A stretch of DNA of 64,000 bases from Pandoraea anhela (GTDB taxonomy: Bacteria; Pseudomonadota; Gammaproteobacteria; Burkholderiales; Burkholderiaceae). The stretch spans positions 62,001-126,000 of the forward strand of contig NZ_CABPSB010000014.1 in the NCBI RefSeq assembly GCF_902459655.1, read 5' to 3'. The notes under the pieces are model-generated. The model had not been told where the DNA came from. It did not search any database and was given only the letters and a program-made list of their open reading frames with translations. Below are positions 1 through 64,000 of this stretch, one piece after another (within the stretch, counting starts at the first letter, position 1; each line of letters starts with the position of its first letter). The translations under genes and the position numbers were made by a program.

Positions 1-285
1 ACGTATCGTTTCGCGGATGGCCTGTTCGGGGGCACGCTCGATGGCCTGCGTGTGGGCGGTGGCGTGCGCATCCAGAGCTCGACGTACCGCACGGCAGGCT
101 TTGCGCAAGGCGGCTACGCGGTGTGGGATGCCATGCTTGCATATCGTGTGAATCGCCATCTCGAAGCGCAGCTCAATGTGAACAACGTGTTCAACCGCGA
201 TTACTACGCCCGCGTGCCGTCGACGTTCTACGGCATCTACGGCGAGCGTCGCAACCTCATGCTCACGTTGCGCGCCGACTACTGA
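1..285 (+). CDS. TonB-dependent outer-membrane receptor, C-terminal fragment
   Basis: The open frame enters from the left edge and ends in TGA; 94 residues are visible. The sequence has the alternating pattern of terminal beta strands, contains the 'NVNNVFNRDYY' segment typical of the last strands of ferrisiderophore receptors, and ends in an aromatic residue (...RADY) as expected for BAM-recognised outer-membrane proteins. The family imports ferric siderophores or similar ligands through TonB-ExbBD energy. The plug domain and ligand-specific loops lie outside the window, so the substrate cannot be told. Confidence 0.85.
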   Translation, partial: TYRFADGLFGGTLDGLRVGGGVRIQSSTYRTAGFAQGGYAVWDAMLAYRVNRHLEAQLNVNNVFNRDYYARVPSTFYGIYGERRNLMLTLRADY

Positions 286-360
286 TCGATGGCAAAGGGC
301 GGCGGGCCGCGCCGGCCGGGCGCCTCAGACCCGAAGCCCGGCCATGCGCCAGCCGATTGG

Positions 361-395
361 ACAGCCCCATGCAACAGTGTGTTGCATGGGGCTGT
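361..395. repeat. perfect 16-bp inverted repeat with 3-nt loop
   Basis: Arms at 361-376 and 380-395 are perfectly complementary around the loop GTG. It lies 75 bp after the receptor stop and 95 bp before the ribA start. It could terminate the receptor transcript, but no T-run follows on either strand, so an operator or a factor-assisted terminator is equally possible. Confidence 0.6.
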
Positions 396-489
396 CGGCC
401 GGATTTGGCAAATGGCGGTACACTCCGGGCAAGGCCCACCATTGTCAGGTGGCGCGCGACTCCCAATTTCAGCCGCTTTGAACGTCAAC

Positions 490-1146
490 ATGAAGTCCCC
501 TGGTACTGCCTCTGCCACGCTCAATTGCGACGCTGGCGAATGCGTCGAACTTGTCGCTACCGCAACGCTGCCCACCCGCTACGGCACCTTCACCTCCCAC
601 GCGTTCCGCGTCAAAGACAGCAATAACGAACATCTCGCGCTGGTGATGGGCGATGTCTCGGATCAAACATCGGGCGCGCCGCCGCTCGTGCGTCTGCACT
701 CGGAATGCCTGACGGGGGACGTGTTCGGCTCGTATCGCTGCGATTGCGGCGAGCAGCTCGATGCCGGCATGCGCAAGATCGCTGAAGAAGGGCGCGGCGT
801 AATGCTGTATCTGCGCGGCCACGAAGGCCGTGGCATCGGTCTGAGCAACAAGATCCGGGCGTATTTGCTGCAAGAGCAGGGCCGCGACACGGTCGAGGCC
901 AACCTCGATCTGGGCTTGCCCGACGACGCCCGCGAATACGACTCCGCGGCCGCTATCCTGCGCATTCTCGGCGTGGGTGCCGTGCGCCTCATGAGCAACA
1001 ATCCGAAGAAGTTCGACACGCTCATCAAGCACGGCATTCCCGTGAGCGAGCGCGTGGCGCTCGACATTCCGATGCGTGAAGAAAACGCGCGGTACATCCG
1101 GACCAAGCAGGTCAAGTTCGGACACTACTTCGAAGAGAACGAGTGA
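490..1146 (+). CDS. ribA: GTP cyclohydrolase II (riboflavin biosynthesis)
   Basis: The 218-residue product matches the usual stand-alone RibA length. It converts GTP to 2,5-diamino-6-ribosylamino-4(3H)-pyrimidinone 5'-phosphate, formate and diphosphate, the first riboflavin step, in the cytosol. The zinc ligands are visible as C73, C84 and C86 (family spacing C-x10-C-x-C). The GRGIGL segment and the C-terminal NNPKK segment are also present. I chose ATG 490 because the upstream in-frame extension (from about 289) has no family character and crosses the inverted repeat. It stands alone here and is not fused to ribB. I saw no FMN riboswitch upstream. Confidence 0.93.
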
Positions 1147-1719
1147 GGGTGGCCGGCCTGTCACGTGCAAACGTGGCCGGCCCGCAGTGGCCCGCAGTGG
1201 CCCGTTGTCGCTGCGCCGGGCGACAACTGATCCGGTTCCGCACGCCATGCGTGAGCGGCGGCGTTCGGTCGCCGGCGCCGGCACGGCGAAGCCCCGGACG
1301 CAGATCGCAAACGTGACGACGCGCATCATGCGCAGTCTTCGCTCAACGGTGCGTTGACCACCGGTAGCCGCGCGCTTATGGCCGCACTCCTCCTGCGCCG
1401 TTCGATCCGGATGCGTGTCGCTGGGCGCATCGGCGCATCGTGCAGCGTTGCCGTCCAGACCCATTCGTACCCATCGCCCCCGAGAGCACTGCGCTGCACG
1501 GCATCCGCCGGCATCCGCATGGTTGCGTCACAGGAGAGCTGTCGGGCGATCGAGAGCCCGGCAATCGCCGCGATGTTCAACCGCTCGACGTCGTGGAAAC
1601 CGAAATGCGGACGCGCCGGGTTCGGCCCTCACAGGGGCGAGTGAGACGTAAGCGCGTGGGGTTTGCGCGTGTTGTTTTCAGGCAAATTCCGAAGATGTTT
1701 GCTATGCAGCATTTATTGC
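1147..1719. other. gene-poor intergenic stretch after ribA
   Basis: No open frame here has convincing family character. The direct repeat GTGGCCGGCC occurs twice (1148 and 1173), and a 10-bp unit CCCGCAGTGG is duplicated near 1180-1205. A minus-strand frame at 1326-1580 (84 codons, TTG start) has moderately coding-like composition but no recognisable domain and no clear ribosome site. I do not call it a gene. Confidence 0.5.
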
Positions 1720-1749
1720 TTGACGCTCCAAATTGGCCTCAGTTACCAT
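1720..1749 (+). promoter_or_regulatory. putative sigma-70 promoter of the mgtA leader
   Basis: TTGACG at 1720-1725 and TACCAT at 1744-1749 are separated by 18 bp. They lie in a locally AT-richer patch after the gene-poor stretch. Transcription from here would start near 1756 and give a leader of about 350 nt before the first protein gene at 2109. Prediction from consensus only. Confidence 0.4.
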
Positions 1750-1755
1750 CCGCCC

Positions 1756-2108
1756 TGTCTTCAATTTAAGGGGTTAGTCCGTGAATTCCGATGCCAGTAG
1801 TCCTCGATCTTTGATCGATTGATTGCCTGAGGATCCACAGCTTTCCCTGTGCCGCGTCCTCAAGCAGGATGCGGTGTCTCGCGCCAACCTGACGCTCCTC
1901 CCGAGCGTGCCCGCTCAGGGCGCTCCAGGTTTTTCGGTGTAATTCCCGCAAAAGTTTCCACTGTCGTGCCCGTGAGGGATGTTGTCGTGTTGCGCCCGCG
2001 CTTTGCCGTGGCGCCTCGTGACGACACCGTCTTGCGAGCCGACCGTCCGTGCCGCGCGCCCACGTGCTTGCGCGACGCACGGACACTTCGCAGCCATGCG
2101 AGGAAATC
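1756..2108 (+). promoter_or_regulatory. long structured 5' leader upstream of the mgtA block
   Basis: About 350 nt separate the putative start site from the first protein gene. Near its 5' end is an AAGGGG ribosome site (1768-1773) and a short frame starting GTG 1781. Downstream, nested complementary pairs TGAGGA (1828-1833)/TCCTCA (1857-1862) and CACAG (1836-1840)/CTGTG (1847-1851) can form a two-part hairpin. In enterobacteria, mgtA and mgtCBR leaders sense Mg2+, proline or ATP through such arrangements. A similar role here is inference; I do not recognise a known riboswitch class. Confidence 0.4.
1781..1822 (+). CDS. candidate 13-residue leader peptide (GTG start)
   Basis: The frame reads MNSDASSPRSLID and stop, 7 nt after AAGGGG (1768-1773). 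It sits at the 5' end of the predicted leader and directly precedes the nested hairpin at 1828-1862, the position expected for a translation-coupled attenuator. Beyond the TGA the same frame stays open from 1823 to 1942, so a short protein interrupted by a stop is an alternative reading. No homology can be claimed. Confidence 0.3.
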   Translation: MNSDASSPRSLID

Positions 2109-2453
2109 ATGCGAGCTTTTCAAACGTTTCAGGCTTTCCAGAGCCAACCGACGCGCACCACACCGGTGTCGCATCTGACCATCGTCTGTCTGGCCGAGGC
2201 CCTTGGCGCCTTGCGCAAGCAGATGTTCATCGATCTGACCGCTCTCGGGCTGCGCGCCACGCACGTGAGCATCACGCGCTGGAGCGACCGCGACGAAGCG
2301 TCCGCCACCGTGACGCTCGATTGCCCGCAGGCCTCACGCGCCTCGCTCACGTCGCTCGTCATGCGACTCTCGGGCGAGCACAGCGTGCGCCGTGTCTTCT
2401 GGTCCGACGACGCCTCGCGCGGCGCGGCCGTCGCGGCAGCGACGCCGGCCTGA
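2109..2453 (+). CDS. small protein resembling a stand-alone MgtC C-terminal (ACT-like) domain
   Basis: 114 residues from ATG 2109, preceded by AGGAAA. After an N-terminal Gln/Thr-rich tail, residues about 22-100 follow a beta-alpha-beta-beta-alpha-beta order. They end in 'LVMRLSGEHSVRRVFWS', which resembles the RLSxEPGVxxVxW ending of MgtC/SapB cytoplasmic domains. There are no membrane segments, so it would be only the soluble part of MgtC. It precedes the Mg2+ pump gene in the same direction, consistent with a role in magnesium homeostasis or pump regulation. The gene is solid by ribosome site and composition. The domain match is from memory and tentative. Confidence 0.65.
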   Translation: MRAFQTFQAFQSQPTRTTPVSHLTIVCLAEALGALRKQMFIDLTALGLRATHVSITRWSDRDEASATVTLDCPQASRASLTSLVMRLSGEHSVRRVFWSDDASRGAAVAAATPA

Positions 2454-2543
2454 GCGCAGGCTTTCCGATCTATCGATCTATCGCCCGGTAGCGCTTGCCC
2501 GCTCTTCTGGTGTTGCCGATCATCAAAATATAAGGAGTCCGAA

Positions 2544-2723
2544 ATGGAAGACGGAAGTCCTCGAAGGTCGCCCGTCGGGCGCGTGCACGCGATGCATGAC
2601 GTCCCGGCGGGCGACATAACGCCAGATCCCAGTTTTTTCGCTATCACCGACCGCGCGCCGCGCGGCGCGGCTGGGTGCGTTCGCGCTGTTTTCCGGAGAG
2701 ATATGACACCGGGGAGCGCCTGA
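2544..2723 (+). CDS. 59-codon ORF between the MgtC-C-like gene and mgtA
   Basis: ATG 2544 has a strong ribosome site (AAGGAG, 2532-2537, 6-nt spacing) and the frame runs to TGA 2721-2723. The product begins MEDGSPRRSP and carries several prolines (for example TPDPSFF), rather like the proline-bearing MgtL leader peptide of Salmonella. A GC-only 16-bp palindrome near 2655 lies within it. It ends 60 bp before the mgtA start. It may be a leader or regulatory ORF for mgtA, or a real small protein. No homology is claimed. Confidence 0.4.
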   Translation: MEDGSPRRSPVGRVHAMHDVPAGDITPDPSFFAITDRAPRGAAGCVRAVFRRDMTPGSA

Positions 2724-2783
2724 CGAGACCGGCCGGCCGCCATGCCCCGTGCATGCGAGCGTAAGCCGCGCCAGGAAATCGTC

Positions 2784-5537
2784 ATGACAAATAACCACCG
2801 CTCCCGCCATAAGCAGCGCGGCTTCGTCGAGCACTCGACATCCTCCGATCTGCCGCTCTCGGGACCCGACGTCGTCGCACGTCTGGCCACAGAGCCGATG
2901 CACCATGTGCTTCATACGATGGGCACCAGTACCAGCGGCCTGACGCTTGCCGACGTCGGTCAGCGTCAGACGCGCTACGGTCCCAACGAAATCGCGCACG
3001 ACAAACCGCCGCACTGGGTGCGCCAGCTGATCAGCGCCTTCAACAACCCGTTCGTGTTCGTGCTGCTCGCGCTCGTCACGATCAGCTTCTTTACCGACGT
3101 CTACTTTGCCGATCCGGGCGATCAGGACTACAAGAGCATCATCATCCTGATGACGATGGTGACGGTTAGCGGCCTGTTGCGCTTCTTCTCCGAGTTTCGC
3201 TCGCTGCGTGCGGCCGAAAAGCTCAAGGCGATGGTACGCACGACGGCCAGCGTTCGCCGCCGTTTGTCGGCGTCGGGCAAGTCTGAGCGTCACGAGGTCG
3301 CCATGCGCGAGCTGGTCGTGGGCGACATCGTGACGCTTCAGGCAGGCGACATGATCCCGGCCGATCTGCGTCTGATCGAATCGCGAGACCTGTTCATCAG
3401 CCAGGCGGTGCTCACCGGCGAGGCGCTGCCCGTCGAGAAGTACGACACGCTCGGCTCCGTTGCACAGAAGTCCGCCTCGGTCGCCGCCGGTCAGGGCAAT
3501 ACCAACCTGCTCGATCTGTCCAACATCTGCTTCATGGGCACGAACGTGGTGAGCGGCAACGCCCTGGGCGTGGTCGTCGCGACGGGCGCCGATACGTATT
3601 TCGGCGCGCTGGCGAAGAATGTCGTCACGCACAAGCGCGTGGAGACGAGCTTCGACCGCGGCGTGAACAGCGTGAGCTGGCTGCTCATCCGCTTCATGCT
3701 GGTGATGGTGCCGATCGTGTTCATGATCAACGGGTTGACCAAGGGCGACTGGCTGAGCGCGCTGACGTTCGCGCTGGCCGTGGCCGTGGGCCTGACGCCG
3801 GAAATGCTGCCGATGATCGTGAGCGCCAACCTCGCGCGCGGCGCCATGGCGATGTCGCGTCGCAAGGTCGTCGTCAAGCGCCTGAACTCGGTGCAGAACT
3901 TCGGCGCCATGGACGTGCTGTGCACCGACAAGACCGGCACACTCACGCAGGACCGCATCATCCTCGAACAGCATCTGGACGTGGCGGGCGACGAGCAGGA
4001 AGACGTGCTGCGGCTGGGCTGGCTCAACAGCTTTCACCAGAGCGGTCAGCGCAACCTGATCGATGTGGCGATCATCCGCCGCGCCAACGAGATCGGCGAA
4101 TCGGTGCAGCCGCGCGCCTTTACCAAGATCGACGAACTGCCGTTCGACTTCGTGCGTCGTCGTCTGTCGGTGGTGGTGGAGAACGAGCGCCACGAGCATC
4201 TGATGATCACCAAGGGCGCCGTCGAGGAAATGCTGTCCGTCTCCACGCATGTGCGGACCCCGCAGGGCGTACGTGCGCTCGACGATACCGCCCGCGCCAT
4301 GCTGATCGCCCGTGCGGAGTCTTATAACGAAGACGGTTTCCGCGTGCTGGTCGTGGCTACGCGCGACATTGCCGCCGCAGACACGAAGAATCAGTACAAG
4401 ACGTCCGATGAGCACGGTCTCACGGTGTGTGGTTTCCTGACGTTCCTCGATCCGCCCAAGGATTCGGCGGCGCCGGCCATCGCCGCCCTGCGCGAGCACG
4501 GCGTGACGGTCAAGGTGCTGACCGGCGACAACCCGATCGTGACGATGAAGGTGTGCCGTCAGGTCGGTCTCGAACCGGGCACGCCGCTGCTCGGCGCGGA
4601 TATCGAGCCGATGGACGACGCTACGCTGCGTGACGTCGTTGGCCGCACGACCGTCTTCGCCAAGCTCGCGCCGCTGCACAAGGCGCGCGTGGTCAAGGCC
4701 TTGCAGGCCAACGGCCACACGGTGGGCTTCCTTGGCGACGGCATCAACGATGCACCCGCATTGCGCGATGCCGACGTCGGCATCTCGGTGGACACCGGGG
4801 CGGATATCGCGAAGGAAACCGCCGACATCATCCTGCTGGAAAAGAGCCTGATGGTGCTCGAAGCCGGCGTGATCAAGGGCCGGGAGACGTTCGGCAACAT
4901 CCTCAAGTATCTGAACATGACGGCCAGCTCGAACTTCGGCAACGTGTTCTCGGTGCTGGTGGCGAGCGCGTTCCTGCCGTGGGAGCCGATGCTGGCGATG
5001 CAACTGCTCGTGCAGAACCTCGTGTACGACATCTCGCAGATGTTCCTGCCGTGGGACCGCATGGATCCCGAGTTCCTCAAGAAGCCGCGCAAGTGGGACG
5101 CCGGCAACATCCGCCGCTTCATGCTGTGGCTCGGACCGACCTCCTCGGTGTTCGATATCACGACTTATGCGCTGATGTGGACGGTCTTCGGTGCGGGCGC
5201 GCTCTATCACGCGCATGGCGGTGACGGCGGACAAGTGATCATGAACTCGGGCTGGTTCATCGAAGGGCTCGTTTCCCAGACGCTCGTGGTGCACCTGCTG
5301 CGCACGCAGAAGATCCCGTTCCTGCAAAGCACGCCGGCGCTGCCGATCATGCTCTCGACGTCGGTCGCCATTTTCATCGCCTGCTGGCTGCCGTTCTCGC
5401 CGTTCGCTGAGGCGCTGGGCTTCGTGAGCCTGCCGGGGTCGTACTTCTACTGGCTCGTGGCGACCATGCTCGGTTACATCGCGCTCGCCCAGGTAGTGAA
5501 GACGATCTATATCCGCCGCTTCGGCCGTTGGTTCTGA
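2784..5537 (+). CDS. mgtA: magnesium-transporting P-type ATPase
   Basis: 917 residues from ATG 2784, which has AGGAAA upstream. An earlier in-frame ATG at 2742 would add 14 unconserved residues. It is a P3B-type ATPase moving Mg2+ into the cytosol with ATP hydrolysis. Visible in order: cation-ATPase N-terminal domain (about 35-100), TGEALP actuator motif, a membrane segment with VGLTPEMLP, the phosphorylation motif DKTGT (D382), TGDNP, the hinge GDGINDAP (near 651), and C-terminal membrane helices. It is the main product of this block. The long leader and two upstream small ORFs suggest post-initiation control. Confidence 0.95.
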   Translation: MTNNHRSRHKQRGFVEHSTSSDLPLSGPDVVARLATEPMHHVLHTMGTSTSGLTLADVGQRQTRYGPNEIAHDKPPHWVRQLISAFNNPFVFVLLALVTISFFTDVYFADPGDQDYKSIIILMTMVTVSGLLRFFSEFRSLRAAEKLKAMVRTTASVRRRLSASGKSERHEVAMRELVVGDIVTLQAGDMIPADLRLIESRDLFISQAVLTGEALPVEKYDTLGSVAQKSASVAAGQGNTNLLDLSNICFMGTNVVSGNALGVVVATGADTYFGALAKNVVTHKRVETSFDRGVNSVSWLLIRFMLVMVPIVFMINGLTKGDWLSALTFALAVAVGLTPEMLPMIVSANLARGAMAMSRRKVVVKRLNSVQNFGAMDVLCTDKTGTLTQDRIILEQHLDVAGDEQEDVLRLGWLNSFHQSGQRNLIDVAIIRRANEIGESVQPRAFTKIDELPFDFVRRRLSVVVENERHEHLMITKGAVEEMLSVSTHVRTPQGVRALDDTARAMLIARAESYNEDGFRVLVVATRDIAAADTKNQYKTSDEHGLTVCGFLTFLDPPKDSAAPAIAALREHGVTVKVLTGDNPIVTMKVCRQVGLEPGTPLLGADIEPMDDATLRDVVGRTTVFAKLAPLHKARVVKALQANGHTVGFLGDGINDAPALRDADVGISVDTGADIAKETADIILLEKSLMVLEAGVIKGRETFGNILKYLNMTASSNFGNVFSVLVASAFLPWEPMLAMQLLVQNLVYDISQMFLPWDRMDPEFLKKPRKWDAGNIRRFMLWLGPTSSVFDITTYALMWTVFGAGALYHAHGGDGGQVIMNSGWFIEGLVSQTLVVHLLRTQKIPFLQSTPALPIMLSTSVAIFIACWLPFSPFAEALGFVSLPGSYFYWLVATMLGYIALAQVVKTIYIRRFGRWF

Positions 5538-5577
5538 TCGAAGCCTGAAAGGCAAACAGCGTATTCGTCGCTCTAAT

Positions 5578-5602
5578 GCTCCCGCCCGCGAAGGGCGGGA
5601 GC
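5578..5602 (+). terminator. GC-rich hairpin after mgtA
   Basis: A 10-bp perfect stem (5578-5587 / 5593-5602) with loop GCGAA lies 40 bp past the mgtA stop. No T-run follows, so it is an imperfect intrinsic terminator. Confidence 0.5.
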
Positions 5603-5673
5603 GCGACTCCCACATTCATGTCCCGGTGCGCATCGCGTTGCACGGGACGGCACACGTACAAAGAGAAAAAACC

Positions 5674-6408
5674 ATGAAGAAGCAACTGATGTATCTGGCA
5701 CTGTTTTGTCCGCTGAGCGCCTTCGCTGCGCACCCGCTCACGTCCGACGATACCGGCACGCAGGGCGACGGCAACTGGCAATTCGAAACGAACGGGGAAG
5801 TCACTTCGAAGCAGCAGGACATCGGGCGTCAGACCCTTTGGAACAGCACGCTCACGCGCGGGTTCGGCGAAGCGCTTGACCTCTATGTCAACGTGCCTTA
5901 CACGAGCATCCAGAACCGTTCGGAGACGGCCGGCAGCGGCGTTGGCGACGTAGAGACCGGGGCCAAGTGGCGCCTGTACGACGACGGCGCGTTCAGCGTC
6001 GGCCTCAAGCCGTACCTGACGTTTCCCACCGGCGACGATCAGCGCGGGCTCGGCACCGGTCGCGTGAACGCCGGCGCCACGTTGCTCGCCCAGTACCAGA
6101 TCGACGACTGGACGTTCCTCGCCAACGCCGGCGCGACCTATCAGGCGAACCGTCAGAGCCAGCGTCAGGGGCTGTGGAAGGCTTCCGCCGCCGTGCTCTA
6201 TCGCGTGGTGCCGTCCACGCAGTTGATTCTGGACGTCGGCACGTCTCAGAACCCCGATTTCTCGCAGAAAACGAACCCGGCCTTCATGATTCTGGGCGCG
6301 ATCTACAGCCCCACGTCGTGGATGGATCTCGATGTCGGCTACCGACGCGGTCTCAACCCGCAAACCTACGACTATTCGTGGATGGGCGGGCTGACGGTGC
6401 ACTGGTAA
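5674..6408 (+). CDS. outer-membrane beta-barrel protein, phenol MetA-degradation-like family
   Basis: 244 residues. ATG 5674 gives a clean signal peptide (MKKQLMYLALFCPLSAFA, cleavage before AHPL). The rest is rich in amphipathic strands, with the internal 'YLTFPTGDDQRGLGTG' segment characteristic of the putative MetA-pathway transporter family (PF13557 as I recall it) and a C-terminal aromatic end (VHW). Such proteins are presumed outer-membrane channels of unknown substrate. It follows mgtA after a hairpin and is probably a separate transcript. Confidence 0.7.
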   Translation: MKKQLMYLALFCPLSAFAAHPLTSDDTGTQGDGNWQFETNGEVTSKQQDIGRQTLWNSTLTRGFGEALDLYVNVPYTSIQNRSETAGSGVGDVETGAKWRLYDDGAFSVGLKPYLTFPTGDDQRGLGTGRVNAGATLLAQYQIDDWTFLANAGATYQANRQSQRQGLWKASAAVLYRVVPSTQLILDVGTSQNPDFSQKTNPAFMILGAIYSPTSWMDLDVGYRRGLNPQTYDYSWMGGLTVHW

Positions 6409-6487
6409 GCCGCTCGGTCGACGGGGGGTCGCCCCGCGGTGCATCCCCCAATATTCCGTAATACCTTGGCGGGGGAACCGTGGGCGC

Positions 6488-6526
6488 TTGACACATGCGA
6501 GACCGCAGGCGGGACATAAGATGCAT
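6488..6526 (+). promoter_or_regulatory. putative promoter and NsrR-like half site
   Basis: TTGACA at 6488-6493 is a good -35 element. AAGATGCAT at 6518-6526 matches the half-site of the NsrR consensus (AAGATGCATTT). Located about 115 bp before the Rrf2 gene, it suggests autoregulation by nitric-oxide-responsive NsrR. Only one half is well conserved. Confidence 0.4.
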
Positions 6527-6640
6527 GTCGGGGCCATGTTAAACTGCCCCGAGAAAGCATTGCAAAAGCACACGGGGCGGCCGGCACGACATGCCGTGCC
6601 GCCTCGTTCGTTCCCGCTGCCGTTTCCTGTCCGCCGTCGC

Positions 6641-7132
6641 ATGCGACTTACCGACCATACCGATTACAGTCTGCGCACCCTGATCTACGTCGCGGTTCAT
6701 CCCGACGCGCTGGTGCACGTGCAGTCCGTGGCGGACGCATTCGGCATTCCCAAGAATCACCTCGTGAAGATCGTGCAGAAGCTCGGTCAACTGGGCTTCC
6801 TGCATACGGTGAGGGGCCGCTCGGGCGGGATTCGTCTGGGGCGCGCGCCGGAGCGCATCGGCCTTGGGGAAGTGGTGCGGGCGATGGAGCCCGATTTCGC
6901 GATGGTCGAGTGTTTTCATCAGGGCGATAGCGCTTGCGTCATCACCTCGGCGTGCCATCTTCGCGGCGTGCTCGGTGAGGCGCTACGCGCTTACTTCGCG
7001 GTGCTCGATCGCTACACGCTGGCCGATCTCGTCGCGCAACCCGCCGTGTTGCGCCGTCTGCTCGGAGATACGGCGGCCGCCGTTGTTCCCGTGGCGGATA
7101 TCAAGGTCAGGAAGCGTCTCGCGGCGACGTAG
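6641..7132 (+). CDS. nsrR: Rrf2-family [2Fe-2S] repressor, NsrR type
   Basis: 163 residues from ATG 6641, where Rrf2 homology begins (MRLTDHTDYSLRTLIYVA). A winged helix occupies about 1-80 and the cluster ligands C91, C99 and C105 are spaced as in NsrR. NsrR proteins hold an Fe-S cluster that is nitrosylated by NO, releasing repression of NO-detoxification genes such as hmp and norB. None of those targets lies next to it here; its neighbours are a barrel protein and a DUF4148 gene. A half-site upstream suggests autorepression. NsrR rather than IscR is favoured by the Cys spacing and the DYSLRTL start. Confidence 0.8.
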   Translation: MRLTDHTDYSLRTLIYVAVHPDALVHVQSVADAFGIPKNHLVKIVQKLGQLGFLHTVRGRSGGIRLGRAPERIGLGEVVRAMEPDFAMVECFHQGDSACVITSACHLRGVLGEALRAYFAVLDRYTLADLVAQPAVLRRLLGDTAAAVVPVADIKVRKRLAAT

Positions 7133-7411
7133 TTCCTCGTGCATCTCACCGCGTTTGTTTGCGGTGCGACGGCCAGCATCCCGTCTTTTTCAGCCATCCG
7201 ATCGACGCACGCTATCGTCGCCATAGCGTTTTGCGATCGCCAACGCATGAACTGGACGAATGGTCGCATTTTGCGGACTTCCTGCCGCGCAGCGTGCGCT
7301 GTCCTTTCGTAATCTTGAGTCGTACCCGCTAGCGTCCTTCCCGTGTTCGGGACGGACGCGTAGAGGAAACCGACATCCGGCAACCCCATGCCGACCGAAA
7401 GGAGTTTCACC

Positions 7412-7702
7412 ATGAACGCTCGTCTTTTTGCCGCCGCTCTGATCGCTACCGCCTCGCTGGCCACGGCCCCGGCTTTCGCCGAAACGCAAACGGCCGATGC
7501 CGGCCAGCCTGTGGCTTCACAAGGCCTCACGCGTGCGCAAGTCATTGAAGAACTGCGTCAGGCGCGTGCTTCGGGCCGACTCGATCAGTCGCTCGAAACG
7601 TATCCGTCGTTGCTGCAACAGGGCCCGTCCGTTGGTCGCTCGCGTGCGGAAGTCCGCTCGGAGCTGGGGACGGCCGCAGCGGTGGTCGACAGTCACGCCT
7701 GA
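7412..7702 (+). CDS. DUF4148-family exported small protein
   Basis: 96 residues. ATG 7412 has AAAGGAG 8 nt upstream and begins a signal peptide (cleaved after AFA, before ETQT). The mature part contains the family segment LTRAQVIEELRQARASGRL. DUF4148 proteins are abundant small periplasmic proteins of Burkholderiales with no established function. It is monocistronic; the AraC gene 136 bp downstream has its own start region. Confidence 0.8.
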   Translation: MNARLFAAALIATASLATAPAFAETQTADAGQPVASQGLTRAQVIEELRQARASGRLDQSLETYPSLLQQGPSVGRSRAEVRSELGTAAAVVDSHA

Positions 7703-7838
7703 TCCATGCGCTCAGGCGCAGTCGTCGTGCGGCTGCGCCCGCGCCCACGGGGGGAGCCAGGGGGGAGAAACCCGGCCCGAGCAAGGGTTGGACAAATCCT
7801 CCATAATCGTCGCACCGGGTTATTTCGACGAGTGCGCC

Positions 7839-8729
7839 ATGGATCGGCTCTCCACCCTGATTTCGAATTTCGGCGTTCGCGCCGGTGTGTTTCATAGCGG
7901 CGGCATGTGCGGGATCGCCAGCTACGGTGTCGACGCCCACGACGGCGGCCACCTCCACTTGCTTCGTTCGGGCGAAGTCGCGCTCGTGACGGAAGACGGG
8001 ACACGGCAGCAGATCGTGGAACCGTCGCTGATTTTCTTCCCGCGCCGCAATCATCATCAATTGCTTTCGAGGGAAGCGGACCGCACGGAGTTGGTGTGCG
8101 GCTCGTTGTCGTTCGACGGCGGTCACAATAATCCGCTCGTGTCGGCGCTGCCCGAGTTTCTCGTGCTCCCGACGAAATCCCTCTCTACACTGGAACTCAC
8201 GCTGAACTGGCTCTTCGCGGAAGCGTTCGGTCAGCATTGCGGGCGTCTCGCGGTGATGGACCGGTTGTTCGAGTTGCTGGTGATTCAATTACTGCGCCAT
8301 GTGCTTGAGCATCGCCTGGTGAGCTTCGGCATGCTGGCCGGGCTGGGCGATCCGCGACTCGCGCGGGCGTTGAACGTGATTCACAATCAGCCGGGCGAGC
8401 CGTGGACGGTCGAGTCGCTGGCGAGCACAGCCAACATGTCGCGAGCGAACTTCGCCGCGCAGTTCCGCGAGGTCGTCGGGCAATCGCCGGCGGACTACCT
8501 GCTGGACTGGCGCATCGGGCTCGCGCAGAAGCGACTGCGCGACGGGCAGCCGATTGCCCGGGTCGCCGAGGAGGTCGGTTACGAAAGCGCATCGGCGCTC
8601 GCGCGCGCCTTCCGTCGCAAGACGGGCAGCAGCCCGCGCGACTGGTTGCGTGCGCAAATGCATGCCGTGACGACGCTGCCGCGCCCTCGCGTGCAGATCG
8701 TGCCGGCGTTGCCGGCGCAGGCGGCTTAG
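7839..8729 (+). CDS. AraC-family transcriptional regulator with cupin sensor domain
   Basis: 296 residues from ATG 7839. The N-terminal half (about 10-185) looks like a cupin_6 ligand domain (LHLLRSGEVALVTEDG and the FFPRRNHHQ turn). The C-terminal 100 residues hold the two HTH motifs of AraC/XylS proteins (WTVESLASTANMSRANFAAQF and VAEEVGYESASALARAFRR). No obvious target gene is adjacent; the next gene is convergent. The inducer is unknown. Confidence 0.85.
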   Translation: MDRLSTLISNFGVRAGVFHSGGMCGIASYGVDAHDGGHLHLLRSGEVALVTEDGTRQQIVEPSLIFFPRRNHHQLLSREADRTELVCGSLSFDGGHNNPLVSALPEFLVLPTKSLSTLELTLNWLFAEAFGQHCGRLAVMDRLFELLVIQLLRHVLEHRLVSFGMLAGLGDPRLARALNVIHNQPGEPWTVESLASTANMSRANFAAQFREVVGQSPADYLLDWRIGLAQKRLRDGQPIARVAEEVGYESASALARAFRRKTGSSPRDWLRAQMHAVTTLPRPRVQIVPALPAQAA

Positions 8730-8734
8730 TTGGA

Positions 8735-8761
8735 TCAGGTGGCTCAGGTGGCTCAGGTGGC
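8735..8761. repeat. 9-bp tandem repeat, three copies
   Basis: TCAGGTGGC repeats exactly three times starting 6 bp after the AraC stop codon. It has no coding role on either strand. Confidence 0.9.
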
Positions 8762-8975
8762 TTACGTTGCTTGAGCGGCTCAGGCAACGTATGGCGATGC
8801 CGCCACGAGATGGCGCCGGGCGGCCCGTCTCGCAAGCGATCGCTTCGCGGTTATCGCGGCTGCTGACGATACCGTACGCGTGATGCCCGACGGGACATGC
8901 CTCGCGTGACGCCGCCGCAGCCGATGATCGGCGCGCGGCTTGCTTCAATCGAGGCGTGAGCGGACGTTGCGCCGG

Positions 8976-9938
8976 TTACTTCGCTGCGTCTTTCCCCGGC
9001 TTGTCGAGCGCGGCGCGCAAGCGTGCGGGCGAATCCGTCATCACGGCGTCGAAGCCCAGTTGCGACGCGGCTTCGAAGTCCTGCGGCGTCTCGACGCCGA
9101 AGGCGACCAGATGCACGTCCGGGTGCGACTTGAAGCATTGGACGGCAGCGGGCGTCCACCAGTTGGCGACGACCTTCGACACCCCCTCCCCGAGCGTGAA
9201 GCGCTCCACGACTTCGACCTGACGATGCAGCTCGATCCCGGCCCACGTGCCCGACGCCGGCGGCGCGGTGCACTGGCCGGCGAGCGCAGCCGCCACGAGT
9301 CGGTTACGCGTGGCGTCTCGCGACTCGAACAACTGCGCTTGCGGACGGCGCGCTCGCATGCGGTCGGTCGCTTCGGCTTCCGTCGAATAGAGACGCACGC
9401 GCGACCACGCGTTCGTCTCGTCGAGCACCTTGATGACGGCTTCGACCAACGGCGCGGCGGGCGTTTGCTTCATGTCGAGCAGCACGGGCACATTGGCTGG
9501 CACGGCGGCCAGCGCTTCGCGCAGTGTGGGAATCGGCAGGGGGTGGTCGCGGTAGGGGTAGACGGTCTGACCGCTCGCGTCTTTGCGCGAAAACGCATAA
9601 CCGGCATTGAGTGTTTTCACGTCGGCGTAGTCGATGTCGGCGAGTTTGCCGCGCCCGTTCGTGAGCGCAGACAGGTCGGCCGGACGATACATGACGGGCA
9701 CGCCGTCGCGCGTGACCTGCACCGTCATCCACAACGCCTGCGCACCGTTGTGCAACGCATTGGTGAAGGCTTGCACGGTGTTCTCGGGCGTATCGCCTGT
9801 GCCACCGCGATGCGCGACGATCAGCGGCGCGGCATTGACGGCGGTCGGCGCGAACGCGCCGAAGACGCAGGCGGCGACGATGGCTGCCGTTAGGGCGAGG
9901 CGGGTGAGGGGCAGGGCGGTGCAGGGGCGATGCGGCAT
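8976..9938 (-). CDS. GDPD-family exported protein with substituted catalytic residues
   Basis: 320 residues. The start (CAT at 9936-9938) gives a signal peptide of about 36 residues ending NAA. The TIM-barrel family signature HRGG (H43-R44-G45) with PENT (E52) is present, as are VTRDGVPV, TNGRG and a C-terminal FDAVMTDSP. However, the metal-binding ExD that normally precedes VQ is WMT here (W70, T72), and the general-acid HD is RP (R85). GDPDs hydrolyse glycerophosphodiesters to glycerol-3-phosphate plus alcohol in the periplasm. With these losses this copy may be inactive or may act on another ligand. The fold call is firm, the activity is not. Confidence 0.8.
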   Translation of the reverse strand: MPHRPCTALPLTRLALTAAIVAACVFGAFAPTAVNAAPLIVAHRGGTGDTPENTVQAFTNALHNGAQALWMTVQVTRDGVPVMYRPADLSALTNGRGKLADIDYADVKTLNAGYAFSRKDASGQTVYPYRDHPLPIPTLREALAAVPANVPVLLDMKQTPAAPLVEAVIKVLDETNAWSRVRLYSTEAEATDRMRARRPQAQLFESRDATRNRLVAAALAGQCTAPPASGTWAGIELHRQVEVVERFTLGEGVSKVVANWWTPAAVQCFKSHPDVHLVAFGVETPQDFEAASQLGFDAVMTDSPARLRAALDKPGKDAAK

Positions 9939-9944
9939 AGGCGG

Positions 9945-10100
9945 CGGGGCGGAGGGTGAGAGCCGACGTGCGCCGCCGTGACCACGGCGCTGCACGCTCG
10001 CGTTGCGCCGTGTGTCGATGTCACGGCGAATCGTCTGCGTCGCCACGCGGAAAGGCTCGGCAAGGGCGTCGACACGGGGCTGGCGTTCGGAGCGGCCCAT
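9945..10100 (-). pseudogene. remnant of a DeoR/GlpR-type repressor HTH
   Basis: In the frame continuous with the GDPD gene, but upstream of its signal peptide, the translation reads RVDALAEPFRVATQTIRRDI and continues with RRGHGGARRL. This closely follows the N-terminal winged HTH of DeoR-family repressors (LAERFxVSxQTIRRDI ... RRxHGGA). There is no sugar-phosphate-binding domain and no credible start. I read it as a decayed gene fragment of about 50 codons. GlpR-type repressors control glycerol-3-phosphate genes, which fits the neighbouring GDPD gene. Confidence 0.6.
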
Positions 10101-10203
10101 CGGGCGGTCGTGAGGTACACATTCGTTCTGGAATGGGCGCCACTTTGACAGCCGAGCATGACATTCCAATGACGATCGTCGATGGGCAACGGCATGTCGG
10201 CGA

Positions 10204-10689
10204 TCAGCGGGACGCGTTCGGATGAACGGGCGCGTTCGCTTCAAATTTCGCACAGTGCGTCGAAAAGAACGTACGCACGTTGCGAATGTTGGCCGAGCTT
10301 TTGAACAACCGCCGCGCGAGTTCGTCGTACGCGGCCATGTCGCGGACTTCCGCGATGACCACGAAATCCGGTCCTGGCGACACGCGATAGCACTGCGTCA
10401 CTGCGGGTTCGTCGCAAATATAGGACTCGAAGGCGTCGTAATCCTCGGCCGCCTGGCGGTCGAGGCTCACTTCGACGACAGCGGTCAGCGTCGGGCCGAG
10501 TTTCGAGGCGTCGACGATGGCGATCTGGCGGGCGATCACGCCGGCCTCCCGGAGCGCTCGCACACGTCGCAAGCAGGTCGGGGCGGAGGCATGGACGCGT
10601 CGCGACAGTTCGAGATTCGAGATCGAAGCGTCGGCTTGCAAAGTGCCGAGGATGCGCAAGTCCAGTTCGTCGAGGGTGAGGCTCGCCAT
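10204..10689 (-). CDS. Lrp/AsnC-family regulator
   Basis: 161 residues if started at ATG 10689 (MASLTLDELDLRIL). A GTG at 10731 would add 14 residues but has no ribosome site. An N-terminal HTH (LSRRVHASAPTCLRRVRALREAGVI) is followed by a RAM/ACT-like ligand domain (about 70-150). It is divergent from the glmS-type gene across a 158-bp AT-rich gap holding two near-palindromes, so it probably controls glmS and itself. The effector, probably an amino acid or amino sugar, is unknown. Confidence 0.88.
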   Translation of the reverse strand: MASLTLDELDLRILGTLQADASISNLELSRRVHASAPTCLRRVRALREAGVIARQIAIVDASKLGPTLTAVVEVSLDRQAAEDYDAFESYICDEPAVTQCYRVSPGPDFVVIAEVRDMAAYDELARRLFKSSANIRNVRTFFSTHCAKFEANAPVHPNASR

Positions 10690-10715
10690 GTCATGTCCCG
10701 AGACGTCTTTTTGAT

Positions 10716-10760
10716 TGAAATTTAATTTCACATCAGGTGTTTTGTGAATTTAAATTTCAC
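10716..10760. promoter_or_regulatory. two near-palindromic operator candidates between Lrp gene and glmS
   Basis: TGAAATTTAATTTCA (10716-10730) and GTGAATTTAAATTTCAC (10744-10760) are related AT-rich near-palindromes. Their centres are 29 bp apart, in the divergent intergenic region. Lrp/AsnC proteins bind such AT-rich repeats in phased sets. Confidence 0.5.
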
Positions 10761-10847
10761 ATTAATTGAAATATTGATGATTAATTTCGTTGCGTCAACT
10801 CTACCATCGCTTCACTGGCAGGCAACACAATCTTTCGGAGAAGCGTG

Positions 10848-12677
10848 ATGTGCGGAATCATCGGTGCGGTGGCGCAACGGGACATCGTTCCCAATCTGGT
10901 CGACGGTCTGAAGCGATTGGAGTATCGCGGGTACGACTCGTGCGGTGTGGCGCTATATCGCGAGCGTGCGTTGGTCCGGGCGCGAAGCGTAGCGCGCGTG
11001 GCGAATCTTCAGGAGGAGATCGGACGTCTCGGGCTGAGCGGCTACACCGGCATCGCTCACACGCGCTGGGCCACGCATGGCAAGCCGATCACCGACAATG
11101 CGCATCCCCATTTTTCGCCGAATGCCGCGACGCCGCGTATCGCGTTGTCGCACAACGGCATCATCGAGAACCACGAGGCGTTGCGCGCGACGCTGGAGAC
11201 GCACGGTTACACCTTCGCCAGCCAGACGGACAGCGAGGTGATCGCGCATCTGATCGATCATCTTTACGACGGCGACCTGTTCGACGCCGTGAAGGCGGCG
11301 GCCGCGCGACTGCGGGGCAGCTATGCGATTGCGGTGATCTGTCGCGACGAGCCGCACCGTCTGGTCGGGGCGCGCGACGGCATGCCGCTGATCGTGGGCG
11401 TAGGCGAGGGCGAGAACTTCCTCGCGTCGGACGCCATTGCGCTGGCCAACGTCACCGACCGGATCGTGTATCTCGAAAACGGTGACGTGGCGGACGTTCA
11501 ACTGCATCGCTACTGGATCGTGGACACGCAAGGACAGCGCGTGGAGCGCCCGGTCAATCGCGTGGCGGCGCACAGCGGTGCGGCGGATCTCGGGCCGTAT
11601 CGTTACTACATGCAGAAGGAAATTTTCGAGCAGCCGCGTGCGGTGGCCGACACGCTGTCCGACGTCACTTCGATCATGCCGGAGTTGTTTGGCGATCACG
11701 CCTGGCGCGTGTTCAATACGGTCGATTCGGTGCTGCTGCTGGCGTGTGGGGGGAGCTACCACGCGGCGCTCACGGCGAAATACTGGATCGAGAGTCTGGC
11801 GCAATTGCCGGTGAACGTGGAAATCGCGAGCGAATTTCGTTATCGCGACAGCGTGCCCAACGCGAAGACGCTAGTCGTCGCGGTATCGCAGAGCGGTGAG
11901 ACGGCGGACGTGCTGGGTGCGGTGCACGTCGCCAGGCAGCGTGGAATGGCGCATACGCTGGCGATCTGCAACGTGGCGACGAGCGCGCTGGCGCGCGAAT
12001 GTGCGCTGACGTTCTTTACGCGGGCGGGGGTAGAGATCGGCGTGGCGTCGACGAAAGCTTTCACGACGCAGTTGGTGTCGTTGTTCATTCTGGCGTTGAC
12101 GCTGGCGCAAAGCCGCCAGCGTCTGACGGACGAGGACGAGCAGCAGCATCTGAAAGCATTGCGCCATTTGCCGGACGCGATTGCCAAAGTGCTGGCGCTG
12201 GAGCCACAGATCATCGGCTGGGCGGAGCAATTGACACGCCGTCAGGACATTCTTTTCCTCGGCCGGGGTTTGCATTACCCGGTGGCGATGGAAGGGGCGC
12301 TGAAGATGAAGGAGATTTCGTACATTCACGCGGAGGCGTATCCGGCCGGGGAGCTCAAGCATGGACCGCTGGCGCTGGTAAGCGACGAGATGCCGGTCGT
12401 GGCGGTGGCGCCGAACGATCGTCTGCTGGAAAAGCTCAAGTCGAACATGCACGAGGTGAGTGCGCGCAACGGCAAGTTGTATGTCTTCGCGGACAGCGAT
12501 TGCGGGCTATCGCCGGGACCGGAGATCGAAGTGATCCGGCTGACTGAACACTACGGTCTGCTCTCGCCGATTCTCCACACGATCCCGATGCAACTGCTCG
12601 CGTATCACGCCGCCGTGGCACGTGGCACGGACGTAGACAAGCCGAGGAATCTGGCGAAGTCGGTGACGGTGGAGTAG
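10848..12677 (+). CDS. glmS: glutamine--fructose-6-phosphate aminotransferase (isomerizing)
   Basis: 609 residues, the normal GlmS length. It makes glucosamine-6-phosphate from fructose-6-phosphate and glutamine for peptidoglycan and LPS. The start must be ATG 10848 because the catalytic nucleophile is Cys2 (MCGIIGAV); an in-frame GTG precedes it immediately. Visible are the class-II glutaminase domain (1-240, with RWATHG), two SIS domains (SQSGETADV; the second around 460-590), HGPLALV and the C-terminal AKSVTVE. It is paired with a divergent Lrp regulator rather than with glmU, so it may be a second, regulated copy. That needs the rest of the genome. Confidence 0.93.
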
Positions 12678-12722
12678 GTCGGATGCGATGGCGATGTCGA
12701 TTGCCTGCCGGTCCGCGTGTCG

Positions 12723-13688
12723 TTACAGGTACTCATACTTCGCATTCCCGGCGAAATCCCGCTTTTCGATGTAGCTCTTGAGGCATTCGCGGAACAGGCG
12801 CGCACTTGGCGAGAGCGGGCGGCCGCGTGTCCACACCAGCCCGACCGGGCGCACGAGGAAAGGCAGGGCGACAGGCAATATGTCCATCATGCGTGCTTTG
12901 ACGAGCCCGCTTGCGAGTGATTCCGGCATCGTGGCAATCGCATCGCTGAGTTGCAAATACGACTGAACGAGCGTTGTCGAGAGCGTTTCGATGAAATTCG
13001 CAGGTTCGGACATGCCGTTGTCCTTGAAACACTGCAAGAGTGGCTCCCGCAACAAGGAGCCTTCCGGCGGCAATACCCAGGGGAAAGCGGAAAACGCTTC
13101 CCAAGTCACGTTTTCTTTGCCCGCCAGTGGATGCCCCGCCCGCACCACAACGCTCGTGCGGTCCTGGTACAGCGTTTCCTCCTCGATGTCCGCTTCGATG
13201 GTTTTGCGTGGCAGCGTCCCCAGAATCAGTTCCACTTCGCCTGCACGCAGCGCATGCAGCAGGACATCCATCGTGGCTTCCTGAGCAACGACGGGCGTGG
13301 CCGGGGACAATCGCTTGAGTTGGACCAGTGTTCCGGGCAACAGCGACGCCGCATAAGAGGGGAGTACGCCCAGTCGCACCTTTCCCGTCACGCCATGCGA
13401 GAGCGCATGCAACTCGTCGCCGACTTGCGCGAGACCGCGCATCATCGTCTTCGCTCCCCGAATCATGCATTCACCGAACGGCGTAGGAATCACCCCTCGC
13501 ACGCTCCGTTCAAAGAGCTTCAGGCCCAGTCCCTCCTCCAACTCGGCAAGCGTCTTCGAGACGGCCGGAGTGCTGACATTCATCGCCGCCGCGACCTTGC
13601 CCACCTGACCATATTCGCCAAGCGCGACGAGCAACTGCAAGTGACGTGGCTTGAGGCCTGCGCGGATATACCAATCAAGTTGTGCCAT
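12723..13688 (-). CDS. LysR-family regulator of the adjacent catabolic operon
   Basis: 321 residues. The N-terminal HTH (about 15-75: GQVGKVAAAMNVSTPAVSKTLAELEEGLGLKLFERS) and the periplasmic-binding-fold effector domain are clear. A GbpR/CbsB-like type is suggested by the 'LKPRHLQLLVALGEYGQVGKVA' opening. It is divergent from the FAD-monooxygenase operon across about 400 bp with a three-half-site operator (13720-13758), the classical LysR arrangement. It probably activates the operon in response to the pathway substrate or an intermediate. Confidence 0.9.
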   Translation of the reverse strand: MAQLDWYIRAGLKPRHLQLLVALGEYGQVGKVAAAMNVSTPAVSKTLAELEEGLGLKLFERSVRGVIPTPFGECMIRGAKTMMRGLAQVGDELHALSHGVTGKVRLGVLPSYAASLLPGTLVQLKRLSPATPVVAQEATMDVLLHALRAGEVELILGTLPRKTIEADIEEETLYQDRTSVVVRAGHPLAGKENVTWEAFSAFPWVLPPEGSLLREPLLQCFKDNGMSEPANFIETLSTTLVQSYLQLSDAIATMPESLASGLVKARMMDILPVALPFLVRPVGLVWTRGRPLSPSARLFRECLKSYIEKRDFAGNAKYEYL

Positions 13689-14092
13689 ACCGGAAGATCG
13701 CCCTCAGGTCATCGATGATTGCACCGTAACGGTGCATTTGAATTTACTAAACGGTGCAGTCTCGGCGGGCTCGCGGCACGCACCGCGCAAGCGTCGATGC
13801 CCCGGATGCATGGCGGCCCAAAAACGGCATGAAGCCGCGGGAGAGGATCGCTCACATACGTCATTGCGGGCTTTTCGAGGCAACTTCAGAGAGTCCCGTG
13901 CTCCGATTTCAACGCTTTATTTTGAAAGATGAACCGTGGGAAGCCATTAAAGGTTAACCCGAGGTTTGCGAATGTGTTAACCGAATGATTAACACTCGGA
14001 TTTTCTTTCTCAATTGTTGGCCGCTGTCAGTTCTATACGATCCATCTCGAGTCATACAGCTTTTTGATCATAAGAAGAGAGGATCAAATCAA
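13689..14092. other. 404-bp divergent regulatory region
   Basis: I find no gene here. The right half is AT-rich and leads into the monooxygenase ribosome site (AGAGGATC at about 14077). The left end holds the operator described separately. A weak -10-like TATACG is at 14034-14039. Confidence 0.6.
13720..13758. promoter_or_regulatory. LysR operator candidate with three half sites
   Basis: TGCACCGT-A-ACGGTGCA (13720-13736) is a perfect 17-bp palindrome. A third ACGGTGCA copy at 13751-13758 lies 22 bp, two helical turns, after the second. This matches the recognition-site plus activation-site layout of LysR tetramers. It sits 32 bp upstream of the LysR start. Confidence 0.6.
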
Positions 14093-15349
14093 ATGAAAGT
14101 CATCGTTGTTGGCGGCGGCATCGGAGGCATGGCCGCCGCGCTGAGTTTGCACGCGGCCGGCATCGGCGCGTCGGTTCATGAGGCCGCGCCGAACATCGCT
14201 GCACTCGGGTTGGGGATTCATTTGCAGCCGAATGCCGTGCGTGAGTTGACCGAACTGGGTGTCGCCGATGCGCTGGATAAGCAGGCAGTCGCTATTCGCG
14301 AACTCGCGTTCTACAGCCGTCGCGGACAGCGGATCTGGAGCGAGCCGCGCGGGCGCGATGCGGGATATCGCTGGCCGCAGTACGCCATCAATCGCGGCAC
14401 GTTGCAGGTTGTCTTGCTTGAAGCGGCGAAGGCAAGACTCGGTGCCGAGCATATTCACACCGGCCATCGGCTGGTGTCGTTCGAGCAGGACGCGAACGGC
14501 GTCACGGCGCACTTCGTCGACAGTACGACAGGGGCGTCGCTGCCCCCCGTGCGCGGGGATGTGCTCGTGGCCGCCGACGGCATTCATTCGGCCGTAAGAA
14601 AGCACTATTACCCGGATCAGACGTTGCAGTTCGGCGGTCAGTTGATGTGGCGCAGCGCCGTGAAGGCGGACCGTTTTTTCGACGGCAGCACGATGATCAT
14701 CGCCGGGCATCGCAACCAGAAGCTTGTCTGCTACCCGATGCTCAAGCTGCCTGACGGGCGTCTGCTGCTCAACTGGATTGCGGAACTGGGCGCATCCGGC
14801 GACGGGCCGCCGCGTGAAGAATGGAACCGCAGGGTCGACGCATCGAAGTTCGCCGGCGCCTTCAGCGAATGGAAATTCGATTGGCTGGATGTGCCCGCTC
14901 TGATGGCCTCGCCCAGCGATGTCTTCGAATTCCCCAAAGTCGATCGCGATCCGATCGATCGGTGGACCTTCGGGCGCGTGACGATGCTGGGCGACGCGGC
15001 TCACCCGATGCATCCCGTCGGATCGCAAGCCGGATCTCAAGCCGTTGTCGACGGCCGTTCGCTGGCCTGGCACCTGGCGAAGCATCGCGACGATCCGGCC
15101 GCCGGTCTGCTTGCCTATGAAGCCGAGCGCCTGCCGCCCATGCGCGAAATCGCTTTGCAGAACCGGACGCTGGGGCCGGAGGTCGTGATGGAAATCGTCG
15201 AGGAACGCGCACCGAACGGCTTTCACCATATCCACGACGTGCTGAGCGCAGAGGACCTTCAGGCGCGCGCCGACGCCTTCAAGCACATGGCGGGGTTCGC
15301 CGTCGAGAGTCTCAACAACCGCGCGTCGTACGACGTCCCGCAGCAATGA
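14093..15349 (+). CDS. FAD-dependent aromatic monooxygenase
   Basis: 418 residues from ATG 14093. It is a class A flavoprotein hydroxylase: GxGxxG dinucleotide motif at the N terminus (VVGGGIGGMAAAL), the DG motif (VAADGIHSAVRK) and the GD motif (LGDAAHPMHPVGSQAGSQAVVDG). The GSQAGSQAVVDGRSLAWHL segment resembles PhzS and related hydroxylases. It would insert one oxygen into an aromatic or heteroaromatic ring using NAD(P)H. It is the first gene of the catabolic operon. The substrate is unknown. Confidence 0.85.
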   Translation: MKVIVVGGGIGGMAAALSLHAAGIGASVHEAAPNIAALGLGIHLQPNAVRELTELGVADALDKQAVAIRELAFYSRRGQRIWSEPRGRDAGYRWPQYAINRGTLQVVLLEAAKARLGAEHIHTGHRLVSFEQDANGVTAHFVDSTTGASLPPVRGDVLVAADGIHSAVRKHYYPDQTLQFGGQLMWRSAVKADRFFDGSTMIIAGHRNQKLVCYPMLKLPDGRLLLNWIAELGASGDGPPREEWNRRVDASKFAGAFSEWKFDWLDVPALMASPSDVFEFPKVDRDPIDRWTFGRVTMLGDAAHPMHPVGSQAGSQAVVDGRSLAWHLAKHRDDPAAGLLAYEAERLPPMREIALQNRTLGPEVVMEIVEERAPNGFHHIHDVLSAEDLQARADAFKHMAGFAVESLNNRASYDVPQQ

Positions 15350-15411
15350 GCGCCGCGACCCGCCAACGTTTGCCAGCGCACATCCATCGCCCAATCATCT
15401 ACAGAACACTC

Positions 15412-16020
15412 ATGATCGCCATGTCACCGCATTTTTCCAAAGGCAAAAGCATCGCTACGGCGTGTGCGTTGTCTCTCCTCGCAACGGCTGCCCTCGCGCA
15501 GCCGAACGGCGGCAACATCGACGCCCGCCTGAAAGAAGAGGTCATCGCACTCGGCTTCAAGGACGGCGAACTTCCCCAACTGAAGCCGGCTTTCGGCAAT
15601 TACGTGGACGCCGTTCAGGTCGGCAACATGCTCTATCTGTCGAGCGCCGCACCTCAAGCGCCCGACGGCACTTTCGTCAAAGGGCGCGTGCCTGACGAGG
15701 TGAGCCCCGAGAAGGCGATGGTGGCGGCAAAGCTCGCCTGCCTGCGCCAGATCGTGCGCATGAAGTACGTGCTGGGCGATCTGAATCGCGTGAAGCAGAT
15801 CGTCTACGTGCGCGGCAAGATTCTCTCGGCGACCGGTTACACGGACCAAACCCGGATCACCGATGCCTGCTCCGCACTCTATGTCGCCGTTTTCGGCGAC
15901 GCGGGCAAGCACGCCCGCACGACCGACGGCACCGTGGCCGCGCCGTTCGGTGTGACCGCCGAGTTCGAGACGACGGTCGAACTCAAAACCCAGACGGACG
16001 TCGTGTCGGAGAAGAAATGA
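15412..16020 (+). CDS. exported RidA/YjgF-family protein
   Basis: 202 residues from ATG 15412; ATG 15421, and 15346 (ATGA overlap with the previous stop), are alternatives. Residues about 1-30 form a signal peptide ending ALA-Q. The remainder is a Rid-fold domain (VDAVQVGNMLYLSSAAPQAPDG, later EKAMVAAKLACLRQI). Most Rid proteins are cytosolic enamine/imine deaminases without a leader, so an exported form in the same operon as a cytosolic Rid is unusual. The catalytic Arg of RidA is not evident at its usual place, so a binding role is possible. Confidence 0.75.
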   Translation: MIAMSPHFSKGKSIATACALSLLATAALAQPNGGNIDARLKEEVIALGFKDGELPQLKPAFGNYVDAVQVGNMLYLSSAAPQAPDGTFVKGRVPDEVSPEKAMVAAKLACLRQIVRMKYVLGDLNRVKQIVYVRGKILSATGYTDQTRITDACSALYVAVFGDAGKHARTTDGTVAAPFGVTAEFETTVELKTQTDVVSEKK

Positions 16021-17171
16021 TCAAACCTCTTGGCCGTGTCATGGCCGCCGCAACCTGCCTGTTGCTGGTCGCGACGGCGCATGGCGCGTCAGGTCAGCAG
16101 GCCGTGCGGATCGGATTTCAGGCCGGATTGAGTGGGCCCGCGGCCGCCGATGGCGCGACCGCGCTCAAGGCGGCCAGACTGGCCGTCGAGCAAATCAATG
16201 CGGATGGCGGCGTCGAAGGGCGTCCGCTGGAGCTCGTGGTGGCCGACGATCAGGGCGAACTGGAGCGCGCCGTGCTGGGTGCGAGCCGACTCGTCAGTGA
16301 GGGCGTGAAAGCCGTTGTCTCGGCCAGCTTTTCCGGTCCCGCACGGGCAGCCGCACCGGTGTTTCAGCGCGCCGGGATCCCGTTTGTCGCTTCGGTGGCG
16401 TTTGCACCGGAGATCACGCACATCGGCAACGCCATGTTTCGCATGACGAGCGTGGGCGAGGTACAGGGCAGGGCGGCCGCGGCGCTCGTGGGCGAGCGTT
16501 TGCGGAAAAAACGGGCGGTCGTGCTGACGATCAAGACGGACTTCGGCAAGACGCTGGCCGCCGGGTTTCGCGACGCTGCCCCGCGCTTCGGCATCGACAT
16601 CGTGGGTGAGTACGAGTACGCGCCGGCCGACCGGCAGTTCGGTCCGTTGATCGCCAGCCTCAAGAGCAAATCGCCGGATGTGGTGTACGTCACCGGGTTT
16701 TATTTCACCGCCGGCCCGTTCGTCGCGCAGTTGCGCAACGCTGGGGTGAAGGCTCAGGTCGTGGGGGCCGAGGCGCTCAGCTCGCAGCAGTTCATCGACA
16801 TTGCGGGCAGCGCTGCCGAGGGGACCGTCATTACCAACGTGATCGATTGGGGATCGGACGATCCCGCGACACAGCGTTTTCTGACCCACTACAAAGCGGC
16901 GACCGGCGCCAATGCGGAAGCGGTGGCGGTGTCGACCTACACGGCGGTGACGCTGGTCGCCAGTGCGATCCGTCAGGGGCGCTCCGATTCGCCTGCGCGC
17001 ATTCGCAGCGAACTGGAGACGATCGACCAGACGACGGTGATCGGCCGCGTGAGTTTCAACGCGCTGCATGAGGTGAAAAAAGCGTTCCCGTTGAGCATTG
17101 TGCGTGATCGGCGCTGGCAAGGATTTGGCCAAATCGACGATCCGGAACTTCTCGCGCCGCCAACCCGATGA
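16017..17171 (+). CDS. branched-chain-amino-acid-type ABC substrate-binding protein
   Basis: 384 residues with a signal peptide (cleavage near GASGQQ). The start overlaps the previous stop (ATGA). It has the Peripla_BP_6 (LivJ-like) pattern: VRIGFQAGLSGPAAADG, AVEQINADGGVEGRPLELV, and the inter-lobe Ser-rich loop SASFSGPARAAAPVF. Such receptors in catabolic operons often bind aromatic acids rather than leucine. It feeds the LivHMGF-like proteins encoded next. Confidence 0.88.
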   Translation: MIKPLGRVMAAATCLLLVATAHGASGQQAVRIGFQAGLSGPAAADGATALKAARLAVEQINADGGVEGRPLELVVADDQGELERAVLGASRLVSEGVKAVVSASFSGPARAAAPVFQRAGIPFVASVAFAPEITHIGNAMFRMTSVGEVQGRAAAALVGERLRKKRAVVLTIKTDFGKTLAAGFRDAAPRFGIDIVGEYEYAPADRQFGPLIASLKSKSPDVVYVTGFYFTAGPFVAQLRNAGVKAQVVGAEALSSQQFIDIAGSAAEGTVITNVIDWGSDDPATQRFLTHYKAATGANAEAVAVSTYTAVTLVASAIRQGRSDSPARIRSELETIDQTTVIGRVSFNALHEVKKAFPLSIVRDRRWQGFGQIDDPELLAPPTR

Positions 17172-17196
17172 ACCGCATTTTCTCTTAAGGACAGTC

Positions 17197-18135
17197 ATGA
17201 ATCTGCTGCTCAATCTCACGGCGCAAGGGCTGATCAACGGGGCGATCTATGCGCTGATTGCCGTCGGACTGGCGCTGGTGTTCGGGATGCTGAGAATTCT
17301 GCACATCGCGCACGCCGGGCTTTTCACCCTGGGCGGTTACGCCGGGCTCGTCGTCACCAATGCGACGGGGTCTTTCGCGCTGGGCCTCGCGCTCGCAATG
17401 CTCGTCTCGTCGGTGTGCGGCGTGTTGATGTACCGGTTCTGTTACGAGCCGATTCTCAGCCAGCCGGCGTACGTACCGCTGATCGCATCGGTCGGCATGT
17501 TTCTGGCGATCGGCGAGTTGCTCCGTCTCGTCTTCGGTGACAAGGGCATGGCCTACCTTGTGCCGCCACTGCCGGGGGGAATCGATATCGTCGGTATTCA
17601 CTTGCGCTACGCGGAGCTCGCCGTTGTCGTGCTGGCGTGTGTGCTGTTCAGTGCACTCGCATGGTTTTCCAGCCGTTCCCGAATGGGGATGGCCTGGCGA
17701 GCCACGATCAGCGAGCCGCGTATGGCCGAATCGTGCGGTGTCGATCTGCGGCACGTGCGGTATCTCACGTTTGCCATCGGTTCCGCGTTTGCGGCCGTCG
17801 CCGGCGTGCTCGTCAGTGTTCTGAACAATGTCGTCGATCCCACCATGGGTGCAGTGCCCAGCTACAAGGCGCTCGCGATCATCGTGCTCGGCGGCCTCGG
17901 CAACATGGGCGGGACGCTCGCCGCCGCGCTGTTGCTCGGCGTCCTGGAGGCCTTCGGTGCGACATACCTGTCGGCGTGGATCGATCGTGACAGCCTGGCT
18001 TTCGCCGCGATGCTCTGCGTGCTGCTGGTACGCCCCGAAGGTCTGTTTGCACGCGCCTCCGGCCAGGGGGCTGTGTTCACGCTAATGCAATTGAAAGGAG
18101 CCGCCAAATGGGCGCTTATGAAACGGCCCTCGTGA
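17197..18135 (+). CDS. Liv-type ABC permease, LivH-like
   Basis: 312 residues from ATG 17197 (AAGGA upstream; an earlier in-frame start would overlap the receptor gene). It is a hydrophobic protein with about 8 membrane segments and family landmarks GLINGAIYALIAVGLALVFGMLRILHIAH and IVLGGLGNMGGTL. It forms the importer channel with the LivM-like protein, whose gene overlaps it by 28 bp. Confidence 0.9.
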   Translation: MNLLLNLTAQGLINGAIYALIAVGLALVFGMLRILHIAHAGLFTLGGYAGLVVTNATGSFALGLALAMLVSSVCGVLMYRFCYEPILSQPAYVPLIASVGMFLAIGELLRLVFGDKGMAYLVPPLPGGIDIVGIHLRYAELAVVVLACVLFSALAWFSSRSRMGMAWRATISEPRMAESCGVDLRHVRYLTFAIGSAFAAVAGVLVSVLNNVVDPTMGAVPSYKALAIIVLGGLGNMGGTLAAALLLGVLEAFGATYLSAWIDRDSLAFAAMLCVLLVRPEGLFARASGQGAVFTLMQLKGAAKWALMKRPS

Positions 18136-18962
18136 TTCTGATCGGGGTGCACATCGTGCTGGCGGTCAGTCTCAATCTGATATCGGGCCTTTGCGGTCAG
18201 GTCAGTCTCGGTCACGCCGCCTTCTTCGGAATCGGCGCCTATACCACCGCCGTGCTCTCGAAACTCGGGTTCGCTATTTGGGTCACGTTACCGGCTTCGA
18301 TGACGTTCGCCGGTATTTGCGGCGCGATCGTCGGGTTTTGCAGTCTGCGCGTGCGAGACGATTTTCTGGCGATTGCCACCATGGCCGCAGGCTTTCTGTT
18401 TCTCGGGATCGTGCGCACCAGCGAGGCGCTGGGCGGCGAGTTGGGGCTGTCCAGGATTCCCGACGCGGGCTTCGGCGACGGATTCGTCTATTTCGTCATC
18501 GTGTGCACCGCGCTTGTGGTCGGTTTTTGCGTCTATATCAAGCGTAGCTGGCTGGGATATGCGTTCAGTGCGGTCGGTGCGGACGAGATCGCGTCGCGCA
18601 GCATCGGGATCAACAGCGCGGACTTCAAGCTGACGGCCTTCGGCATCGGCACGGCGCTGGCCGGTGTGGCGGGGTGCCTGTATGCGTACTTTCTCGGCAC
18701 GGTGGACCCGCAATCGTTCGGCTTTCCGGTCTCGATCATGATCCTCGCCATGGTGGTCATCGGCGGCATGGGCTCGATCGGCGGTAGCGTGCTCGCCGCC
18801 GTTCTGCTCACCTTGTTGCCCGAGTGGCTGCGCTTCGTCAGCAGTTACAAGCTGCTGGTCTTCGGGGGACTGCTGTTCGTGATGATGCGCTTCTTGCCGC
18901 GCGGAATCGCACCCTGTCTGCGTCTGGATGCATGGCGTTTGCGTACAGGGAGAGCGGCATGA
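18108..18962 (+). CDS. Liv-type ABC permease, LivM-like
   Basis: 284 residues. The ribosome site AAAGGAG lies inside the end of the previous gene, and the overlap implies translational coupling. LivM landmarks are present: AVSLNLISGLCGQVSLGHAAFFGIGAY and VVIGGMGSIGGSVLAA. About 8-9 membrane segments. It is the second channel half of the importer. Confidence 0.9.
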   Translation: MGAYETALVILIGVHIVLAVSLNLISGLCGQVSLGHAAFFGIGAYTTAVLSKLGFAIWVTLPASMTFAGICGAIVGFCSLRVRDDFLAIATMAAGFLFLGIVRTSEALGGELGLSRIPDAGFGDGFVYFVIVCTALVVGFCVYIKRSWLGYAFSAVGADEIASRSIGINSADFKLTAFGIGTALAGVAGCLYAYFLGTVDPQSFGFPVSIMILAMVVIGGMGSIGGSVLAAVLLTLLPEWLRFVSSYKLLVFGGLLFVMMRFLPRGIAPCLRLDAWRLRTGRAA

Positions 18963-19732
18963 CCGTGGAATCTCCCCTCCTGTCGATAACCGACGTCGGC
19001 GTGCGTTTCGGCGGCATCGCCGCAGTCGACCGGGTCTCGCTCGACGTGAGCGAAGGCGAACTCGTGGGGCTGCTCGGGCCGAACGGCGCCGGCAAGACGA
19101 CCTTTCTGCGGCTTATCGCAGGCGTTGTCGCGCCGACCTCCGGGAACATCGTTTTCCAGCGCGAGCCCATCAATCGCCTCGGCACTGCTGCCCGTTCGCA
19201 CCGCGGCATTGCCATGTCGCACCAGATCGTGCGCCCGTTTCGCAACATGTCGTTGCTGGACAACGTGGTGCTGGCGTGCGGGTTCGCGATCACTCGGACC
19301 CCGTGGTCGGCGCTGAAACACATCCGGCGGTCGCCACTGAAGGACACCGCGATGGCGCTGCTCGACCGGGTCGGCATCGCGGGGCTGGCCGACGCCATGC
19401 CGTCGTCGCAGCCGCTGGGCGTACTCAAACGCCTCGAAGTCGCGCGTGCGCTCGCAACGCGTCCGAACATGCTGCTGCTCGACGAGCCGCTCGCCGGGCT
19501 GAGCCATCGGGAGGCGGGGCGGCTCGCCGATCTGATTGCACAACTCAATGCCGACGGCATGACGATCGTGCTGATCGAGCACAACCTCTCCGAGGTCATG
19601 CGCATCTGTCCTCGGGTCGTCATGCTCAATAACGGCAGCAAGATGGCCGACGGCCCCGCCGCAGATGTCATGCGCGATCCGACGGTGATCGAAGCCTATC
19701 TGGGAGAAGGAGCGACGCATGCTCACCATTGA
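18959..19732 (+). CDS. Liv-type ABC ATPase, LivG-like, with degenerate signature motif
   Basis: 257 residues; ATG 18959 overlaps the previous stop. Walker A is GPNGAGKTT (40-48) and Walker B is MLLLDEPLAG. The switch His lies in LIEHNLSEV. The ABC signature, normally LAYGQQRRLEIARAL in LivG, reads PLGVLKRLEVARAL here, so the S/G-G-Q core is missing. The partner LivF keeps LSGGE, so one of the two composite ATP sites would be non-canonical. It energises the Liv-type importer. Confidence 0.88.
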   Translation: MTVESPLLSITDVGVRFGGIAAVDRVSLDVSEGELVGLLGPNGAGKTTFLRLIAGVVAPTSGNIVFQREPINRLGTAARSHRGIAMSHQIVRPFRNMSLLDNVVLACGFAITRTPWSALKHIRRSPLKDTAMALLDRVGIAGLADAMPSSQPLGVLKRLEVARALATRPNMLLLDEPLAGLSHREAGRLADLIAQLNADGMTIVLIEHNLSEVMRICPRVVMLNNGSKMADGPAADVMRDPTVIEAYLGEGATHAHH

Positions 19733-20480
19733 TTCGCTGGTCTGCGGTTACGGGGCGGCCTCGGTTGTCCACGGCTTGTCCATGGAAGTCAAGGCGGGCG
19801 AGACCGTCGCGCTGATCGGCGCCAACGGCGCGGGAAAAACGTCGACGATCCAGTGCATTGCGGGACATCTCGATGTGCGCGCCGGCTCGATCCGGCTCGA
19901 CGGCAAAGACATTTCCACCATGCCACCCCGTCACCGGGTGCTCGAAGGGATTGCGCTCTCGCCGGAAGGCCGCCGGTTATTCAGCGACATGACGGTCAGG
20001 GAAAACCTCATCGTGGGGGGATACAGCAGGCCCCGCAGTCATTGCTCGCGCAATCTGGAGCGAGTCCTGGATCTGTTCCCCCGGCTGGGTGAGCGTTTGA
20101 CGTCGATCACCCGGACGCTGTCCGGTGGCGAACAGCAGATGGTCTCCATCGGGCGAGCGCTGATGGCCGAGCCGAGACTGTTGCTCATCGACGAGCTGTC
20201 TCTCGGGTTGACCCCGAAGAATGTCTTCATTTGTTATGAAGCGCTGTTTCGCTTGCGCACCGAAGGCATCGCCGTCGTGCTCGTCGAGCAGAACCTGTCG
20301 AATGCGCTCGCATTTTCCGAGCGTGCCTATGTACTCGATTCGGGGCGTCTGGTGTGGGGCGGCAAGTCGTCCGTCGCGCGCGATAACCCCGACCTCGTCG
20401 CGTCGATTCTCGGTATGGGCGAGTCGTCCAAACCACACGACGATATTCCTTCAGGAGTGATGCATGCCGCGCGCCACTGA
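19719..20480 (+). CDS. Liv-type ABC ATPase, LivF-like
   Basis: 253 residues, overlapping the LivG-like gene by 14 bp. Walker A is GANGAGKTS, the intact signature is LSGGEQQMVSIGRAL, and the Walker B region is LLLIDELSLGL (ELS in place of the usual EPS). It completes a five-protein importer (receptor, two permeases, two ATPases) embedded in the catabolic operon, which therefore carries its own uptake system. Confidence 0.9.
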   Translation: MLTIDSLVCGYGAASVVHGLSMEVKAGETVALIGANGAGKTSTIQCIAGHLDVRAGSIRLDGKDISTMPPRHRVLEGIALSPEGRRLFSDMTVRENLIVGGYSRPRSHCSRNLERVLDLFPRLGERLTSITRTLSGGEQQMVSIGRALMAEPRLLLIDELSLGLTPKNVFICYEALFRLRTEGIAVVLVEQNLSNALAFSERAYVLDSGRLVWGGKSSVARDNPDLVASILGMGESSKPHDDIPSGVMHAARH

Positions 20481-21420
20481 TGTTCTCTATGTCCGGTATC
20501 AAGTGACCGACCTCGCGATTGCCGAGCGGTTTCTCGCAGATTTCGGCATGTCCCGCGCGCAACCCGGCGACGGCAGCCGGTTGTACATGCGAGGCACCGG
20601 CGATGCCCCCTTCCTTTACGAAGCGGTGCTTGGCGACGCGTGCCGGTTTCTGGGCGCGGGATTACGGGTGCAAACGCGCACCGATCTCGAACAGCTCGCG
20701 GCCTTGCCCGATTCGGGACCGATCGAGCAGGTTGACGATGTGCCGGGCAAAGGCGAGCGAGTGCGCATGCGGATGCCGGACGGCTTCGAGATCGACGCCG
20801 TCTACGGCGGCACGCCGGCGCCGCTGCCGACATCGCACAGCACCTTGCACGACGGCAATACGCTGCCCTTCAACACCGCCCATGCCAAGCCGCGCGTCAA
20901 TCGGGCCGTGCGTGTGGCCGCCGGCCCCGTGCCGGTCAGGCGGTTGGGGCACTTCGTTTTGCACGTACTGGATCACGACGTGTCGGTCGAGTGGCTGCAA
21001 ACGCGCTTCGGGCTCATGGCATCCGATTTTCTCGCCCCGCCCGATCAACCCGATCGGGTCGTCGGCAGCTTTCTGAGAATCGACGCCGGCGAACAGCTCG
21101 TCGATCACCACTGCATGCTCGTGCTCGGGGCGCAGAAGGCCGGCGTGCATCACTGCTCGTTTGAAGTCGAAGACCTCGATGCGGTGATGGCGGGGCATGA
21201 CCATTTGACGGCACAAGGGTACGAACTCGATTGCGGCGTCGGACGCCACCTGCTCGGGAGCCAGATTTTCGATTATTGGCGCGATCCGTTCGGGTTCCGG
21301 ATCGAGCATTACACCGATGGCGACGTGGTCAACAACGCGCACCGCGCAACGATTTTCTCGGGAACGGCGGACGAAACGACGCAATGGGGAGCCAAACCTC
21401 CTCGCGAGTTCTTTAGCTAA
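20464..21420 (+). CDS. extradiol-type ring-cleavage dioxygenase (VOC superfamily)
   Basis: 318 residues, overlapping the LivF end by 17 bp. It has two VOC modules, an N-terminal one (about 5-125) and a C-terminal catalytic one (about 158-290). The metal facial triad is visible as H163 (GHFVLHV), H229/H230 (VHHCSFEV) and E281 (RIEHYTDGD), with spacing close to type I extradiol dioxygenases. It would open a catechol- or aminophenol-like ring with O2 and Fe(II). Given its operon position it probably acts on the monooxygenase product. The exact ring is unknown. Confidence 0.82.
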   Translation: MPRATDVLYVRYQVTDLAIAERFLADFGMSRAQPGDGSRLYMRGTGDAPFLYEAVLGDACRFLGAGLRVQTRTDLEQLAALPDSGPIEQVDDVPGKGERVRMRMPDGFEIDAVYGGTPAPLPTSHSTLHDGNTLPFNTAHAKPRVNRAVRVAAGPVPVRRLGHFVLHVLDHDVSVEWLQTRFGLMASDFLAPPDQPDRVVGSFLRIDAGEQLVDHHCMLVLGAQKAGVHHCSFEVEDLDAVMAGHDHLTAQGYELDCGVGRHLLGSQIFDYWRDPFGFRIEHYTDGDVVNNAHRATIFSGTADETTQWGAKPPREFFS

Positions 21421-21452
21421 ACATGCACAGCGACATCAAGAGGCAAAACAGT

Positions 21453-21869
21453 ATGAGCATTGAAAAGATCACCAGCCCCGAAGTCTCGGAGCCGGCGCCG
21501 GGCACCTGGTCGAACTGCCTGAAAGTGGGCGACACCGTCTACATCGCGGGGCTAACCGCGCGCGACAAGCAATTGAATCCCGTCGGCGGCAACGAATACG
21601 AGCAGGCCAAGCTGATCTTCACGCGTATCGGCCATTTGATCGAGGCTGCGGGCGGTTCGTTGAACGACATCGTCAAGATCAACATTTTCCTCACTCGCAT
21701 CGAGCACCGCGAGGAGGTCTGGCGTGCGCGCCGCGAGTGCTTCACGGGTGAGTTTCCCGTGGCGACGCTGGTGGAGGTGAGCCAACTGGCGCAGCCCGAA
21801 ATTCTCGTCGAGATCGAAGCGCTCGGCGTGTTGAATCAGGGCGGCCGACCGGCTCGGGCCCGGCACTGA
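21453..21869 (+). CDS. cytosolic RidA-family deaminase-like protein
   Basis: 138 residues from ATG 21453 with AAGAGG upstream; ATG 21423 is an alternative. It is a typical Rid-length protein with VGDTVYIAGLTARD and an FPVATLVEVSQL ending that includes the conserved beta-strand region near the active site. Rid-family members act as 2-aminomuconate deaminases or generic imine hydrolases. In an operon with an extradiol dioxygenase and an ALDH, a 2-aminomuconate-type deaminase role is plausible. That role is inference. Confidence 0.82.
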   Translation: MSIEKITSPEVSEPAPGTWSNCLKVGDTVYIAGLTARDKQLNPVGGNEYEQAKLIFTRIGHLIEAAGGSLNDIVKINIFLTRIEHREEVWRARRECFTGEFPVATLVEVSQLAQPEILVEIEALGVLNQGGRPARARH

Positions 21870-21886
21870 CAGGAGCGTCAATTCAA

Positions 21887-22606
21887 ATGAATCAGTATGT
21901 GGTTGAGCCGGCAGCACTGACAACAGTCCCGGTCGTCGGTAGCGACGCCGTTTTTCCGGTGCGCCGTGTGTATTGTATCGGCCGCAATTACGCGGATCAC
22001 GCCCTTGAGATGGGGGTGGACCCCCGCGAGGAACCGCCGTTCTTCTTCTGCAAGCCGACCGATACCGTGGTATCGAACGCGCACGGCCCGGTCGAAGTCG
22101 CGTTTCCGCCGCTGACCGAGAACTTTCACCATGAAGTCGAGTTGGTGGTTGCCATTGGCGAGGGCGGCAAGGACATCGCCGTCGAGCATGCTGCCCGCCA
22201 TGTCTGGGGATATGCGGTCGGTGTCGATCTGACCCGCCGCGATCTGCAACTCGCCATGCGCCATAGCGGCAAGCCGTGGGAAATCGGTAAGACCTTCGAG
22301 CGTTGTGCGCCGATCGGTCGCATCACCCCGAAAGCGGCCGTCGGTGCATTGACCTCGGGGAAGATCGCCTTGACGGTTGACGGCGAACTTCGTCAGGAAA
22401 GCGATTTGTCCAAGCTGATCTGGCCGGTCGACGACATCATCGCGATCCTCTCGACTTACTTCACGCTCGCACCGGGCGATCTGATTTTTACCGGTACACC
22501 GCATGGCGTGAATCGTCTCGAGGCCGGCAACGCGCTGCACGCCACGTTCGACGGGCTCGACGACCTGCACATCAACATCGTGGGCGCCCACAAGGAGCTC
22601 GCATGA
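21887..22606 (+). CDS. FAH-family hydrolase, fumarylpyruvate-hydrolase-like
   Basis: 239 residues, starting 17 bp after the Rid gene. The metal ligands E83, E85 (HHEVELVVAIGEGG) and D114 (GVDLTRRDLQ) of the FAH fold are present. The N-terminal RRVYCIGRNYADHALEMG and PPFFFCKPTD segments resemble fumarylpyruvate hydrolases of the gentisate pathway. It would cleave a 2,4-diketo acid to pyruvate and a second acid. An oxalocrotonate-decarboxylase-like activity is the alternative within this family. Confidence 0.85.
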   Translation: MNQYVVEPAALTTVPVVGSDAVFPVRRVYCIGRNYADHALEMGVDPREEPPFFFCKPTDTVVSNAHGPVEVAFPPLTENFHHEVELVVAIGEGGKDIAVEHAARHVWGYAVGVDLTRRDLQLAMRHSGKPWEIGKTFERCAPIGRITPKAAVGALTSGKIALTVDGELRQESDLSKLIWPVDDIIAILSTYFTLAPGDLIFTGTPHGVNRLEAGNALHATFDGLDDLHINIVGAHKELA

Positions 22607-23394
22607 CGACGACGTTCGACTCAAGGGCAGGACATCACGACGCCCGCGCCGCCAATCCGGCATTCGTGCTCAGCGAGGCGACCCGGGAAAAACTGATGCG
22701 CGTGGGGACGGCAAACGTCGCCAACGCATTGCTCAAGCGCGGGTTTCGCAATGTCTATCTGCTGGGCGTAATACCGATTTCGTCCGGTCAGACGCAACTC
22801 GTCGGCCCGGCATACACGTTGCGCTTCATGCCTGCACGTGAAGACATCGACACGATGGCGAACTACAGCAGTTCCGAGAATCTGCATCGCCGTGCCATCG
22901 AGGAGTGTCCGCCCGGCCATGTCCTCGTGATCGATAGCGGGAGATGCCTGCGCGCGGCGTCGGCCGGCGACATGATGGCGTTGCGCATGCGGCATCGCGG
23001 CGTGGCGGGCGTGGTCACGGACGGGGGGTTTCGCGACACTCCGGCAATCCGCCGCACCGGTCTGCCCGCCTATCAAGTTCGGTCCGCACCGCCCGCAACA
23101 CCCATCGCCATGCATCCCGTGGAACTCAACGGGCCGGCCGCCTGTGCCGGGGTGGCGATTTATCCCGGGGATGTGATGGTCGGCGACAGCGAGGGCGTGG
23201 TGGCGATTCCCTGGCATCTGGTCGACGAAATCGCTCACGAGGCGGACGACGCCGTGGCTTATGAAATGTTTGCCGAACAGCACCTGGTCCGAGGCCGATC
23301 GATCCTCGGCTTGTTCCCTGCAACGGCGGAAAGCCGTCAGGAATACGAGCAATGGGTCGCGGCCGGAAGACCGCCCTTGGAGACTGACAAATGA
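22603..23394 (+). CDS. RraA-like / 4-hydroxy-4-methyl-2-oxoglutarate-aldolase-family protein
   Basis: 263 residues; the start overlaps the FAH stop (ATGA). The family core AGDMMALRMRHRGVAGVVTDGGFRD carries R144 and D145, the pair needed for pyruvate-enolate chemistry in HMG/CHA aldolases. GVAIYPGDVMVGDSEGVV follows. With the ring-cleavage genes, a class II pyruvate aldolase acting late in the pathway is more likely than the RNase-E-inhibitor role. Its tail (about 225-263) is longer than in E. coli RraA. Confidence 0.82.
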   Translation: MTTTFDSRAGHHDARAANPAFVLSEATREKLMRVGTANVANALLKRGFRNVYLLGVIPISSGQTQLVGPAYTLRFMPAREDIDTMANYSSSENLHRRAIEECPPGHVLVIDSGRCLRAASAGDMMALRMRHRGVAGVVTDGGFRDTPAIRRTGLPAYQVRSAPPATPIAMHPVELNGPAACAGVAIYPGDVMVGDSEGVVAIPWHLVDEIAHEADDAVAYEMFAEQHLVRGRSILGLFPATAESRQEYEQWVAAGRPPLETDK

Positions 23395-23816
23395 CGGGCC
23401 CCAGTGAAACGATGATGAAGACGCTCGAAGTCCTGATTCAGACGAGCGCCCTCGACCCCGCTGCATGGATCGATTTTCCGGAGTATGGCTTCCGCCAGTA
23501 CTTCCTCTGGAAAAACGCCGACACCGGCGCGAGCATTGCGCTCCTGGAGTACGAGAAAGGAGGGCGCATTCCGGTCAAGCATTCGCATGCGTCGAATCAG
23601 TTCATGTACTGCCTGGAAGGTGACTACGAATACACGGACTCAGGCTTGCGTCTTACGCCGGGGGCTTTTTACATGAACCCCAAAGACCATCCGCATGGAC
23701 CGACGCTGGCGCACGAGCGCAGCGTGCTGATCGAGATTTACGACGGCCCCCACTACTACGAGAAGCCGGTTTTCCACACGGACGAATCGATCGGTGGATT
23801 TCTGTCGAAGTCCTGA
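23391..23816 (+). CDS. cupin-domain protein
   Basis: 141 residues; ATGA overlap with the previous gene. It has a single cupin barrel with the first motif IPVKHSHASNQFMYCLEGDYEY (His ligands and Glu) and the second motif around PKDHPHGPT. Metal-binding cupins of this size include dioxygenases, isomerases and dehydratases. Its place in the operon suggests an enzyme of the pathway, but I cannot assign the reaction. Confidence 0.75.
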   Translation: MTGPSETMMKTLEVLIQTSALDPAAWIDFPEYGFRQYFLWKNADTGASIALLEYEKGGRIPVKHSHASNQFMYCLEGDYEYTDSGLRLTPGAFYMNPKDHPHGPTLAHERSVLIEIYDGPHYYEKPVFHTDESIGGFLSKS

Positions 23817-23963
23817 CGCACTGCATCGGCCGGCCACGGAAGCGGCGGTGCACGGGCCCGGGGCGACATTGGATGACCTGGGGCGGTATAGCGCGGCATC
23901 GCGTGGCATAGCGCGACCTGTCGAAAAAACGTAGATGGCGATGATTCGCCGAAGGAATGAAAA

Positions 23964-25493
23964 ATGTTTGAAACCTCCAACGTTCTCGAAATGTTCCGGA
24001 TACTCCCGGTTCACCCCGGAGCCTGCGTCGGGCCGGACGGTTGGTCGGATACGACCGGCCGCGTGGTGTTCGACGCCGTCAATCCGGCCGACGGCACCGT
24101 GACGGCCCGGGTCGCGGCCGCCACCCATGCCGACTACGACGCCATCATCGACGTGGCAACGCGTGCTCAGACGCGCTGGCGCATGGTGCCCCCGCCGCGC
24201 CGCGGCGAGCTTGTCGCGCGAATCGGCGAGCTGGCGCAGCAGCATCTGGAAGGACTTGCCGCCGTGGTCGCGCTCGATACCGGAAAGTCGCTGATGGAGG
24301 CGCGCAGCGAAGTCGGCGAGTTGATCGACATGGCCATGATGGCGGCCGGACAGTCGCGCATGTTGTACGGCTTCACGCAGCAATCGCAGCGGGCCAAGCA
24401 CCGTATGTATGACCAGTGGCTCCCGCTGGGCGTGGTCGGGGTCATTTCGGCATACAACTTTCCTGCGGCCGTTTGGGCCCAGAACGGCTTTCTCGCCGCC
24501 ATCGGCGGTAACACCGTGATCTGGAAGCCCAGCCCCAAGGTGCCGCTCACCGCGCTTGCGTTGCAGGCGTTGTGCAACCAGGCGATGAAGGAGATGGATT
24601 TCGAGGGCGTCTTTACGCTGTTCCTGCCGCAAGACAACGAGGTTGCGGAGCGTCTGGTGGCGGATACGCGTGTGGCGCTGGTGTCGTTTACCGGATCGAC
24701 AGCGGTTGGGAAAAGGGTGGCAAACATTGTCGGCAGCACGTTGGGACGACGCTATCTGCTCGAATGCTCCGGTAACAACGGTTGCATCGTCGACGAGACT
24801 GCAGACCTGAAGCTGGCCGCGCGCAGCATCACGTTCGGCGCCGTGGGCACCACGGGACAGCGCTGCACAAGCACGCGTCGCGTGATCGCACAGCGAGGTA
24901 TCGCGAATGAACTCGTGGAGTTGCTCAAGCGCGCCTTCGAGCAGATCACCGTTGGCGATCCGCGGGAACCGGGCGTCGTGGTCGGCCCGCTGATCGATGC
25001 TGCGGCCGTGGGCCACTTCGAGCAAGCGGTGGCAGACGCCGTGGCACAAGGGGGAACTGTGGTGTCCGGCGGCAAACGCATCGAGCGTCCCGGGAATTAT
25101 GTCGAGCCGACCTTGATCGTGGGCGCGCAGCCCGGTTGGCAGTGCGTGCAGCACGAGACCTTCGCTCCGATCGTCTACGTGCTGGTCTACGACACCCTTG
25201 ACGAGGCGATCGAGATTCACAACGGTGTGCCGCAAGGGCTTGCCTCGGGCATTCACAGCACGAATCTCTCGAATATCGAACTGTTCCTGTCCGCTCAGGG
25301 GAGTGACTGCGGAATCGCGAAAGTCAACATGGGCACCACGGGCGCCGACATCGGCGCTGCGTTCGGTGGCGAGAAAGAAACGGGGGGAGGGCGCACCGCC
25401 GGATCCGACGCGTGGAAGGGGTACATGCGGCGTCAGAGTGTGTGCGTGAACTGGGGCGGCGAGTCTCCCTGGGATCAGCGCATCAAGCTGTAA
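23964..25493 (+). CDS. aldehyde dehydrogenase, ALDH7-like
   Basis: 509 residues, 147 bp after the cupin gene. The NAD(P) site and active site are present: VGVISAYNFPAAVWAQNG, FTGSTAVGKRV, and catalytic C301 in GTTGQRCTS, which is the ALDH7 signature. The glutamate motif reads ECSGNNG instead of the usual ELGGNN. ALDH7 enzymes oxidise 2-aminoadipic semialdehyde and related compounds. In this operon it would oxidise an aldehyde formed by ring cleavage. The substrate is unknown. Confidence 0.85.
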   Translation: MFETSNVLEMFRILPVHPGACVGPDGWSDTTGRVVFDAVNPADGTVTARVAAATHADYDAIIDVATRAQTRWRMVPPPRRGELVARIGELAQQHLEGLAAVVALDTGKSLMEARSEVGELIDMAMMAAGQSRMLYGFTQQSQRAKHRMYDQWLPLGVVGVISAYNFPAAVWAQNGFLAAIGGNTVIWKPSPKVPLTALALQALCNQAMKEMDFEGVFTLFLPQDNEVAERLVADTRVALVSFTGSTAVGKRVANIVGSTLGRRYLLECSGNNGCIVDETADLKLAARSITFGAVGTTGQRCTSTRRVIAQRGIANELVELLKRAFEQITVGDPREPGVVVGPLIDAAAVGHFEQAVADAVAQGGTVVSGGKRIERPGNYVEPTLIVGAQPGWQCVQHETFAPIVYVLVYDTLDEAIEIHNGVPQGLASGIHSTNLSNIELFLSAQGSDCGIAKVNMGTTGADIGAAFGGEKETGGGRTAGSDAWKGYMRRQSVCVNWGGESPWDQRIKL

Positions 25494-25657
25494 CGGCATA
25501 GGGCGTCTGCAAGGACGCCCTATCGCCGGCAATCGAGGAAATGCATTCACGCTCAAAGTGGCGATATCACCCATAAGTATTTAGTACTACTTAATTTAAA
25601 TAAAACAACTGGTCACAGGTCTTGGGGCGCACGTTTATTAACGGAGTGAGGTGTCAA

Positions 25658-26812
25658 ATGAAAGTCGCGTGTAAGTCGTCGATGTATAAGGGGATGGCTC
25701 GATTGATGGCCATTTCGGCGGTGACGGGGGCATGGTCTGTGCAAGGGCATGCACAGAGCGTGGAGCTGTACGGCATTCTCTCGGGCGGGCCGCAGTATGT
25801 CAGCAATGCGGGGGGAAAGAAGCTGTTCGGTGTTGCGAGCGGGGGCATGCAGCTTCCCCGATGGGGACTGCGCGGCTCGGAAGACCTGGGGGGTGGCACG
25901 CGTGCGATCTTTACGCTGGAGAACGGCTTCTCGCTGACCAATGGCTCGTTGTCGGCGGGGCGTATGTTCGGGCGTCAGGCATTTGTCGGGCTGTCGAACA
26001 CCGGTTGGGGCACGGTGACGCTGGGCCGGCAATATGACGAAATGTCGCAAATGCTGGCGTGGTCGGAGTCGGGCAATCTCTTTGCCGGTTTTGGAACACG
26101 TATCGGCGATGCCGACAACATCTATAACACGCAACGCTTCAACAACGCGGTTCGCTATGCATCGCCGGTGATTGGCGGCCTTAACTTCGCCGCCAGCTAC
26201 GCGTTCTCCAATTCGACGGGCTTCTCGAACAACAACGCGTACAGTGCGGGGGTGAACTACGTGGTGAATGGGCTGAAGCTGGGCGTGGCATTCTCCGAGT
26301 TCAATCGTCGCTCCAATGCGCAGCCGGCGAACCTCACCAACGGCGCGGTTGACGATAGTGCATATGGCTTTTCGTCCCCGTTCACCGTGAGTCGTGCCAA
26401 TCCTTCGGCAGGCACGAGCGTGCAGCGCATTCTCGGCGCCGGTGCGAACTACGATTTCGGTTTCGTGAATGCGACGCTCGGGTACTCCAATATCCTGTTC
26501 AACTACAGCGACGGGACCGGCCTGAGACTTCAGAATACCGAATTGGCGTTGAGCAGACGCATTACGCCTCAACTCCTGTTGGGGACGGCGTACATCTATA
26601 CCTGGGGGCAGTACGCCGACGGCACTCGGCCCAAGTACCATCAGGTGAACCTGTCCGCAATCTATTCGTTGAGCAAGCGCACGGATCTGTTCGTCGTCGG
26701 CATCTATCAACGCGCCGCCGGCGATGCGAAATTCGCGCAAATCTACTCGACGATCGCCTCGTCGACGGCAACGCAGATGCTTTACCAGGTGGGGATTCGA
26801 CACCGATTCTAA
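25658..26812 (+). CDS. Gram-negative trimeric porin
   Basis: 384 residues from ATG 25658 (GGAGTGAGG upstream). It has a signal peptide ending GHAQ, then the porin opening SVELYGILSGG, RWGLRGSEDLGGGTRAIFTLENGF, FGRQAFVGL and WGTVTLGRQYDEM, and a terminal RHRF. These are hallmarks of the 16-strand Burkholderia-type porins. It closes the catabolic cluster and is probably the outer-membrane entry route for its substrate. An AT-rich 160-bp gap before it may carry its own promoter. Confidence 0.92.
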   Translation: MKVACKSSMYKGMARLMAISAVTGAWSVQGHAQSVELYGILSGGPQYVSNAGGKKLFGVASGGMQLPRWGLRGSEDLGGGTRAIFTLENGFSLTNGSLSAGRMFGRQAFVGLSNTGWGTVTLGRQYDEMSQMLAWSESGNLFAGFGTRIGDADNIYNTQRFNNAVRYASPVIGGLNFAASYAFSNSTGFSNNNAYSAGVNYVVNGLKLGVAFSEFNRRSNAQPANLTNGAVDDSAYGFSSPFTVSRANPSAGTSVQRILGAGANYDFGFVNATLGYSNILFNYSDGTGLRLQNTELALSRRITPQLLLGTAYIYTWGQYADGTRPKYHQVNLSAIYSLSKRTDLFVVGIYQRAAGDAKFAQIYSTIASSTATQMLYQVGIRHRF

Positions 26813-27161
26813 GGAGACGGGAACCTGGGCATGTCGCGCTGCCGCGCGGCGTGTCCGGTTCGAGTGTCCGGATCAGTGGACAATCCTCGCCTGACGTGCG
26901 CGAACGAATGTTCGCTTCGCCGGCTTCGCGCGGTATGGCGTTGCGCCGCGCCTTGGCATGATGCCGAGACGCGATAAGCGGGATACCGGGCCGATGGGCT
27001 CGCCCGCCTTGCCGCCTCGACACCCACTGTGCTGAGCGTTGATCGTAGCGGCTAAGGCGTTTGGCGAACTTACGAAGGCTGACGGTATCCGGCAGCAGTC
27101 ATGGACTTGCACTCGCGTCAGATCGTCGGCTGGGCTATGCATGCAAGAGAACGCATCGAAT
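26813..27161. other. gene-free gap containing an IS scrap
   Basis: No complete gene is visible. The only recognisable content is the transposase fragment near 27089-27163. The rest shows no family character on either strand. Confidence 0.5.
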
Positions 27162-27163
27162 TC
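27089..27163 (+). mobile_element. fragment of an IS3-family transposase (OrfB core)
   Basis: The frame from 27092 reads AAVMDLHSRQIVGWAMHAR. This closely matches the conserved block around the second beta strand of IS3-group DDE integrases (AVVxDLxSRxIVGWAM). Only about 25 codons remain, with no terminal repeats visible. It indicates past insertion and decay next to the IPT-like gene. Confidence 0.65.
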
Positions 27164-27575
27164 AAAACGTCTTCTTTGGCACCCCCCATAGGTAGTTCGA
27201 TGGATTTTGGTGAGCGACATAAATCCGATTGACGTATTCGCCCAGGATCACTGTCTTGCAAAGCGCCACCGGGCAGTTGGGGTCGGGGCCGGTCCTTACC
27301 AGATTTGCGGGGGTTTTTGCGGGCGTCGCATCGACCTTGTCGACAGTTACGTTAATGGTGGCCATGCCATCTTTGCTGAGTTCCGGCGTGGTGCTGGTGA
27401 TCGTGGCGTCGTCGACGACGGTGAAATGATAGACGCTAATACGTTTCGACGCTGCATCGACGAAGTACACTTCGGAAGCCTTCGCGAGTCCGGTTCCGAT
27501 GATCTTGAAGTGGTAGCCCCCTTCGACGCCTACTGGCATTTCTGCGAATTTGATTTCAATAATGGTTGCCATCAT
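27162..27575 (-). CDS. hypothetical protein with IPT/TIG-like domain
   Basis: 137 residues from the double ATG at 27573-27575/27570-27572, with AGGCGAGG upstream. A longer in-frame extension to 27686 lacks support. Residues about 5-70 read like an Ig-like IPT/TIG fold (GGYHFKIIGTGLAKASEVYF ... TITSTTPELSKDGMATINVTV). The tail has two Cys (CPVALC) and ends WGVPKKTF. There is no signal peptide. Flanked by an IS fragment, it may be a recent arrival. Function unknown. Confidence 0.55.
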   Translation of the reverse strand: MMATIIEIKFAEMPVGVEGGYHFKIIGTGLAKASEVYFVDAASKRISVYHFTVVDDATITSTTPELSKDGMATINVTVDKVDATPAKTPANLVRTGPDPNCPVALCKTVILGEYVNRIYVAHQNPSNYLWGVPKKTF

Positions 27576-27713
27576 GACCTCGCCTTGGGACATCGGGACG
27601 GAATAGGCGTTTGAGGTCCCGGAACAGCGATTGCAGCGTTCGCGAAACCGCGTCTTCAATGTAGATGACCTGCGGTGGCGGTACACCTGTCAACCCTGAC
27701 AGGGGACCGGAAA

Positions 27714-27746
27714 CGACAAAGCCCCGCGTGCGGCGGGGCTTTGTCG
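27714..27746 (-). terminator. intrinsic terminator of the DHA2 exporter gene
   Basis: A 14-bp perfect stem (27714-27727 / 27733-27746) with a 5-nt loop lies 35 bp past the exporter stop. On the minus strand it is followed by TTTCC. It contains the AAAGCCCCGC/GCGGGGCTTT core typical of Burkholderia terminators. Confidence 0.8.
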
Positions 27747-27781
27747 ATGAAGGCCTACCCGAGTGGGCAACCGTGGCATGC

Positions 27782-29188
27782 CTAGTGTGTGCGCTTGCCC
27801 ACAAGGCGCATTCCGCTGGCGATACACCCCGCAGCGGAAAACGCGGCGCCCCAGGCCAGCGCCCACGTCGAACCGTGCGTGCCGAACAGGCCCAGCGCCA
27901 GGGCGACGAGCGCGGCGCCCGTCGCCTGACCGAGCAGGCGCGACGTGCCGACCATGCCGCTTGCGCCCCCGCTGCGCTCCGGCGGCGCGCTGTGCATGAA
28001 CGCTTTCAGGTTCGGTGACTGGAAGAAACCGAAACCCAGCCCGCATAACGCCATGCGCCAGCCGATATCCCACAGCGCCGCGTGCTCCGGCATGATCGCC
28101 AGCAACGCCATTCCCGCGCTCAGCATCGCCAAACCGATGGCGCCCAGGGCGCCGGGCGGGTAACGATCCGACAGCCGCCCGGCAAGCGGTGCAATGGCCG
28201 CGACGAAGAACGGCCAGGGCGTCATCAGGAAGCCGGTTTCGATGGGGCTGCGATGCAGTACGTTCTCGAAGTAGAACGGCAACGACACCAATCCCAGCCC
28301 TTGCGTCGCGAAGGCGCAGATCGCCGTGAGCGTCGACAACGCAAATGCGGGCAGGCGCAACAGGTCGACCGGCAGCATCGGTGCCAGATGCCCCCGCTCA
28401 CGGCGAATCAACGCCCCCCCGAACAGCAACGCTCCAACGAAGCACGCGAGCGTCAGATGCCAGTCGGCCTGCTGAGCGCTTTGACTGAGGGCGAAGATGA
28501 GCAGCGAGAACGTCAGCACGTTGAGCAACGCGGCGATCATGTCCGGTTTATGCTCGCTGCGCGGCGTGTCGGGCAGATTGTGGCGCGAGAACGCCAGCGC
28601 CAGCAGGCCCGTCGGGACGTTGATCAGGAACAGCCACGGCCAACTGGCGAATGCCAGCACCAGCGACGCCACCGTCGGCCCGATCGCGAACGAGATGCCG
28701 ACGATCAGGGCATTCAGCCCGACGCCGCGTCCTAATTGCGCCGCCGGGTAAAGGAAACGAATCAGCGCGATGTTCACGCTCATCACGGCCGCCGCACCGA
28801 CACCCTGAAGTACGCGCGCCACTGCGAGAAAACCCAGCGACGGCGAGAGCGCGCACAGCACAGACGCCACGAGAAACACCGCCACGCCGGACATGAATAC
28901 CCGTTTGTGCCCGACACGCTCGCCAAGCGAGGCGAACGGCAGCAGCGTGGCCACCATCGCCAACTGGTAGGCGTTCACGATCCAGACGGACGCCGACGGC
29001 GTGGTCTTCAAATCGAGGGCCATCTGCGGCAGGGCGGTGTTGGCGATCGCGGTATCGAGGCTGGCGAGGGAGACGGCGAGCAGGATCGCCGTCATTGCCA
29101 GACCGCGTCCGGTTGCGGGCGGCTCGTGGGATGGCGCCGCAGCGGCGCTCACCGTCGAATGCTCGGCGCTCGGGGGCAACGACGACAT
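27782..29188 (-). CDS. MFS multidrug exporter, DHA2 (14-TMS) type
   Basis: 468 residues and strongly hydrophobic. It shows the DHA2 landmarks SLASLDTAIANTALPQMALDL in TM1 and WIVNAYQLAMVATLLPFASLGERVGHKRVF between TM2 and TM3, plus a motif-C-like GPTVASLVLAFASWPWLFLINVPTG. It probably expels cationic or hydrophobic drugs with proton antiport. It reads toward the terminator at 27.7 kb. The DsbA-like gene lies 6 bp upstream, so the two are likely cotranscribed. Confidence 0.88.
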   Translation of the reverse strand: MSSLPPSAEHSTVSAAAAPSHEPPATGRGLAMTAILLAVSLASLDTAIANTALPQMALDLKTTPSASVWIVNAYQLAMVATLLPFASLGERVGHKRVFMSGVAVFLVASVLCALSPSLGFLAVARVLQGVGAAAVMSVNIALIRFLYPAAQLGRGVGLNALIVGISFAIGPTVASLVLAFASWPWLFLINVPTGLLALAFSRHNLPDTPRSEHKPDMIAALLNVLTFSLLIFALSQSAQQADWHLTLACFVGALLFGGALIRRERGHLAPMLPVDLLRLPAFALSTLTAICAFATQGLGLVSLPFYFENVLHRSPIETGFLMTPWPFFVAAIAPLAGRLSDRYPPGALGAIGLAMLSAGMALLAIMPEHAALWDIGWRMALCGLGFGFFQSPNLKAFMHSAPPERSGGASGMVGTSRLLGQATGAALVALALGLFGTHGSTWALAWGAAFSAAGCIASGMRLVGKRTH

Positions 29189-29194
29189 GACGGA

Positions 29195-29848
29195 TCAGCC
29201 CTCGGCCAGAATCTGACGGATGGCTTGCTCGAAGACTTCGGGCGGTTGACCGCCGCTCACGAGATGACGGTTGTTGAAGATGATCGCCGGCACCGAACTG
29301 ATGCCCAGATTCTGGTAGTGGCGCTCCAGCGCGCGCACCTGTTCAGCGTACTCGTCGCTCGACAGGATTTCGCGCGCCCGCGCCGTGTCGAGGCCGACTT
29401 GCCCGGCGGCATCCACGAGCACGTCCGGGTCGCTCGTACGCTTGCCCTCGACGAAGTAGGCGCGCAGCAGCGCTTCCTTGAGCGCGAGTTGCTTGTCGTT
29501 GCCGATCGTCTGTGCCCAATGCAGCAGGCGGTGCGCATCGAACGTGTTGTACGCGTGCGTGCGCAAGTCCATGCGCATCGGGAAGCCTTCGGCGGCCGCG
29601 CGTGCGCTGATGTTCGCCTGATTTTGCGCCAGTTGTTCCGGCGACAGGCCGTATTTGCGCGACATGTAATCGGCAAGCGGCACGCCGTCCGCCGGCATGT
29701 CCGGGTTCAGTTCGAAGGGGCTGAAGTGCAGGTCGGCTTCGACCTCGTCACCCAGACGGCTGAGCGCCGTCTTCAATGAGGCAAGGCCGATGGCGCACCA
29801 GGGGCAGGCAACATCGGAAACAAAGTCGATCTTGAGTGTGGCAGGCAT
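29195..29848 (-). CDS. DsbA-family cytosolic oxidoreductase, FrnE-like
   Basis: 217 residues from ATG 29848. The thioredoxin-fold active site C15-P-W-C18 (VSDVACPWCAIG) and the family's cis-Pro region GISSVPAIIFN are visible. No signal peptide, hence cytosolic. FrnE/2-hydroxychromene isomerase-like proteins act as disulfide oxidoreductases in stress responses. The gene ends 6 bp before the exporter start, suggesting a two-gene operon. Confidence 0.88.
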   Translation of the reverse strand: MPATLKIDFVSDVACPWCAIGLASLKTALSRLGDEVEADLHFSPFELNPDMPADGVPLADYMSRKYGLSPEQLAQNQANISARAAAEGFPMRMDLRTHAYNTFDAHRLLHWAQTIGNDKQLALKEALLRAYFVEGKRTSDPDVLVDAAGQVGLDTARAREILSSDEYAEQVRALERHYQNLGISSVPAIIFNNRHLVSGGQPPEVFEQAIRQILAEG

Positions 29849-30174
29849 GGTCTGACGGCGCCAAGGGGGCGCGTGCAATGAAAAACGCGTCGCCTTGCGC
29901 GACGCAACACGCCAATCGTCGCACAAATCGATGATTCTCGCCGGTTGCGGCGGCGTTTGTTAAGCAAGCCTTTGCGGGGAGCGGCTTTCCGGGAGGACGG
30001 GCGTCGGAGGGGATATCGCCTTGCGTTTTATCTGGCGGAAAATAGGTTTCATCGGTCGAACTCATGGCGAGGTTGATGACAACCATGGGGGGGCATGCGG
30101 TATTGTGTGAGACCCGTATCCGAATGCATCCGCAGCGCATCCAGCGCGCGTTGCCGGTTTTCAAGGAGTCCTTC
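29849..30174. other. 326-bp divergent promoter region
   Basis: No gene seen. It separates the minus-strand oxidoreductase from the plus-strand cupin_5 gene and presumably holds both promoters. I could not pick a convincing -35/-10 pair. Confidence 0.5.
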
Positions 30175-30687
30175 ATGCCGTCTGCTGCCGATCTCGTCAC
30201 GTCATTGGGCTTGTTGCCGCATCCCGAGGGCGGGCATTATCGTGAGACATATCGCGCCGCCGGCACGATCGCCGGCGCTGCGTTGCCGCAGGGGTTTTCC
30301 GGACCGCGCAGCCTCTGCACCGCGATTCTCTATCTGCTCGAAGCCGGCGACTTCTCCGCGTTCCATCGAATTCGCAGCGACGAAGTCTGGCACTTTCATC
30401 TCGGCGGCACGCTCTTCATTCACGAGATCGATCTGTCCGGCAAGTTGACGACAACGCCTCTGGGCCACGATGTCGCGCACGGCGAGCGGCTTCAGCATGT
30501 CGTGCCCGCCGGCCATTGGTTCGCCGCGCAACCTGCGCCATCCACGGACTATTCCCTGGTCGGCTGTACCGTGGCGCCCGGTTTCGCCTTCGAGGACTTC
30601 GAGATGGCCGAACCGGCGGCGCTCGCCGCGCAATGGCCGGCGCATCGTGAACTGATTTTGCGTCTCGGGCGCGTTGCATCGGTGTGA
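30175..30687 (+). CDS. cupin_5 (DUF985) family protein
   Basis: 170 residues from ATG 30175 with AAGGAG upstream. It follows the DUF985 pattern: LGLLPHPEGGHYRETYRA, TAILYLLEAGDFSAFHRI, DEVWHFHLGG (His pair) and VPAGHWFAA. The fold is a single cupin of unknown function, possibly a sugar- or metabolite-binding enzyme. It is monocistronic. Confidence 0.85.
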   Translation: MPSAADLVTSLGLLPHPEGGHYRETYRAAGTIAGAALPQGFSGPRSLCTAILYLLEAGDFSAFHRIRSDEVWHFHLGGTLFIHEIDLSGKLTTTPLGHDVAHGERLQHVVPAGHWFAAQPAPSTDYSLVGCTVAPGFAFEDFEMAEPAALAAQWPAHRELILRLGRVASV

Positions 30688-30727
30688 TGTCGGCGTGATG
30701 TCGGTGTGATGTCGGCATGATGTCGAC
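30684..30727. repeat. 11-bp tandem repeat, four copies
   Basis: The unit GTGATGTCGGC/T repeats four times, the last copy imperfect, starting inside the cupin_5 stop codon region. Confidence 0.85.
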
Positions 30728-30895
30728 GCAAGGCGCACGAATCGCGACGCGTGCCCGGCGTGGCGTGAGCGAATGTAGAGGGCATGGTTGGCGTAGTGAG
30801 CGCAGTGGGCGTGGTGGGCGTCGGACTGCCGACGCGTTTGTCCGGAGTGCGATAGCATCGGCGTCATACCGTACAACTCTGGGTGCCCGCTTTCC

Positions 30896-31522
30896 ATGTC
30901 CCATTCCGACGACGTTCATTTCTACGATCCCGCCAAGGGTCACGGCCTGTCTCACGATCCGTTCAAGGCGATTGTCGCGCCCCGCGTGATCGGCTGGATT
31001 TCCAGCCGCGATGCGCAGGGGCGCGTGAATCTCGCGCCTTACAGCTTCTTTGGGGCGTTTGCCACGTTCCCCCCGATCATCGGTTTTTGCAGCGAAGGGT
31101 ATAAGGATTCGATCGCCAACATCGAGGCGACGCGTGAGTTCGTCTGGAATCTGACGAGCAAGTCGCTCGTCGGGCAAATGAACCAGTCGTCCGCCCCTGT
31201 GCCGCACGACGTGGACGAGTTCGATCTGACCGGGCTGACGAAGGCCCCGGGGGTCAACGTGGACGTGCCGCACGTGGCCGAGTCGCCCGCGTCGCTCGAA
31301 TGCAAGTTGTTGCAAGTCGTGCGCATGCACGATCTCGACGGCAAGCCGATGAACAACTGGCTCGCGCTGGGGCAGGTGGTCGGCGTGCACATCCGTCGCG
31401 AATTCCTGCGCGAGGACGGTCTGTTCGATACCGCCAAGGCGCATCCGGTCATGCGCGCGGGATATCTCGGCGACTACGCCGAGATCGGGCCGATGTTCGA
31501 TCTGCGGCGCCCGAAGGCTTAA
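30896..31522 (+). CDS. flavin reductase-like FMN-binding split-barrel protein
   Basis: 208 residues from ATG 30896. It shows the family pattern VAPRVIGWISSRDAQGRVNLAPYSFFGAF and PPIIGFCSEGYKDSIANIEATREFVWNLTS. Such DIM6/NTAB proteins bind FMN and reduce flavins or use them as coenzyme for oxygenases. No partner oxygenase is adjacent. The start is fixed by homology of the N-terminal YDPAKGH segment. Confidence 0.85.
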   Translation: MSHSDDVHFYDPAKGHGLSHDPFKAIVAPRVIGWISSRDAQGRVNLAPYSFFGAFATFPPIIGFCSEGYKDSIANIEATREFVWNLTSKSLVGQMNQSSAPVPHDVDEFDLTGLTKAPGVNVDVPHVAESPASLECKLLQVVRMHDLDGKPMNNWLALGQVVGVHIRREFLREDGLFDTAKAHPVMRAGYLGDYAEIGPMFDLRRPKA

Positions 31523-32089
31523 GCGACTTTTTTTACGTCGTTCGGTGCTTTCCCCGTGTGCCGAACTCACACCGCTCGTTGACGTGTGCGCTCGCGTGTG
31601 CCGGCACGTTCTGGCGTGTTCTGGCGTGTTCTTGCGTGTTCTTGTGTCTGCCTCGATGACGGGCGGCAACTTGTGATGCCCCGCGTCACGCTCAGTCACG
31701 CTCACTGCCTTCACATTTTGCAATGCGCTATTGACGAATTCGACGTGCGAGATCGCTTGACTTCGTCACGCCCGGCGCGCTCTGCGCTGCGACGCGTTGC
31801 CGCATGTGCTTGTCGCGCACCCGGGCGGATAGCCTGATCGCCGACCGACCGGTCGGCTGAAGCGCTCGCAATCATTTGTAAAATTTGCTGCGGTGCAAAA
31901 TGTTTTCGAGGCGCGTATGCTTGCCTCCTTCGTTGACGCCCGCGCGCCCGGCGTCCCCTCCCGCAGGCATTGTAGTGCCATGATCGTCGCGTTTCGCCTC
32001 GTGTGACGCGCGCGGGGTCGGTTCGTGCCTGGCCGCGTCGACATTGCGCTTTGGCGCTCGATTTTTGTTGCGGCACACCAGGACCCTCA
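31523..32089. other. 567-bp intergenic region with tandem repeats
   Basis: No supported gene. It contains the 10-bp tandem array at 31611-31650 and an AT-rich patch near 31870-31910 that may carry the nuoM-like promoter. Confidence 0.5.
31611..31650. repeat. 10-bp tandem repeat, about four copies
   Basis: CTGGCGTGTT occurs at 31611 and 31621, CTTGCGTGTT at 31631 and a decayed CTTGTGTCTG at 31641. Confidence 0.85.
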
Positions 32090-33655
32090 ATGTTTCCCAT
32101 CCTGTCCCTCCTGATCTGGCTTCCTATCGTGGCTGGCGCGCTCGTCATGCTGCTCGGCCACGATCGTCATCCCAATGCCGTTCGCTGGGCATCGCTTGCT
32201 GCCGCCGTGATTTCGGCCGCACCGATCGTATCGCTCGTGCGAGGTTTTCAGACGCGCATCCCTAATTTGCAATTCGTCGAGCGTTTTCGCTGGATCGACT
32301 CGTTCGACGCCTCCTGGCATGTGGGCATCGACGGGATTTCGCTCTGGCTCGTGGCGCTCACCGGGGTGACGACGATCATCGTGGTGTTGGCCTCGTGGCG
32401 TGCAGTGACCACGCGCATGAGCGCGTACTTCGGCAGCTTCCTCGTCCTGTCGGGGTTGATGCAAGGCGTGTTCACGGCGCAGGACGGCATGCTGTTCTTC
32501 GTGTTCTTCGAAGCGACGCTGCTGCCGCTGTATTTGCTCATCGGCGTCTATGGCCGGGCCAACAGCACGCGCGCGGCGGTGAAATTTTTCTTCTTCTCCC
32601 TGACCGGCTCGCTGATGATGCTGGTCTCGATGCTGTATCTGTATATGCAGACGCAGAGCTTCGACCTCGCGCGCTGGCAGACGCTGCATCTGCCGCTCGC
32701 GGTGCAGGTCATGCTCTTCATCGGTTTTCTCGCGGCGTTCTCCGTCAAGGTGCCGATGTGGCCGGTGCACACGTGGCTGCCGGAAGTCCACCTCGACGGG
32801 CCGACGGGCGCGGCCGTCATGCTCGGCATGCTGAAGCTGGGCGGCTATGGCCTGCTGCGTTTCAATCTGCCCTTGCTGCCGGACGCGAGCCACTTCCTCG
32901 CGCCGCTGATGGTCGTGCTGTCGCTCGTCGCGGTGATCTACGCGAGTCTGGTGGCGCTGGTGCAGACGGATCTGCGCAAACTGCTGGCGTACTCGGCGGT
33001 GGCGCATATGGGGCTGGTGACGCTGGGCCTCTTCCTGTTCTCGGAGATGGGCACCGACGGCGCGGTGATGCAGATGATTTCGTACGGCATCGTCTCGGGC
33101 GCGATGCTGCTGTGCACGGGCATGTTGTATGACCGTACCGGGAGCGCTTCGATCGACGCTTACGGCGGTGTGGCGAGCACGATGCCGCGCTTCGCGACAT
33201 TCGCGATGCTGTTCTCGATGGCGAACGTGGGCATGCCGGGCACGTCGGGTTTCGTGGGCGAGTTTCTTGTGCTGATGGGCGCGATCAAGGCCAATTTCTG
33301 GATCGGCGCGCTGGCGTCGCTCACGCTGGTGCTGAGCGCGGCCTATACGCTGTGGATGTACAAGCGCGTGATTTTCGGTCGGGTGCGCAATGAACGTGTC
33401 GCCTCGCTCAAGGATCTGAGCCGCCGCGAATTCGCGTTGCTGGGCGCCATGGCCGTGATGGTGCTCGGCATCGGCCTCGATCCGAAGCCGCTGACCGACG
33501 GCATCGACGCCACGGCGATTCAGGTCGTGCAGGACATTGAGCACCATCGTCTGCCGGCCGGCGATCCGGGCAGCAGCGAGGTGGCCGGGCGTCCCCACGG
33601 CGATACCGCCGGTCACGCGGCGGCAACGGTCAAAGGCTTGCGCCCGGATGCGTGA
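32090..33655 (+). CDS. orphan NuoM-like proton-pumping antiporter subunit
   Basis: 521 residues from ATG 32090. It is a Proton_antipo_M protein with 13-14 membrane segments. It keeps the key charged residues of complex-I subunit M: Glu in FVFFEATLLPLYLLIG, Lys in FSVKVPMWPVHTWLPE and Lys in TDLRKLLAYSAVAHMG. NuoM normally sits inside the 14-gene nuo operon, but no other nuo gene is near. It may be a second NuoM or part of a bicarbonate/cation transporter without its usual partner. The C terminus has an added His/Gly-rich tail of about 40 residues. Confidence 0.82.
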   Translation: MFPILSLLIWLPIVAGALVMLLGHDRHPNAVRWASLAAAVISAAPIVSLVRGFQTRIPNLQFVERFRWIDSFDASWHVGIDGISLWLVALTGVTTIIVVLASWRAVTTRMSAYFGSFLVLSGLMQGVFTAQDGMLFFVFFEATLLPLYLLIGVYGRANSTRAAVKFFFFSLTGSLMMLVSMLYLYMQTQSFDLARWQTLHLPLAVQVMLFIGFLAAFSVKVPMWPVHTWLPEVHLDGPTGAAVMLGMLKLGGYGLLRFNLPLLPDASHFLAPLMVVLSLVAVIYASLVALVQTDLRKLLAYSAVAHMGLVTLGLFLFSEMGTDGAVMQMISYGIVSGAMLLCTGMLYDRTGSASIDAYGGVASTMPRFATFAMLFSMANVGMPGTSGFVGEFLVLMGAIKANFWIGALASLTLVLSAAYTLWMYKRVIFGRVRNERVASLKDLSRREFALLGAMAVMVLGIGLDPKPLTDGIDATAIQVVQDIEHHRLPAGDPGSSEVAGRPHGDTAGHAAATVKGLRPDA

Positions 33656-33688
33656 GCCATCGCCTCGCGACTGGATTCGATGACAACG

Positions 33689-33718
33689 AAATGGGCGCCG
33701 CGAGGCGCCCATTTTTCA
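33689..33718 (+). terminator. intrinsic terminator after the nuoM-like gene
   Basis: An 11-bp stem (33689-33699 / 33704-33714) with loop GCGA is followed by a T-rich tail. It is a canonical rho-independent terminator 35 bp past the stop. Confidence 0.85.
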
Positions 33719-33867
33719 TTTGGGGCGGCAATTGTCGCCTGCCACAATTCTTTCACGATCTCTCGCCAGAATGACGCTCGTGCCATGTCAGTGGCTTTTT
33801 TCAGTGCTGGCATTGCACACGTGTGCAAATGCCGTTCGGCAAAGTCGTCAACCCAGTGAGAGATCGT

Positions 33868-35115
33868 ATGAAACTGTTCATCCGCCTGCGCGCGGTATCC
33901 ATCGCCGTCGCCGCCTTCGTCGGCTTGTTCGCTGTTGCGACGAGCGTCAGCGCAGCCGATCTCGTCATCGCCGGGCGTGACGACATCTACGGCAAGGGGC
34001 TAGCCGAAGCCGTGACCGGCTTCAAGAAGCAGCATCCCGACGCCGACATCGAGTTGCTGAAGCTGCCCAATGCGAACCTCTACCAGAAGCTGAAGCTGTC
34101 GATGCGCGAGGCCACGGGCGCTTACGATCTCGTGATGATGGACGACACGTGGTCGCCGGAATTCATGGCGAACGGCTGGCTCAAGCCGTTGCCCGCCACG
34201 CTCGTCGATGCCGACATGGTCGCGTCCACCGTCGCGCTGGGACGCGCGCCGGGCGGCAATCTATACGCGCTCCCGGTGGTCGGCAACGTCGAAATGTTCG
34301 CGTACCGTCGCGACCTGCTCGCGAAGTACAAGCTGCAAGCGCCGCGCACGTGGGACGACGTGCTCAAGATCGCTCAGGCGACCAGCGCAGAGGCGGGCGT
34401 GTCGGGCGTGGTGTTCCGTGGCACGAAGGGCAATCCGGTTGTGACGGGCTTTCTGCCGATCCTGTGGGCGTACGGCGGCGACGTGATCGATGCGAACGGG
34501 AAAGTCGTCATCGATTCGCCGCAGGCGCTCGCGGCGCTGAAGATGTTCGTCTCGCTCAAGGGTTACGCGCCGAAAGATGTCGCTGTGTACGGAGCGGCCG
34601 AGGTGCGCGACGCCCTGCAAAAAGGCGCGGCCGCTCAGGCCATCGAAGTCTGGCCGGCATGGGTGCCGGCGCTCGACGATCCGAAGCAGTCGCGCGTCGT
34701 GGGGGAGGTCGCCTTGCAGGCGCCGCCGGGGCAAGTGAAGGGCCCTGCGCCGATGCTCGGCATCTGGCAGATGGCGATTCCGAAAGACGCGCGGCATGCC
34801 GCGCTCGCGCAGGACTTCCTCGCCTATCTGACGTCGCGCGACACGCAGATGCGTCTGGCCGCGATGGGCATTCCCCCCACGCGCAAGAGCGTGTTCGAGG
34901 ATGCCGCCCTCGTGAAGCAGTTCCGCTGGTATCCGGACCAGCTCAAGGCGCTCGAAGCCGGCCGTGCGCGCCCGCGTGTGAAGCAATGGGAGCAGGTCGA
35001 GAGTCTGCTGGGTGACGCGCTCCAACTCGTGCTGACGGGGCAACTCACGCCGGAGGCCGCGCTGCGTCAGGCGTCGCAGAAGATCGCGCCCGCGCTCGCG
35101 ACGCCGGCGAACTGA
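33868..35115 (+). CDS. sugar-type ABC substrate-binding protein
   Basis: 415 residues from ATG 33868, with a signal peptide ending VSA-A. It is an SBP_bac_1 (family 1) receptor: LVIAGRDDIYGKGLAEAVTGFKKQHPDADIEL, DLVMMDDTWSPEFMANGWLKPL and the IPPTRKSVFEDAALVKQF tail. These bind oligosaccharides, polyols or glycerophosphodiesters. It heads a cluster with two permeases. The ligand is unknown. Confidence 0.88.
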   Translation: MKLFIRLRAVSIAVAAFVGLFAVATSVSAADLVIAGRDDIYGKGLAEAVTGFKKQHPDADIELLKLPNANLYQKLKLSMREATGAYDLVMMDDTWSPEFMANGWLKPLPATLVDADMVASTVALGRAPGGNLYALPVVGNVEMFAYRRDLLAKYKLQAPRTWDDVLKIAQATSAEAGVSGVVFRGTKGNPVVTGFLPILWAYGGDVIDANGKVVIDSPQALAALKMFVSLKGYAPKDVAVYGAAEVRDALQKGAAAQAIEVWPAWVPALDDPKQSRVVGEVALQAPPGQVKGPAPMLGIWQMAIPKDARHAALAQDFLAYLTSRDTQMRLAAMGIPPTRKSVFEDAALVKQFRWYPDQLKALEAGRARPRVKQWEQVESLLGDALQLVLTGQLTPEAALRQASQKIAPALATPAN

Positions 35116-35143
35116 CGTCAACCGATGAACTTCCGACGATTCC

Positions 35144-36016
35144 ATGCGTGATTTGCGTCGCTGGCTGCCACTGGTCTGGCTCGTAGGACCGGCGTTACTG
35201 GTCATGGGTGTGCTGGCGTTATATCCGGTGTTGCAAGTGCTGGTCGACTCGTTTTTCAACGTCGACTATGCCTCGGGGCGCCGTGCGTTTGCCGGACTCG
35301 CGAACTACCGCACGGTGCTCGCCGACGACAACTTCTCGGTCAGCTTTTTCAACACGGTGCACTTCACGGTGGTTGCGTCGGTATGCGAGGTCGTGCTCGG
35401 CGCGGCGCTGGCGTTGCTGTTCTCACGGGCGTTTCGCGCCCGGCGCTTCGTCATGCCGCTGCTGATACTGCCGATGATGCTCTCGACGCTGGTGTGCTCG
35501 GCAATCTGGCGCCACTGGCTGAACTACGGTGGGTTTTTGAACGCATGGCTCGCGAAGTTCGGTCTGCCGGGCGTGCAATGGCTGCCCGATCCGGGGCTGG
35601 CGATCTGGTCGCTCATTCTCGTCGACGTCTGGCAATGGACGCCGATGGCTTTCCTCATCATCCTCGCGGGCCTCCAGTCCATCGATCCCGAACTCTATGA
35701 GGCGGCGCGCACCGACGGGGCGAGCGAGTGGCAATGTCTGCGCGACATCACATTGCCGCTGCTCGTGCCACAGTTCGTGCTTGCGCTGCTGCTGCGCTCG
35801 ATCGACACGTTCAAGCTGTTCGACAAGGTGTACGCCCTCACCGGGGGCGGTCCGGGCAATGCGACGCAGACGTTGTCGACCTACGTCTACGACACCGGTT
35901 TTCGGTTCTTCAGCGTGGGGCCGGCGAGTGCGGCGTCGGTGTTGATGCTGCTGATGGCGGCCATGCTGGTGTCGGTCAACGTCTGGCTGTCGATTCGCAA
36001 GCGGGAGGCGAGATGA
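35144..36016 (+). CDS. sugar ABC permease, MalF/UgpA-like
   Basis: 290 residues with 6 predicted membrane segments and the EAA loop EAARTDGASEWQCLRDITLPLL that docks the ATPase. It is followed with a 4-bp overlap by the second permease. GPGNATQTLSTYVYDTGF is characteristic of sugar permeases. Confidence 0.9.
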   Translation: MRDLRRWLPLVWLVGPALLVMGVLALYPVLQVLVDSFFNVDYASGRRAFAGLANYRTVLADDNFSVSFFNTVHFTVVASVCEVVLGAALALLFSRAFRARRFVMPLLILPMMLSTLVCSAIWRHWLNYGGFLNAWLAKFGLPGVQWLPDPGLAIWSLILVDVWQWTPMAFLIILAGLQSIDPELYEAARTDGASEWQCLRDITLPLLVPQFVLALLLRSIDTFKLFDKVYALTGGGPGNATQTLSTYVYDTGFRFFSVGPASAASVLMLLMAAMLVSVNVWLSIRKREAR

Positions 36017-36978
36017 GTCGTGTCATGAAGGCGGGAGCGGCCTCAGACGCTCCGCCGGCGTCGCTTTCGTCTCCTTCGTCTCCTTCGTCACCTTGGTCGC
36101 CTGGGTCGCCTTCTTCACTTTCGTCGCCTGCGTCATTCTCCTGCCCGGCGGCGTTGCGCCGGACGGGACAGCGAGCCGCGCTCTGGACGCTACGCGTCAC
36201 CGCGCTGGTGCTGATGCTGTTGCCGTGTCTCTGGATGCTGGGGGCGGCGTTCACGCCGTCGTTGGAGCGTCTCGATCATCCGCTCGCGCTCTGGCCGCAA
36301 GCGCCGACATTGCAGCACTTTCAGACGGTGTGGGAGAGCGGCATCGGGCGTCAGGTACTCAATTCGCTGCTGGTGAGCGCGGGCACGACGTTGCTTTCGC
36401 TCACGCTGGCATTCCCGGCGGCTTACGCGCTGGTGCGCCTGCGCTTTCCGGGGCGTCTCGACGTGGCGTTTCTCATGCTCGTGCTGGCCGTCAAGCTGAT
36501 GCCGCCCATCACGGTGGCGGTGCCGCTGTTCTCGCTGGCGAAGACGTTGCATCTGCTCGATTCGACAGTCGGGCTGATGCTCGCTTATCAGGTGTACACG
36601 CTGCCATTGTCGATCTGGATGCTGTTGTCTTTCGTGCGTGAGATTCCCGTGGACTACGACGAAGCTGCCTGCATCGATGGTGCGGGGTTGTGCCAGCGTC
36701 TGGTGCACATTATGCTGCCGCTGTGTGCGCCGGGGCTGGTCGCGACGGCAATCTTCGTGCTGATCGCCGCGTGGAACGAATTCTTGCTCGCGTTGTTGTT
36801 CGTCTCGTCGCCGAGTCGATTCACGCTGCCGCTCGCGGTGGCGGGCTACGTGACGGAGAACGGTATCGATTGGGGCGATCTGATGAGCGTGGGAATGATT
36901 GCGTCGCTGCCCACGCTGGCCGTTGCCGGCTATGTGCAGCGTTATCTGCTGCACGGATTCTCTGGCGGGTTGAAGTGA
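36013..36978 (+). CDS. sugar ABC permease, MalG/UgpE-like
   Basis: 321 residues from ATG 36013. After a low-complexity Ser/Pro N terminus (about 15-45, encoded by 9-bp repeats) there are 6 membrane segments and the EAA loop YDEAACIDGAGLCQRLVHIMLPL. It pairs with the upstream permease. No ABC ATPase gene follows: the next gene is a LacI regulator on the other strand. The importer must therefore borrow an ATPase encoded elsewhere. Confidence 0.88.
   Translation: MSRVMKAGAASDAPPASLSSPSSPSSPWSPGSPSSLSSPASFSCPAALRRTGQRAALWTLRVTALVLMLLPCLWMLGAAFTPSLERLDHPLALWPQAPTLQHFQTVWESGIGRQVLNSLLVSAGTTLLSLTLAFPAAYALVRLRFPGRLDVAFLMLVLAVKLMPPITVAVPLFSLAKTLHLLDSTVGLMLAYQVYTLPLSIWMLLSFVREIPVDYDEAACIDGAGLCQRLVHIMLPLCAPGLVATAIFVLIAAWNEFLLALLFVSSPSRFTLPLAVAGYVTENGIDWGDLMSVGMIASLPTLAVAGYVQRYLLHGFSGGLK
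36061..36135. repeat. in-frame Ser/Pro-coding 9-bp repeats
   Basis: Units related to TCGTCTCCT repeat about eight times with drift. They encode SSP/SPS runs before the first membrane helix of the second permease. Confidence 0.8.
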
Positions 36979-37006
36979 TGGGCTGACGAGGCCGCCGCGG
37001 GGACGC

Positions 37007-38035
37007 TCAATCGCAGCTTTTCCGGATAACGCCGGTGATCGGCACGACGCGTGTTCTCGATGCACCGGAGAACGCATTCATCCGGTCGATGAGGAGTTCG
37101 GTGGCGGTGTTCGCCAGTGCGTAAGTGTCCTGCGCAATGGTGGTGAGTCGATAGTTGTCGTAGCTGGCGGCGGGAATGTCGTCGAAGCCCACGACGCGCA
37201 GGTCTTCCGGCACACGCAACGAGAAGTGCCGGCGCGCGGTATCGATGAAGCCGAGCGCGAGCAGGTCGGACGAGCAGAAGACGCCGTCCGGGCGAGCGTT
37301 CCGACTCAGCAGCGCGTGTGCGGCGGCGACACCGCACTCGTAAGTGTCCGTCGGGGTGCTGTGCGTCTCGACCGGACGGCCCAGCGCGTCGTGGCGGTGC
37401 GCGATCTGACGGACGGCGCGTAGAAAGCCGGTACAGCGGGCTTTGCCGTTGTAGCTGGGTTTGGTCGGGCCGACGAAGGCGAGGTGCGTCGCGCCGGCGT
37501 CGATCAGCAGTTGTGCGGCCAGCGCGGCGCCGGCGGCATTGTCGCTTACGACGACGTCCGCCCCCGGCAGGTTCGATGCGCGGTTGATCATGACAACGGG
37601 GATCTCGCCTTCGAGGTACTGGCGGGCGAGCCCGAGCGGCGGCGAGGCCGACGTCATGATGATGCCGCCGATCCGGTAGCTCAGCAGCGTGTCGAGCGAC
37701 TGCTGGATTTGCACGGGGTCCTCGGCGTTCACCACGATGGGCGTGAGCTTGTGGCCACCGAGGGCGGCAATGATTTGTGCGAGCAGTTTGGCGCGAAAGG
37801 GGTTCTCGAAACCGGCGGTAACCACGCCGATCATGCTGCTTCGCTGCATGATCATCTCGCGGGCGATGAGATTGACTTGATAGCCGAGTGCGCGGGCGGC
37901 CTCCATCACACGCGCTCGCGTCTCGGGGGCGATGCTGGCCGTGGGGGAGAAAGCGCGCGAGACGGCGGAGCGCGATACGCCCGCGTGGCGGGCGACATCG
38001 GCGGCGGTGACCCAGGACGTTTGTTTCTTCGGCAT
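37007..38035 (-). CDS. LacI-family repressor
   Basis: 342 residues from ATG 38035 (MPKKQTSW). The HTH VTAADVARHAGVSRSAVSRAFSP is followed by a hinge and a periplasmic-binding-like effector domain. It is convergent with the ABC permeases and divergent from the PI-PLC-like gene. It could control either or both. The effector is a sugar or polyol by family. Confidence 0.9.
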   Translation of the reverse strand: MPKKQTSWVTAADVARHAGVSRSAVSRAFSPTASIAPETRARVMEAARALGYQVNLIAREMIMQRSSMIGVVTAGFENPFRAKLLAQIIAALGGHKLTPIVVNAEDPVQIQQSLDTLLSYRIGGIIMTSASPPLGLARQYLEGEIPVVMINRASNLPGADVVVSDNAAGAALAAQLLIDAGATHLAFVGPTKPSYNGKARCTGFLRAVRQIAHRHDALGRPVETHSTPTDTYECGVAAAHALLSRNARPDGVFCSSDLLALGFIDTARRHFSLRVPEDLRVVGFDDIPAASYDNYRLTTIAQDTYALANTATELLIDRMNAFSGASRTRVVPITGVIRKSCD

Positions 38036-38211
38036 GGCGTGGCGAGTGGGGGGACGCAAAGCTTGCTCCGCGCAGCCTGCCCGAAGAAAAGGGCAAGATG
38101 ATGACGAAACGACGAAGTACAACGGTAACACGTGAATCCCGGATCACCGGCATATCGGCGCATTTCGCATCGGCGGCGCTGCTGCCGCAGCCGAATGAAA
38201 ACGACATCGCC

Positions 38212-39207
38212 ATGGCTGACTGGATGGCGGCGCTGCCCGACGAGCAGGCGCTGCATCGCCTGACGTTGCCCGGCAGTCACGACACCTGCGCCTATACGGT
38301 CGAGGACGCGCTGGCGAAGACGCAGGGGGCGAGTCTTGCCGTTCAGTTGGCGCGCGGCGTTCGTGTGCTCGATATCCGCTGCCGGCACGAGGACGATGTG
38401 TTTCACATCAATCATCAACGCATTGCCCTGGGCCTGATGTTCGACGAGGTGCTCGCGACCTGCGCGGCTTTCCTCGTGCGACATCCCGGCGAATGCATCG
38501 TGATGTCGGTCAAGGACGAATGTGCGGACCGGCACTGCACACGCAGTTTTGCACAGACGTTTGCGTCGTATGTCGAGGGTTATGCCGCGGATGTTCGCTG
38601 GCACCTGGACGACGCAATGCCCCGGTTGGCAGATGTGCGGGGCGCCATCGTGCTGCTGCGGCGCTTTGTCAGTGAGGCGCCGCTGGGCATCGATCTCACG
38701 GCATGGCCGGACAATGCGACGTTCGACATCGATGCGGCGGGCGCGTCGTTCGTGATTCAAGACGAGTATCGGGTGCCGGTGGAAGCGTCCATCGATTACA
38801 AGTTTCGGCGGATCGAGGCGTTGCTCGTTCGCACCGAAGCGATGGTGGACGCGCGCTGGGTGATCAATTTTTGCAGTGGTACCGGCATGGGCGCGAATCC
38901 TTCGCGCGTGGCGCGCGGCGGCGCGCGGCCCGATCAGCCAGGAATCAACGACAGGCTGTTGACGCGTCTCGATGACTATCGCGGACCTTGCGGCACCGTG
39001 ATGATCGACTTTTGCGAGCACGCCGACTGGGCGCTGGTTCGGGCGTTGGTGGCGCGTAACTGGCGTCATGCGGGGAATGCGCCCGGCGCGGGTAAAACCG
39101 TTCATGTCGGCGATGTCGGCGATGTCGGCGATGTCGGCGATGGAGCGGGGACGGCGTACCCGCGTAAAGGGTTGAGCGGCGATGCTGCCCGACCGGGGCG
39201 CTCGTAA
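38212..39207 (+). CDS. phosphatidylinositol-specific phospholipase C-like protein
   Basis: 331 residues from ATG 38212; an in-frame ATG 38098 would add 38 residues. The X-domain of bacterial PI-PLC is clear: LTLPGSHDTCAY with the first catalytic His, GVRVLDIRCRHEDDVFHINHQ with the second, and CIVMSVKDE. Such enzymes cleave phosphatidylinositol or GPI by intramolecular transfer. No signal peptide is visible, so it is probably cytosolic or released another way. The C terminus has a VGDVGDVGD repeat. The inositol-monophosphatase-like gene lies 105 bp downstream. Confidence 0.82.
   Translation: MADWMAALPDEQALHRLTLPGSHDTCAYTVEDALAKTQGASLAVQLARGVRVLDIRCRHEDDVFHINHQRIALGLMFDEVLATCAAFLVRHPGECIVMSVKDECADRHCTRSFAQTFASYVEGYAADVRWHLDDAMPRLADVRGAIVLLRRFVSEAPLGIDLTAWPDNATFDIDAAGASFVIQDEYRVPVEASIDYKFRRIEALLVRTEAMVDARWVINFCSGTGMGANPSRVARGGARPDQPGINDRLLTRLDDYRGPCGTVMIDFCEHADWALVRALVARNWRHAGNAPGAGKTVHVGDVGDVGDVGDGAGTAYPRKGLSGDAARPGRS
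39103..39143. repeat. 9-bp tandem repeat in the PI-PLC-like gene
   Basis: GATGTCGGC repeats about four times in frame and encodes (VGD)n near the C terminus. Confidence 0.9.
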
Positions 39208-39312
39208 TGTTGCTTCGTGTTGCCGTGTCATCGTGTCATCGTGTCTTCCGTGATTTCGTGATTTCGTCTGTCCGGCGGCCGTTGCGGTCGCGTCTCATCA
39301 GGATTTCGTTCC

Positions 39313-40140
39313 ATGCATCCCATGCTTAATGTCGCGATCCACGCCGCCATCGGCGCAGCGCAGATCATCCATCGTGCGTCGGCCGATCGTTCTGGGTTCA
39401 CCGTCAGCAAGAAGCGGCACAACGATTTCGTCACGGCGGTGGACCGGGCGTCGGAGGCGACGATCATCGACACGCTGAGGTCGGCTTACCCCGACCACGC
39501 CATTCTGGCCGAGGAGTCGGGCAGATCGGAGGGCGCACACGGGAATGCGGACTTCCAGTGGATCATCGATCCGTTGGACGGCACCACGAACTTCATCCAT
39601 GGTTTTCCGTATTACTGCGTGTCGATCGCCTTGGCGTACCGCGGTGAGGTCACGCATGCGGTGGTCTACGATCCGAATCGCAATGAGTTGTTCACGGCCA
39701 CGCGCGGCGGCGGCGCGTTTCTGAACGAGCAACCCATTCGTGTGGGGGCGACGGCGCGACTGGCCGACGGTCTGATCGGCACGGGCTTTCCGTTCCGGGA
39801 CACGGATGACGTCGCGACGTACACGCGGTTATTCGTCGAGATGAGCGGGGCTTGCGCGGGGTTACGTCGCCCGGGGGCGTGCGCGCTCGATCTGGCGAAC
39901 GTTGCCGCAGGACGTCTCGACGGCTTCTTCGAGCAAGGCGTGAACGCTTGGGACATGGCCGCAGGCAGCCTGTTGATTACGGAAGCGGGCGGACACGTGG
40001 GCGACTACACCGGCGGCGACGCGTTCCTGCGCCTTGGCGAAATCGTGGCAGGCAACCCCGAGGTGTATGCGGAGATGGTGCCGAAGCTGAAGGGGGATAG
40101 CCGGGCGATCCGGTCAGGGACACTGTTGGTTGCGAGGTGA
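39313..40140 (+). CDS. suhB: inositol-1-monophosphatase family protein
   Basis: 275 residues. The metal and catalytic motifs are EES (ILAEESG), DPLDGTTNF and [15 protein letters not shown]. The family hydrolyses inositol monophosphates with Mg2+; SuhB also assists rRNA antitermination. N- and C-terminal lengths match SuhB. The location after a PI-PLC-like gene suggests, but does not prove, use of inositol phosphates. The symbol follows family resemblance; a second suhB elsewhere is possible. Confidence 0.85.
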
Positions 40141-40188
40141 TTTCACAGTGATTCCGCGTTGATGACCTGCGGCGTCTCCCCCGTCGAC

Positions 40189-41265
40189 TCAGAACAGGTG
40201 ACGGATGCCGGCCATCACGCCCACGCGCGTCGCGCTGTGTACGCTTGTCACCGGCGTTCCAGCCCAGTATTCGGTCTCCCGTCCGACGGCGCCACCGCGC
40301 GCAAAGGTGGCGTCGGCCTCCAGAAAGAGGCTGGTTCGTTTCGACAGGGCATAATCCGCCACCGCCGATACCGCGTCGGCGTTGCCTCCCCCGAGAGGAA
40401 TGGGGGTGGACTGGAACTGCGTCGTGACATTCCCGCTTTGGTGGTAGCGGTAATAGGCGCCCGAGAGATGCAGGGCGGGAGTGATCCGATAGCCGAGACC
40501 GACGAAGGCAATATCGAAATGCGCGTTGGGATGGGTTTCGCGGCGGCCCATGTAACCGGCGTAGCCCGTGGCGTCGCCGACCACGTAGGACACGCCGACG
40601 GAGACGTTGTGCAGCGTCGTGTCGCCGGTGCCCGGGCGTTGCTGGTCGTAGGCGACGCCGACGGCGAACGGGCCTTGCTGGTACATCAGGCCGCCGCCGA
40701 ACGTCGCACCGCGCACCATGCTGCCGGGCTGACCACCCACGCCGTAGTCGAGCTGAACGCTCAGCGGGCCGAGCGTCTTTTTGTAGACCACACTGTTGTT
40801 GACGCGGTAGCCCTGGAAAAAGATATCGCCGCCGGTGTAGAGCGGGTCCGACCAGAAGTTGCCCCAACTCTGATCGAGCGGGTTGAACGACCAGCCGATG
40901 TTGTTCAGCGCGTTGTACTGACGGCCGAAGGTCAGGGCGCCCCAATCGCCGGATAAGCCGACGTACGCCTGACGTCCGAACAGCGCGTTGTATGCGGTCT
41001 TGCCATCGTTGGTGCCGAAGCCGTTTTCGAGGAGGAAGACGGCCTTGTTGCCGCCGCCCAGATCTTCGTCGCCTTTGAGCCCCCAGCGGCTGCCGCCGAT
41101 GCCGCTGGAGACCACTTCGGCCTGATCGTGGTGAAGGCCGTCGATGTTCGACGTATACCGCACGGCGGTGCTGATCACTCCGTATAACGTCACGTTGGAT
41201 TGCGCGAACGACACGGCGGGCAACAGCGCGCCCGCCAGCAGCCAGAGGCTGGCCGGTTTCCTCAT
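40189..41265 (-). CDS. Gram-negative trimeric porin
   Basis: 358 residues from ATG 41265 (GAGGAGA upstream). Signal peptide ends SFA-Q; SNVTLYGVISTAVRYTSNI, RWGLKGDEDLGGGNKAVFLLENGF, FGRQAYVGL and the final IRHLF mark the Burkholderia-type porin family. It is on the same strand as the carnitine cluster and just downstream of cntB, so it could share that transcript (71-bp gap) or be separate. Confidence 0.92.
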   Translation of the reverse strand: MRKPASLWLLAGALLPAVSFAQSNVTLYGVISTAVRYTSNIDGLHHDQAEVVSSGIGGSRWGLKGDEDLGGGNKAVFLLENGFGTNDGKTAYNALFGRQAYVGLSGDWGALTFGRQYNALNNIGWSFNPLDQSWGNFWSDPLYTGGDIFFQGYRVNNSVVYKKTLGPLSVQLDYGVGGQPGSMVRGATFGGGLMYQQGPFAVGVAYDQQRPGTGDTTLHNVSVGVSYVVGDATGYAGYMGRRETHPNAHFDIAFVGLGYRITPALHLSGAYYRYHQSGNVTTQFQSTPIPLGGGNADAVSAVADYALSKRTSLFLEADATFARGGAVGRETEYWAGTPVTSVHSATRVGVMAGIRHLF

Positions 41266-41336
41266 GAGAGTCTCCTCGGGGGGATCGTGGCCAGCATGCG
41301 AGCGCTGGCTCTCGTTATCGTTTGGGTTCGTCCCGG

Positions 41337-42326
41337 TCAGAGGTCGAGGACCAGCTTGCCGCCCTTGGCGCGCGACACGCAGATCATCATCGTCTTCTGT
41401 GCCGCTTTCTCTTTGTCGCTCAGGTACTGGTCGAAGTGGACGACCTCGCCTTCCAGAACGCGGGTTTCGCAGGTGCCGCATACGCCCTCGCGGCAAAGGC
41501 ATTCGACGGGGACGTCGCCGTCGCGCTCGATGGCCTTCAAAATCGATTCTCCCGCGCCGACCACGACAGTTTTCCCCGACTTCGCCAGCACGACGGTGAA
41601 GGCGTCGCCGGCTTGCTCGGGGGCGGCGAACTGTTCCCAGTGCACGCGCGACGGCGCCAGACCGATGTCCTGCGCCGCCTGGCGCACGGCTGCGATCAAT
41701 GCAGCGGGTCCGCAGACATAGACATGGGCGCCGGGGGCCATTGCGCCGAGCAGGCCAGGAAAGTCGAGCTTCTGGCCTTTGCTGTCGACATAAAAACGGA
41801 CGTTTGTCGCGGGGCTCGCGTCGGCGGGCGTGCGCGTGAGTGCTGTCAGTTCGTCGCGAAACGCGCCGTGCTCATCCGCACGGAATGCATAGTGCAGCTC
41901 GTGGGACGCCCCACGCTTGCGCAATTCGTGCATTTGCGACATGAAGGGCGTAATGCCGATGCCGCCTGCGATCAAAACATGGTGATGCGCGCTCGCGTCG
42001 AGCGCGAAAAGGTTGTTCGGCGTCGTGATGGTGAGCGAGTCGCCTTCGGCCACCTTGTCGTGCAGAAACGCCGAGCCGCCTTTCGAATTCTCCTCGCGCC
42101 GCACCCCGATCTGATAGCTGCCGAGCGCGTCGGGTGAACTCATCAGGGAATAGGCGTTGTTGTACTGACGCTCGCCATCTCGTATTTGCACAATGACGTG
42201 GCTGCCGCCGGAGAACGGCGGCAGTTCGCTGCCGTCCGCCGCTTCGACGGTGAAGCGCTTGATCAGCGGTGTCACACGCTCGATGCGCGAAACCCGCACC
42301 TGGAGGGTCTGGTAGGTATTTCCCAT
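41337..42326 (-). CDS. cntB: carnitine monooxygenase reductase subunit-like
   Basis: 329 residues with phthalate-dioxygenase-reductase order: FMN/NAD-binding module (YNNAYSLMSSP; VLIAGGIGITPFMSQ) then a C-terminal plant-type [2Fe-2S] domain (CLCREGVCGTC and a final Cys in MMICVSRAKGG). It passes electrons from NADH to CntA. Clustering with a CntA-like oxygenase, a semialdehyde dehydrogenase and a BCCT transporter supports the carnitine assignment over other Rieske systems. Confidence 0.87.
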   Translation of the reverse strand: MGNTYQTLQVRVSRIERVTPLIKRFTVEAADGSELPPFSGGSHVIVQIRDGERQYNNAYSLMSSPDALGSYQIGVRREENSKGGSAFLHDKVAEGDSLTITTPNNLFALDASAHHHVLIAGGIGITPFMSQMHELRKRGASHELHYAFRADEHGAFRDELTALTRTPADASPATNVRFYVDSKGQKLDFPGLLGAMAPGAHVYVCGPAALIAAVRQAAQDIGLAPSRVHWEQFAAPEQAGDAFTVVLAKSGKTVVVGAGESILKAIERDGDVPVECLCREGVCGTCETRVLEGEVVHFDQYLSDKEKAAQKTMMICVSRAKGGKLVLDL

Positions 42327-42356
42327 GCTGCTGTCGTCCCGGTGTGCCGTAGCGCG

Positions 42357-43805
42357 TTACAGCGCTATGCAAAGGTATTTCATCTCGAGGTAATCCTCGA
42401 TGCCGTACTTCGAACCTTCTCGGCCCAGTCCCGACTGTTTTACGCCGCCAAACGGCGCTACCTCGTTCGAGATCAGGCCCGTGTTGATGCCGACCATGCC
42501 GTACTCCAGTTGCTCGGCCACGCGCCACACACGCCCGATGTCACGGCTGAAGAAGTAGGCCGCCAGTCCGTAGATGGTGTCGTTGGCCATGCGCACGACG
42601 TCGGCTTCCGACGTGAAGCGCACCACCGGCGAGACCGGGCCGAAGATTTCCTCGTCGAGCACACGCATGCCGGGCTTGACGTCGGCGAGCACCGTCGGCG
42701 CGAAAAACTGTGAGCCGGCTTCGTGAACACTGCCGCCGATCGCCACGCGCGCCCCTTTGCTCACGGCGTCCGCCACCAGTTCGCTTACTTTGGCGAGCGC
42801 CTTGTCGGTGATGAGCGGGCCGATTTCGCTGCCTGCCGTGAAGCCGTTGCCCACGCGCAGGCTGGCGACCTTCTTCACATAACGCTCGACGAAGGTGTCA
42901 TACACCGCATCGTGAATGTAGAGACGATTCACGCACACGCAGGTCTGCCCGGCGTTGCGGTACTTCGCCTGGACCGCGCCTTCGACCGCCGCATCGATGT
43001 CGGCGTTGTCGAACACGATGAACGGCGCGTTGCCGCCCAACTCCAGCGAGACTTTCTTGACCGTGCCGGCGCACTGTTGCATCAGCAAGCGTCCGACGGG
43101 CGTGGAGCCGGTGAATGACAGCTTGCGCACCAGCGGATGCCCGGTGAACTGGCTGCCAATGGCGGTCGCATCGCCGGTGACGACGTTCAGCACCCCCGCC
43201 GGAATGCCCGCACGCAACGCGAGGTCGGCCAGCGCGAGTGCGCTGAAAGGCGTCTCGTTGGCGGGCTTGACCACCATCGTGCAGCCGGCCGCCAGCGCAG
43301 GCGCAGCCTTGCGGGCGATCATCGCTGCCGGGAAGTTCCAGGGCGTGATGGCCGCGCACACACCGATCGGCTCGCGTACCACAAGCAGGCGCTTGTCCGT
43401 GGTCGGGGAGGGGATGACGTCGCCATACAGGCGCTTGGCTTCCTCGCCGAACCACTCGATGAACGACGCGGCATAACGCACTTCGCCACGGGCTTCGGCC
43501 AGCGGCTTGCCTTGCTCGCGCGTCATGATGGCGGCCAGATCGTCCTCGTTGTCGATGATGAGTTCGAACCACTTGCGCAGCAGCCCGGCGCGCTCCTTGG
43601 CGGGGCGCGCTTTCCAGGCCGGCAGCGCGGCATGGGCGGCGTCGATGGCGGCCACCGCGCCGGCCTCGCGCATCAGCGGCACGGTGCCGACCGGCTCGCC
43701 GGTGGCGGGGTCGAAGACAGCGACGGTGGCGGCGTCGTGGGCGTCGGTCCATTCCGCGCCGATCAGCGCCTGCTGGCGGAACAACGAGTTGTCCTTGAGT
43801 TGCAT
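42357..43805 (-). CDS. malic semialdehyde / succinate semialdehyde-type dehydrogenase
   Basis: 482 residues from ATG 43805. It is GabD-like, with the catalytic pair E256 (ELGGNAPFIVF) and C289 (NAGQTCVC), plus AITPWNFPAAMI and FTGSTPVGR. CntAB releases trimethylamine from carnitine and leaves malic semialdehyde, which a dehydrogenase of this type converts to malate. The gene order between cntB and cntA supports that role. Succinate semialdehyde may also be accepted. Confidence 0.87.
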   Translation of the reverse strand: MQLKDNSLFRQQALIGAEWTDAHDAATVAVFDPATGEPVGTVPLMREAGAVAAIDAAHAALPAWKARPAKERAGLLRKWFELIIDNEDDLAAIMTREQGKPLAEARGEVRYAASFIEWFGEEAKRLYGDVIPSPTTDKRLLVVREPIGVCAAITPWNFPAAMIARKAAPALAAGCTMVVKPANETPFSALALADLALRAGIPAGVLNVVTGDATAIGSQFTGHPLVRKLSFTGSTPVGRLLMQQCAGTVKKVSLELGGNAPFIVFDNADIDAAVEGAVQAKYRNAGQTCVCVNRLYIHDAVYDTFVERYVKKVASLRVGNGFTAGSEIGPLITDKALAKVSELVADAVSKGARVAIGGSVHEAGSQFFAPTVLADVKPGMRVLDEEIFGPVSPVVRFTSEADVVRMANDTIYGLAAYFFSRDIGRVWRVAEQLEYGMVGINTGLISNEVAPFGGVKQSGLGREGSKYGIEDYLEMKYLCIAL

Positions 43806-43871
43806 TTGTCTTGTCTCTGTTTGGGCATTGGCGCTGCGCACCCGCGCACGCAAGGCGCGGGCGCAACGGCT

Positions 43872-45008
43872 TTAGACGCCTTCGTATTCCTTGGCGACCT
43901 TGCGATGGAAATGCACGATGCCGTGCTCGCTGATGCCACTGCGTTGGCGATCGACCATGATGCGTCCCTGGCCGCGATAGCCGCGCGATTTCAGACCCTT
44001 CTGAACGCTTTCCACGAGACGCAGGTCTTCCGGGCGGAATACGTCGCGATACCACTCGACCAACTTCTGCTGGTCGGGTGTCAGCGTCTTGTTCAGGAAG
44101 TAGACGTCGTAGTGCTGAAGCGTGACTTCGGCGCTTACCGGAAACTCGTAGATCACGGTCATGAAGTTCGCGCCGGGCGGCACGTTGAACATGGTGCACG
44201 GCCAGGCCCAGAAGCCGCTGAAGCTCGGATCCTTCACGGATTCATCCAGCTTGAAAGACTTCTCCGACGATTTGGCGTGACCGAACTGGAGGGTCCAGTT
44301 GCCGTGCAGGGTGTGTTGGTAACGATCGACCTGTACCGAATCCGAGAAGCCGGGGTGCGCCGGGCCGCAGTGGTAGCACTCCATGTAGTTGTCGACGATG
44401 GACTTCCAGTTGGCAGGCGTCTCGGTGACGAAGCGAGCGCCGAGGTGGAGGTCGTCGATCACCGGGCAGGCGGCGCGCATTCTGGCTTCCAGGCCGGGGA
44501 GCTGTTCTTCCACCGAACCGGCGTTCGGGTTCAGGTTGATGAAGACGAAGCCCGCGTATTCCTCGACCTTGACCGGCACCAGACTGGACTTGCTCTTATC
44601 GAAGTTGGGCACGTTGTCGCAATTGCGCGCCAGCGCCAGTTCGCCGTCGAGCTTGAAGGTCCAGGCGTGATACGGACAGGTGATGACGTTCTTCGCGCGG
44701 CCGCTACCTTGCAGCAGTTGATGGCCGCGGTGCGGGCAAACGTTGTAAAAAGCGCGCAACACGCCTTCGCGGTCGCGAAGCACGACGATGCTCTCCCCGA
44801 TGATCTCGCGCGTCACATAGTCGTTGGATTCGGCCAGTTCGCTGCGGTGAGCCACGCAGATCCAGGTATCGGCGAAGATTTTTTCCTTCTCGTAATCGAA
44901 GACGGCGTCCTTGGTGTAGTAAGACGCAGGCAAGGTCCAGGCGTTTTCGTCGTCCGCACAGAAGTTGGCCGGCAACTTGACGGCGGCATTGTCGAGAGTC
45001 TTCTCCAT
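43872..45008 (-). CDS. cntA: carnitine monooxygenase, Rieske oxygenase subunit
   Basis: 378 residues from ATG 45008, preceded by AAAGGAAAC; an upstream in-frame start at 45041 is less likely. Rieske ligands are C91, H93, C111 and H114. Mononuclear-iron ligands H213 and H218 are preceded by E210 with the spacing of the CntA bridging Glu205 (DNYMECYHCGPAH). It oxygenates L-carnitine to trimethylamine and malic semialdehyde in the cytosol. The E210 feature separates it from most other Rieske oxygenases, which have Asp at the bridge. Confidence 0.88.
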   Translation of the reverse strand: MEKTLDNAAVKLPANFCADDENAWTLPASYYTKDAVFDYEKEKIFADTWICVAHRSELAESNDYVTREIIGESIVVLRDREGVLRAFYNVCPHRGHQLLQGSGRAKNVITCPYHAWTFKLDGELALARNCDNVPNFDKSKSSLVPVKVEEYAGFVFINLNPNAGSVEEQLPGLEARMRAACPVIDDLHLGARFVTETPANWKSIVDNYMECYHCGPAHPGFSDSVQVDRYQHTLHGNWTLQFGHAKSSEKSFKLDESVKDPSFSGFWAWPCTMFNVPPGANFMTVIYEFPVSAEVTLQHYDVYFLNKTLTPDQQKLVEWYRDVFRPEDLRLVESVQKGLKSRGYRGQGRIMVDRQRSGISEHGIVHFHRKVAKEYEGV

Positions 45009-45130
45009 GATCACGTTTCCTTTGTTAATCGTGGGTTTCAAGTTAATTGTTGTTTAACGCAGTGTTCAAAGAAAATGCCTCGGCGGGCATGAGAAAAGCG
45101 TGTGTCTGTGGTATTCGCGCGGCGTGCCGG

Positions 45131-46744
45131 TCAAACGCTCTCGGTCGACCTGACACCCGAGACTGTCGTGTCCGGTTGGGGCGACACGACGCCGTGCGCG
45201 GCGTCTTGCCGGGCGGCTTCGATCAGATGTGCCGGCGTGTCGGCGTGGTCCTGAATCAGCCAGCGGAACAGGCCGAAAATCTTGATGGCGAGGATGACGA
45301 GGAACGGAATGGCGGTGAGCACCACGGCTGTCTTCATCGTGTCGAGCGAGGCCTTGATGAACAGCATGGCCAGCGGCACCAGCGTGAGCATCACGCACCA
45401 GAACACGCGGCTGGTCGGGGACGGATCTTGCCCTTCGCGCAGATTGCGCGTGGTGGTGGCGGCCACGGCGTAGGCCACGGCGTCGACGTGCGCAGCGAGG
45501 AAGATGATCATGATGACCAGGTAGAAGGCGAGGAATGCCTTGCCGGCCGGCAGTGCGCTCAACAGCATCTCCACGGCCGTCTCACCACCGTGTTCCTTCA
45601 GAATGCGCGGTACATCGATGGCGCCCGACAGGAACTGATGCATGCTGTAACTCTCCAGCGCACCGAAGAAAAACCAGCATCCGACGCTGCCACCGAGCAA
45701 CAGGGCATAGATGACTTCTTTGATTTTGCGGCCCTTTGACACACGTGCCACGAACATCGCCACGCCGGGCGAGTAGGACACCCACCAAAGCCAGTAGAAC
45801 ACCGTCCAGCTTCGGCTGAACGCGCCGTCACCCGTGGGATCGGTGAACAGACTCATGTGGATGTAGTTCTGCAACATCAGCCCAAGGCCGTTGACGATAT
45901 TGTTGCCGGCGAACAAGGTCGGTCCGATGACGAACACGACGGCAGCCAGCAGCAAGGCGCCCCAGCAGACCATATGGCTCAGGCGCTGCATACCGCCGGC
46001 GATGCCGACATAAGCGCTCGCCGAAAAAAGCACGGACACGCCGACGATCACGATCCACTGGGTGGTGAACGTATCGGGCACACCGAACAAGCCGGACAGG
46101 CCACGTGTAAACGTCGAGGCGGTGAGGGCGATGGAAACGGTCAGCGCGCCGAACATCGTCAGCAGGAAAATCAGGTCGACGACACGCCCGACGGGGCCGG
46201 TGGCGCGGAAACCCGTGACTGCCTCCACGATGGACGCGAGGTTCAAGCCCTTGTTCTTACGCACATGGAAGTGGTAAGCCATCGCCAGCGAGGGCAGCGC
46301 ATACACCGCCCAGGCACTCAGTCCCCAATGAAAGAACGAGTAACTGATGGAGTATTCGAGCGCCTCGCGCGTGCCTGTGGGCAGGTTCAGGCCGGGTGAC
46401 TGGTAGTAATAAACCCACTCCATCACGCCCCAATACATCGTGGAGGATCCCATGCCCGCGCAGATGAACATGAACACCCATGAGAGCGTGGCGTACTCGG
46501 GTTTGCCTTCACCCAGACGCACGTTGCCGTACTTGCTGAAAGCCAGCGCCACGCAGGCGATGACGCATCCAAAGACGAAGATCTGAACCAGCGATCCGAA
46601 CGATCGTGTGGACCATTCGAAAAGCCATGACGCGGTGGTCGCCGCCGCGGTGGGCCAGCGGACCATGGCGATGACGGTAATGAGCACGGCGCTAAGCGTG
46701 CAGACGGTAAGGAATCCGTCGCGGTGGGGGGCCGACGTTTTCAA
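45131..46744 (-). CDS. BCCT-family carnitine/betaine transporter
   Basis: 537 residues with 12 membrane segments. The Trp-rich BCCT signature [29 protein letters not shown] and the [22 protein letters not shown] box in the substrate region are present. By context it imports L-carnitine for CntAB, in the manner of CaiT or BetT. It is the first gene of the minus-strand operon, 100 bp downstream of a large inverted repeat. Confidence 0.88.
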
Positions 46745-47127
46745 AGTGTCTCCTCCGATGCGTCTTGGCGCATTGGTAGTTTGTTGTGAAGCTTGCTCGC
46801 CCCGGCCCGGGCTTTGCCCGTAGCACGATATCTGGCTTGCGTATTGTTAACTATAAGTTTACAGTAACTTATAGTTAACAAAAATTCTAGGCGAGATTCT
46901 GGACGTGCACAAGCTCCGCGGTTAAAAAATTAGGGGTGATTCAGCTTAGTCCAGCGTGGTCTAGCGTGGTTGATGCCGTCGCCGGAGAGGGCGGCTATGT
47001 GAACCGCAGTGTACAGAGGTAAGTCATGGTGAGAATGCGCCTGGGCCGGTAGTCGGACACGCATCGAGGATGCCGGGAAATGTGGCGCAAATCATCCGTA
47101 TGACCGTGGACACAGGAAACACGTATC
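46745..47127. other. 383-bp divergent regulatory region of the carnitine cluster
   Basis: No gene is visible. It separates the BCCT gene (minus) from the LysR gene (plus) and contains the 38-bp inverted repeat. The AT-rich core is about 46830-46930. Confidence 0.6.
46844..46881. promoter_or_regulatory. 38-bp perfect inverted repeat, operator candidate
   Basis: 16-bp arms at 46844-46859 and 46866-46881 are exactly complementary around a 6-nt spacer. The arm sequence (TTGTTAACTATAAGTT) is AT-rich and unlike a terminator. Its position 100 bp before the BCCT start fits a binding site for the divergent LysR protein or the downstream HTH-PAS protein. Confidence 0.7.
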
Positions 47128-48039
47128 GTGAACAATCTGCCTCCGATGGAAGATCTTCGGGTGTTCTGCCTGGTCGCGCAGCGCGCCAGTTTTGCCGCTG
47201 CTGCGGAGGAACTGGGTAGTTCGCCCGCTTATGTCAGCAAGCGTGTCAAGGCGCTGGAGCAAGCGATGGGGGCGCAGTTACTTCACCGCAGCACGCGCCA
47301 GGTATCGCTGACGGAGAATGGCGATCGTGTCTGCCAATGGGCGCGGCATATGCTCGGTGAGATCAGCGAATTGATGGACGACGTCGCGGCGGGCGGCGCG
47401 CCGTGCGGGTTGGTGCGGATCGGTAGCAGCCTGGGGTTTGGCAGACGGCATGTCGCGCCGCTCATTGCGATGTTAAGCGAGCAGTTTCCGGGGTTGGAAA
47501 TCCGCTTTGACGTATTCGATAAACTGATCGACCTCGTGGCGGAGGGCGTCGATCTCGATATCCGCATCGGTAACGATATCGCGCCTCACCTGATCGCTCG
47601 CAAGTTGGCGCGCAACTGGCGAGTGTTATGCGCGGCGCCGTCGTATCTCGCGGCGCGTGGCGTGCCGGACACGCTCGACGCGTTGGCTGCACACGACTGT
47701 CTCGTAACGAAGGAGCGTGACCATCCGTTCGGCATCTGGCGTATGACCGGTGAACCGGGCGAGCGCAACATCAAGGTCGGCGCTCGCCTGTCGTCCAACC
47801 ATGGGGAAATCGTCAAAAGTTGGGCGTTGGCCGGGCATGGCATCATGCTGCGCTCGATGTGGGACGTCGCCCCCGACCTCAAGGCCGGTCGGCTTGTCCA
47901 TGTGTTGCCGGCATATCGTCAGGATGCCGATGTATGGGCGGTGTACCCTTCACGGCTATCCGGTTCTGCAAGAGTGCGGGCCTGCACGGAATTTTTCATG
48001 CGACATCTCGGGGATGTCGTTCGGGGATCTACGGTATGA
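47128..48039 (+). CDS. LysR-family regulator next to the carnitine operon
   Basis: 303 residues. HTH at about 8-65 (LRVFCLVAQRASFAAAAEELGSSPAYVSKRVKALEQAMG), then a substrate-binding domain of the DsdC/GcvA-like subgroup (RIGNDIAPHLIARKLARNWRVLCAAPSYLA). It is divergent from the BCCT-cntA operon and presumably controls it. It overlaps the next gene by 4 bp, so the two regulators are translated together. Confidence 0.88.
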   Translation: MNNLPPMEDLRVFCLVAQRASFAAAAEELGSSPAYVSKRVKALEQAMGAQLLHRSTRQVSLTENGDRVCQWARHMLGEISELMDDVAAGGAPCGLVRIGSSLGFGRRHVAPLIAMLSEQFPGLEIRFDVFDKLIDLVAEGVDLDIRIGNDIAPHLIARKLARNWRVLCAAPSYLAARGVPDTLDALAAHDCLVTKERDHPFGIWRMTGEPGERNIKVGARLSSNHGEIVKSWALAGHGIMLRSMWDVAPDLKAGRLVHVLPAYRQDADVWAVYPSRLSGSARVRACTEFFMRHLGDVVRGSTV

Positions 48040-49025
48040 CAGAAAACAGCTTTGCATTTCGTCTCAAAGAGTTGCTCGAATATAAAAAACTCACGCTGCA
48101 GGCGGTGGCGAATGCGCTCAACGTGTCGCGTCCTGCTGTCCATAAGTGGACGAAGGGAGGCGAGATCGATCACGAGAAGGTTCGTAAGCTCGCGGCATTT
48201 CTTGACGTCAACTGGATCTGGCTGCGCTATGGCGAGCAAGCGCAGCAGCAGGCTGAGTCGACGGAGGCGGTGGACATTCCCATGACCGATGTGCGGCGTC
48301 GTTACACGGCGGAGATCATGGAGAGCGAGGCGCGCATGAAGCTGGCACAGGAGGGGGCTCGCATTGTGACGTGGGAATGGAATCTGATTACGGACGGTGT
48401 GATTTATTCGTCCAATGTCGAAGCGGTCTACGGTTGGCGAATCGTGGATAACGAGAGCTTCTGGAAGCATGTTTATGCTGACGATGTGCCGATGATGAAT
48501 GCGGCTTACGACGAATCGTTGCGTACGGGCGAGGCGCATGAGTTTGATTTTCGGTTGTATCAGCCCGATGGCAGTATCCGATGGATTTCATCGCGCGCCA
48601 CTCCCTTGCGCGAATTGGATGGACGCATCGTCAAAATCGTCGGTATCAGCATGGACAATACGGCGCGAAAGCTTGCCGAGCAGTCGTTGCGCGATCAGCA
48701 AGCGCGGTTTCGGGCGGTGTTCGAGCTAACGTCGGAGGGCATGGCGCTGTTGGACGGGGCGTTGTGCTGCGAGTCCGTCAACACGGCGCTGTCAGGGATG
48801 TTGGGCTACGATGCCGACGCGTTATTGGGTCAAGGATTCGCCGACTGCTTTACCGATGCGGGCGCGCGCCTGCGCAAACTCACGAAAGCCCGGCCGCGCG
48901 CGTCGTTTGACGCCAGGTTGAAACAAAGGGATGGCAGCATGCTCCACGCGAAGGTACGCGCGACGCTTGAGCACAGTGAGGACGGGGGGGCGTACTACGC
49001 GTTGGCTATCTGTGCAGCGGAGTAG
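48036..49025 (+). CDS. XRE-type HTH protein with two PAS domains
   Basis: 329 residues, ATGA overlap with the LysR gene. The N-terminal Cro/C1 HTH (about 5-65: LTLQAVANALNVSRPAVHKWTKGGEIDHEKVRKLAAFL) is joined to a PAS_3-like domain (about 105-215: TWEWNLITDGVIYSSNVEAVYGW ... DGSIRWISSRATPL) and a second PAS (about 222-325). There is no kinase or GGDEF output, so sensing and DNA binding are in one chain. It probably senses a small molecule or redox state linked to carnitine use. The combination is uncommon. Confidence 0.82.
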   Translation: MTENSFAFRLKELLEYKKLTLQAVANALNVSRPAVHKWTKGGEIDHEKVRKLAAFLDVNWIWLRYGEQAQQQAESTEAVDIPMTDVRRRYTAEIMESEARMKLAQEGARIVTWEWNLITDGVIYSSNVEAVYGWRIVDNESFWKHVYADDVPMMNAAYDESLRTGEAHEFDFRLYQPDGSIRWISSRATPLRELDGRIVKIVGISMDNTARKLAEQSLRDQQARFRAVFELTSEGMALLDGALCCESVNTALSGMLGYDADALLGQGFADCFTDAGARLRKLTKARPRASFDARLKQRDGSMLHAKVRATLEHSEDGGAYYALAICAAE

Positions 49026-49694
49026 TCTTCGCAGGCCGCGAAGTCGGCGTGCGGTTTTTGTATCGAGTATGGTTGTGTTGCTGGCGGAAAATGATGCTAG
49101 GTAATTATCTCTCGAGAAAAAATGGAGTTTATGGTTCGGTGGAATTCTGTTGATGGCAGTGATGTTGGGGTGAAATGTGGAATGTGAGATTTGAATGTTC
49201 AGTCGCTCGAAAATATTGTGATTAATAAGAAGAAAATCTGTGGATGGATCTGGAGGAGTGAGGGGTTGGCCTTGGGTCGCTAGGGAATCGTTTGAATCTC
49301 GCAAAACCATTCGATGGTGATGTAAAGAGCGGAATTAAGCAATAAAAAATAATAAATGCAGGTCGATTTGTCCGATATTTTGATGGGCGGAATTTTTATC
49401 GGAGTAAAGAAGGTGATTTTGTAATTATTTAATGTCGATTCACGATAATTTTTGTCGATAATGCATGTTGGCGGAACTTTGAAAGTGAAAATTGTTGTTT
49501 CATGTCAAGGCAAAGATGTCGGGGATTTGCTTTGGGCGATAGAAGCGGTTATGGAATTTAAGGTGACGCATCACTCAATTTTAATGGGCATGGACTTGTT
49601 GATGAAATGAGTGATGTGAAAAGATGTTTGAGCCAGTGGCTTTGATGAATTTGTTGCGGATGGAAGGATGTACTCTCCAAATAAATGAGCGAAT
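49026..49694. other. AT-rich 670-bp stretch at the left edge of the putative island
   Basis: Base composition changes sharply after 49026, with many A/T runs, unlike the flanks. The only frame I would consider is the 49-codon one at 49461. The long minus-strand frame (48822-49310) is mostly a shadow of the PAS gene. Confidence 0.6.
49461..49610 (+). CDS. possible 49-residue protein in the AT-rich island
   Basis: ATG 49461 to TGA 49610 encodes a chain beginning MHVGGTLKVKIVVSCQGK and ending MDLLMK. It has regular strand/helix alternation but no ribosome site and no recognised family. It could be a remnant. Confidence 0.25.
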   Translation: MHVGGTLKVKIVVSCQGKDVGDLLWAIEAVMEFKVTHHSILMGMDLLMK

Positions 49695-50168
49695 ATGAGC
49701 GAAAATTTGAGAAAAATATTCAATCCGGACTTTTATTTGGGTTTTCCGCGTGTTTGGTCTGTGGAACGTGGGAAAGAGGCTTGGGAAAAGACCTATGCCG
49801 ACTTGGAGGACAGTCTTAAAAAATTGGGATCGTCGGCAACTGTATATATTGTGTGTGGAATGCCAGGGAGCGGGAAGTCTACTTGGATTTCAAGAAATGA
49901 GCATGAATTTAAATTGCCCGCCTTGGTTTTGGATGCAGCGTTGCCCGGGGCTCGTCATAGAAAAAGATCAGTGGAATTGGCGAAAAAATACGGTGCAAAG
50001 ATCGAGGTCATTTGGATTAATGTTCCTTTGGAAAAAGCACTTATGTGGAATAGGCTTCGACCGGTGGATGAGCAGATTCCAGATGAAACAATTAAATATG
50101 TTTGCGAAAATTTTGAGGCGCCTTCGATCGATGAGGGATATTCTAAAGTTAGAGAGGTAGTTCAGTGA
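49695..50168 (+). CDS. P-loop kinase-like (AAA_33 / zeta-toxin-like) protein
   Basis: 157 residues from ATG 49695. Walker A is GMPGSGKST (55-63). A downstream strand-plus-Asp (LPALVLDAAL), a basic RHRKRS segment and a NVPLEKALMWNR motif follow, as in small polynucleotide-kinase-like or zeta-toxin-like P-loop proteins. It would phosphorylate a nucleic acid end or small metabolite. Its codon use is AT-rich, unlike neighbours, and no antitoxin-like partner is evident. Likely acquired by transfer. Confidence 0.7.
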   Translation: MSENLRKIFNPDFYLGFPRVWSVERGKEAWEKTYADLEDSLKKLGSSATVYIVCGMPGSGKSTWISRNEHEFKLPALVLDAALPGARHRKRSVELAKKYGAKIEVIWINVPLEKALMWNRLRPVDEQIPDETIKYVCENFEAPSIDEGYSKVREVVQ

Positions 50169-50216
50169 TGTGGTGTATTGGCCCGGTGAAAACCTGCTCA
50201 AGTCATAATCGAGGAA

Positions 50217-50474
50217 ATGACGATGAGCAAGACAATGCAAGAAGATATCAAGCGATGTACAGCGAAGCGCAAAAGCGCGCTGGCGTTGGACATCATTCAA
50301 GGCAAGACGACGGTGGCCCAGGCCAGCCGCACGCATGATTTGCCGCTGTCTGAAGGCGAAAGTTGGGTGGACGATGGCAAGCGGGGAATGGAGAATGCCC
50401 TGCGCGCGAGTCCGCAAGACATCAAAGAGCAGTACGAGCGACAGCTTAAAGCGCTTCAGGAAGGTTACGGCTAA
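50217..50474 (+). pseudogene. IS3-family OrfA, altered
   Basis: 85 codons from ATG 50217 (or 50223), with GAGGA upstream. The start reads MSKTMQEDIKRCTAKRKSALALDIIQGKTTVAQASRTHDL, a typical IS3 OrfA helix-turn-helix. The end (KEQYERQLKALQEGYG) matches the OrfA leucine-zipper region. The frame is open, but it is part of a broken element and so cannot make functional OrfAB transposase. Confidence 0.7.
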
Positions 50475-50533
50475 GCGATGCTGGAGCTACGTGCGCGAAA
50501 AAAATTGCAGTCCCTGTTGGGCGAGGACGACAA

Positions 50534-51239
50534 GTGATCGCGACGATCCGCCAGGGACTGCAAGCTGATGGAATCACCGTCTCGATCTCGAAGTTGGACC
50601 GCTGGTTCGATGTGCCGCGCCGCACGGTGTATTACAAGCCGGTCAAAGCGCAGCCCAAGTTACAGGCCAGATTCGCGGAGCCAATCAAGGCGATGATTGA
50701 AGAATCTCCGTCATTCGGTTATCGCACCGTGGCGTAAGGTCACCAATCAGCGCTGGTCCACGGACATGTGCCGAGTCTGGGCTGAGCTTGACGGTTGGGC
50801 AACTTTGGCCTTGGTGGTCGACAGCCATACGCGAGAGCTTTTGGGCTGGCATCTCTCACGAAGCGGCAAAGCGACAAGGGCGTCGAGCGCACTGGAGCAA
50901 GCGCTGATCGCTCGTTTCGGCATGCTGGGCCCTGTGCGAAAACCGTTTCTACTTCGAAGGGATAACAGACTTGTCCTTACGAGCCGGAATTACACAGCGC
51001 CGGTTCGAAGCTATGGCCTGCGTCAGACATTGATTGCACCGCATTGCCCGCAGCAAAACGGGATGGTCGAACGAGTGATTCGAATACTCAAAGCGCAATA
51101 TGTGCGCCACCACCGCTTCGAAACTTTGCAGCATGCCTGCCGGATGATTGCCGACTGGATTCAGTTCTACAACCATCGACGGGCACATCAGGCACTGAAG
51201 ATGAAAACCCCGGCCGAGGCATTCGCGTTAGCCGCTTAA
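50534..51239 (+). pseudogene. IS3-family OrfB transposase, frameshifted and deleted
   Basis: The first part (50534-50737) covers the HTH_21 start and stops at GYRTVA. The second part (from about 50740, different frame) resumes at TNQRWSTDMCRVWAELDGWATLALV and runs to the end (PAEAFALAA). About 30-40 codons between them are missing. The second DDE Asp lies in RRDNRLVLTS, where the usual Gly after DN is Arg; the Glu is in NGMVERVI. It is inactive. Confidence 0.8.
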
Positions 51240-51310
51240 CCTGTGCAGGTTTTGCTGGGTCGATACAGATTTCGACAAAGGCAGAAAAACCCACACCCGC
51301 AAAAACGAAA

Positions 51311-51336
51311 AGGGGCTGCGATTTCTCGCAACCCCT
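51311..51336 (-). terminator. intrinsic terminator of the tRNA-Lys transcript
   Basis: An 11-bp stem (51311-51321 / 51326-51336) with a TTTC loop lies just past the tRNA 3' end on the minus strand. A C-A mismatch on the plus strand becomes G-U in minus-strand RNA. A T-rich tail follows in that direction, which fixes the strand. Confidence 0.75.
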
Positions 51337-51345
51337 CCTGTATTC

Positions 51346-51421
51346 TGGTAGGCCGTGCAGGATTCGAACCTGCGACCAACGGATTAAAAGTCCGCTGCTC
51401 TACCAACTGAGCTAACGACCC
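51346..51421 (-). tRNA. tRNA-Lys (anticodon UUU)
   Basis: A 76-nt cloverleaf including CCA: D arm AGCTCAGTTGGTAGAGC, anticodon loop CTTTTAA (UUU), T arm with TTCGAATC. The acceptor stem starts GGGTCGT, and its 3' strand ends CT before ACCA, so pair 1-72 is G-U rather than the G-C I would expect in this group. The 3' end faces the IS remnant and the AT-rich island. Confidence 0.95.
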
Positions 51422-51527
51422 AACGAAGAAAAAGATTATAGCGTCGCAGACGTTATAGTGTCAATAGGTCCGTGACGCAGATGTGTTCGTTTATCGGGTT
51501 TTTCGCGCCGTTGCGCGCGAATTGCGC

Positions 51528-52643
51528 TCAAACGCTGCGCTCAATGCGCCACATCTGATACTTGAACGCGCAGACGCCGCCCGCCAAAATCGCCGCGATC
51601 GCCACGAACGACCCGACCGCCAGCGTCGAGACGCCCGACAATCCCTGACCCACCGTGCAACCCAGCGCCGTCACCCCACCGAAACCCATCAATACGCCAC
51701 CGACCATATGGTTCGCCGTGTCTTCCGTCCCCTGAAAACCCTCCCAGCGGAAGTTGCGCGAAACCCGTGCATACACGAACGACCCCGCAATCACGCCCAG
51801 CACGCTCGAAATCCCCAACGTGATGACATTGCTCGTATCGCTCCACATCATCAGCCAGTACAACGTGTACGCCAGCGGAGAGACGAACGACAGCGCTTCC
51901 ATCCGCCCCGAGTTGGTCGCGACGAAGCTCTCTTCCAGCGTATTCGGATTCTCGGCCACATAACCGATCTTGCCCGACACATACCAAAGCGCCACGATGA
52001 TCGCACCCACGACAAGACCACCCAGGAAATTGTCGAACGTCCAGAACTCCCGACGCACCAGCGCCGCAATCACGAACGCTCCACCAATCACCAGCCCGAG
52101 GACGAGCTGCGCACGATGAACGTCGCCGCCGAATATGCCGCCGAGCAACGTCGGTAAATCCTGCGACGTGGCGAATGTCGTTTGCACACTGTCGAGCGCA
52201 GCCACACGGAAGACGGCGAACAGACCCTTGAGCGTCATGTACGCCGACACGCCGATCATCACGAAAACGAGCAGCGACTTCAGATTGCCGCCGCCAATGC
52301 GCACCAGCGTCTTGCTGCCGCATCCGGACGCCAGCACCATGCCCACCCCGAAACACCAGCCACCCACCAGATAAGACAGCCACGTGAAGCGGGGTGTCGT
52401 ATAGATCGCCTTGACCGGATCGATGATGCCGAGCGAAGCCATGAGGCCCGTCCCGATCGTCGCGACACCGATCGCCAGCCACCACATACGCATGCGGTTC
52501 CAGTCGCCGATGTTGACGATGTCTGACAGCGCGCCCATCGTGCAGAAGTGAGTGCGTTGAAGCACGGCGCCGAACACAAAGGCCAGGCCGAAGGTAAGCC
52601 ACACGACAGTGTGGGAGAGGGCGGAGAGATCGACGTCGGTCAT
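51528..52643 (-). CDS. YeeE/YedE-family sulfur-compound permease
   Basis: 371 residues from ATG 52643 (MTDVDLSALSHTVVW); the ribosome site is weak. About 9-10 membrane segments. The Cys-containing motifs of thiosulfate/sulfur transporters are seen: QRTHFCTMGALSD, VLASGCGSKTLVRIGGGN and GVTALGCTVGQGLSG. It probably imports thiosulfate or another reduced sulfur species through relay cysteines. No TusA gene is adjacent in the window. Confidence 0.85.
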   Translation of the reverse strand: MTDVDLSALSHTVVWLTFGLAFVFGAVLQRTHFCTMGALSDIVNIGDWNRMRMWWLAIGVATIGTGLMASLGIIDPVKAIYTTPRFTWLSYLVGGWCFGVGMVLASGCGSKTLVRIGGGNLKSLLVFVMIGVSAYMTLKGLFAVFRVAALDSVQTTFATSQDLPTLLGGIFGGDVHRAQLVLGLVIGGAFVIAALVRREFWTFDNFLGGLVVGAIIVALWYVSGKIGYVAENPNTLEESFVATNSGRMEALSFVSPLAYTLYWLMMWSDTSNVITLGISSVLGVIAGSFVYARVSRNFRWEGFQGTEDTANHMVGGVLMGFGGVTALGCTVGQGLSGVSTLAVGSFVAIAAILAGGVCAFKYQMWRIERSV

Positions 52644-52880
52644 GAGGCGAGAAGACGATAGCGGCCTTGTCCGGCCGTTCGATGCATTGACGCCGGCCAC
52701 GGGGCGCAGCCAGCTTTGTTGTTATCAGACGTGCCGCGCAGCCAGCGCACGATCACATCGCGGGTACGGTCGCCATGCCGTGCCGGCACCTGACGGCCCG
52801 CACGCATCCCCTGAGACGCCGCGCCTCGAACGTTTGGAAAGTCCGTATTCTACGCGAGGTCGCACCGGTGACCAGAAACG

Positions 52881-52906
52881 ACAACGCCGCCCAAAGGCGG
52901 CGTTGT
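52881..52906 (-). terminator. terminator of the tol-pal operon
   Basis: An 11-bp perfect stem (52881-52891 / 52896-52906) with a 4-nt loop lies 60 bp past the cpoB stop on the minus strand. It is followed by a short T-rich stretch in that direction. It may also serve the plus strand. Confidence 0.75.
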
Positions 52907-52964
52907 TCGTTTGACGAGTCACCTCATACGGAAGATCGGTTCGCACAACCTCCCGCAGGGCGTA

Positions 52965-53708
52965 TTACTTCAGCTTGGCCGCGCGCTTCTTGGCCTCCGC
53001 TGCCGATTCGCTGTCCGGATACTTGGCCACCAAATCCAGCAACGTTTTCTTCGCTGCCGCAGTCTGCCCGGATTCCGCCTGGTTGCTGGCGATCGCCAAC
53101 ATGGCCTCGGCGGCCTTCGGGCTCGTCGGGTACTTCGTCACGATCCCTTGCAGCGTCGCGGTCGACCCCTTCAGATCCTTGTTGGCGTACTGCGCATTAC
53201 CAAGCCAGAACTGCGCTTCGGGTTGATACGGGCTGGCGGGATACTTCGCCGTAAAGGTCCGGAAATCCGTTTGCGCACCTTTGTAGTCGCCGTTGCGGAA
53301 TTTCGTCAGCGCGGCGTCAAAGACATCTTTTTCGCCCGGTTGGACGGTGCCTGTGACACCGCCGACGGTCATCTGCTGCGGTTCGAATTTCTTCAGACGG
53401 CCATCGAGGTCCGTGTAGAAATCCTTCTGACTCTGTTGCAGGTTCGCAAGCTGGTTTTTCAGATCTTCGTTCTGGCCGCGCTGGTCGGCCAGGTCACGTT
53501 GCAACTGCTGGATCTGGTTGTTCAAATCCAGCACGTTGCGCGTGAGCCCCTCGATCCGCAGCTTGTCCGAATCCAGACGGCTGCGGATGTCGAGGATCGC
53601 TTTGCGCGCCTCGTCGTCGTCGAACAATCCGGCATGCGCGAGCGGGCTAAGCACGGTAGTGCCGAGCGTCACCGCGCAGATCATGTTTTTAATCAAACGA
53701 GACGTCAT
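52965..53708 (-). CDS. cpoB: CpoB (YbgF), coordinator of peptidoglycan synthesis and outer-membrane constriction
   Basis: 247 residues. Signal peptide ends AHA-G. A coiled coil (about 45-100, LNNQIQQLQRDLADQRGQNEDLKNQLANLQQ pattern) is followed by TPR units (about 125-245: DAALTKFRNGDYKGAQTDFRTF, AQFWLGNAQYANKDLKGS). CpoB is periplasmic and links PBP1B with TolA. It is the last gene of the tol-pal operon, 10 bp after pal. Confidence 0.92.
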   Translation of the reverse strand: MTSRLIKNMICAVTLGTTVLSPLAHAGLFDDDEARKAILDIRSRLDSDKLRIEGLTRNVLDLNNQIQQLQRDLADQRGQNEDLKNQLANLQQSQKDFYTDLDGRLKKFEPQQMTVGGVTGTVQPGEKDVFDAALTKFRNGDYKGAQTDFRTFTAKYPASPYQPEAQFWLGNAQYANKDLKGSTATLQGIVTKYPTSPKAAEAMLAIASNQAESGQTAAAKKTLLDLVAKYPDSESAAEAKKRAAKLK

Positions 53709-53718
53709 GACGATTCAA

Positions 53719-54219
53719 TCAATAAGCCAGGTCGACGCGACGGTCTTGGGCCCAGGTGGCTTCGTCGGTGCCCGTAGCCTTTTCCTTGCCCAGCGACACG
53801 GCTTCCATCTGGCTCGTGTTGGCGCCCAGAGCCGTCATGGTCTTCAGCACGGCTTCAGCGCGCTTCTGGCCCAGTGCCAGGTTGTACTCGCTCGTACCGC
53901 GCGGGTCGGTGTTGCCCTGGAGCAGCACGTGACGCTGCGAATACTTGCCCAGGAACTGCGCGTGCGCCTGGAGCAGCGGGTTGTATTGCTGATCGACGCT
54001 GTACGAGTCGAAGCCGAAATACACGCTGCGCTTGGCGAGCGGGCCGTTCGGGTTGTTCAGTTCGTCAGCCGAAGCGTCGACGGGGGCGACGGCGCGGGCG
54101 TCGGTCGTGGTCTGACCCTTGTTGGCGTTGGCCTGGTCGTCGAGCTTCACACCCGACGAGCAAGCGGCCAGAGCGGCCAGCGAGGAGATGGCGAGGATAT
54201 TACGAAGCAGGGAACTCAT
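53719..54219 (-). CDS. pal: peptidoglycan-associated lipoprotein
   Basis: 166 residues. The lipobox LAALAAC places the lipidated Cys at position 20. The C-terminal OmpA-like domain (about 55-166) carries VYFGFDSYSV, LLQGNTDPRGTSEYNLALGQKRAEAV and RRVDLAY. It anchors the outer membrane to peptidoglycan and binds TolB. The gene is between tolB and cpoB. Confidence 0.95.
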   Translation of the reverse strand: MSSLLRNILAISSLAALAACSSGVKLDDQANANKGQTTTDARAVAPVDASADELNNPNGPLAKRSVYFGFDSYSVDQQYNPLLQAHAQFLGKYSQRHVLLQGNTDPRGTSEYNLALGQKRAEAVLKTMTALGANTSQMEAVSLGKEKATGTDEATWAQDRRVDLAY

Positions 54220-54249
54220 GTGAGCCTCCGAGTGATGTTGCTGTTGATG

Positions 54250-55542
54250 TTATTGCATGAAAGGGCCCCAGGAGGGTTCGCGAACTTCCCCCCCTCGAAC
54301 CTGAAGAATCTGCCGGGTTTGCCCGTCCACCGAGACTGCCGCGAGCACCTTTCGGCCCCCCGACTGCGTTGCATAAAGAATGTACTTGCCGTTTGCGGCA
54401 AAACTCGGTGACTCGTCGTGGCTGGTGTCGGTCAGAGCCGTAACATCGCCAGTACTCATATCCTGCACGCACAGCTTGAATCCGCCACCCTGACGCGCGA
54501 TGAACGCGAGCAACTTGCCGTCGGGACTGATTCGCGGGCTGACGTTGTAACTCCCCTTGAAAGTGACGCGCTGTGCGCCGCCTTCACTCTCGCCACCGGC
54601 CGGCATTTTGTAGATCTGCGGACCACCGCCACGATCGCTCGTGAAGAAAATCCATTTGCCGTCCGGCGAATACTGCGGTTCGGTGTCGATCGCGCCACTG
54701 CGCGACAGACGCTTGAGGCCACCGCCATTGGCGCTGACCTGATAGATCTGGGTATTGCCGTCGCGCGAGAGCGCCACGGCCAGCTTGCTGCCGTCCGGCG
54801 ACCACGCGGGCGCCGAGTTGTTGCCCTTCTCGTTGGCGAGCACCGCGCGGCGACCGCTCGGCAGGTCGTGGATGTACACGACCGGCTTGCGCTTTTCGAA
54901 CGAGACGTACGCCACCTTGGTGCCGTCCGGCGACCAGGCTGGCGAGATGATCGGCTCGCGGCTGTTGAGCGCCACACGGGCGTCCTGACCGTCCGAATCC
55001 GAAATCTGCAACTGGTAGTTCGGGCCGTTATGCAGCACGTACGACAAACGCGTGGCGAACACGCCCCGGTCGCCCAGCAGCTTCTGATAAATGTAATCGG
55101 CGATCCGATGCGCCGTCAGGCGCAAATTCGCCTGCGACGAGGTGAGGGCCAGCCCACCCAGCGGTTGACCGTTCACGGCGTCGTAAAGACGGAAGCTGAC
55201 CTGGAAGTTGCCGTTACCCTGCGGAACGATCGTGCCGGAGACGAACGCATTCGCACCCTTGGCGCGCCACGTGCCGAGATCGACCGAATCGTCCACGCCG
55301 ACGGTGGCGCCGCCCGTATCGATCTGGTTGAAACGGCCGCTGTTGCTCAGGTCCGCCTTCACGACGGACACGACGTCCGTCGGCGCGGTGCCTTTGAAAT
55401 TCGACACGGCGATCGGGTAGCGGTTGGAGCCGACACCCGTGATGTCGACGGTCAGCGGTGTCTGCGCATGGGCGATCGTGCAAGCCGCGGTGAGCCAGGT
55501 GGCCACCAGCGCACGCCATGCATATTGACTGGAGATTCGCAT
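54250..55542 (-). CDS. tolB: TolB periplasmic beta-propeller protein
   Basis: 430 residues. A signal peptide ends AHA-Q, then the TolB N-terminal domain (about 28-160) and a six-bladed propeller with repeated SPDGxKxA/F units ([35 protein letters not shown]). It bridges Pal and TolA. It follows tolA by about 100 bp. Confidence 0.95.
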
Positions 55543-55643
55543 GCGTTCGATTGGTCAGTTACGCGGTGCAAGGGGCATTTTTACCACATTCGAATGAAAA
55601 TGGACCTGCATCGCTCGGTTTTCGTTCCCGTTTGACAACACAC

Positions 55644-56690
55644 TCAACCTTTCGGGCTGAAGCGCAGGTTGACGCTCGGGGGGGCTTTGCCGTTCGTGTC
55701 GCGCGGCAACGGATCGGATTTGGTGATGGCGGCCTGCACGGCGGCGTCCCAGGCGGGATTGCCGCTGGACTTGACCAACTGCATCGACAGTACGCTGCCA
55801 TCCGGTGCCAGACGCACTGCAACGACGGCCGTGGGGTTGCCCTCCGTGTCGCCGCCATACGCGATATTCGGCTTGACCTTGGCGCGCACCCGGTCGGCGT
55901 AGCCCGCCGATGCCGTGCCGCCGGCGCCCGAGCCGGTACCGCCTGCCTGCGAGCCCAGACCGTTGCCGGTCGCGCCCGGAGTGCCACCTGCCATGCCGCG
56001 CAACGAGGCCAGACGGTCGGCGCGCGCCGCGTCCGCTGCCTTCTGCGCAGCCGCTTCCTTCGCGGCCTTGGCCTTGGCCGCCTTGTCTTCCGCAGCCTTC
56101 TTCTCGGCGTCTGCCTTCTTCTGCGCTTCCGCCAGTTGCTGCTGCTTGAGCTGTTCGGCCTTTTTGGCCTCTTCTTCCTTCTGACGCTTCTGTTCGTCAG
56201 CCTTCTTCTGATCGGCCAGCTTCTGCTGGCGGGCTGCCTCGTCCGCTGCCTTCTTGCGCGCCAGTTCGGCCGCTGCCTGCTGCTCGGCGAGCTGCTTTTG
56301 CTTGAGGGCTTCCTGTCGCGCCTTTTCCTGCTGCGCTTCGAGCAGACGTGCCTGCTCCGCCGCCTGTTGCTCCTGCTTGCGCTTCTTCTGCTGCAAGGCG
56401 ATGTCGGCGTCCTCGGCCGGCGGCGTGGGCGCAGCCACGGCCGGCGGCGCCGGGGTGGGCGGCGGCGTCACGACCGGCGGGGTCGGCTCGGCCAACTCGG
56501 TAGGCGTCCACAGTTCCGCTTCGGAACCGGCGGGCGAACTGTTCTGCCAGCGCATGCCGTAAAAGAGCAGCGCGAACAGCAGCGCATGCATGAGCAGCGC
56601 GAGGAGGAAAGCCCGCCCCGTGCCGCGCTCGCTATTGCGGGGACCGATGGGGCGATCGGGACGGCCCTGACGGGCGACGGTGCGACTCAT
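55644..56690 (-). CDS. tolA: TolA energy-transducing protein
   Basis: 348 residues. One membrane helix (about 27-46) is followed by a Pro-rich linker (PPVVTPPPTPAPPAV) and a long Ala/Lys/Glu/Gln-rich helix (about 95-235). The C-terminal TonB/TolA domain (about 262-348) carries YADRVRAKVKPNIAYGGDTEGNPTA. It spans the periplasm to Pal/TolB. The ATGA overlap with tolR (56687-56690) indicates coupling. Confidence 0.95.
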   Translation of the reverse strand: MSRTVARQGRPDRPIGPRNSERGTGRAFLLALLMHALLFALLFYGMRWQNSSPAGSEAELWTPTELAEPTPPVVTPPPTPAPPAVAAPTPPAEDADIALQQKKRKQEQQAAEQARLLEAQQEKARQEALKQKQLAEQQAAAELARKKAADEAARQQKLADQKKADEQKRQKEEEAKKAEQLKQQQLAEAQKKADAEKKAAEDKAAKAKAAKEAAAQKAADAARADRLASLRGMAGGTPGATGNGLGSQAGGTGSGAGGTASAGYADRVRAKVKPNIAYGGDTEGNPTAVVAVRLAPDGSVLSMQLVKSSGNPAWDAAVQAAITKSDPLPRDTNGKAPPSVNLRFSPKG

Positions 56691-57121
56691 TTCTGCTTGA
56701 CGAGCAGGCCCACGCGCTTCACGCCCTGAGCCTTGAGATCGGACATCACGTTCATGACGATTTCGTATCGCACCGATTTATCGGCGGCGATCACGACCGG
56801 CTGATCCGGATTCGCTGCCTGACGGCCTTGCAGGAAACCCGTCAGGTCGCCTGCGCTCATGCGCTGCTCGATGGTGTTTTCACCGTCCTTGTAGCGCACC
56901 AGCATGCGATTGTCCGCTTCGATATTGACGACCACCGGCGGCGTCTGCTGCTGCGGGCTCGCGTTGGCGACGCTCGGCAGATTGACGATCGACGGCGCGA
57001 CCAGCGGGGCGGCCACCATGAAGATGACGAGCAGCACCAGCATCACGTCGATGTACGGTACGACGTTGATGTCCGCCATGGCGCGACGGCCGCGGCGAGC
57101 GTTGCGCATAGAACCTGCCAT
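56687..57121 (-). CDS. tolR: TolR inner-membrane protein (ExbD family)
   Basis: 144 residues. The single membrane segment INVVPYIDVMLVLLVIFMVAAPL carries the proton-path Asp. The periplasmic domain ends VKRVGLLVKQK. With TolQ it converts proton motive force into TolA movement. Confidence 0.95.
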   Translation of the reverse strand: MAGSMRNARRGRRAMADINVVPYIDVMLVLLVIFMVAAPLVAPSIVNLPSVANASPQQQTPPVVVNIEADNRMLVRYKDGENTIEQRMSAGDLTGFLQGRQAANPDQPVVIAADKSVRYEIVMNVMSDLKAQGVKRVGLLVKQK

Positions 57122-57142
57122 GTCTCGGCGCTCCCGGAATGC

Positions 57143-57817
57143 TTAGTGAATCTGCCGTTGCAGGATGTTGGAGAATTCTTCGATGAAGCTTTCGAAGCGG
57201 ATCGACAGCCGGTCGATGTCGGTCGCGAAGCGGTTGTAGGCAACCACGGCAGGGATAGCGGCGAACAGACCGATGGCCGTGGCCACCAGCGCTTCCGCAA
57301 TGCCCGGCGCCACATTGGCGAGCGTGGCTTGTTGCACGTTCGAGAGGCCGCGGAAAGCGTTCATGATACCCCACACCGTGCCGAACAGACCAATGTACGG
57401 GCTGACCGAGCCGACCGACGCGAGGAACGGCAGATTGGCTTCGAGCGCGTCCATTTCACGTTGATAGCAAGCGCGCATGGCGCGGCGTGCGCCATCCAGG
57501 ATCGCGTGCGGATCGTTCAGACCTTTTTCGCTCGCCTTGATGTATTCGCGCATGCCCGACTCGAAGATGCGTTCGAGCGAGCCTGTCTGGTGACGATTGT
57601 TCAGCGCGCTCTGATACAACGCCTGAAGATCGCCGCCCGACCAGAAATCACGCTCGAAGCGCTCGGTCTGGGTGCGGGCGCGGCGGATCGCGAAGATCTT
57701 GCGGAAGATGTGCGTCCACGAAAGCAGCGAGAGCAGCAGCAGCAGGCCCATGACTGCCTGGGCGAGCACGCTGGCATGCATGACCAGCGAAATGATGGAA
57801 AGGTCTTGATCGGGCAT
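57143..57817 (-). CDS. tolQ: TolQ inner-membrane protein (ExbB family)
   Basis: 224 residues with three membrane segments and the conserved stretch GLFGTVWGIMNAFRGL followed by IAEALVATAIGLFAAIPAVVAYN. It forms the TolQR motor. It starts 39 bp after the ybgC stop. Confidence 0.95.
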   Translation of the reverse strand: MPDQDLSIISLVMHASVLAQAVMGLLLLLSLLSWTHIFRKIFAIRRARTQTERFERDFWSGGDLQALYQSALNNRHQTGSLERIFESGMREYIKASEKGLNDPHAILDGARRAMRACYQREMDALEANLPFLASVGSVSPYIGLFGTVWGIMNAFRGLSNVQQATLANVAPGIAEALVATAIGLFAAIPAVVAYNRFATDIDRLSIRFESFIEEFSNILQRQIH

Positions 57818-57856
57818 GGTGTGGTTATTGACTGACCGGAATTTTTATCCCTGGCT

Positions 57857-58339
57857 TCAGGCGGCCGCCGCAGGGGCAGACGCTTGCGTCAGGGTTTTGG
57901 CTGCTGTTGCAGCCGATTGCATGGCGAGCCTGACGTGCGGCGGAATTTTGCCGGGGCGCAACGTATCGACAGCCACGCAGCCGATTTTGATGCTGCTGCG
58001 CGCCAACAGTTCGCTCGAACCGTCGGCTGCGTCGCGCCAGGCTTCCTGATGGAAGTCGATGGAGGCCCCGCCGATGCGCTCGATACGACTCTTGATCACG
58101 ACAAGATCGTCGAGCCGGGCAGGGCTCAGGTAATCGAGTGCCGTGGCGCGCACAATAAACATCATTCCGGTATTGCGGGCCAGTTCGAGTTGCTCGATGC
58201 CAAGCGAACGGAGCCACTCGGTTCGGGCCCGTTCGAAGAATTTTATGTAGTTGGCGTAGAAGACGACGCCCCCGGCGTCCGTGTCCTCGTAGTAAACGCG
58301 AATTGACCAACTGGTATCAAAATCAGCCATGCCGCGCAT
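57857..58339 (-). CDS. ybgC: YbgC hotdog acyl-CoA thioesterase
   Basis: 160 residues (ATG 58339; ATG 58330 is equally possible). The 4HBT motif VYYEDTDAGGVVFYANYIKFFERARTEWLR includes the catalytic Asp. It hydrolyses short acyl-CoA or acyl-ACP and heads the tol-pal operon, as in most proteobacteria. The tail is Ala/Thr-rich and slightly longer than in E. coli. Confidence 0.92.
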   Translation of the reverse strand: MRGMADFDTSWSIRVYYEDTDAGGVVFYANYIKFFERARTEWLRSLGIEQLELARNTGMMFIVRATALDYLSPARLDDLVVIKSRIERIGGASIDFHQEAWRDAADGSSELLARSSIKIGCVAVDTLRPGKIPPHVRLAMQSAATAAKTLTQASAPAAAA

Positions 58340-58514
58340 TGTATCGGAACGGAGCGGTAACGCCAGTCACGGAAACACAATTTTTCAAACCGGCGGGGAT
58401 ATGGTTTGTTTACGGGCGATTATTGAAAACGGGTCGATGCACCAAGCTGGGGCCTGATGCCCGGAATCCCCCGTATGGCGGGGTTTGCGCTGGCGTGCGA
58501 AGGGGCCCCCTCTC

Positions 58515-58520
58515 TATAAT
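58515..58520 (+). promoter_or_regulatory. -10 element upstream of the HIBADH-like gene
   Basis: A perfect TATAAT at 58515-58520, about 105 bp before the TTG start. No good -35 is at 17 bp; TTGCGC is farther upstream. Confidence 0.35.
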
Positions 58521-58625
58521 GAGGGCTCGCAAGCCCCCTGTATTTCAGAAGAGACCGCCGAGTGCGTACGAGGTACCGCGTACCCTCCGGTCGCACACCA
58601 TGCATCCACCTGCGAGGCCCCTGAA

Positions 58626-59543
58626 TTGACTTCCCCCACAACGCAAACTCCCGCGCCTGCTCCCCTTCGCGTCGCCTTCCTCGGTCTCGGCGTGATGGGC
58701 TACCCGATGGCGGGGCACCTGCAACGCGCCGGTCACACGGTCACGGTTTATAACCGGACGGCCGCCAAGGCCCAGCAATGGGCCACGGAATATGGCGGTT
58801 CGGCGGCGGCTACGCCCTTTGACGCCGTGCGCGATGCCGACATCGTCGCCGCCTGCGTGGGCAACGACGACGACTTGCGCAGTGTCGTGCTCGGTGAGCA
58901 GGGCGCCTTTGCCGGCATGAAGCCCGACGCGGTTTTCGTCGACCACACCACTGCCTCGGCCGACGTGGCGCGAGAACTTTACGCCATCGCCCGCGAGACG
59001 GGCCTGCACTTTGTCGACGCCCCCGTCTCGGGCGGGGAAGCCGGCGCCAGGAACGGTGTGCTCACCATCATGTGCGGCGGCGACGCGCCGGCGTTCGAGC
59101 GCGTGGCCCCGACGCTGGGCGCCTATGGACGTGCCGTCACCCGGATCGGCGAGGCGGGCGCAGGCCAACTGGCCAAGATGGTCAACCAGATTTGCATCGC
59201 CGGTCTGGTGCAGGGGTTGTCGGAAGCGATCAATTTCGGCCAGCGCGCCGGACTCGACATGCCGCTGGTGCTCGACGTCATCAACAAGGGCGCAGCCGCA
59301 AGCTGGCAAATGGACAACCGGGGTCGGACCATGATCGACGGCAAGTTCGATTACGGGTTCGCCGTCGACTGGATGCGCAAGGATCTGGGGCTGTGTCTGG
59401 CCGAAGCGCAGCGCAATGGCGTTTCGCTGCCGGTCACGGCGCTCGTCGACCAGTTTTATGGCGACGTCCAGGCGCTGGGTGGTTCGCGTTGGGATACATC
59501 GAGTCTGATTCACCGTCTGCGGGTGCTGTCGGGCAAAGCATAA
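58626..59543 (+). CDS. 3-hydroxyisobutyrate dehydrogenase-family protein (TTG start)
   Basis: 305 residues. The Rossmann motif VAFLGLGVMGYPMAGHL is near the N terminus, the substrate motif DAPVSGGEAGARNG and the catalytic Lys region GQLAKMVNQ follow, with a C-terminal helical domain. No ATG precedes the Rossmann fold in frame. TTG 58626 has GAGG at 58614-58617, and lies downstream of the -10 element, so it is the best start. It would oxidise or reduce a 3-hydroxy acid with NAD(P): 3-hydroxyisobutyrate, tartronate semialdehyde or similar. Confidence 0.87.
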   Translation: MTSPTTQTPAPAPLRVAFLGLGVMGYPMAGHLQRAGHTVTVYNRTAAKAQQWATEYGGSAAATPFDAVRDADIVAACVGNDDDLRSVVLGEQGAFAGMKPDAVFVDHTTASADVARELYAIARETGLHFVDAPVSGGEAGARNGVLTIMCGGDAPAFERVAPTLGAYGRAVTRIGEAGAGQLAKMVNQICIAGLVQGLSEAINFGQRAGLDMPLVLDVINKGAAASWQMDNRGRTMIDGKFDYGFAVDWMRKDLGLCLAEAQRNGVSLPVTALVDQFYGDVQALGGSRWDTSSLIHRLRVLSGKA

Positions 59544-59856
59544 GACGGTATCGACTGGAAGTCTCGAAGACGGGCGCACGGAGGGCGGCGGCGAGCCGAA
59601 TCCGTCCGCCCGTCCTCATTTGCGCGCAAGAGGTATCGAATATTCGGAATCTCTCCGGGTTTGTCTGCAATCGTCGGAATGGACGATTGGCACTAGAATG
59701 CGGAAAACGGGACGTCGCGGTGCAGTGGCGCGGCGGCACGGCGACGTGGCAGCTTGGGAGCGGGCTGGGGCGGTGGCGTGTCGAAGCAGGACTTTTGGGA
59801 GACCGCCGTGATTGATAACGATTCAAAACGCAACTCGAACCCGAGACCCAACCGAC

Positions 59857-60615
59857 ATGAGCAATCAGTCGAACGCCGCGGCCGTCCGCGCATTTCGCAT
59901 TCTGGAAATTCTTAGCGCCTCAGGCGCGCCGATGACACTCGCGGAGATCGTCGCCGCGATCGGTCTGCCAAAGCAAACCGTGCATCGCATTCTCAAGCAG
60001 TTGGAAGCCGCGTGGCTCGTCACGCGAGAGGCCGGCAGTCGTCACTACGAGCCGTCGTCGCGAGTGAGGGCCATGGCCGTCAATGCCCTGATGCATGCGG
60101 GTCCCGCCGCTGCGCGTCACGCCATCCTCCAGCAACTGGTCGATAAGCTCGGTGAGACCTGCAACCTGTCGATGCTCTCGGGCGACGACCTCGTTTATCT
60201 CGACCGTGTGGAGACCGACTGGTCGCGGCAACTCAAACTGTCGCCCGGATCGCGCGTGCCGCTGCACTGCACGGCCAGCGGCAAGTTGCTGCTCGCGTTT
60301 TTGCCCAGAGCGCGACGCGAGAAGCTGATCGCCCACTTGCCGTTGCGTCCACGTGCGGAGAACACGATCACCGATCTGGAAGATTTGCGCGAGGAACTGG
60401 GCGAGACACGCAAGCGTCGCGTGGGGATGAATAACGAAGAGCACGTGCCGGGCATGATCGCCGTGGCCGTGCCGGTGATGCTCGACCGCAATCGCGCGTG
60501 TGCCGCCATTGCGGTGCAGGCGAGCGCGCAGCATTGCACGCTCGACACGCTCATGACTTTCCTGCCCGACCTTCGCGCCGCCGCCGAGACGATGGCAGCG
60601 ACCTTCAACGAGTAA
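59857..60615 (+). CDS. IclR-family regulator
   Basis: 252 residues from ATG 59857. HTH (about 8-65: FRILEILSASGAPMTLAEIVAAIGLPKQTVHRILKQLE) is followed by the IclR effector domain (LHCTASGKLLLAFLPRARREKL, VPGMIAVAVPVM). It is downstream of the HIBADH-like gene in the same direction and may control it. The effector is unknown. Confidence 0.9.
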   Translation: MSNQSNAAAVRAFRILEILSASGAPMTLAEIVAAIGLPKQTVHRILKQLEAAWLVTREAGSRHYEPSSRVRAMAVNALMHAGPAAARHAILQQLVDKLGETCNLSMLSGDDLVYLDRVETDWSRQLKLSPGSRVPLHCTASGKLLLAFLPRARREKLIAHLPLRPRAENTITDLEDLREELGETRKRRVGMNNEEHVPGMIAVAVPVMLDRNRACAAIAVQASAQHCTLDTLMTFLPDLRAAAETMAATFNE

Positions 60616-60654
60616 CGGGCCCTGACGCAGATACGGAAAGGCTTGAGGCCGTAG

Positions 60655-61284
60655 TTACCGCGCCGGCGTTGCACTGGCTGAACCGCCGGGGCCGGCGGTC
60701 GCGTCCGCTGGAGGCATGGCCGGTGTCGGGGTTGCCGGGGGGATCGATGGTATGGCCGGCGCCAGCGTCTCGAAGATCTGTTCGAGCTGCTTCGCCCCTT
60801 GCGCGGACTCCGCGCGCACGCGCGGTCCGATGAAAATCGGATCGAGGATCAGGAACAGCAGATTCGGCGTGCGGTAAATGAAATCGCGCTCGAAGCGGGT
60901 GCCGGCGCCGTCCGGCGTCAGCTTGTAGCGCACCTCGCCCGACGCTCGCCGGTTCATCTCGGCTTCGATACGCCATTCGAACGGGGGCTTCGCCTCGACC
61001 ACCTTCCAGTGAAGAATGCCGTGACGGCCCGCGAGCCGGAACTCTTCGGCCACTTCTTCCCCGAGCCGCAGCGGATGATCGGTCGTGCCTTGCACGGCCA
61101 GCGACGCCGGATGCCACTTCGGCCAGTTGGCCGGTGTGGTGGCGTAGTCGTAGACGGCCTGCGGCGGTGCGCGCAACGTGGCCACGCTCACAACGTGGGT
61201 CTTGCGCTCGAACGGCAGCGGCAGCAGCGAGAGCAGGGCGACGATCGCCACCGCGCCGAGCAGAATCAGGAAGGCTCGCTTCAT
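60655..61284 (-). CDS. membrane-anchored SRPBCC-family protein
   Basis: 209 residues from ATG 61284. One N-terminal membrane helix (AFLILLGAVAIVALLSLL) is followed by a START/polyketide-cyclase-like fold (about 25-175: VATLRAPPQAVYDYATTPANWPKWHPASLAVQG). A Pro/Ala-rich tail closes it. These proteins bind hydrophobic ligands. It is 10 bp downstream of the ACT-domain gene and probably in one operon with it. Confidence 0.8.
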   Translation of the reverse strand: MKRAFLILLGAVAIVALLSLLPLPFERKTHVVSVATLRAPPQAVYDYATTPANWPKWHPASLAVQGTTDHPLRLGEEVAEEFRLAGRHGILHWKVVEAKPPFEWRIEAEMNRRASGEVRYKLTPDGAGTRFERDFIYRTPNLLFLILDPIFIGPRVRAESAQGAKQLEQIFETLAPAIPSIPPATPTPAMPPADATAGPGGSASATPAR

Positions 61285-61294
61285 CGGTGCGCGC

Positions 61295-61825
61295 TCACGC
61301 ACCGGCAGGCGAATCGAGTTCGACATCGACCATCAGGTCGTCGGCAAGGCTTTCAAGAATTTCCCGCAGCGACTCGGTGCTCACGCTCGCCGGCACATGC
61401 AGCCGTGCCGTCGCGCGAAACAGCGTACCGCCCGACATCGATCCTTCGACGCATTCGGTCGCGAGTTCGTCGATGGAGATGCCGCGGGCGAAGAGGACGT
61501 GCGAGATTTCCTTCACGATGCCCGGATGGTCCTGTCCGACGAGATCGAGCTGAAGCGTGCGTGCCGCCGGATCGCTGGCGGCGCTTTGCGCGCGGGTGAC
61601 GGAGATTTGCAGGCCGTGCGTTTCCAGTCCGTGCATGGCCTGGGTAAGCGCTTCGGCCCGATCGTCGGGGACTTGCAGATGGATGATGCCGGCGAACTGG
61701 CCGGCGAGGTTGGCAAGGCGGCTTTCGAGCCAGTTGGCGCCGGCGGCGGTTGCGCGATCGGCAATCGCATTGACCAGACCCGGGCGATCCGGGCCGATCA
61801 CGTTGAGAATCAGGGACGTCGTCAT
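61295..61825 (-). CDS. two-ACT-domain regulator, GcvR-like
   Basis: 176 residues from ATG 61825 (MTTSLILNVIGPDRPGLV). Two ACT domains are recognisable: LNVIGPDRPGLVNAIADRATAAGANWLESRL and LDLVGQDHPGIVKEISHVLFARGISIDELAT. This is the architecture of glycine-cleavage repressor GcvR and relatives. It would bind amino acids and act on a partner regulator. No gcv genes are near. Confidence 0.85.
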   Translation of the reverse strand: MTTSLILNVIGPDRPGLVNAIADRATAAGANWLESRLANLAGQFAGIIHLQVPDDRAEALTQAMHGLETHGLQISVTRAQSAASDPAARTLQLDLVGQDHPGIVKEISHVLFARGISIDELATECVEGSMSGGTLFRATARLHVPASVSTESLREILESLADDLMVDVELDSPAGA

Positions 61826-62111
61826 CACAGGCTCCATCGAAACTGAGGGGGCAAGAGGCGGCGCAGGCTGCGCGTTCGTTCCTCGGTGCGGTCCGCTACG
61901 TGCAGCAGGCTCCAGTGTAGTGCAATCGCAGGGTGGGCCGCTACGGCGGGCAACGGCCGGTGTGTCTCGCGTGGTCTGCGCAATGTTGGGCGCCATCCAG
62001 GCGCAATGTCTTGGGGCGATGTTCGGCGTAATGACCGACGTAATAGCCTGTGCAGTGGCCTGTGCAGTAACCCGCGTAGTCACCAGCGCGCGCGAGCCCG
62101 TCGACCACGCC

Positions 62112-62774
62112 TCAGGGACGCGCCGCCGCCATTGCGAGCAGCGCGATGACGGTGGCGTCGTCCGTCTGGACGAAATCGTTGTACGCCACGCTCACCGCGT
62201 AAAACGGCTGGGGTGTCTCGAGGCAGACGACGGCGTCGGCGAGGGGGCTCAGGTGTGCGACGGCCTCGCGCGCGCCGACCGGCGCGCAGGCGACGAGCGG
62301 CGTTGCCCCCAGACGCCGCATCGCCCGCAACGCCGCTGTCATGGTCGCGCCGGTCGCGATGCCGTCGTCGACCACTACGACCGCTCGCCCCGCCACCTGC
62401 GGAGCGCCGCGCCCCGGTGTGTAGGCCTGACGCCGCTGCTGGATCAACGCTCGCTGCCGGGCGCTTTCATGCGAGAGATACGTACCGGTCGCGCCGAGTG
62501 ACAGCGCGTGATCCGCAAGGAAGATGCCGCCGAACTCGTCGACTGCACCGACCGCGAGTTCGGCCTGATGCGGCGCGCGCAGCTTGTGCGCGAGCAGGAC
62601 GTCGAGCGTGCCGTTCAACTGACGCGCGATCGGCAGGGCCACCGGCACACCGCCGCGCGGAATGGCGAGCACCAGGGGTGGGGCGCAGCGTGCGAGCACT
62701 TCATGCGTCGCGAGCACTTCCGCCAGCGCACTGCCTGCGGCGGCACGATCGAGAAACGAGGCAACGGCAGACAT
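62112..62774 (-). CDS. phosphoribosyltransferase-family protein
   Basis: 220 residues. The PRPP loop AVVVVDDGIATGATMTAALRAMR is clear, and APPLVLAIPRGGVPVALPIARQL marks the family found fused or linked to dienelactone hydrolases. The substrate base is unknown. The final segments (VCLETPQPFYAVSVAYNDFVQTDD) are typical of this subgroup. Confidence 0.87.
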   Translation of the reverse strand: MSAVASFLDRAAAGSALAEVLATHEVLARCAPPLVLAIPRGGVPVALPIARQLNGTLDVLLAHKLRAPHQAELAVGAVDEFGGIFLADHALSLGATGTYLSHESARQRALIQQRRQAYTPGRGAPQVAGRAVVVVDDGIATGATMTAALRAMRRLGATPLVACAPVGAREAVAHLSPLADAVVCLETPQPFYAVSVAYNDFVQTDDATVIALLAMAAARP

Positions 62775-63020
62775 GGCGAGGGGGCGGGGGCAAACCCGGC
62801 GGGTGGGTTGGCGGGTGCGTCGGAGAAAGGCGCTGCAAAGCGCTCTGACGCAATTGCCATCCTAACGCCGCATCCTGATGCTCGTTTGCGTCGATTGCGT
62901 CGATTGTGTCGGTTCGGCCTGCGGCGCTTGCGTCACCGGGCCAACGACATCACCACGCCACCTGCGGCAACGGCGTCACCCGCGCCGTCGCGCCACCCTG
63001 ATGGCGCGCCCGTGCCCGTC

Positions 63021-63042
63021 AACTTGCCCGCAACTTGCCCGC
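63021..63042. repeat. 11-bp tandem duplication
   Basis: AACTTGCCCGC occurs twice in direct succession just after the end of the TauE/SafE gene (minus strand), followed by related GTCAACGC copies to about 63085. Confidence 0.8.
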
Positions 63043-63076
63043 AACTCGACCGTTAACGCGCCGGTCAACGCACCCG

Positions 63077-63838
63077 TCAACGCGCGAGCAGTTCCGGCAC
63101 GGTCCCGACGAGCAGCGTGACCCCGGAGCAGGCCAGCAGGGCGAGCACCATGCGGCGGAAGGCGTGATCGGAGAGGAACTGGTAGGCCCAGGCCCCTGCG
63201 AGTGTCGGCAGGACCATGGACGGCACGGCAATCGCGAACCCATGCAGTGTCTGCGTCGTGATCACGCCATGCACGGCATAGAGCGTGATGGTGAGCGTGT
63301 GCATCACGATGAAGAAGATCTGCATGACGGCGCGCTGCATGTCCTTGTCCCAGCCGCGCAGCGTGCACCACAGCGTGGGCACGACACCGACGAGGCCGCC
63401 GATGCCCCCCATCACGCCGCCGACGAACCCGACGACGCCGTCTGCCGCCGGTCCGCCATGCTGAATGCGCGGCAGCCGTGCGGCGAGCAACAGGATCGAG
63501 CAGTAGACGACAAGGATCGCGCCGATACCCGCGCGAAACCACACGGGGTCGAGGTAGCGCAGGATCCACACGCCGACGGGGACACCGAGCAGACCGCACA
63601 GCACGAACGGCGCGAGCCGGCCGAGCGGCACCGCACGACGCGCTGTCCGCAATCCCAGGAGCTGGCCGATGAGAGAGCAGAACGCCGCGAGCGGACCTGC
63701 CAGCGTGGGCGGTAGCGACCATGCCCAGAAGGACAGGGCCACCAGACTGAAAGCGAAACCCGAGAGGCCTTGCACGAAGCCGGCGACGCAGGCGCCGACA
63801 ATCAGGGGGATGAGATGAAGCGAGGGATCGACGGTCAT
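63077..63838 (-). CDS. TauE/SafE-family membrane permease
   Basis: 253 residues from ATG 63838. About 8 membrane segments and the duplicated family motif GFVQGLSGFAFSLVALSFWAW / GFVGGVMGGIGGLVGVVPTLW. The family exports sulfite, organosulfonates or related anions. No sulfonate genes are adjacent, so the substrate is open. Confidence 0.87.
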   Translation of the reverse strand: MTVDPSLHLIPLIVGACVAGFVQGLSGFAFSLVALSFWAWSLPPTLAGPLAAFCSLIGQLLGLRTARRAVPLGRLAPFVLCGLLGVPVGVWILRYLDPVWFRAGIGAILVVYCSILLLAARLPRIQHGGPAADGVVGFVGGVMGGIGGLVGVVPTLWCTLRGWDKDMQRAVMQIFFIVMHTLTITLYAVHGVITTQTLHGFAIAVPSMVLPTLAGAWAYQFLSDHAFRRMVLALLACSGVTLLVGTVPELLAR

Positions 63839-63947
63839 GGTTTTTTGTTTTCCGCCGACATTATGCGTCGATCCCGTTGCGAGATGAACGGGTCGCATTG
63901 TCGGCGGTGTCGATCGCGCCTGCCCGGCGCGCTGTGCTGTGGTGCGC

Positions 63948-64000
63948 TTATGCGTTGTGGCCGGACTGCCAGCACTGCCAGGCGGCCACGAACAGCGTGC
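63948..64000 (-). CDS. C-terminal end of a gene running off the right edge
   Basis: On the minus strand the frame from the window edge reads TLFVAAWQCWQSGHNA and stops at 63948. It has coding-like codons, but only 17 are visible, so nothing can be said about identity. It may be chance. Confidence 0.3.
   Translation of the reverse strand, partial: TLFVAAWQCWQSGHNA

Follow-up and report, generated by a model that had tools for sequence, protein, structure and literature searches.

The question raised by this locus is what compound its genes serve to degrade, and by which route. The cassette occupies positions 12723–26812 of the window, that is, of the whole analysed stretch of 64,000 nucleotides from Pandoraea anhela, and its gene content suggests that it very probably lets this soil-type bacterium import and open a ring-shaped, probably nitrogen-containing compound. 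The features are as follows.

12723..13688, minus strand: LysR-type regulator, divergent from the operon (Pfam HTH_1 and LysR_substrate)
13720..13736, no strand: candidate operator TGCACCGTAACGGTGCA, a 17-nt near-perfect palindrome in the LysR/monooxygenase intergenic region
14093..15349, plus strand: PhzS-like FAD monooxygenase, putative ring hydroxylase (NF005720/PRK07538, 532 bits, cut-off 400)
15415..16020 (ORF opens at 15346), plus strand: exported-looking RidA/YjgF-fold protein (Pfam YjgF_endoribonc; signal-like N-terminus by eye)
16017..17171, plus strand: LivJ-type substrate-binding protein (Peripla_BP_6; homologues are Leu/Ile/Val-binding proteins)
17194..18135 (probable start), plus strand: LivH-type permease (Pfam BPD_transp_2; UrtB and LivH models below cut-offs)
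18108..18962, plus strand: LivM-type permease (Pfam BPD_transp_2; best model LivM, below cut-off)
18965..19732 (probable start), plus strand: LivG-type ATPase (Pfam ABC_tran and BCA_ABC_TP_C; best model LivG, below cut-off)
19719..20480, plus strand: LivF-type ATPase (Pfam ABC_tran; best model LivF, below cut-off)
20464..21420, plus strand: VOC-superfamily (type I) extradiol ring-cleavage dioxygenase (Pfam Glyoxalase; predicted model nearest to extradiol dioxygenases)
21453..21869, plus strand: RidA-family protein, presumed enamine/imine deaminase (Pfam Ribonuc_L-PSP; group lacking the canonical Arg)
21887..22606, plus strand: FAH-superfamily hydrolase of the fumarylpyruvate-hydrolase/acylpyruvase type (288 bits to 6j5y, 240 bits to 4maq)
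22603..23394, plus strand: RraA-type aldolase/decarboxylase (NF006093/PRK08245, 282.5 bits, cut-off 208)
23391..23816, plus strand: small cupin, proposed dienedioate hydratase (Pfam Cupin_7; fold search; analogy to LumY)
23964..25493, plus strand: ALDH7-family aldehyde dehydrogenase (piperidine-6-carboxylate dehydrogenase model NF050084, 606.9 bits, cut-off 730)
25622..26812, plus strand: outer-membrane porin (Pfam Porin_4, 128.7 bits)

Layout and island status

The LysR gene diverges from 14 plus-strand genes (14093–26812), each following the last at a distance of −28 (overlap) to +147 bp. For the monooxygenase the most likely start is 14093 and not 13985, and the starts that we chose for LivH (17194) and LivG (18965) are probably the right ones. 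Profile and structure-database matches place the FAD hydroxylase, the LivJHMGF importer, the VOC dioxygenase, RidA, FAH, RraA, cupin, ALDH7, porin and LysR where the original prediction of a single operon had put them. There are two RidA-fold proteins, one cytosolic (21453–21869) and one exported-looking (15415–16020), the latter with relatives in loci L040 (49%) and L157 (61%).

The cassette had also been proposed to be a self-contained island, and this is borne out by its own importer, porin and regulator and by its position. Here 15,110 bp separate glmS from an MFS gene, the two genes that flank the cassette, against 41, 103, 564 and 633 bp in four relatives, which supports the island status; across 22 genomes of the genus the spacing ranges from 41 bp to 30 kb. 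The base composition gives no mark of an island (GC 0.621, versus 0.637 in the left and 0.623 in the right flank), and a search for flanking repeats around the cassette gave no clear ones. Among 32 genomes of the genus, the cassette's type of cupin is present in that of P. anhela alone.

For the regulator, PcaQ scores highest among the NCBIfam models (207 bits, short of the 303.8 required), and the cassettes in L160 and L157 are adjoined by LysR genes that are 50–51% identical to it. At up to three mismatches, 0.23 matches to the palindrome are expected and two are found, being one site read on both strands. Since the pattern with three free positions occurs among the fetched loci in L001 only, which is the same genome, the palindrome is a weak candidate for the LysR operator. 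Concerning import, the LivJ-type protein scores 185.7 bits against a cut-off of 477, LivH and LivG are 71% and 68% identical to their L040 counterparts, and the porin reaches only 53 bits with the PorB model, far below the cut-off of 480.

A cross-phylum family with exchanged parts

The check on conserved synteny that was suggested for this locus gives a positive answer. The VOC orthologues form a clade of 16 rows (100/99) reaching from Burkholderiales to Streptomyces, in which 13 rows have the cupin, 14 RraA and 12 the cytosolic RidA, and the clustered set recurs in both Pseudomonadota and Actinomycetota. The cupins of the clade, from Streptomyces, Rhodococcus, Pseudomonas and Rhizobiales, are 71 to 87% identical to the P. 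anhela copy. In the same scan, none of the 71 loci whose VOC protein is less similar carries the cassette's cupin, RraA, RidA or ALDH7, the thresholds for this comparison having been set after the data were seen. Because much the same set recurs clustered in other phyla, the association is more than chance.

The set is not invariant. In the stretch of L157 that was read, the exported RidA-fold protein is present and the cytosolic RidA and FAH were not found; the L044 genome has VOC and HpaB and no cupin at E ≤ 1e-20; and L159 has cupin, RidA and a transporter, with VOC and RraA not seen. A related group of clusters, called type II here, retains cupin and RidA, with neither RraA nor ALDH7 found in the stretches read. 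Cupin and RraA are thus not an obligate pair, as the type II stretches read and L159 show the former and not the latter.

The hydroxylases alternate, a PhzS-like enzyme being present in 4 rows, HpaB (at least 66% identity) in 10, and both in none of the 16. The same holds for ALDH7 (10/16) and the Mo-hydroxylase XdhL2 (4/16), which never occur together; in genome G1048 (50 contigs, estimated 100% complete) XdhL2 is present, and a search for ALDH7 at E ≤ 1e-100 finds none. It appears, therefore, that XdhL2 replaces ALDH7 in sister clusters, two of the four XdhL2 loci being short contigs. The transporter is also exchanged, and FAH subfamilies differ in other type I clusters. On this comparison of gene contents, the cassette belongs to a cross-phylum family with exchanged hydroxylase, transporter and, apparently, aldehyde oxidiser. 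The suggestion that the island is possibly undescribed stands, as the open-licence literature yielded no published cluster that matches it. The cassette is not a one-off.

Enzymes and proposed pathway

The best solved-structure matches of the FAD monooxygenase are 2rgj and 3c96, which we take to be PhzS. HpaB, its counterpart in most sister rows, is a phenol ortho-hydroxylase and fits the formation of a diol. The VOC protein is nearest, weakly, to HpaD among the NCBIfam models (66.5 bits, cut-off 321.4), and its predicted structure (pLDDT 76) best matches catechol 2,3-dioxygenases, HPCD and 3b59, a VOC protein without stated function, with TM-scores of about 0.70–0.74. Residues H163, H215, H216, H229, H230, H262, Y271 and E281 are invariant in 10/10 aligned proteins; presumably they include the His/His/Glu metal site and the catalytic His/Tyr. 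With the two-domain VOC fold of the model, these features mark the protein as a predicted type I extradiol dioxygenase.

RraA-type HMG/CHA aldolases have the active-site motif D-X20-R-D, which is kept in 14/14 rows and qualifies the cassette protein as a putative member, although it scores below the cut-offs of two CHA aldolase models (75.8 versus 179 and 60.1 versus 304.5 bits). ALDH7 misses the equivalog cut-off of NF050084, so that we do not assign it as L-piperidine-6-carboxylate dehydrogenase; a second copy, 47% identical, is located elsewhere in the genome.

The cupin has no NCBIfam match at 0.001, and its motif HxHASNQ...HGP is kept in 23/23 sequences. Left without a role in the original reading, it may be a hydratase by analogy, the likeness to LumY being one of annotation class and size only. 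LumY, annotated as a cupin, is a demonstrated dienedioate hydratase; in its pathway an extradiol dioxygenase and a pyrone hydrolase act earlier and a retro-aldolase acts later (PMC12746152). The fold search counts against this role, as its first three matches are dioxygenases (acetylacetone dioxygenase 3bal and the dihydroxyacetophenone dioxygenases 5bpx and 4p9g) and no hydratases are at the top. The cupin could accordingly be another oxygenase, cleaving a dicarbonyl fragment in the manner of acetylacetone and 2,4'-dihydroxyacetophenone dioxygenases, with RraA merely decarboxylating oxaloacetate; the conserved HxH...Q...H set would suit this too. We consider it unlikely, given the LumY precedent and the low similarity of these matches (TM about 0.6, 17–20% identity), with KdgF, which is not known as a dioxygenase, close behind.

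In the model that we favour, the porin and LivJHMGF would import the substrate, and the PhzS-like monooxygenase would convert it to a vicinal diol, a step in which a carboxylate may be lost. The VOC dioxygenase would then cleave the ring adjacent to the diol, giving a semialdehyde acid, which ALDH7 would oxidise to a dienedioate, a step that the apparent Mo-hydroxylase replacement supports. Hydration by the cupin would be followed by RraA splitting the 4-hydroxy-2-oxo acid into pyruvate and a second fragment. RidA would deaminate an enamine or imine, setting ammonia free, and FAH would hydrolyse or decarboxylate an acylpyruvate-like intermediate, the two thereby finishing side products. The model is supported by the gene families and active-site residues, the extradiol matches of the VOC structure, the set recurring across phyla with alternating hydroxylases and mutually exclusive ALDH7 and XdhL2, and the order of hydratase and retro-aldolase described for LumY. 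Counting against it are the incomplete sets of L157, L044, L159 and the type II stretches read, and the fold matches of the cupin. We assign a probability of about 0.5 to this model as a whole, in which a horizontally exchanged operon serves extradiol (meta-cleavage) catabolism and the substrate is an aromatic or heteroaromatic acid that is hydroxylated and probably contains nitrogen.

Does the substrate contain nitrogen?

A nitrogen-bearing substrate is favoured by the cytosolic RidA in 12/16 rows, by Mo-enzyme relatives that include quinoline 2-oxidoreductase and 6-hydroxypseudooxynicotine dehydrogenase, and by a gene annotated as cytosine permease in the Streptomyces clusters, with a 71% homologue in L045. 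Against this, the score of the permease falls far short of the cut-offs for both NCS1 and cytosine permease, and the best PDB matches are CO dehydrogenase for XdhL2 and 4-hydroxybenzoyl-CoA reductase for XdhL1, a Mo-enzyme of some clusters. If XdhL2 merely oxidises an aldehyde, it is uninformative here.

The same extradiol, dehydrogenase, hydratase and aldolase logic could serve a plain phenolic acid, as in homoprotocatechuate or protocatechuate 4,5-cleavage, with RidA limiting damage by reactive imines. HpaB in 10/16 rows, the weak nearness of VOC to HpaD and the PcaQ match of LysR, below cut-off, point in this direction, and in Betaproteobacteria RidA genes have been predicted to belong to the regulons for benzoate and catechol (PMC6449761). 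However, the cytosolic RidA lies inside 12/16 type I clusters and, for type II, in each of the 9 proteobacterial stretches read, it belongs to a special group that fits a pathway enzyme better, and some clusters add the annotated permease and XdhL1. A nitrogen-free ring is therefore rather improbable, and a hydroxy-N-heteroaromatic or an aminophenol the likelier substrate.

The cytosolic RidA matches no NCBIfam model at E ≤ 1e-15, and in 22/22 cluster proteins the motif is TAR or TSR, with Ala, Cys or Ser in place of the Arg of the aligned RidA 6l8p. AmnE of the 2-aminophenol pathway is a RidA-family protein for which Arg117 is listed as the conserved cleft Arg (PMC6742747). Via 6l8p, we infer that the two positions correspond, AmnE itself being outside the alignment; the cluster proteins lack this residue and are not assigned as 2-aminomuconate deaminases. 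In a variant 2-aminophenol/3-hydroxyanthranilate route, VOC would open an aminophenol, ALDH7 would give a 2-aminomuconate, RidA would deaminate it, FAH would decarboxylate, and a hydratase and an aldolase would finish. The order of functions and the kinship of AmnE agree with this, as does a similar set that was proposed, on the basis of transcripts, for the degradation of 2,4-diaminotoluene by way of 4-aminocatechol (PMC8854710). It is nevertheless improbable: the ring opener is of another family than the 2-aminophenol enzyme, RidA lacks the Arg, no DmpG-type aldolase is recognised in the cassette, and the sole FAH is fumarylpyruvate-hydrolase-like. This last assignment, made originally, is upheld by close sequence kinship to 6j5y and to 4maq, a putative fumarylpyruvate hydrolase.

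We tentatively propose, with more doubt than confidence, an undescribed cross-phylum pathway for an N-heteroaromatic such as a hydroxypyridine-like acid. Interchangeable PhzS-like, HpaB and Mo-hydroxylase front ends would feed a conserved core of VOC, RraA, a cupin that takes over from the hydratase usual in meta pathways, and an Arg-less RidA freeing the ring nitrogen. The otherwise orphan cupin family, found in 13/16 VOC-clade rows, would gain a function, one meta-cleavage core would be seen to work with interchangeable hydroxylases, aldehyde oxidisers and importers, and a catabolic trait could be recognised in genomes by a marker gene. The common core from several distant lineages makes the question open to assay now.

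Comparison with known systems

The amn and nba routes for 2-aminophenol and 3-hydroxyanthranilate combine dioxygenase, ALDH, RidA-family deaminase and FAH-type decarboxylase in a logical order, with a ring opener of the LigB or 3-HAO type. The cassette is not this standard pathway, as had been anticipated: its opener is a VOC protein, its RidA group and aldolase differ, a cupin is added, and no classical hydratase/aldolase pair is recognised in it. The route proposed for 2,4-diaminotoluene in Pseudomonas capeferrum TDA1 shares extradiol opening of 4-aminocatechol by HpaD, HpaE dehydrogenation, a RidA-type aminomuconate deaminase and HpcE; its deaminase gene is apart from hpaDE, and its report mentions no cupin (PMC8854710).

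The kpi cluster for 4-hydroxypyridine in Arthrobacter sp. IN13 likewise has a flavin monooxygenase that turns a pyridine into a vicinal diol, extradiol cleavage after it, a permease and, as the proposed last enzyme, an FAH (KpiD). Its opener KpiC is an amidohydrolase-family protein, and its main text mentions neither RidA nor cupin (PMC7356986); no amidohydrolase family is present among the 15 cassette genes, so the cassette is not the kpi pathway. The type II clusters (L120, L121, L141–L147; cupin-Ldh-RidA-FAH-SDR-FMO-VOC-amidohydrolase) share the cupin family (52–57% identity in one set of genomes, 47–50% in plasmids), the RidA group and FAH. In most of them the monooxygenase is MhpA-like, the VOC protein is distant (24–34% where found), and RraA and ALDH7 give way to Ldh, SDR and amidohydrolase.

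Protocatechuate 4,5-cleavage (Lig) shares extradiol cleavage, aldehyde oxidation, hydration and an RraA-type aldolase, LigK, with the model. The cassette has VOC instead of LigAB, ALDH7 instead of LigC and a cupin proposed for LigJ, and neither LigI nor LigJ is recognised in it. The lum cluster of Nocardioides simplex, for the lower part of lumichrome (riboflavin) catabolism, has a Rieske dioxygenase, a P450, a TPP decarboxylase and a pyrone hydrolase of its own, with RidA unmentioned in its main text. The two share, by description rather than sequence, an extradiol dioxygenase (LumE, 46 kDa, versus 318 aa here), a cupin-annotated hydratase (LumY, 16 kDa) and a retro-aldolase (LumX, 26 kDa), together with xanthine-oxidase-like LumJ, the FAH LumV, for which no role was found there, and transport genes (PMC12746152).

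Results and Discussion

Gene content and genomic slot

The cassette (12723..26812) consists of a LysR gene and, divergent from it, 14 rightward genes, which mostly overlap or lie at most 65 bp apart, with 147 bp ahead of the ALDH7 gene and 128 bp ahead of the porin gene. It is sited between two genes:

10845-12677, glmS, left neighbour of the island
27782-29188, minus strand, MFS gene, right neighbour of the island

Families were assigned with Pfam and NCBIfam for the cassette proteins and with solved structures for seven of them. The gene list of the original prediction was correct, and one more RidA-fold protein than it named is present, making two; the one encoded directly after the monooxygenase has an N-terminus that by eye resembles a signal peptide. 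The substrate could not be read from the binding protein, LivJ matching generic Leu/Ile/Val binders only.

The cassette qualifies as an island, here meaning an insertion specific to a lineage. Both flanking genes are on one contig in 22 genus genomes, the own one included (10 of 32 gave no usable pair), and the distance between them ranges from 41 bp (G027) to 30,279 bp (G019), with 15,110 bp in the own genome. In G005, whose flanks have 88-89% DNA identity to the window, the gap is 564 bp. The gap content differs among the five relatives read for genes (L169, L170, L171, L173, L174), and the slot is thus variable. At the island ends, a direct-repeat scan of 12600-27850 gave short partial repeats only, and no integrase was noticed.

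A small IPT/TIG-domain gene (27162-27686; Pfam TIG 22 bits, cut-off 20.9) adjoins the island, and by eye the same slot in one relative (L170 2443-8252) holds several repeats of similar genes. The genome has two glmS genes that are 66% identical (10845-12677 in the window and G000:C2:187149-188975); the one flanking the island has 87-96% identity to the same-slot copies in relatives.

Relatives of the cluster

We now consider the relatives of the VOC dioxygenase. Its alignment was scanned against a collection of genomes of 84,980 species, giving at least 598 pattern matches, of which at least 259 encode a relative, and the best 80 loci were kept. VOC identity is 45-67% in the nine best (L040-L048) and does not exceed 45% in the other 71. 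With presence thresholds chosen after inspection of the data, both here and for the clade counts below, the nine contain the cupin (6/9), RraA (7/9), RidA (6/9), ALDH7 (4/9), HpaB, the alternative hydroxylase (6/9), and the PhzS-like monooxygenase (2/9), while none of these six was found at any of the other 71. FAH-superfamily genes are frequent in both groups (5/9 and 52/71) and are therefore uninformative.

In a tree of 43 rows (36 of the best 80 loci and seven others), the VOC clade comprises 16 rows with support 100/99, plasmid loci and further genomes being added to those from the scan. Among these rows the cupin is present in 13, RraA in 14, the cytosolic RidA in 12 and FAH in 11. Absent genes mean little in L041, L043 and L046, each of which is a short contig. 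L044 has HpaB and VOC only, and its whole genome gave no cupin at E ≤ 1e-20; L157 has the exported RidA-fold protein, while the cytosolic RidA and FAH are absent from the stretch read. L041 (1-9722) is a contig of just 9.7 kb filed as a Klebsiella pneumoniae metagenome-assembled genome; it carries cassette genes otherwise found in other groups and is possibly misbinned.

The clusters of the VOC clade, called type I here, come from one scan of genome contigs, three plasmid searches and a sample of further genomes, which makes their prevalence a lower bound. Within the genus (32 genomes) the cassette's cupin type occurs in the own genome only: among the 31 genomes listed, ten others have a relative of 52-55% identity and 20 have none at E ≤ 1e-20, and in the 32nd, G028, the cupin was not found. 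In the family, 17 of 398 genomes have a match at E ≤ 1e-20, of which two, the own and G541, are type I, the remaining ones having 52-57% identity. The corresponding counts are 1 of 369 for the class (E ≤ 1e-20; the own genome), 3 of 399 for the order (E ≤ 1e-45; own included), 2 of 398 for the phylum (E ≤ 1e-45; own and, once more, G1048), and 4 of 316 for the class of G1152, this genome included (E ≤ 1e-10).

Compared with the cupin of the window, that of Variovorax (L040) is 87% identical, those of L041, L042, L139 and L157 are 80 to 85% identical, and those from actinobacteria, rhizobia, Gemmobacter and G1048 are 71 to 80% identical. These values (71-87%) clearly exceed the 45 to 67% of the VOC. 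At another locus (L159 9964-14635), a 65% identical cupin and a short-looking RidA lie on either side of what by eye resembles a spermidine/putrescine-type ABC importer, with VOC and RraA not in view in the stretch read.

Exchange of hydroxylase and importer, and apparent exchange of the aldehyde oxidiser

The PhzS-like hydroxylase occurs in four of the 16 clade rows (the window, L040, L157 and L047) and HpaB with at least 66% identity in ten; the HpaB of L048 has 31%, and L036 has none in view in the stretch read. The window groups with L040 and L157 in a single clade (100/100) that, in a tree that is midpoint-rooted only, is nested among HpaB-bearing rows; this implies one or more exchanges of the hydroxylase. 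Phenazine degradation, raised by the likeness to PhzS, is not supported, the sister clusters having HpaB instead.

ALDH7 is found in ten of the 16 rows (about 10 kb upstream in L047) and the Mo-hydroxylase XdhL2 in four, none of which overlaps with the ALDH7 rows. Of these four cases only two are informative, L041 and L043 being short contigs: no ALDH7 was found at E ≤ 1e-100 in the genome G1048 or on the Gemmobacter plasmid. A replacement of ALDH7 by XdhL2 in sister clusters is well suggested, and would mean that both enzymes oxidise the aldehyde from ring cleavage.

The importers also differ among the clusters, being Liv, RbsA-type ABC or TRAP-like (the latter two by eye or annotation), or an annotated cytosine permease that scores under the NCS1 cut-offs. 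In the Variovorax cluster (L160 14903-17062 and L040 1-4781), what by eye are an extra P450, ferredoxin, reductase and SDR separate LivJ from the monooxygenase, which suggests an additional first oxidation. A palindrome considered as a shared regulator site gave no match in the retrieved loci of other genomes.

Enzymes and nature of the substrate

The nearest structures to the VOC model (mean pLDDT 76, 10 sequences) are 3b59 and the 2,3-dioxygenases of catechol and homoprotocatechuate, with TM about 0.7. The window FAH is of the fumarylpyruvate-hydrolase type; other clusters carry different FAH subfamilies, and it may thus be a local replacement. In 22 of 22 RidA proteins from the clusters, the position of the 6l8p arginine holds Ala, Cys or Ser. 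They share an SGMTAR-like motif (changes A/S, M/L/F, A/S), which is SDMTAR in L159. For the 2-aminomuconate deaminase AmnE, Arg117 is listed as one of the conserved cleft residues (PMC6742747).

The substrate of the cassette probably bears nitrogen, a nitrogen-bearing ring being indicated by RidA together with Mo-enzymes that have N-heteroaromatic hydroxylases among their relatives. However, the top PDB matches are CO dehydrogenase for XdhL2 and 4-hydroxybenzoyl-CoA reductase for XdhL1, and the predicted regulons for benzoate and catechol contain RidA genes (PMC6449761). Moreover, XdhL2 may be a mere aldehyde oxidase: it seemingly replaces ALDH7, which weakens the Mo-hydroxylase as proof of an N-heterocycle. 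Homarine and other N-methyl substrates, raised by a PurU-like gene seen by eye beside L047, found no useful literature support.

Comparison with known systems

The original prediction called the cassette a possibly undescribed degradation island, and this reading is supported in part. The genes are as it named them, and no published cluster with this gene set was found in the open-licence full-text literature (other papers could hold one). The cassette is not unique. The search for conserved synteny shows that such clusters recur across phyla, and the best description of the cassette is as a member of a variant of the extradiol pathway that spans phyla and is seemingly uncharacterised.

Clusters of another kind, type II, have the cupin and RidA families in common with the cassette. 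These clusters (L141 9018-13906 and L142 9025-13923 in the same genus; L120, L121, L143-L147) have cupin, Ldh, RidA, FAH, VOC and amidohydrolase, and, outside L141/L142, also an SDR and an MhpA-like monooxygenase. Their cupin type is in 10 of the 32 genus genomes, with the context read in two. By eye, an actinobacterial type II cluster (L180 1999-14471) lies amid nitrilase-, maleate isomerase-, gentisate dioxygenase- and cyclase-family hydrolase-like genes.

In a meta pathway the dienoate has to be hydrated before the aldolase can act, and among the cassette genes no hydratase of a classical type was recognised. D-X20-RD, the active-site motif of RraA-type aldolases, is kept in 14 of 14 RraA proteins, and HxHASNQ...HGP is retained in 23 of 23 cupins (13 type I, nine type II and L159). 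Fold matches of the cupin model (mean pLDDT 79, 7 sequences) include acetylacetone dioxygenase, dihydroxyacetophenone dioxygenase and KdgF, with query-normalised TM about 0.55-0.63 and 17-22% identity.

A precedent is found in the reconstituted lumichrome pathway of Nocardioides simplex, as described in PMC12746152: the extradiol dioxygenase LumE yields a pyrone, which LumW opens, the cupin-annotated 16 kDa LumY hydrates the dienedioate, and the 26-kDa retro-aldolase LumX gives pyruvate and acetoacetate. Given this precedent, the lack of a classical hydratase and the 4 bp overlap of the RraA and cupin genes in the window, we propose that the cupin may act as the hydratase and RraA as the retro-aldolase. 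Some caution about this pairing comes from the type II clusters and L159, where the cupin occurs without RraA. The cassette does not correspond to the lumichrome-degrading cluster as such, its 15 genes including no Rieske dioxygenase, amidases, TPP decarboxylase or pyrone hydrolase; what we propose to keep from the comparison is the putative cupin/aldolase logic alone.
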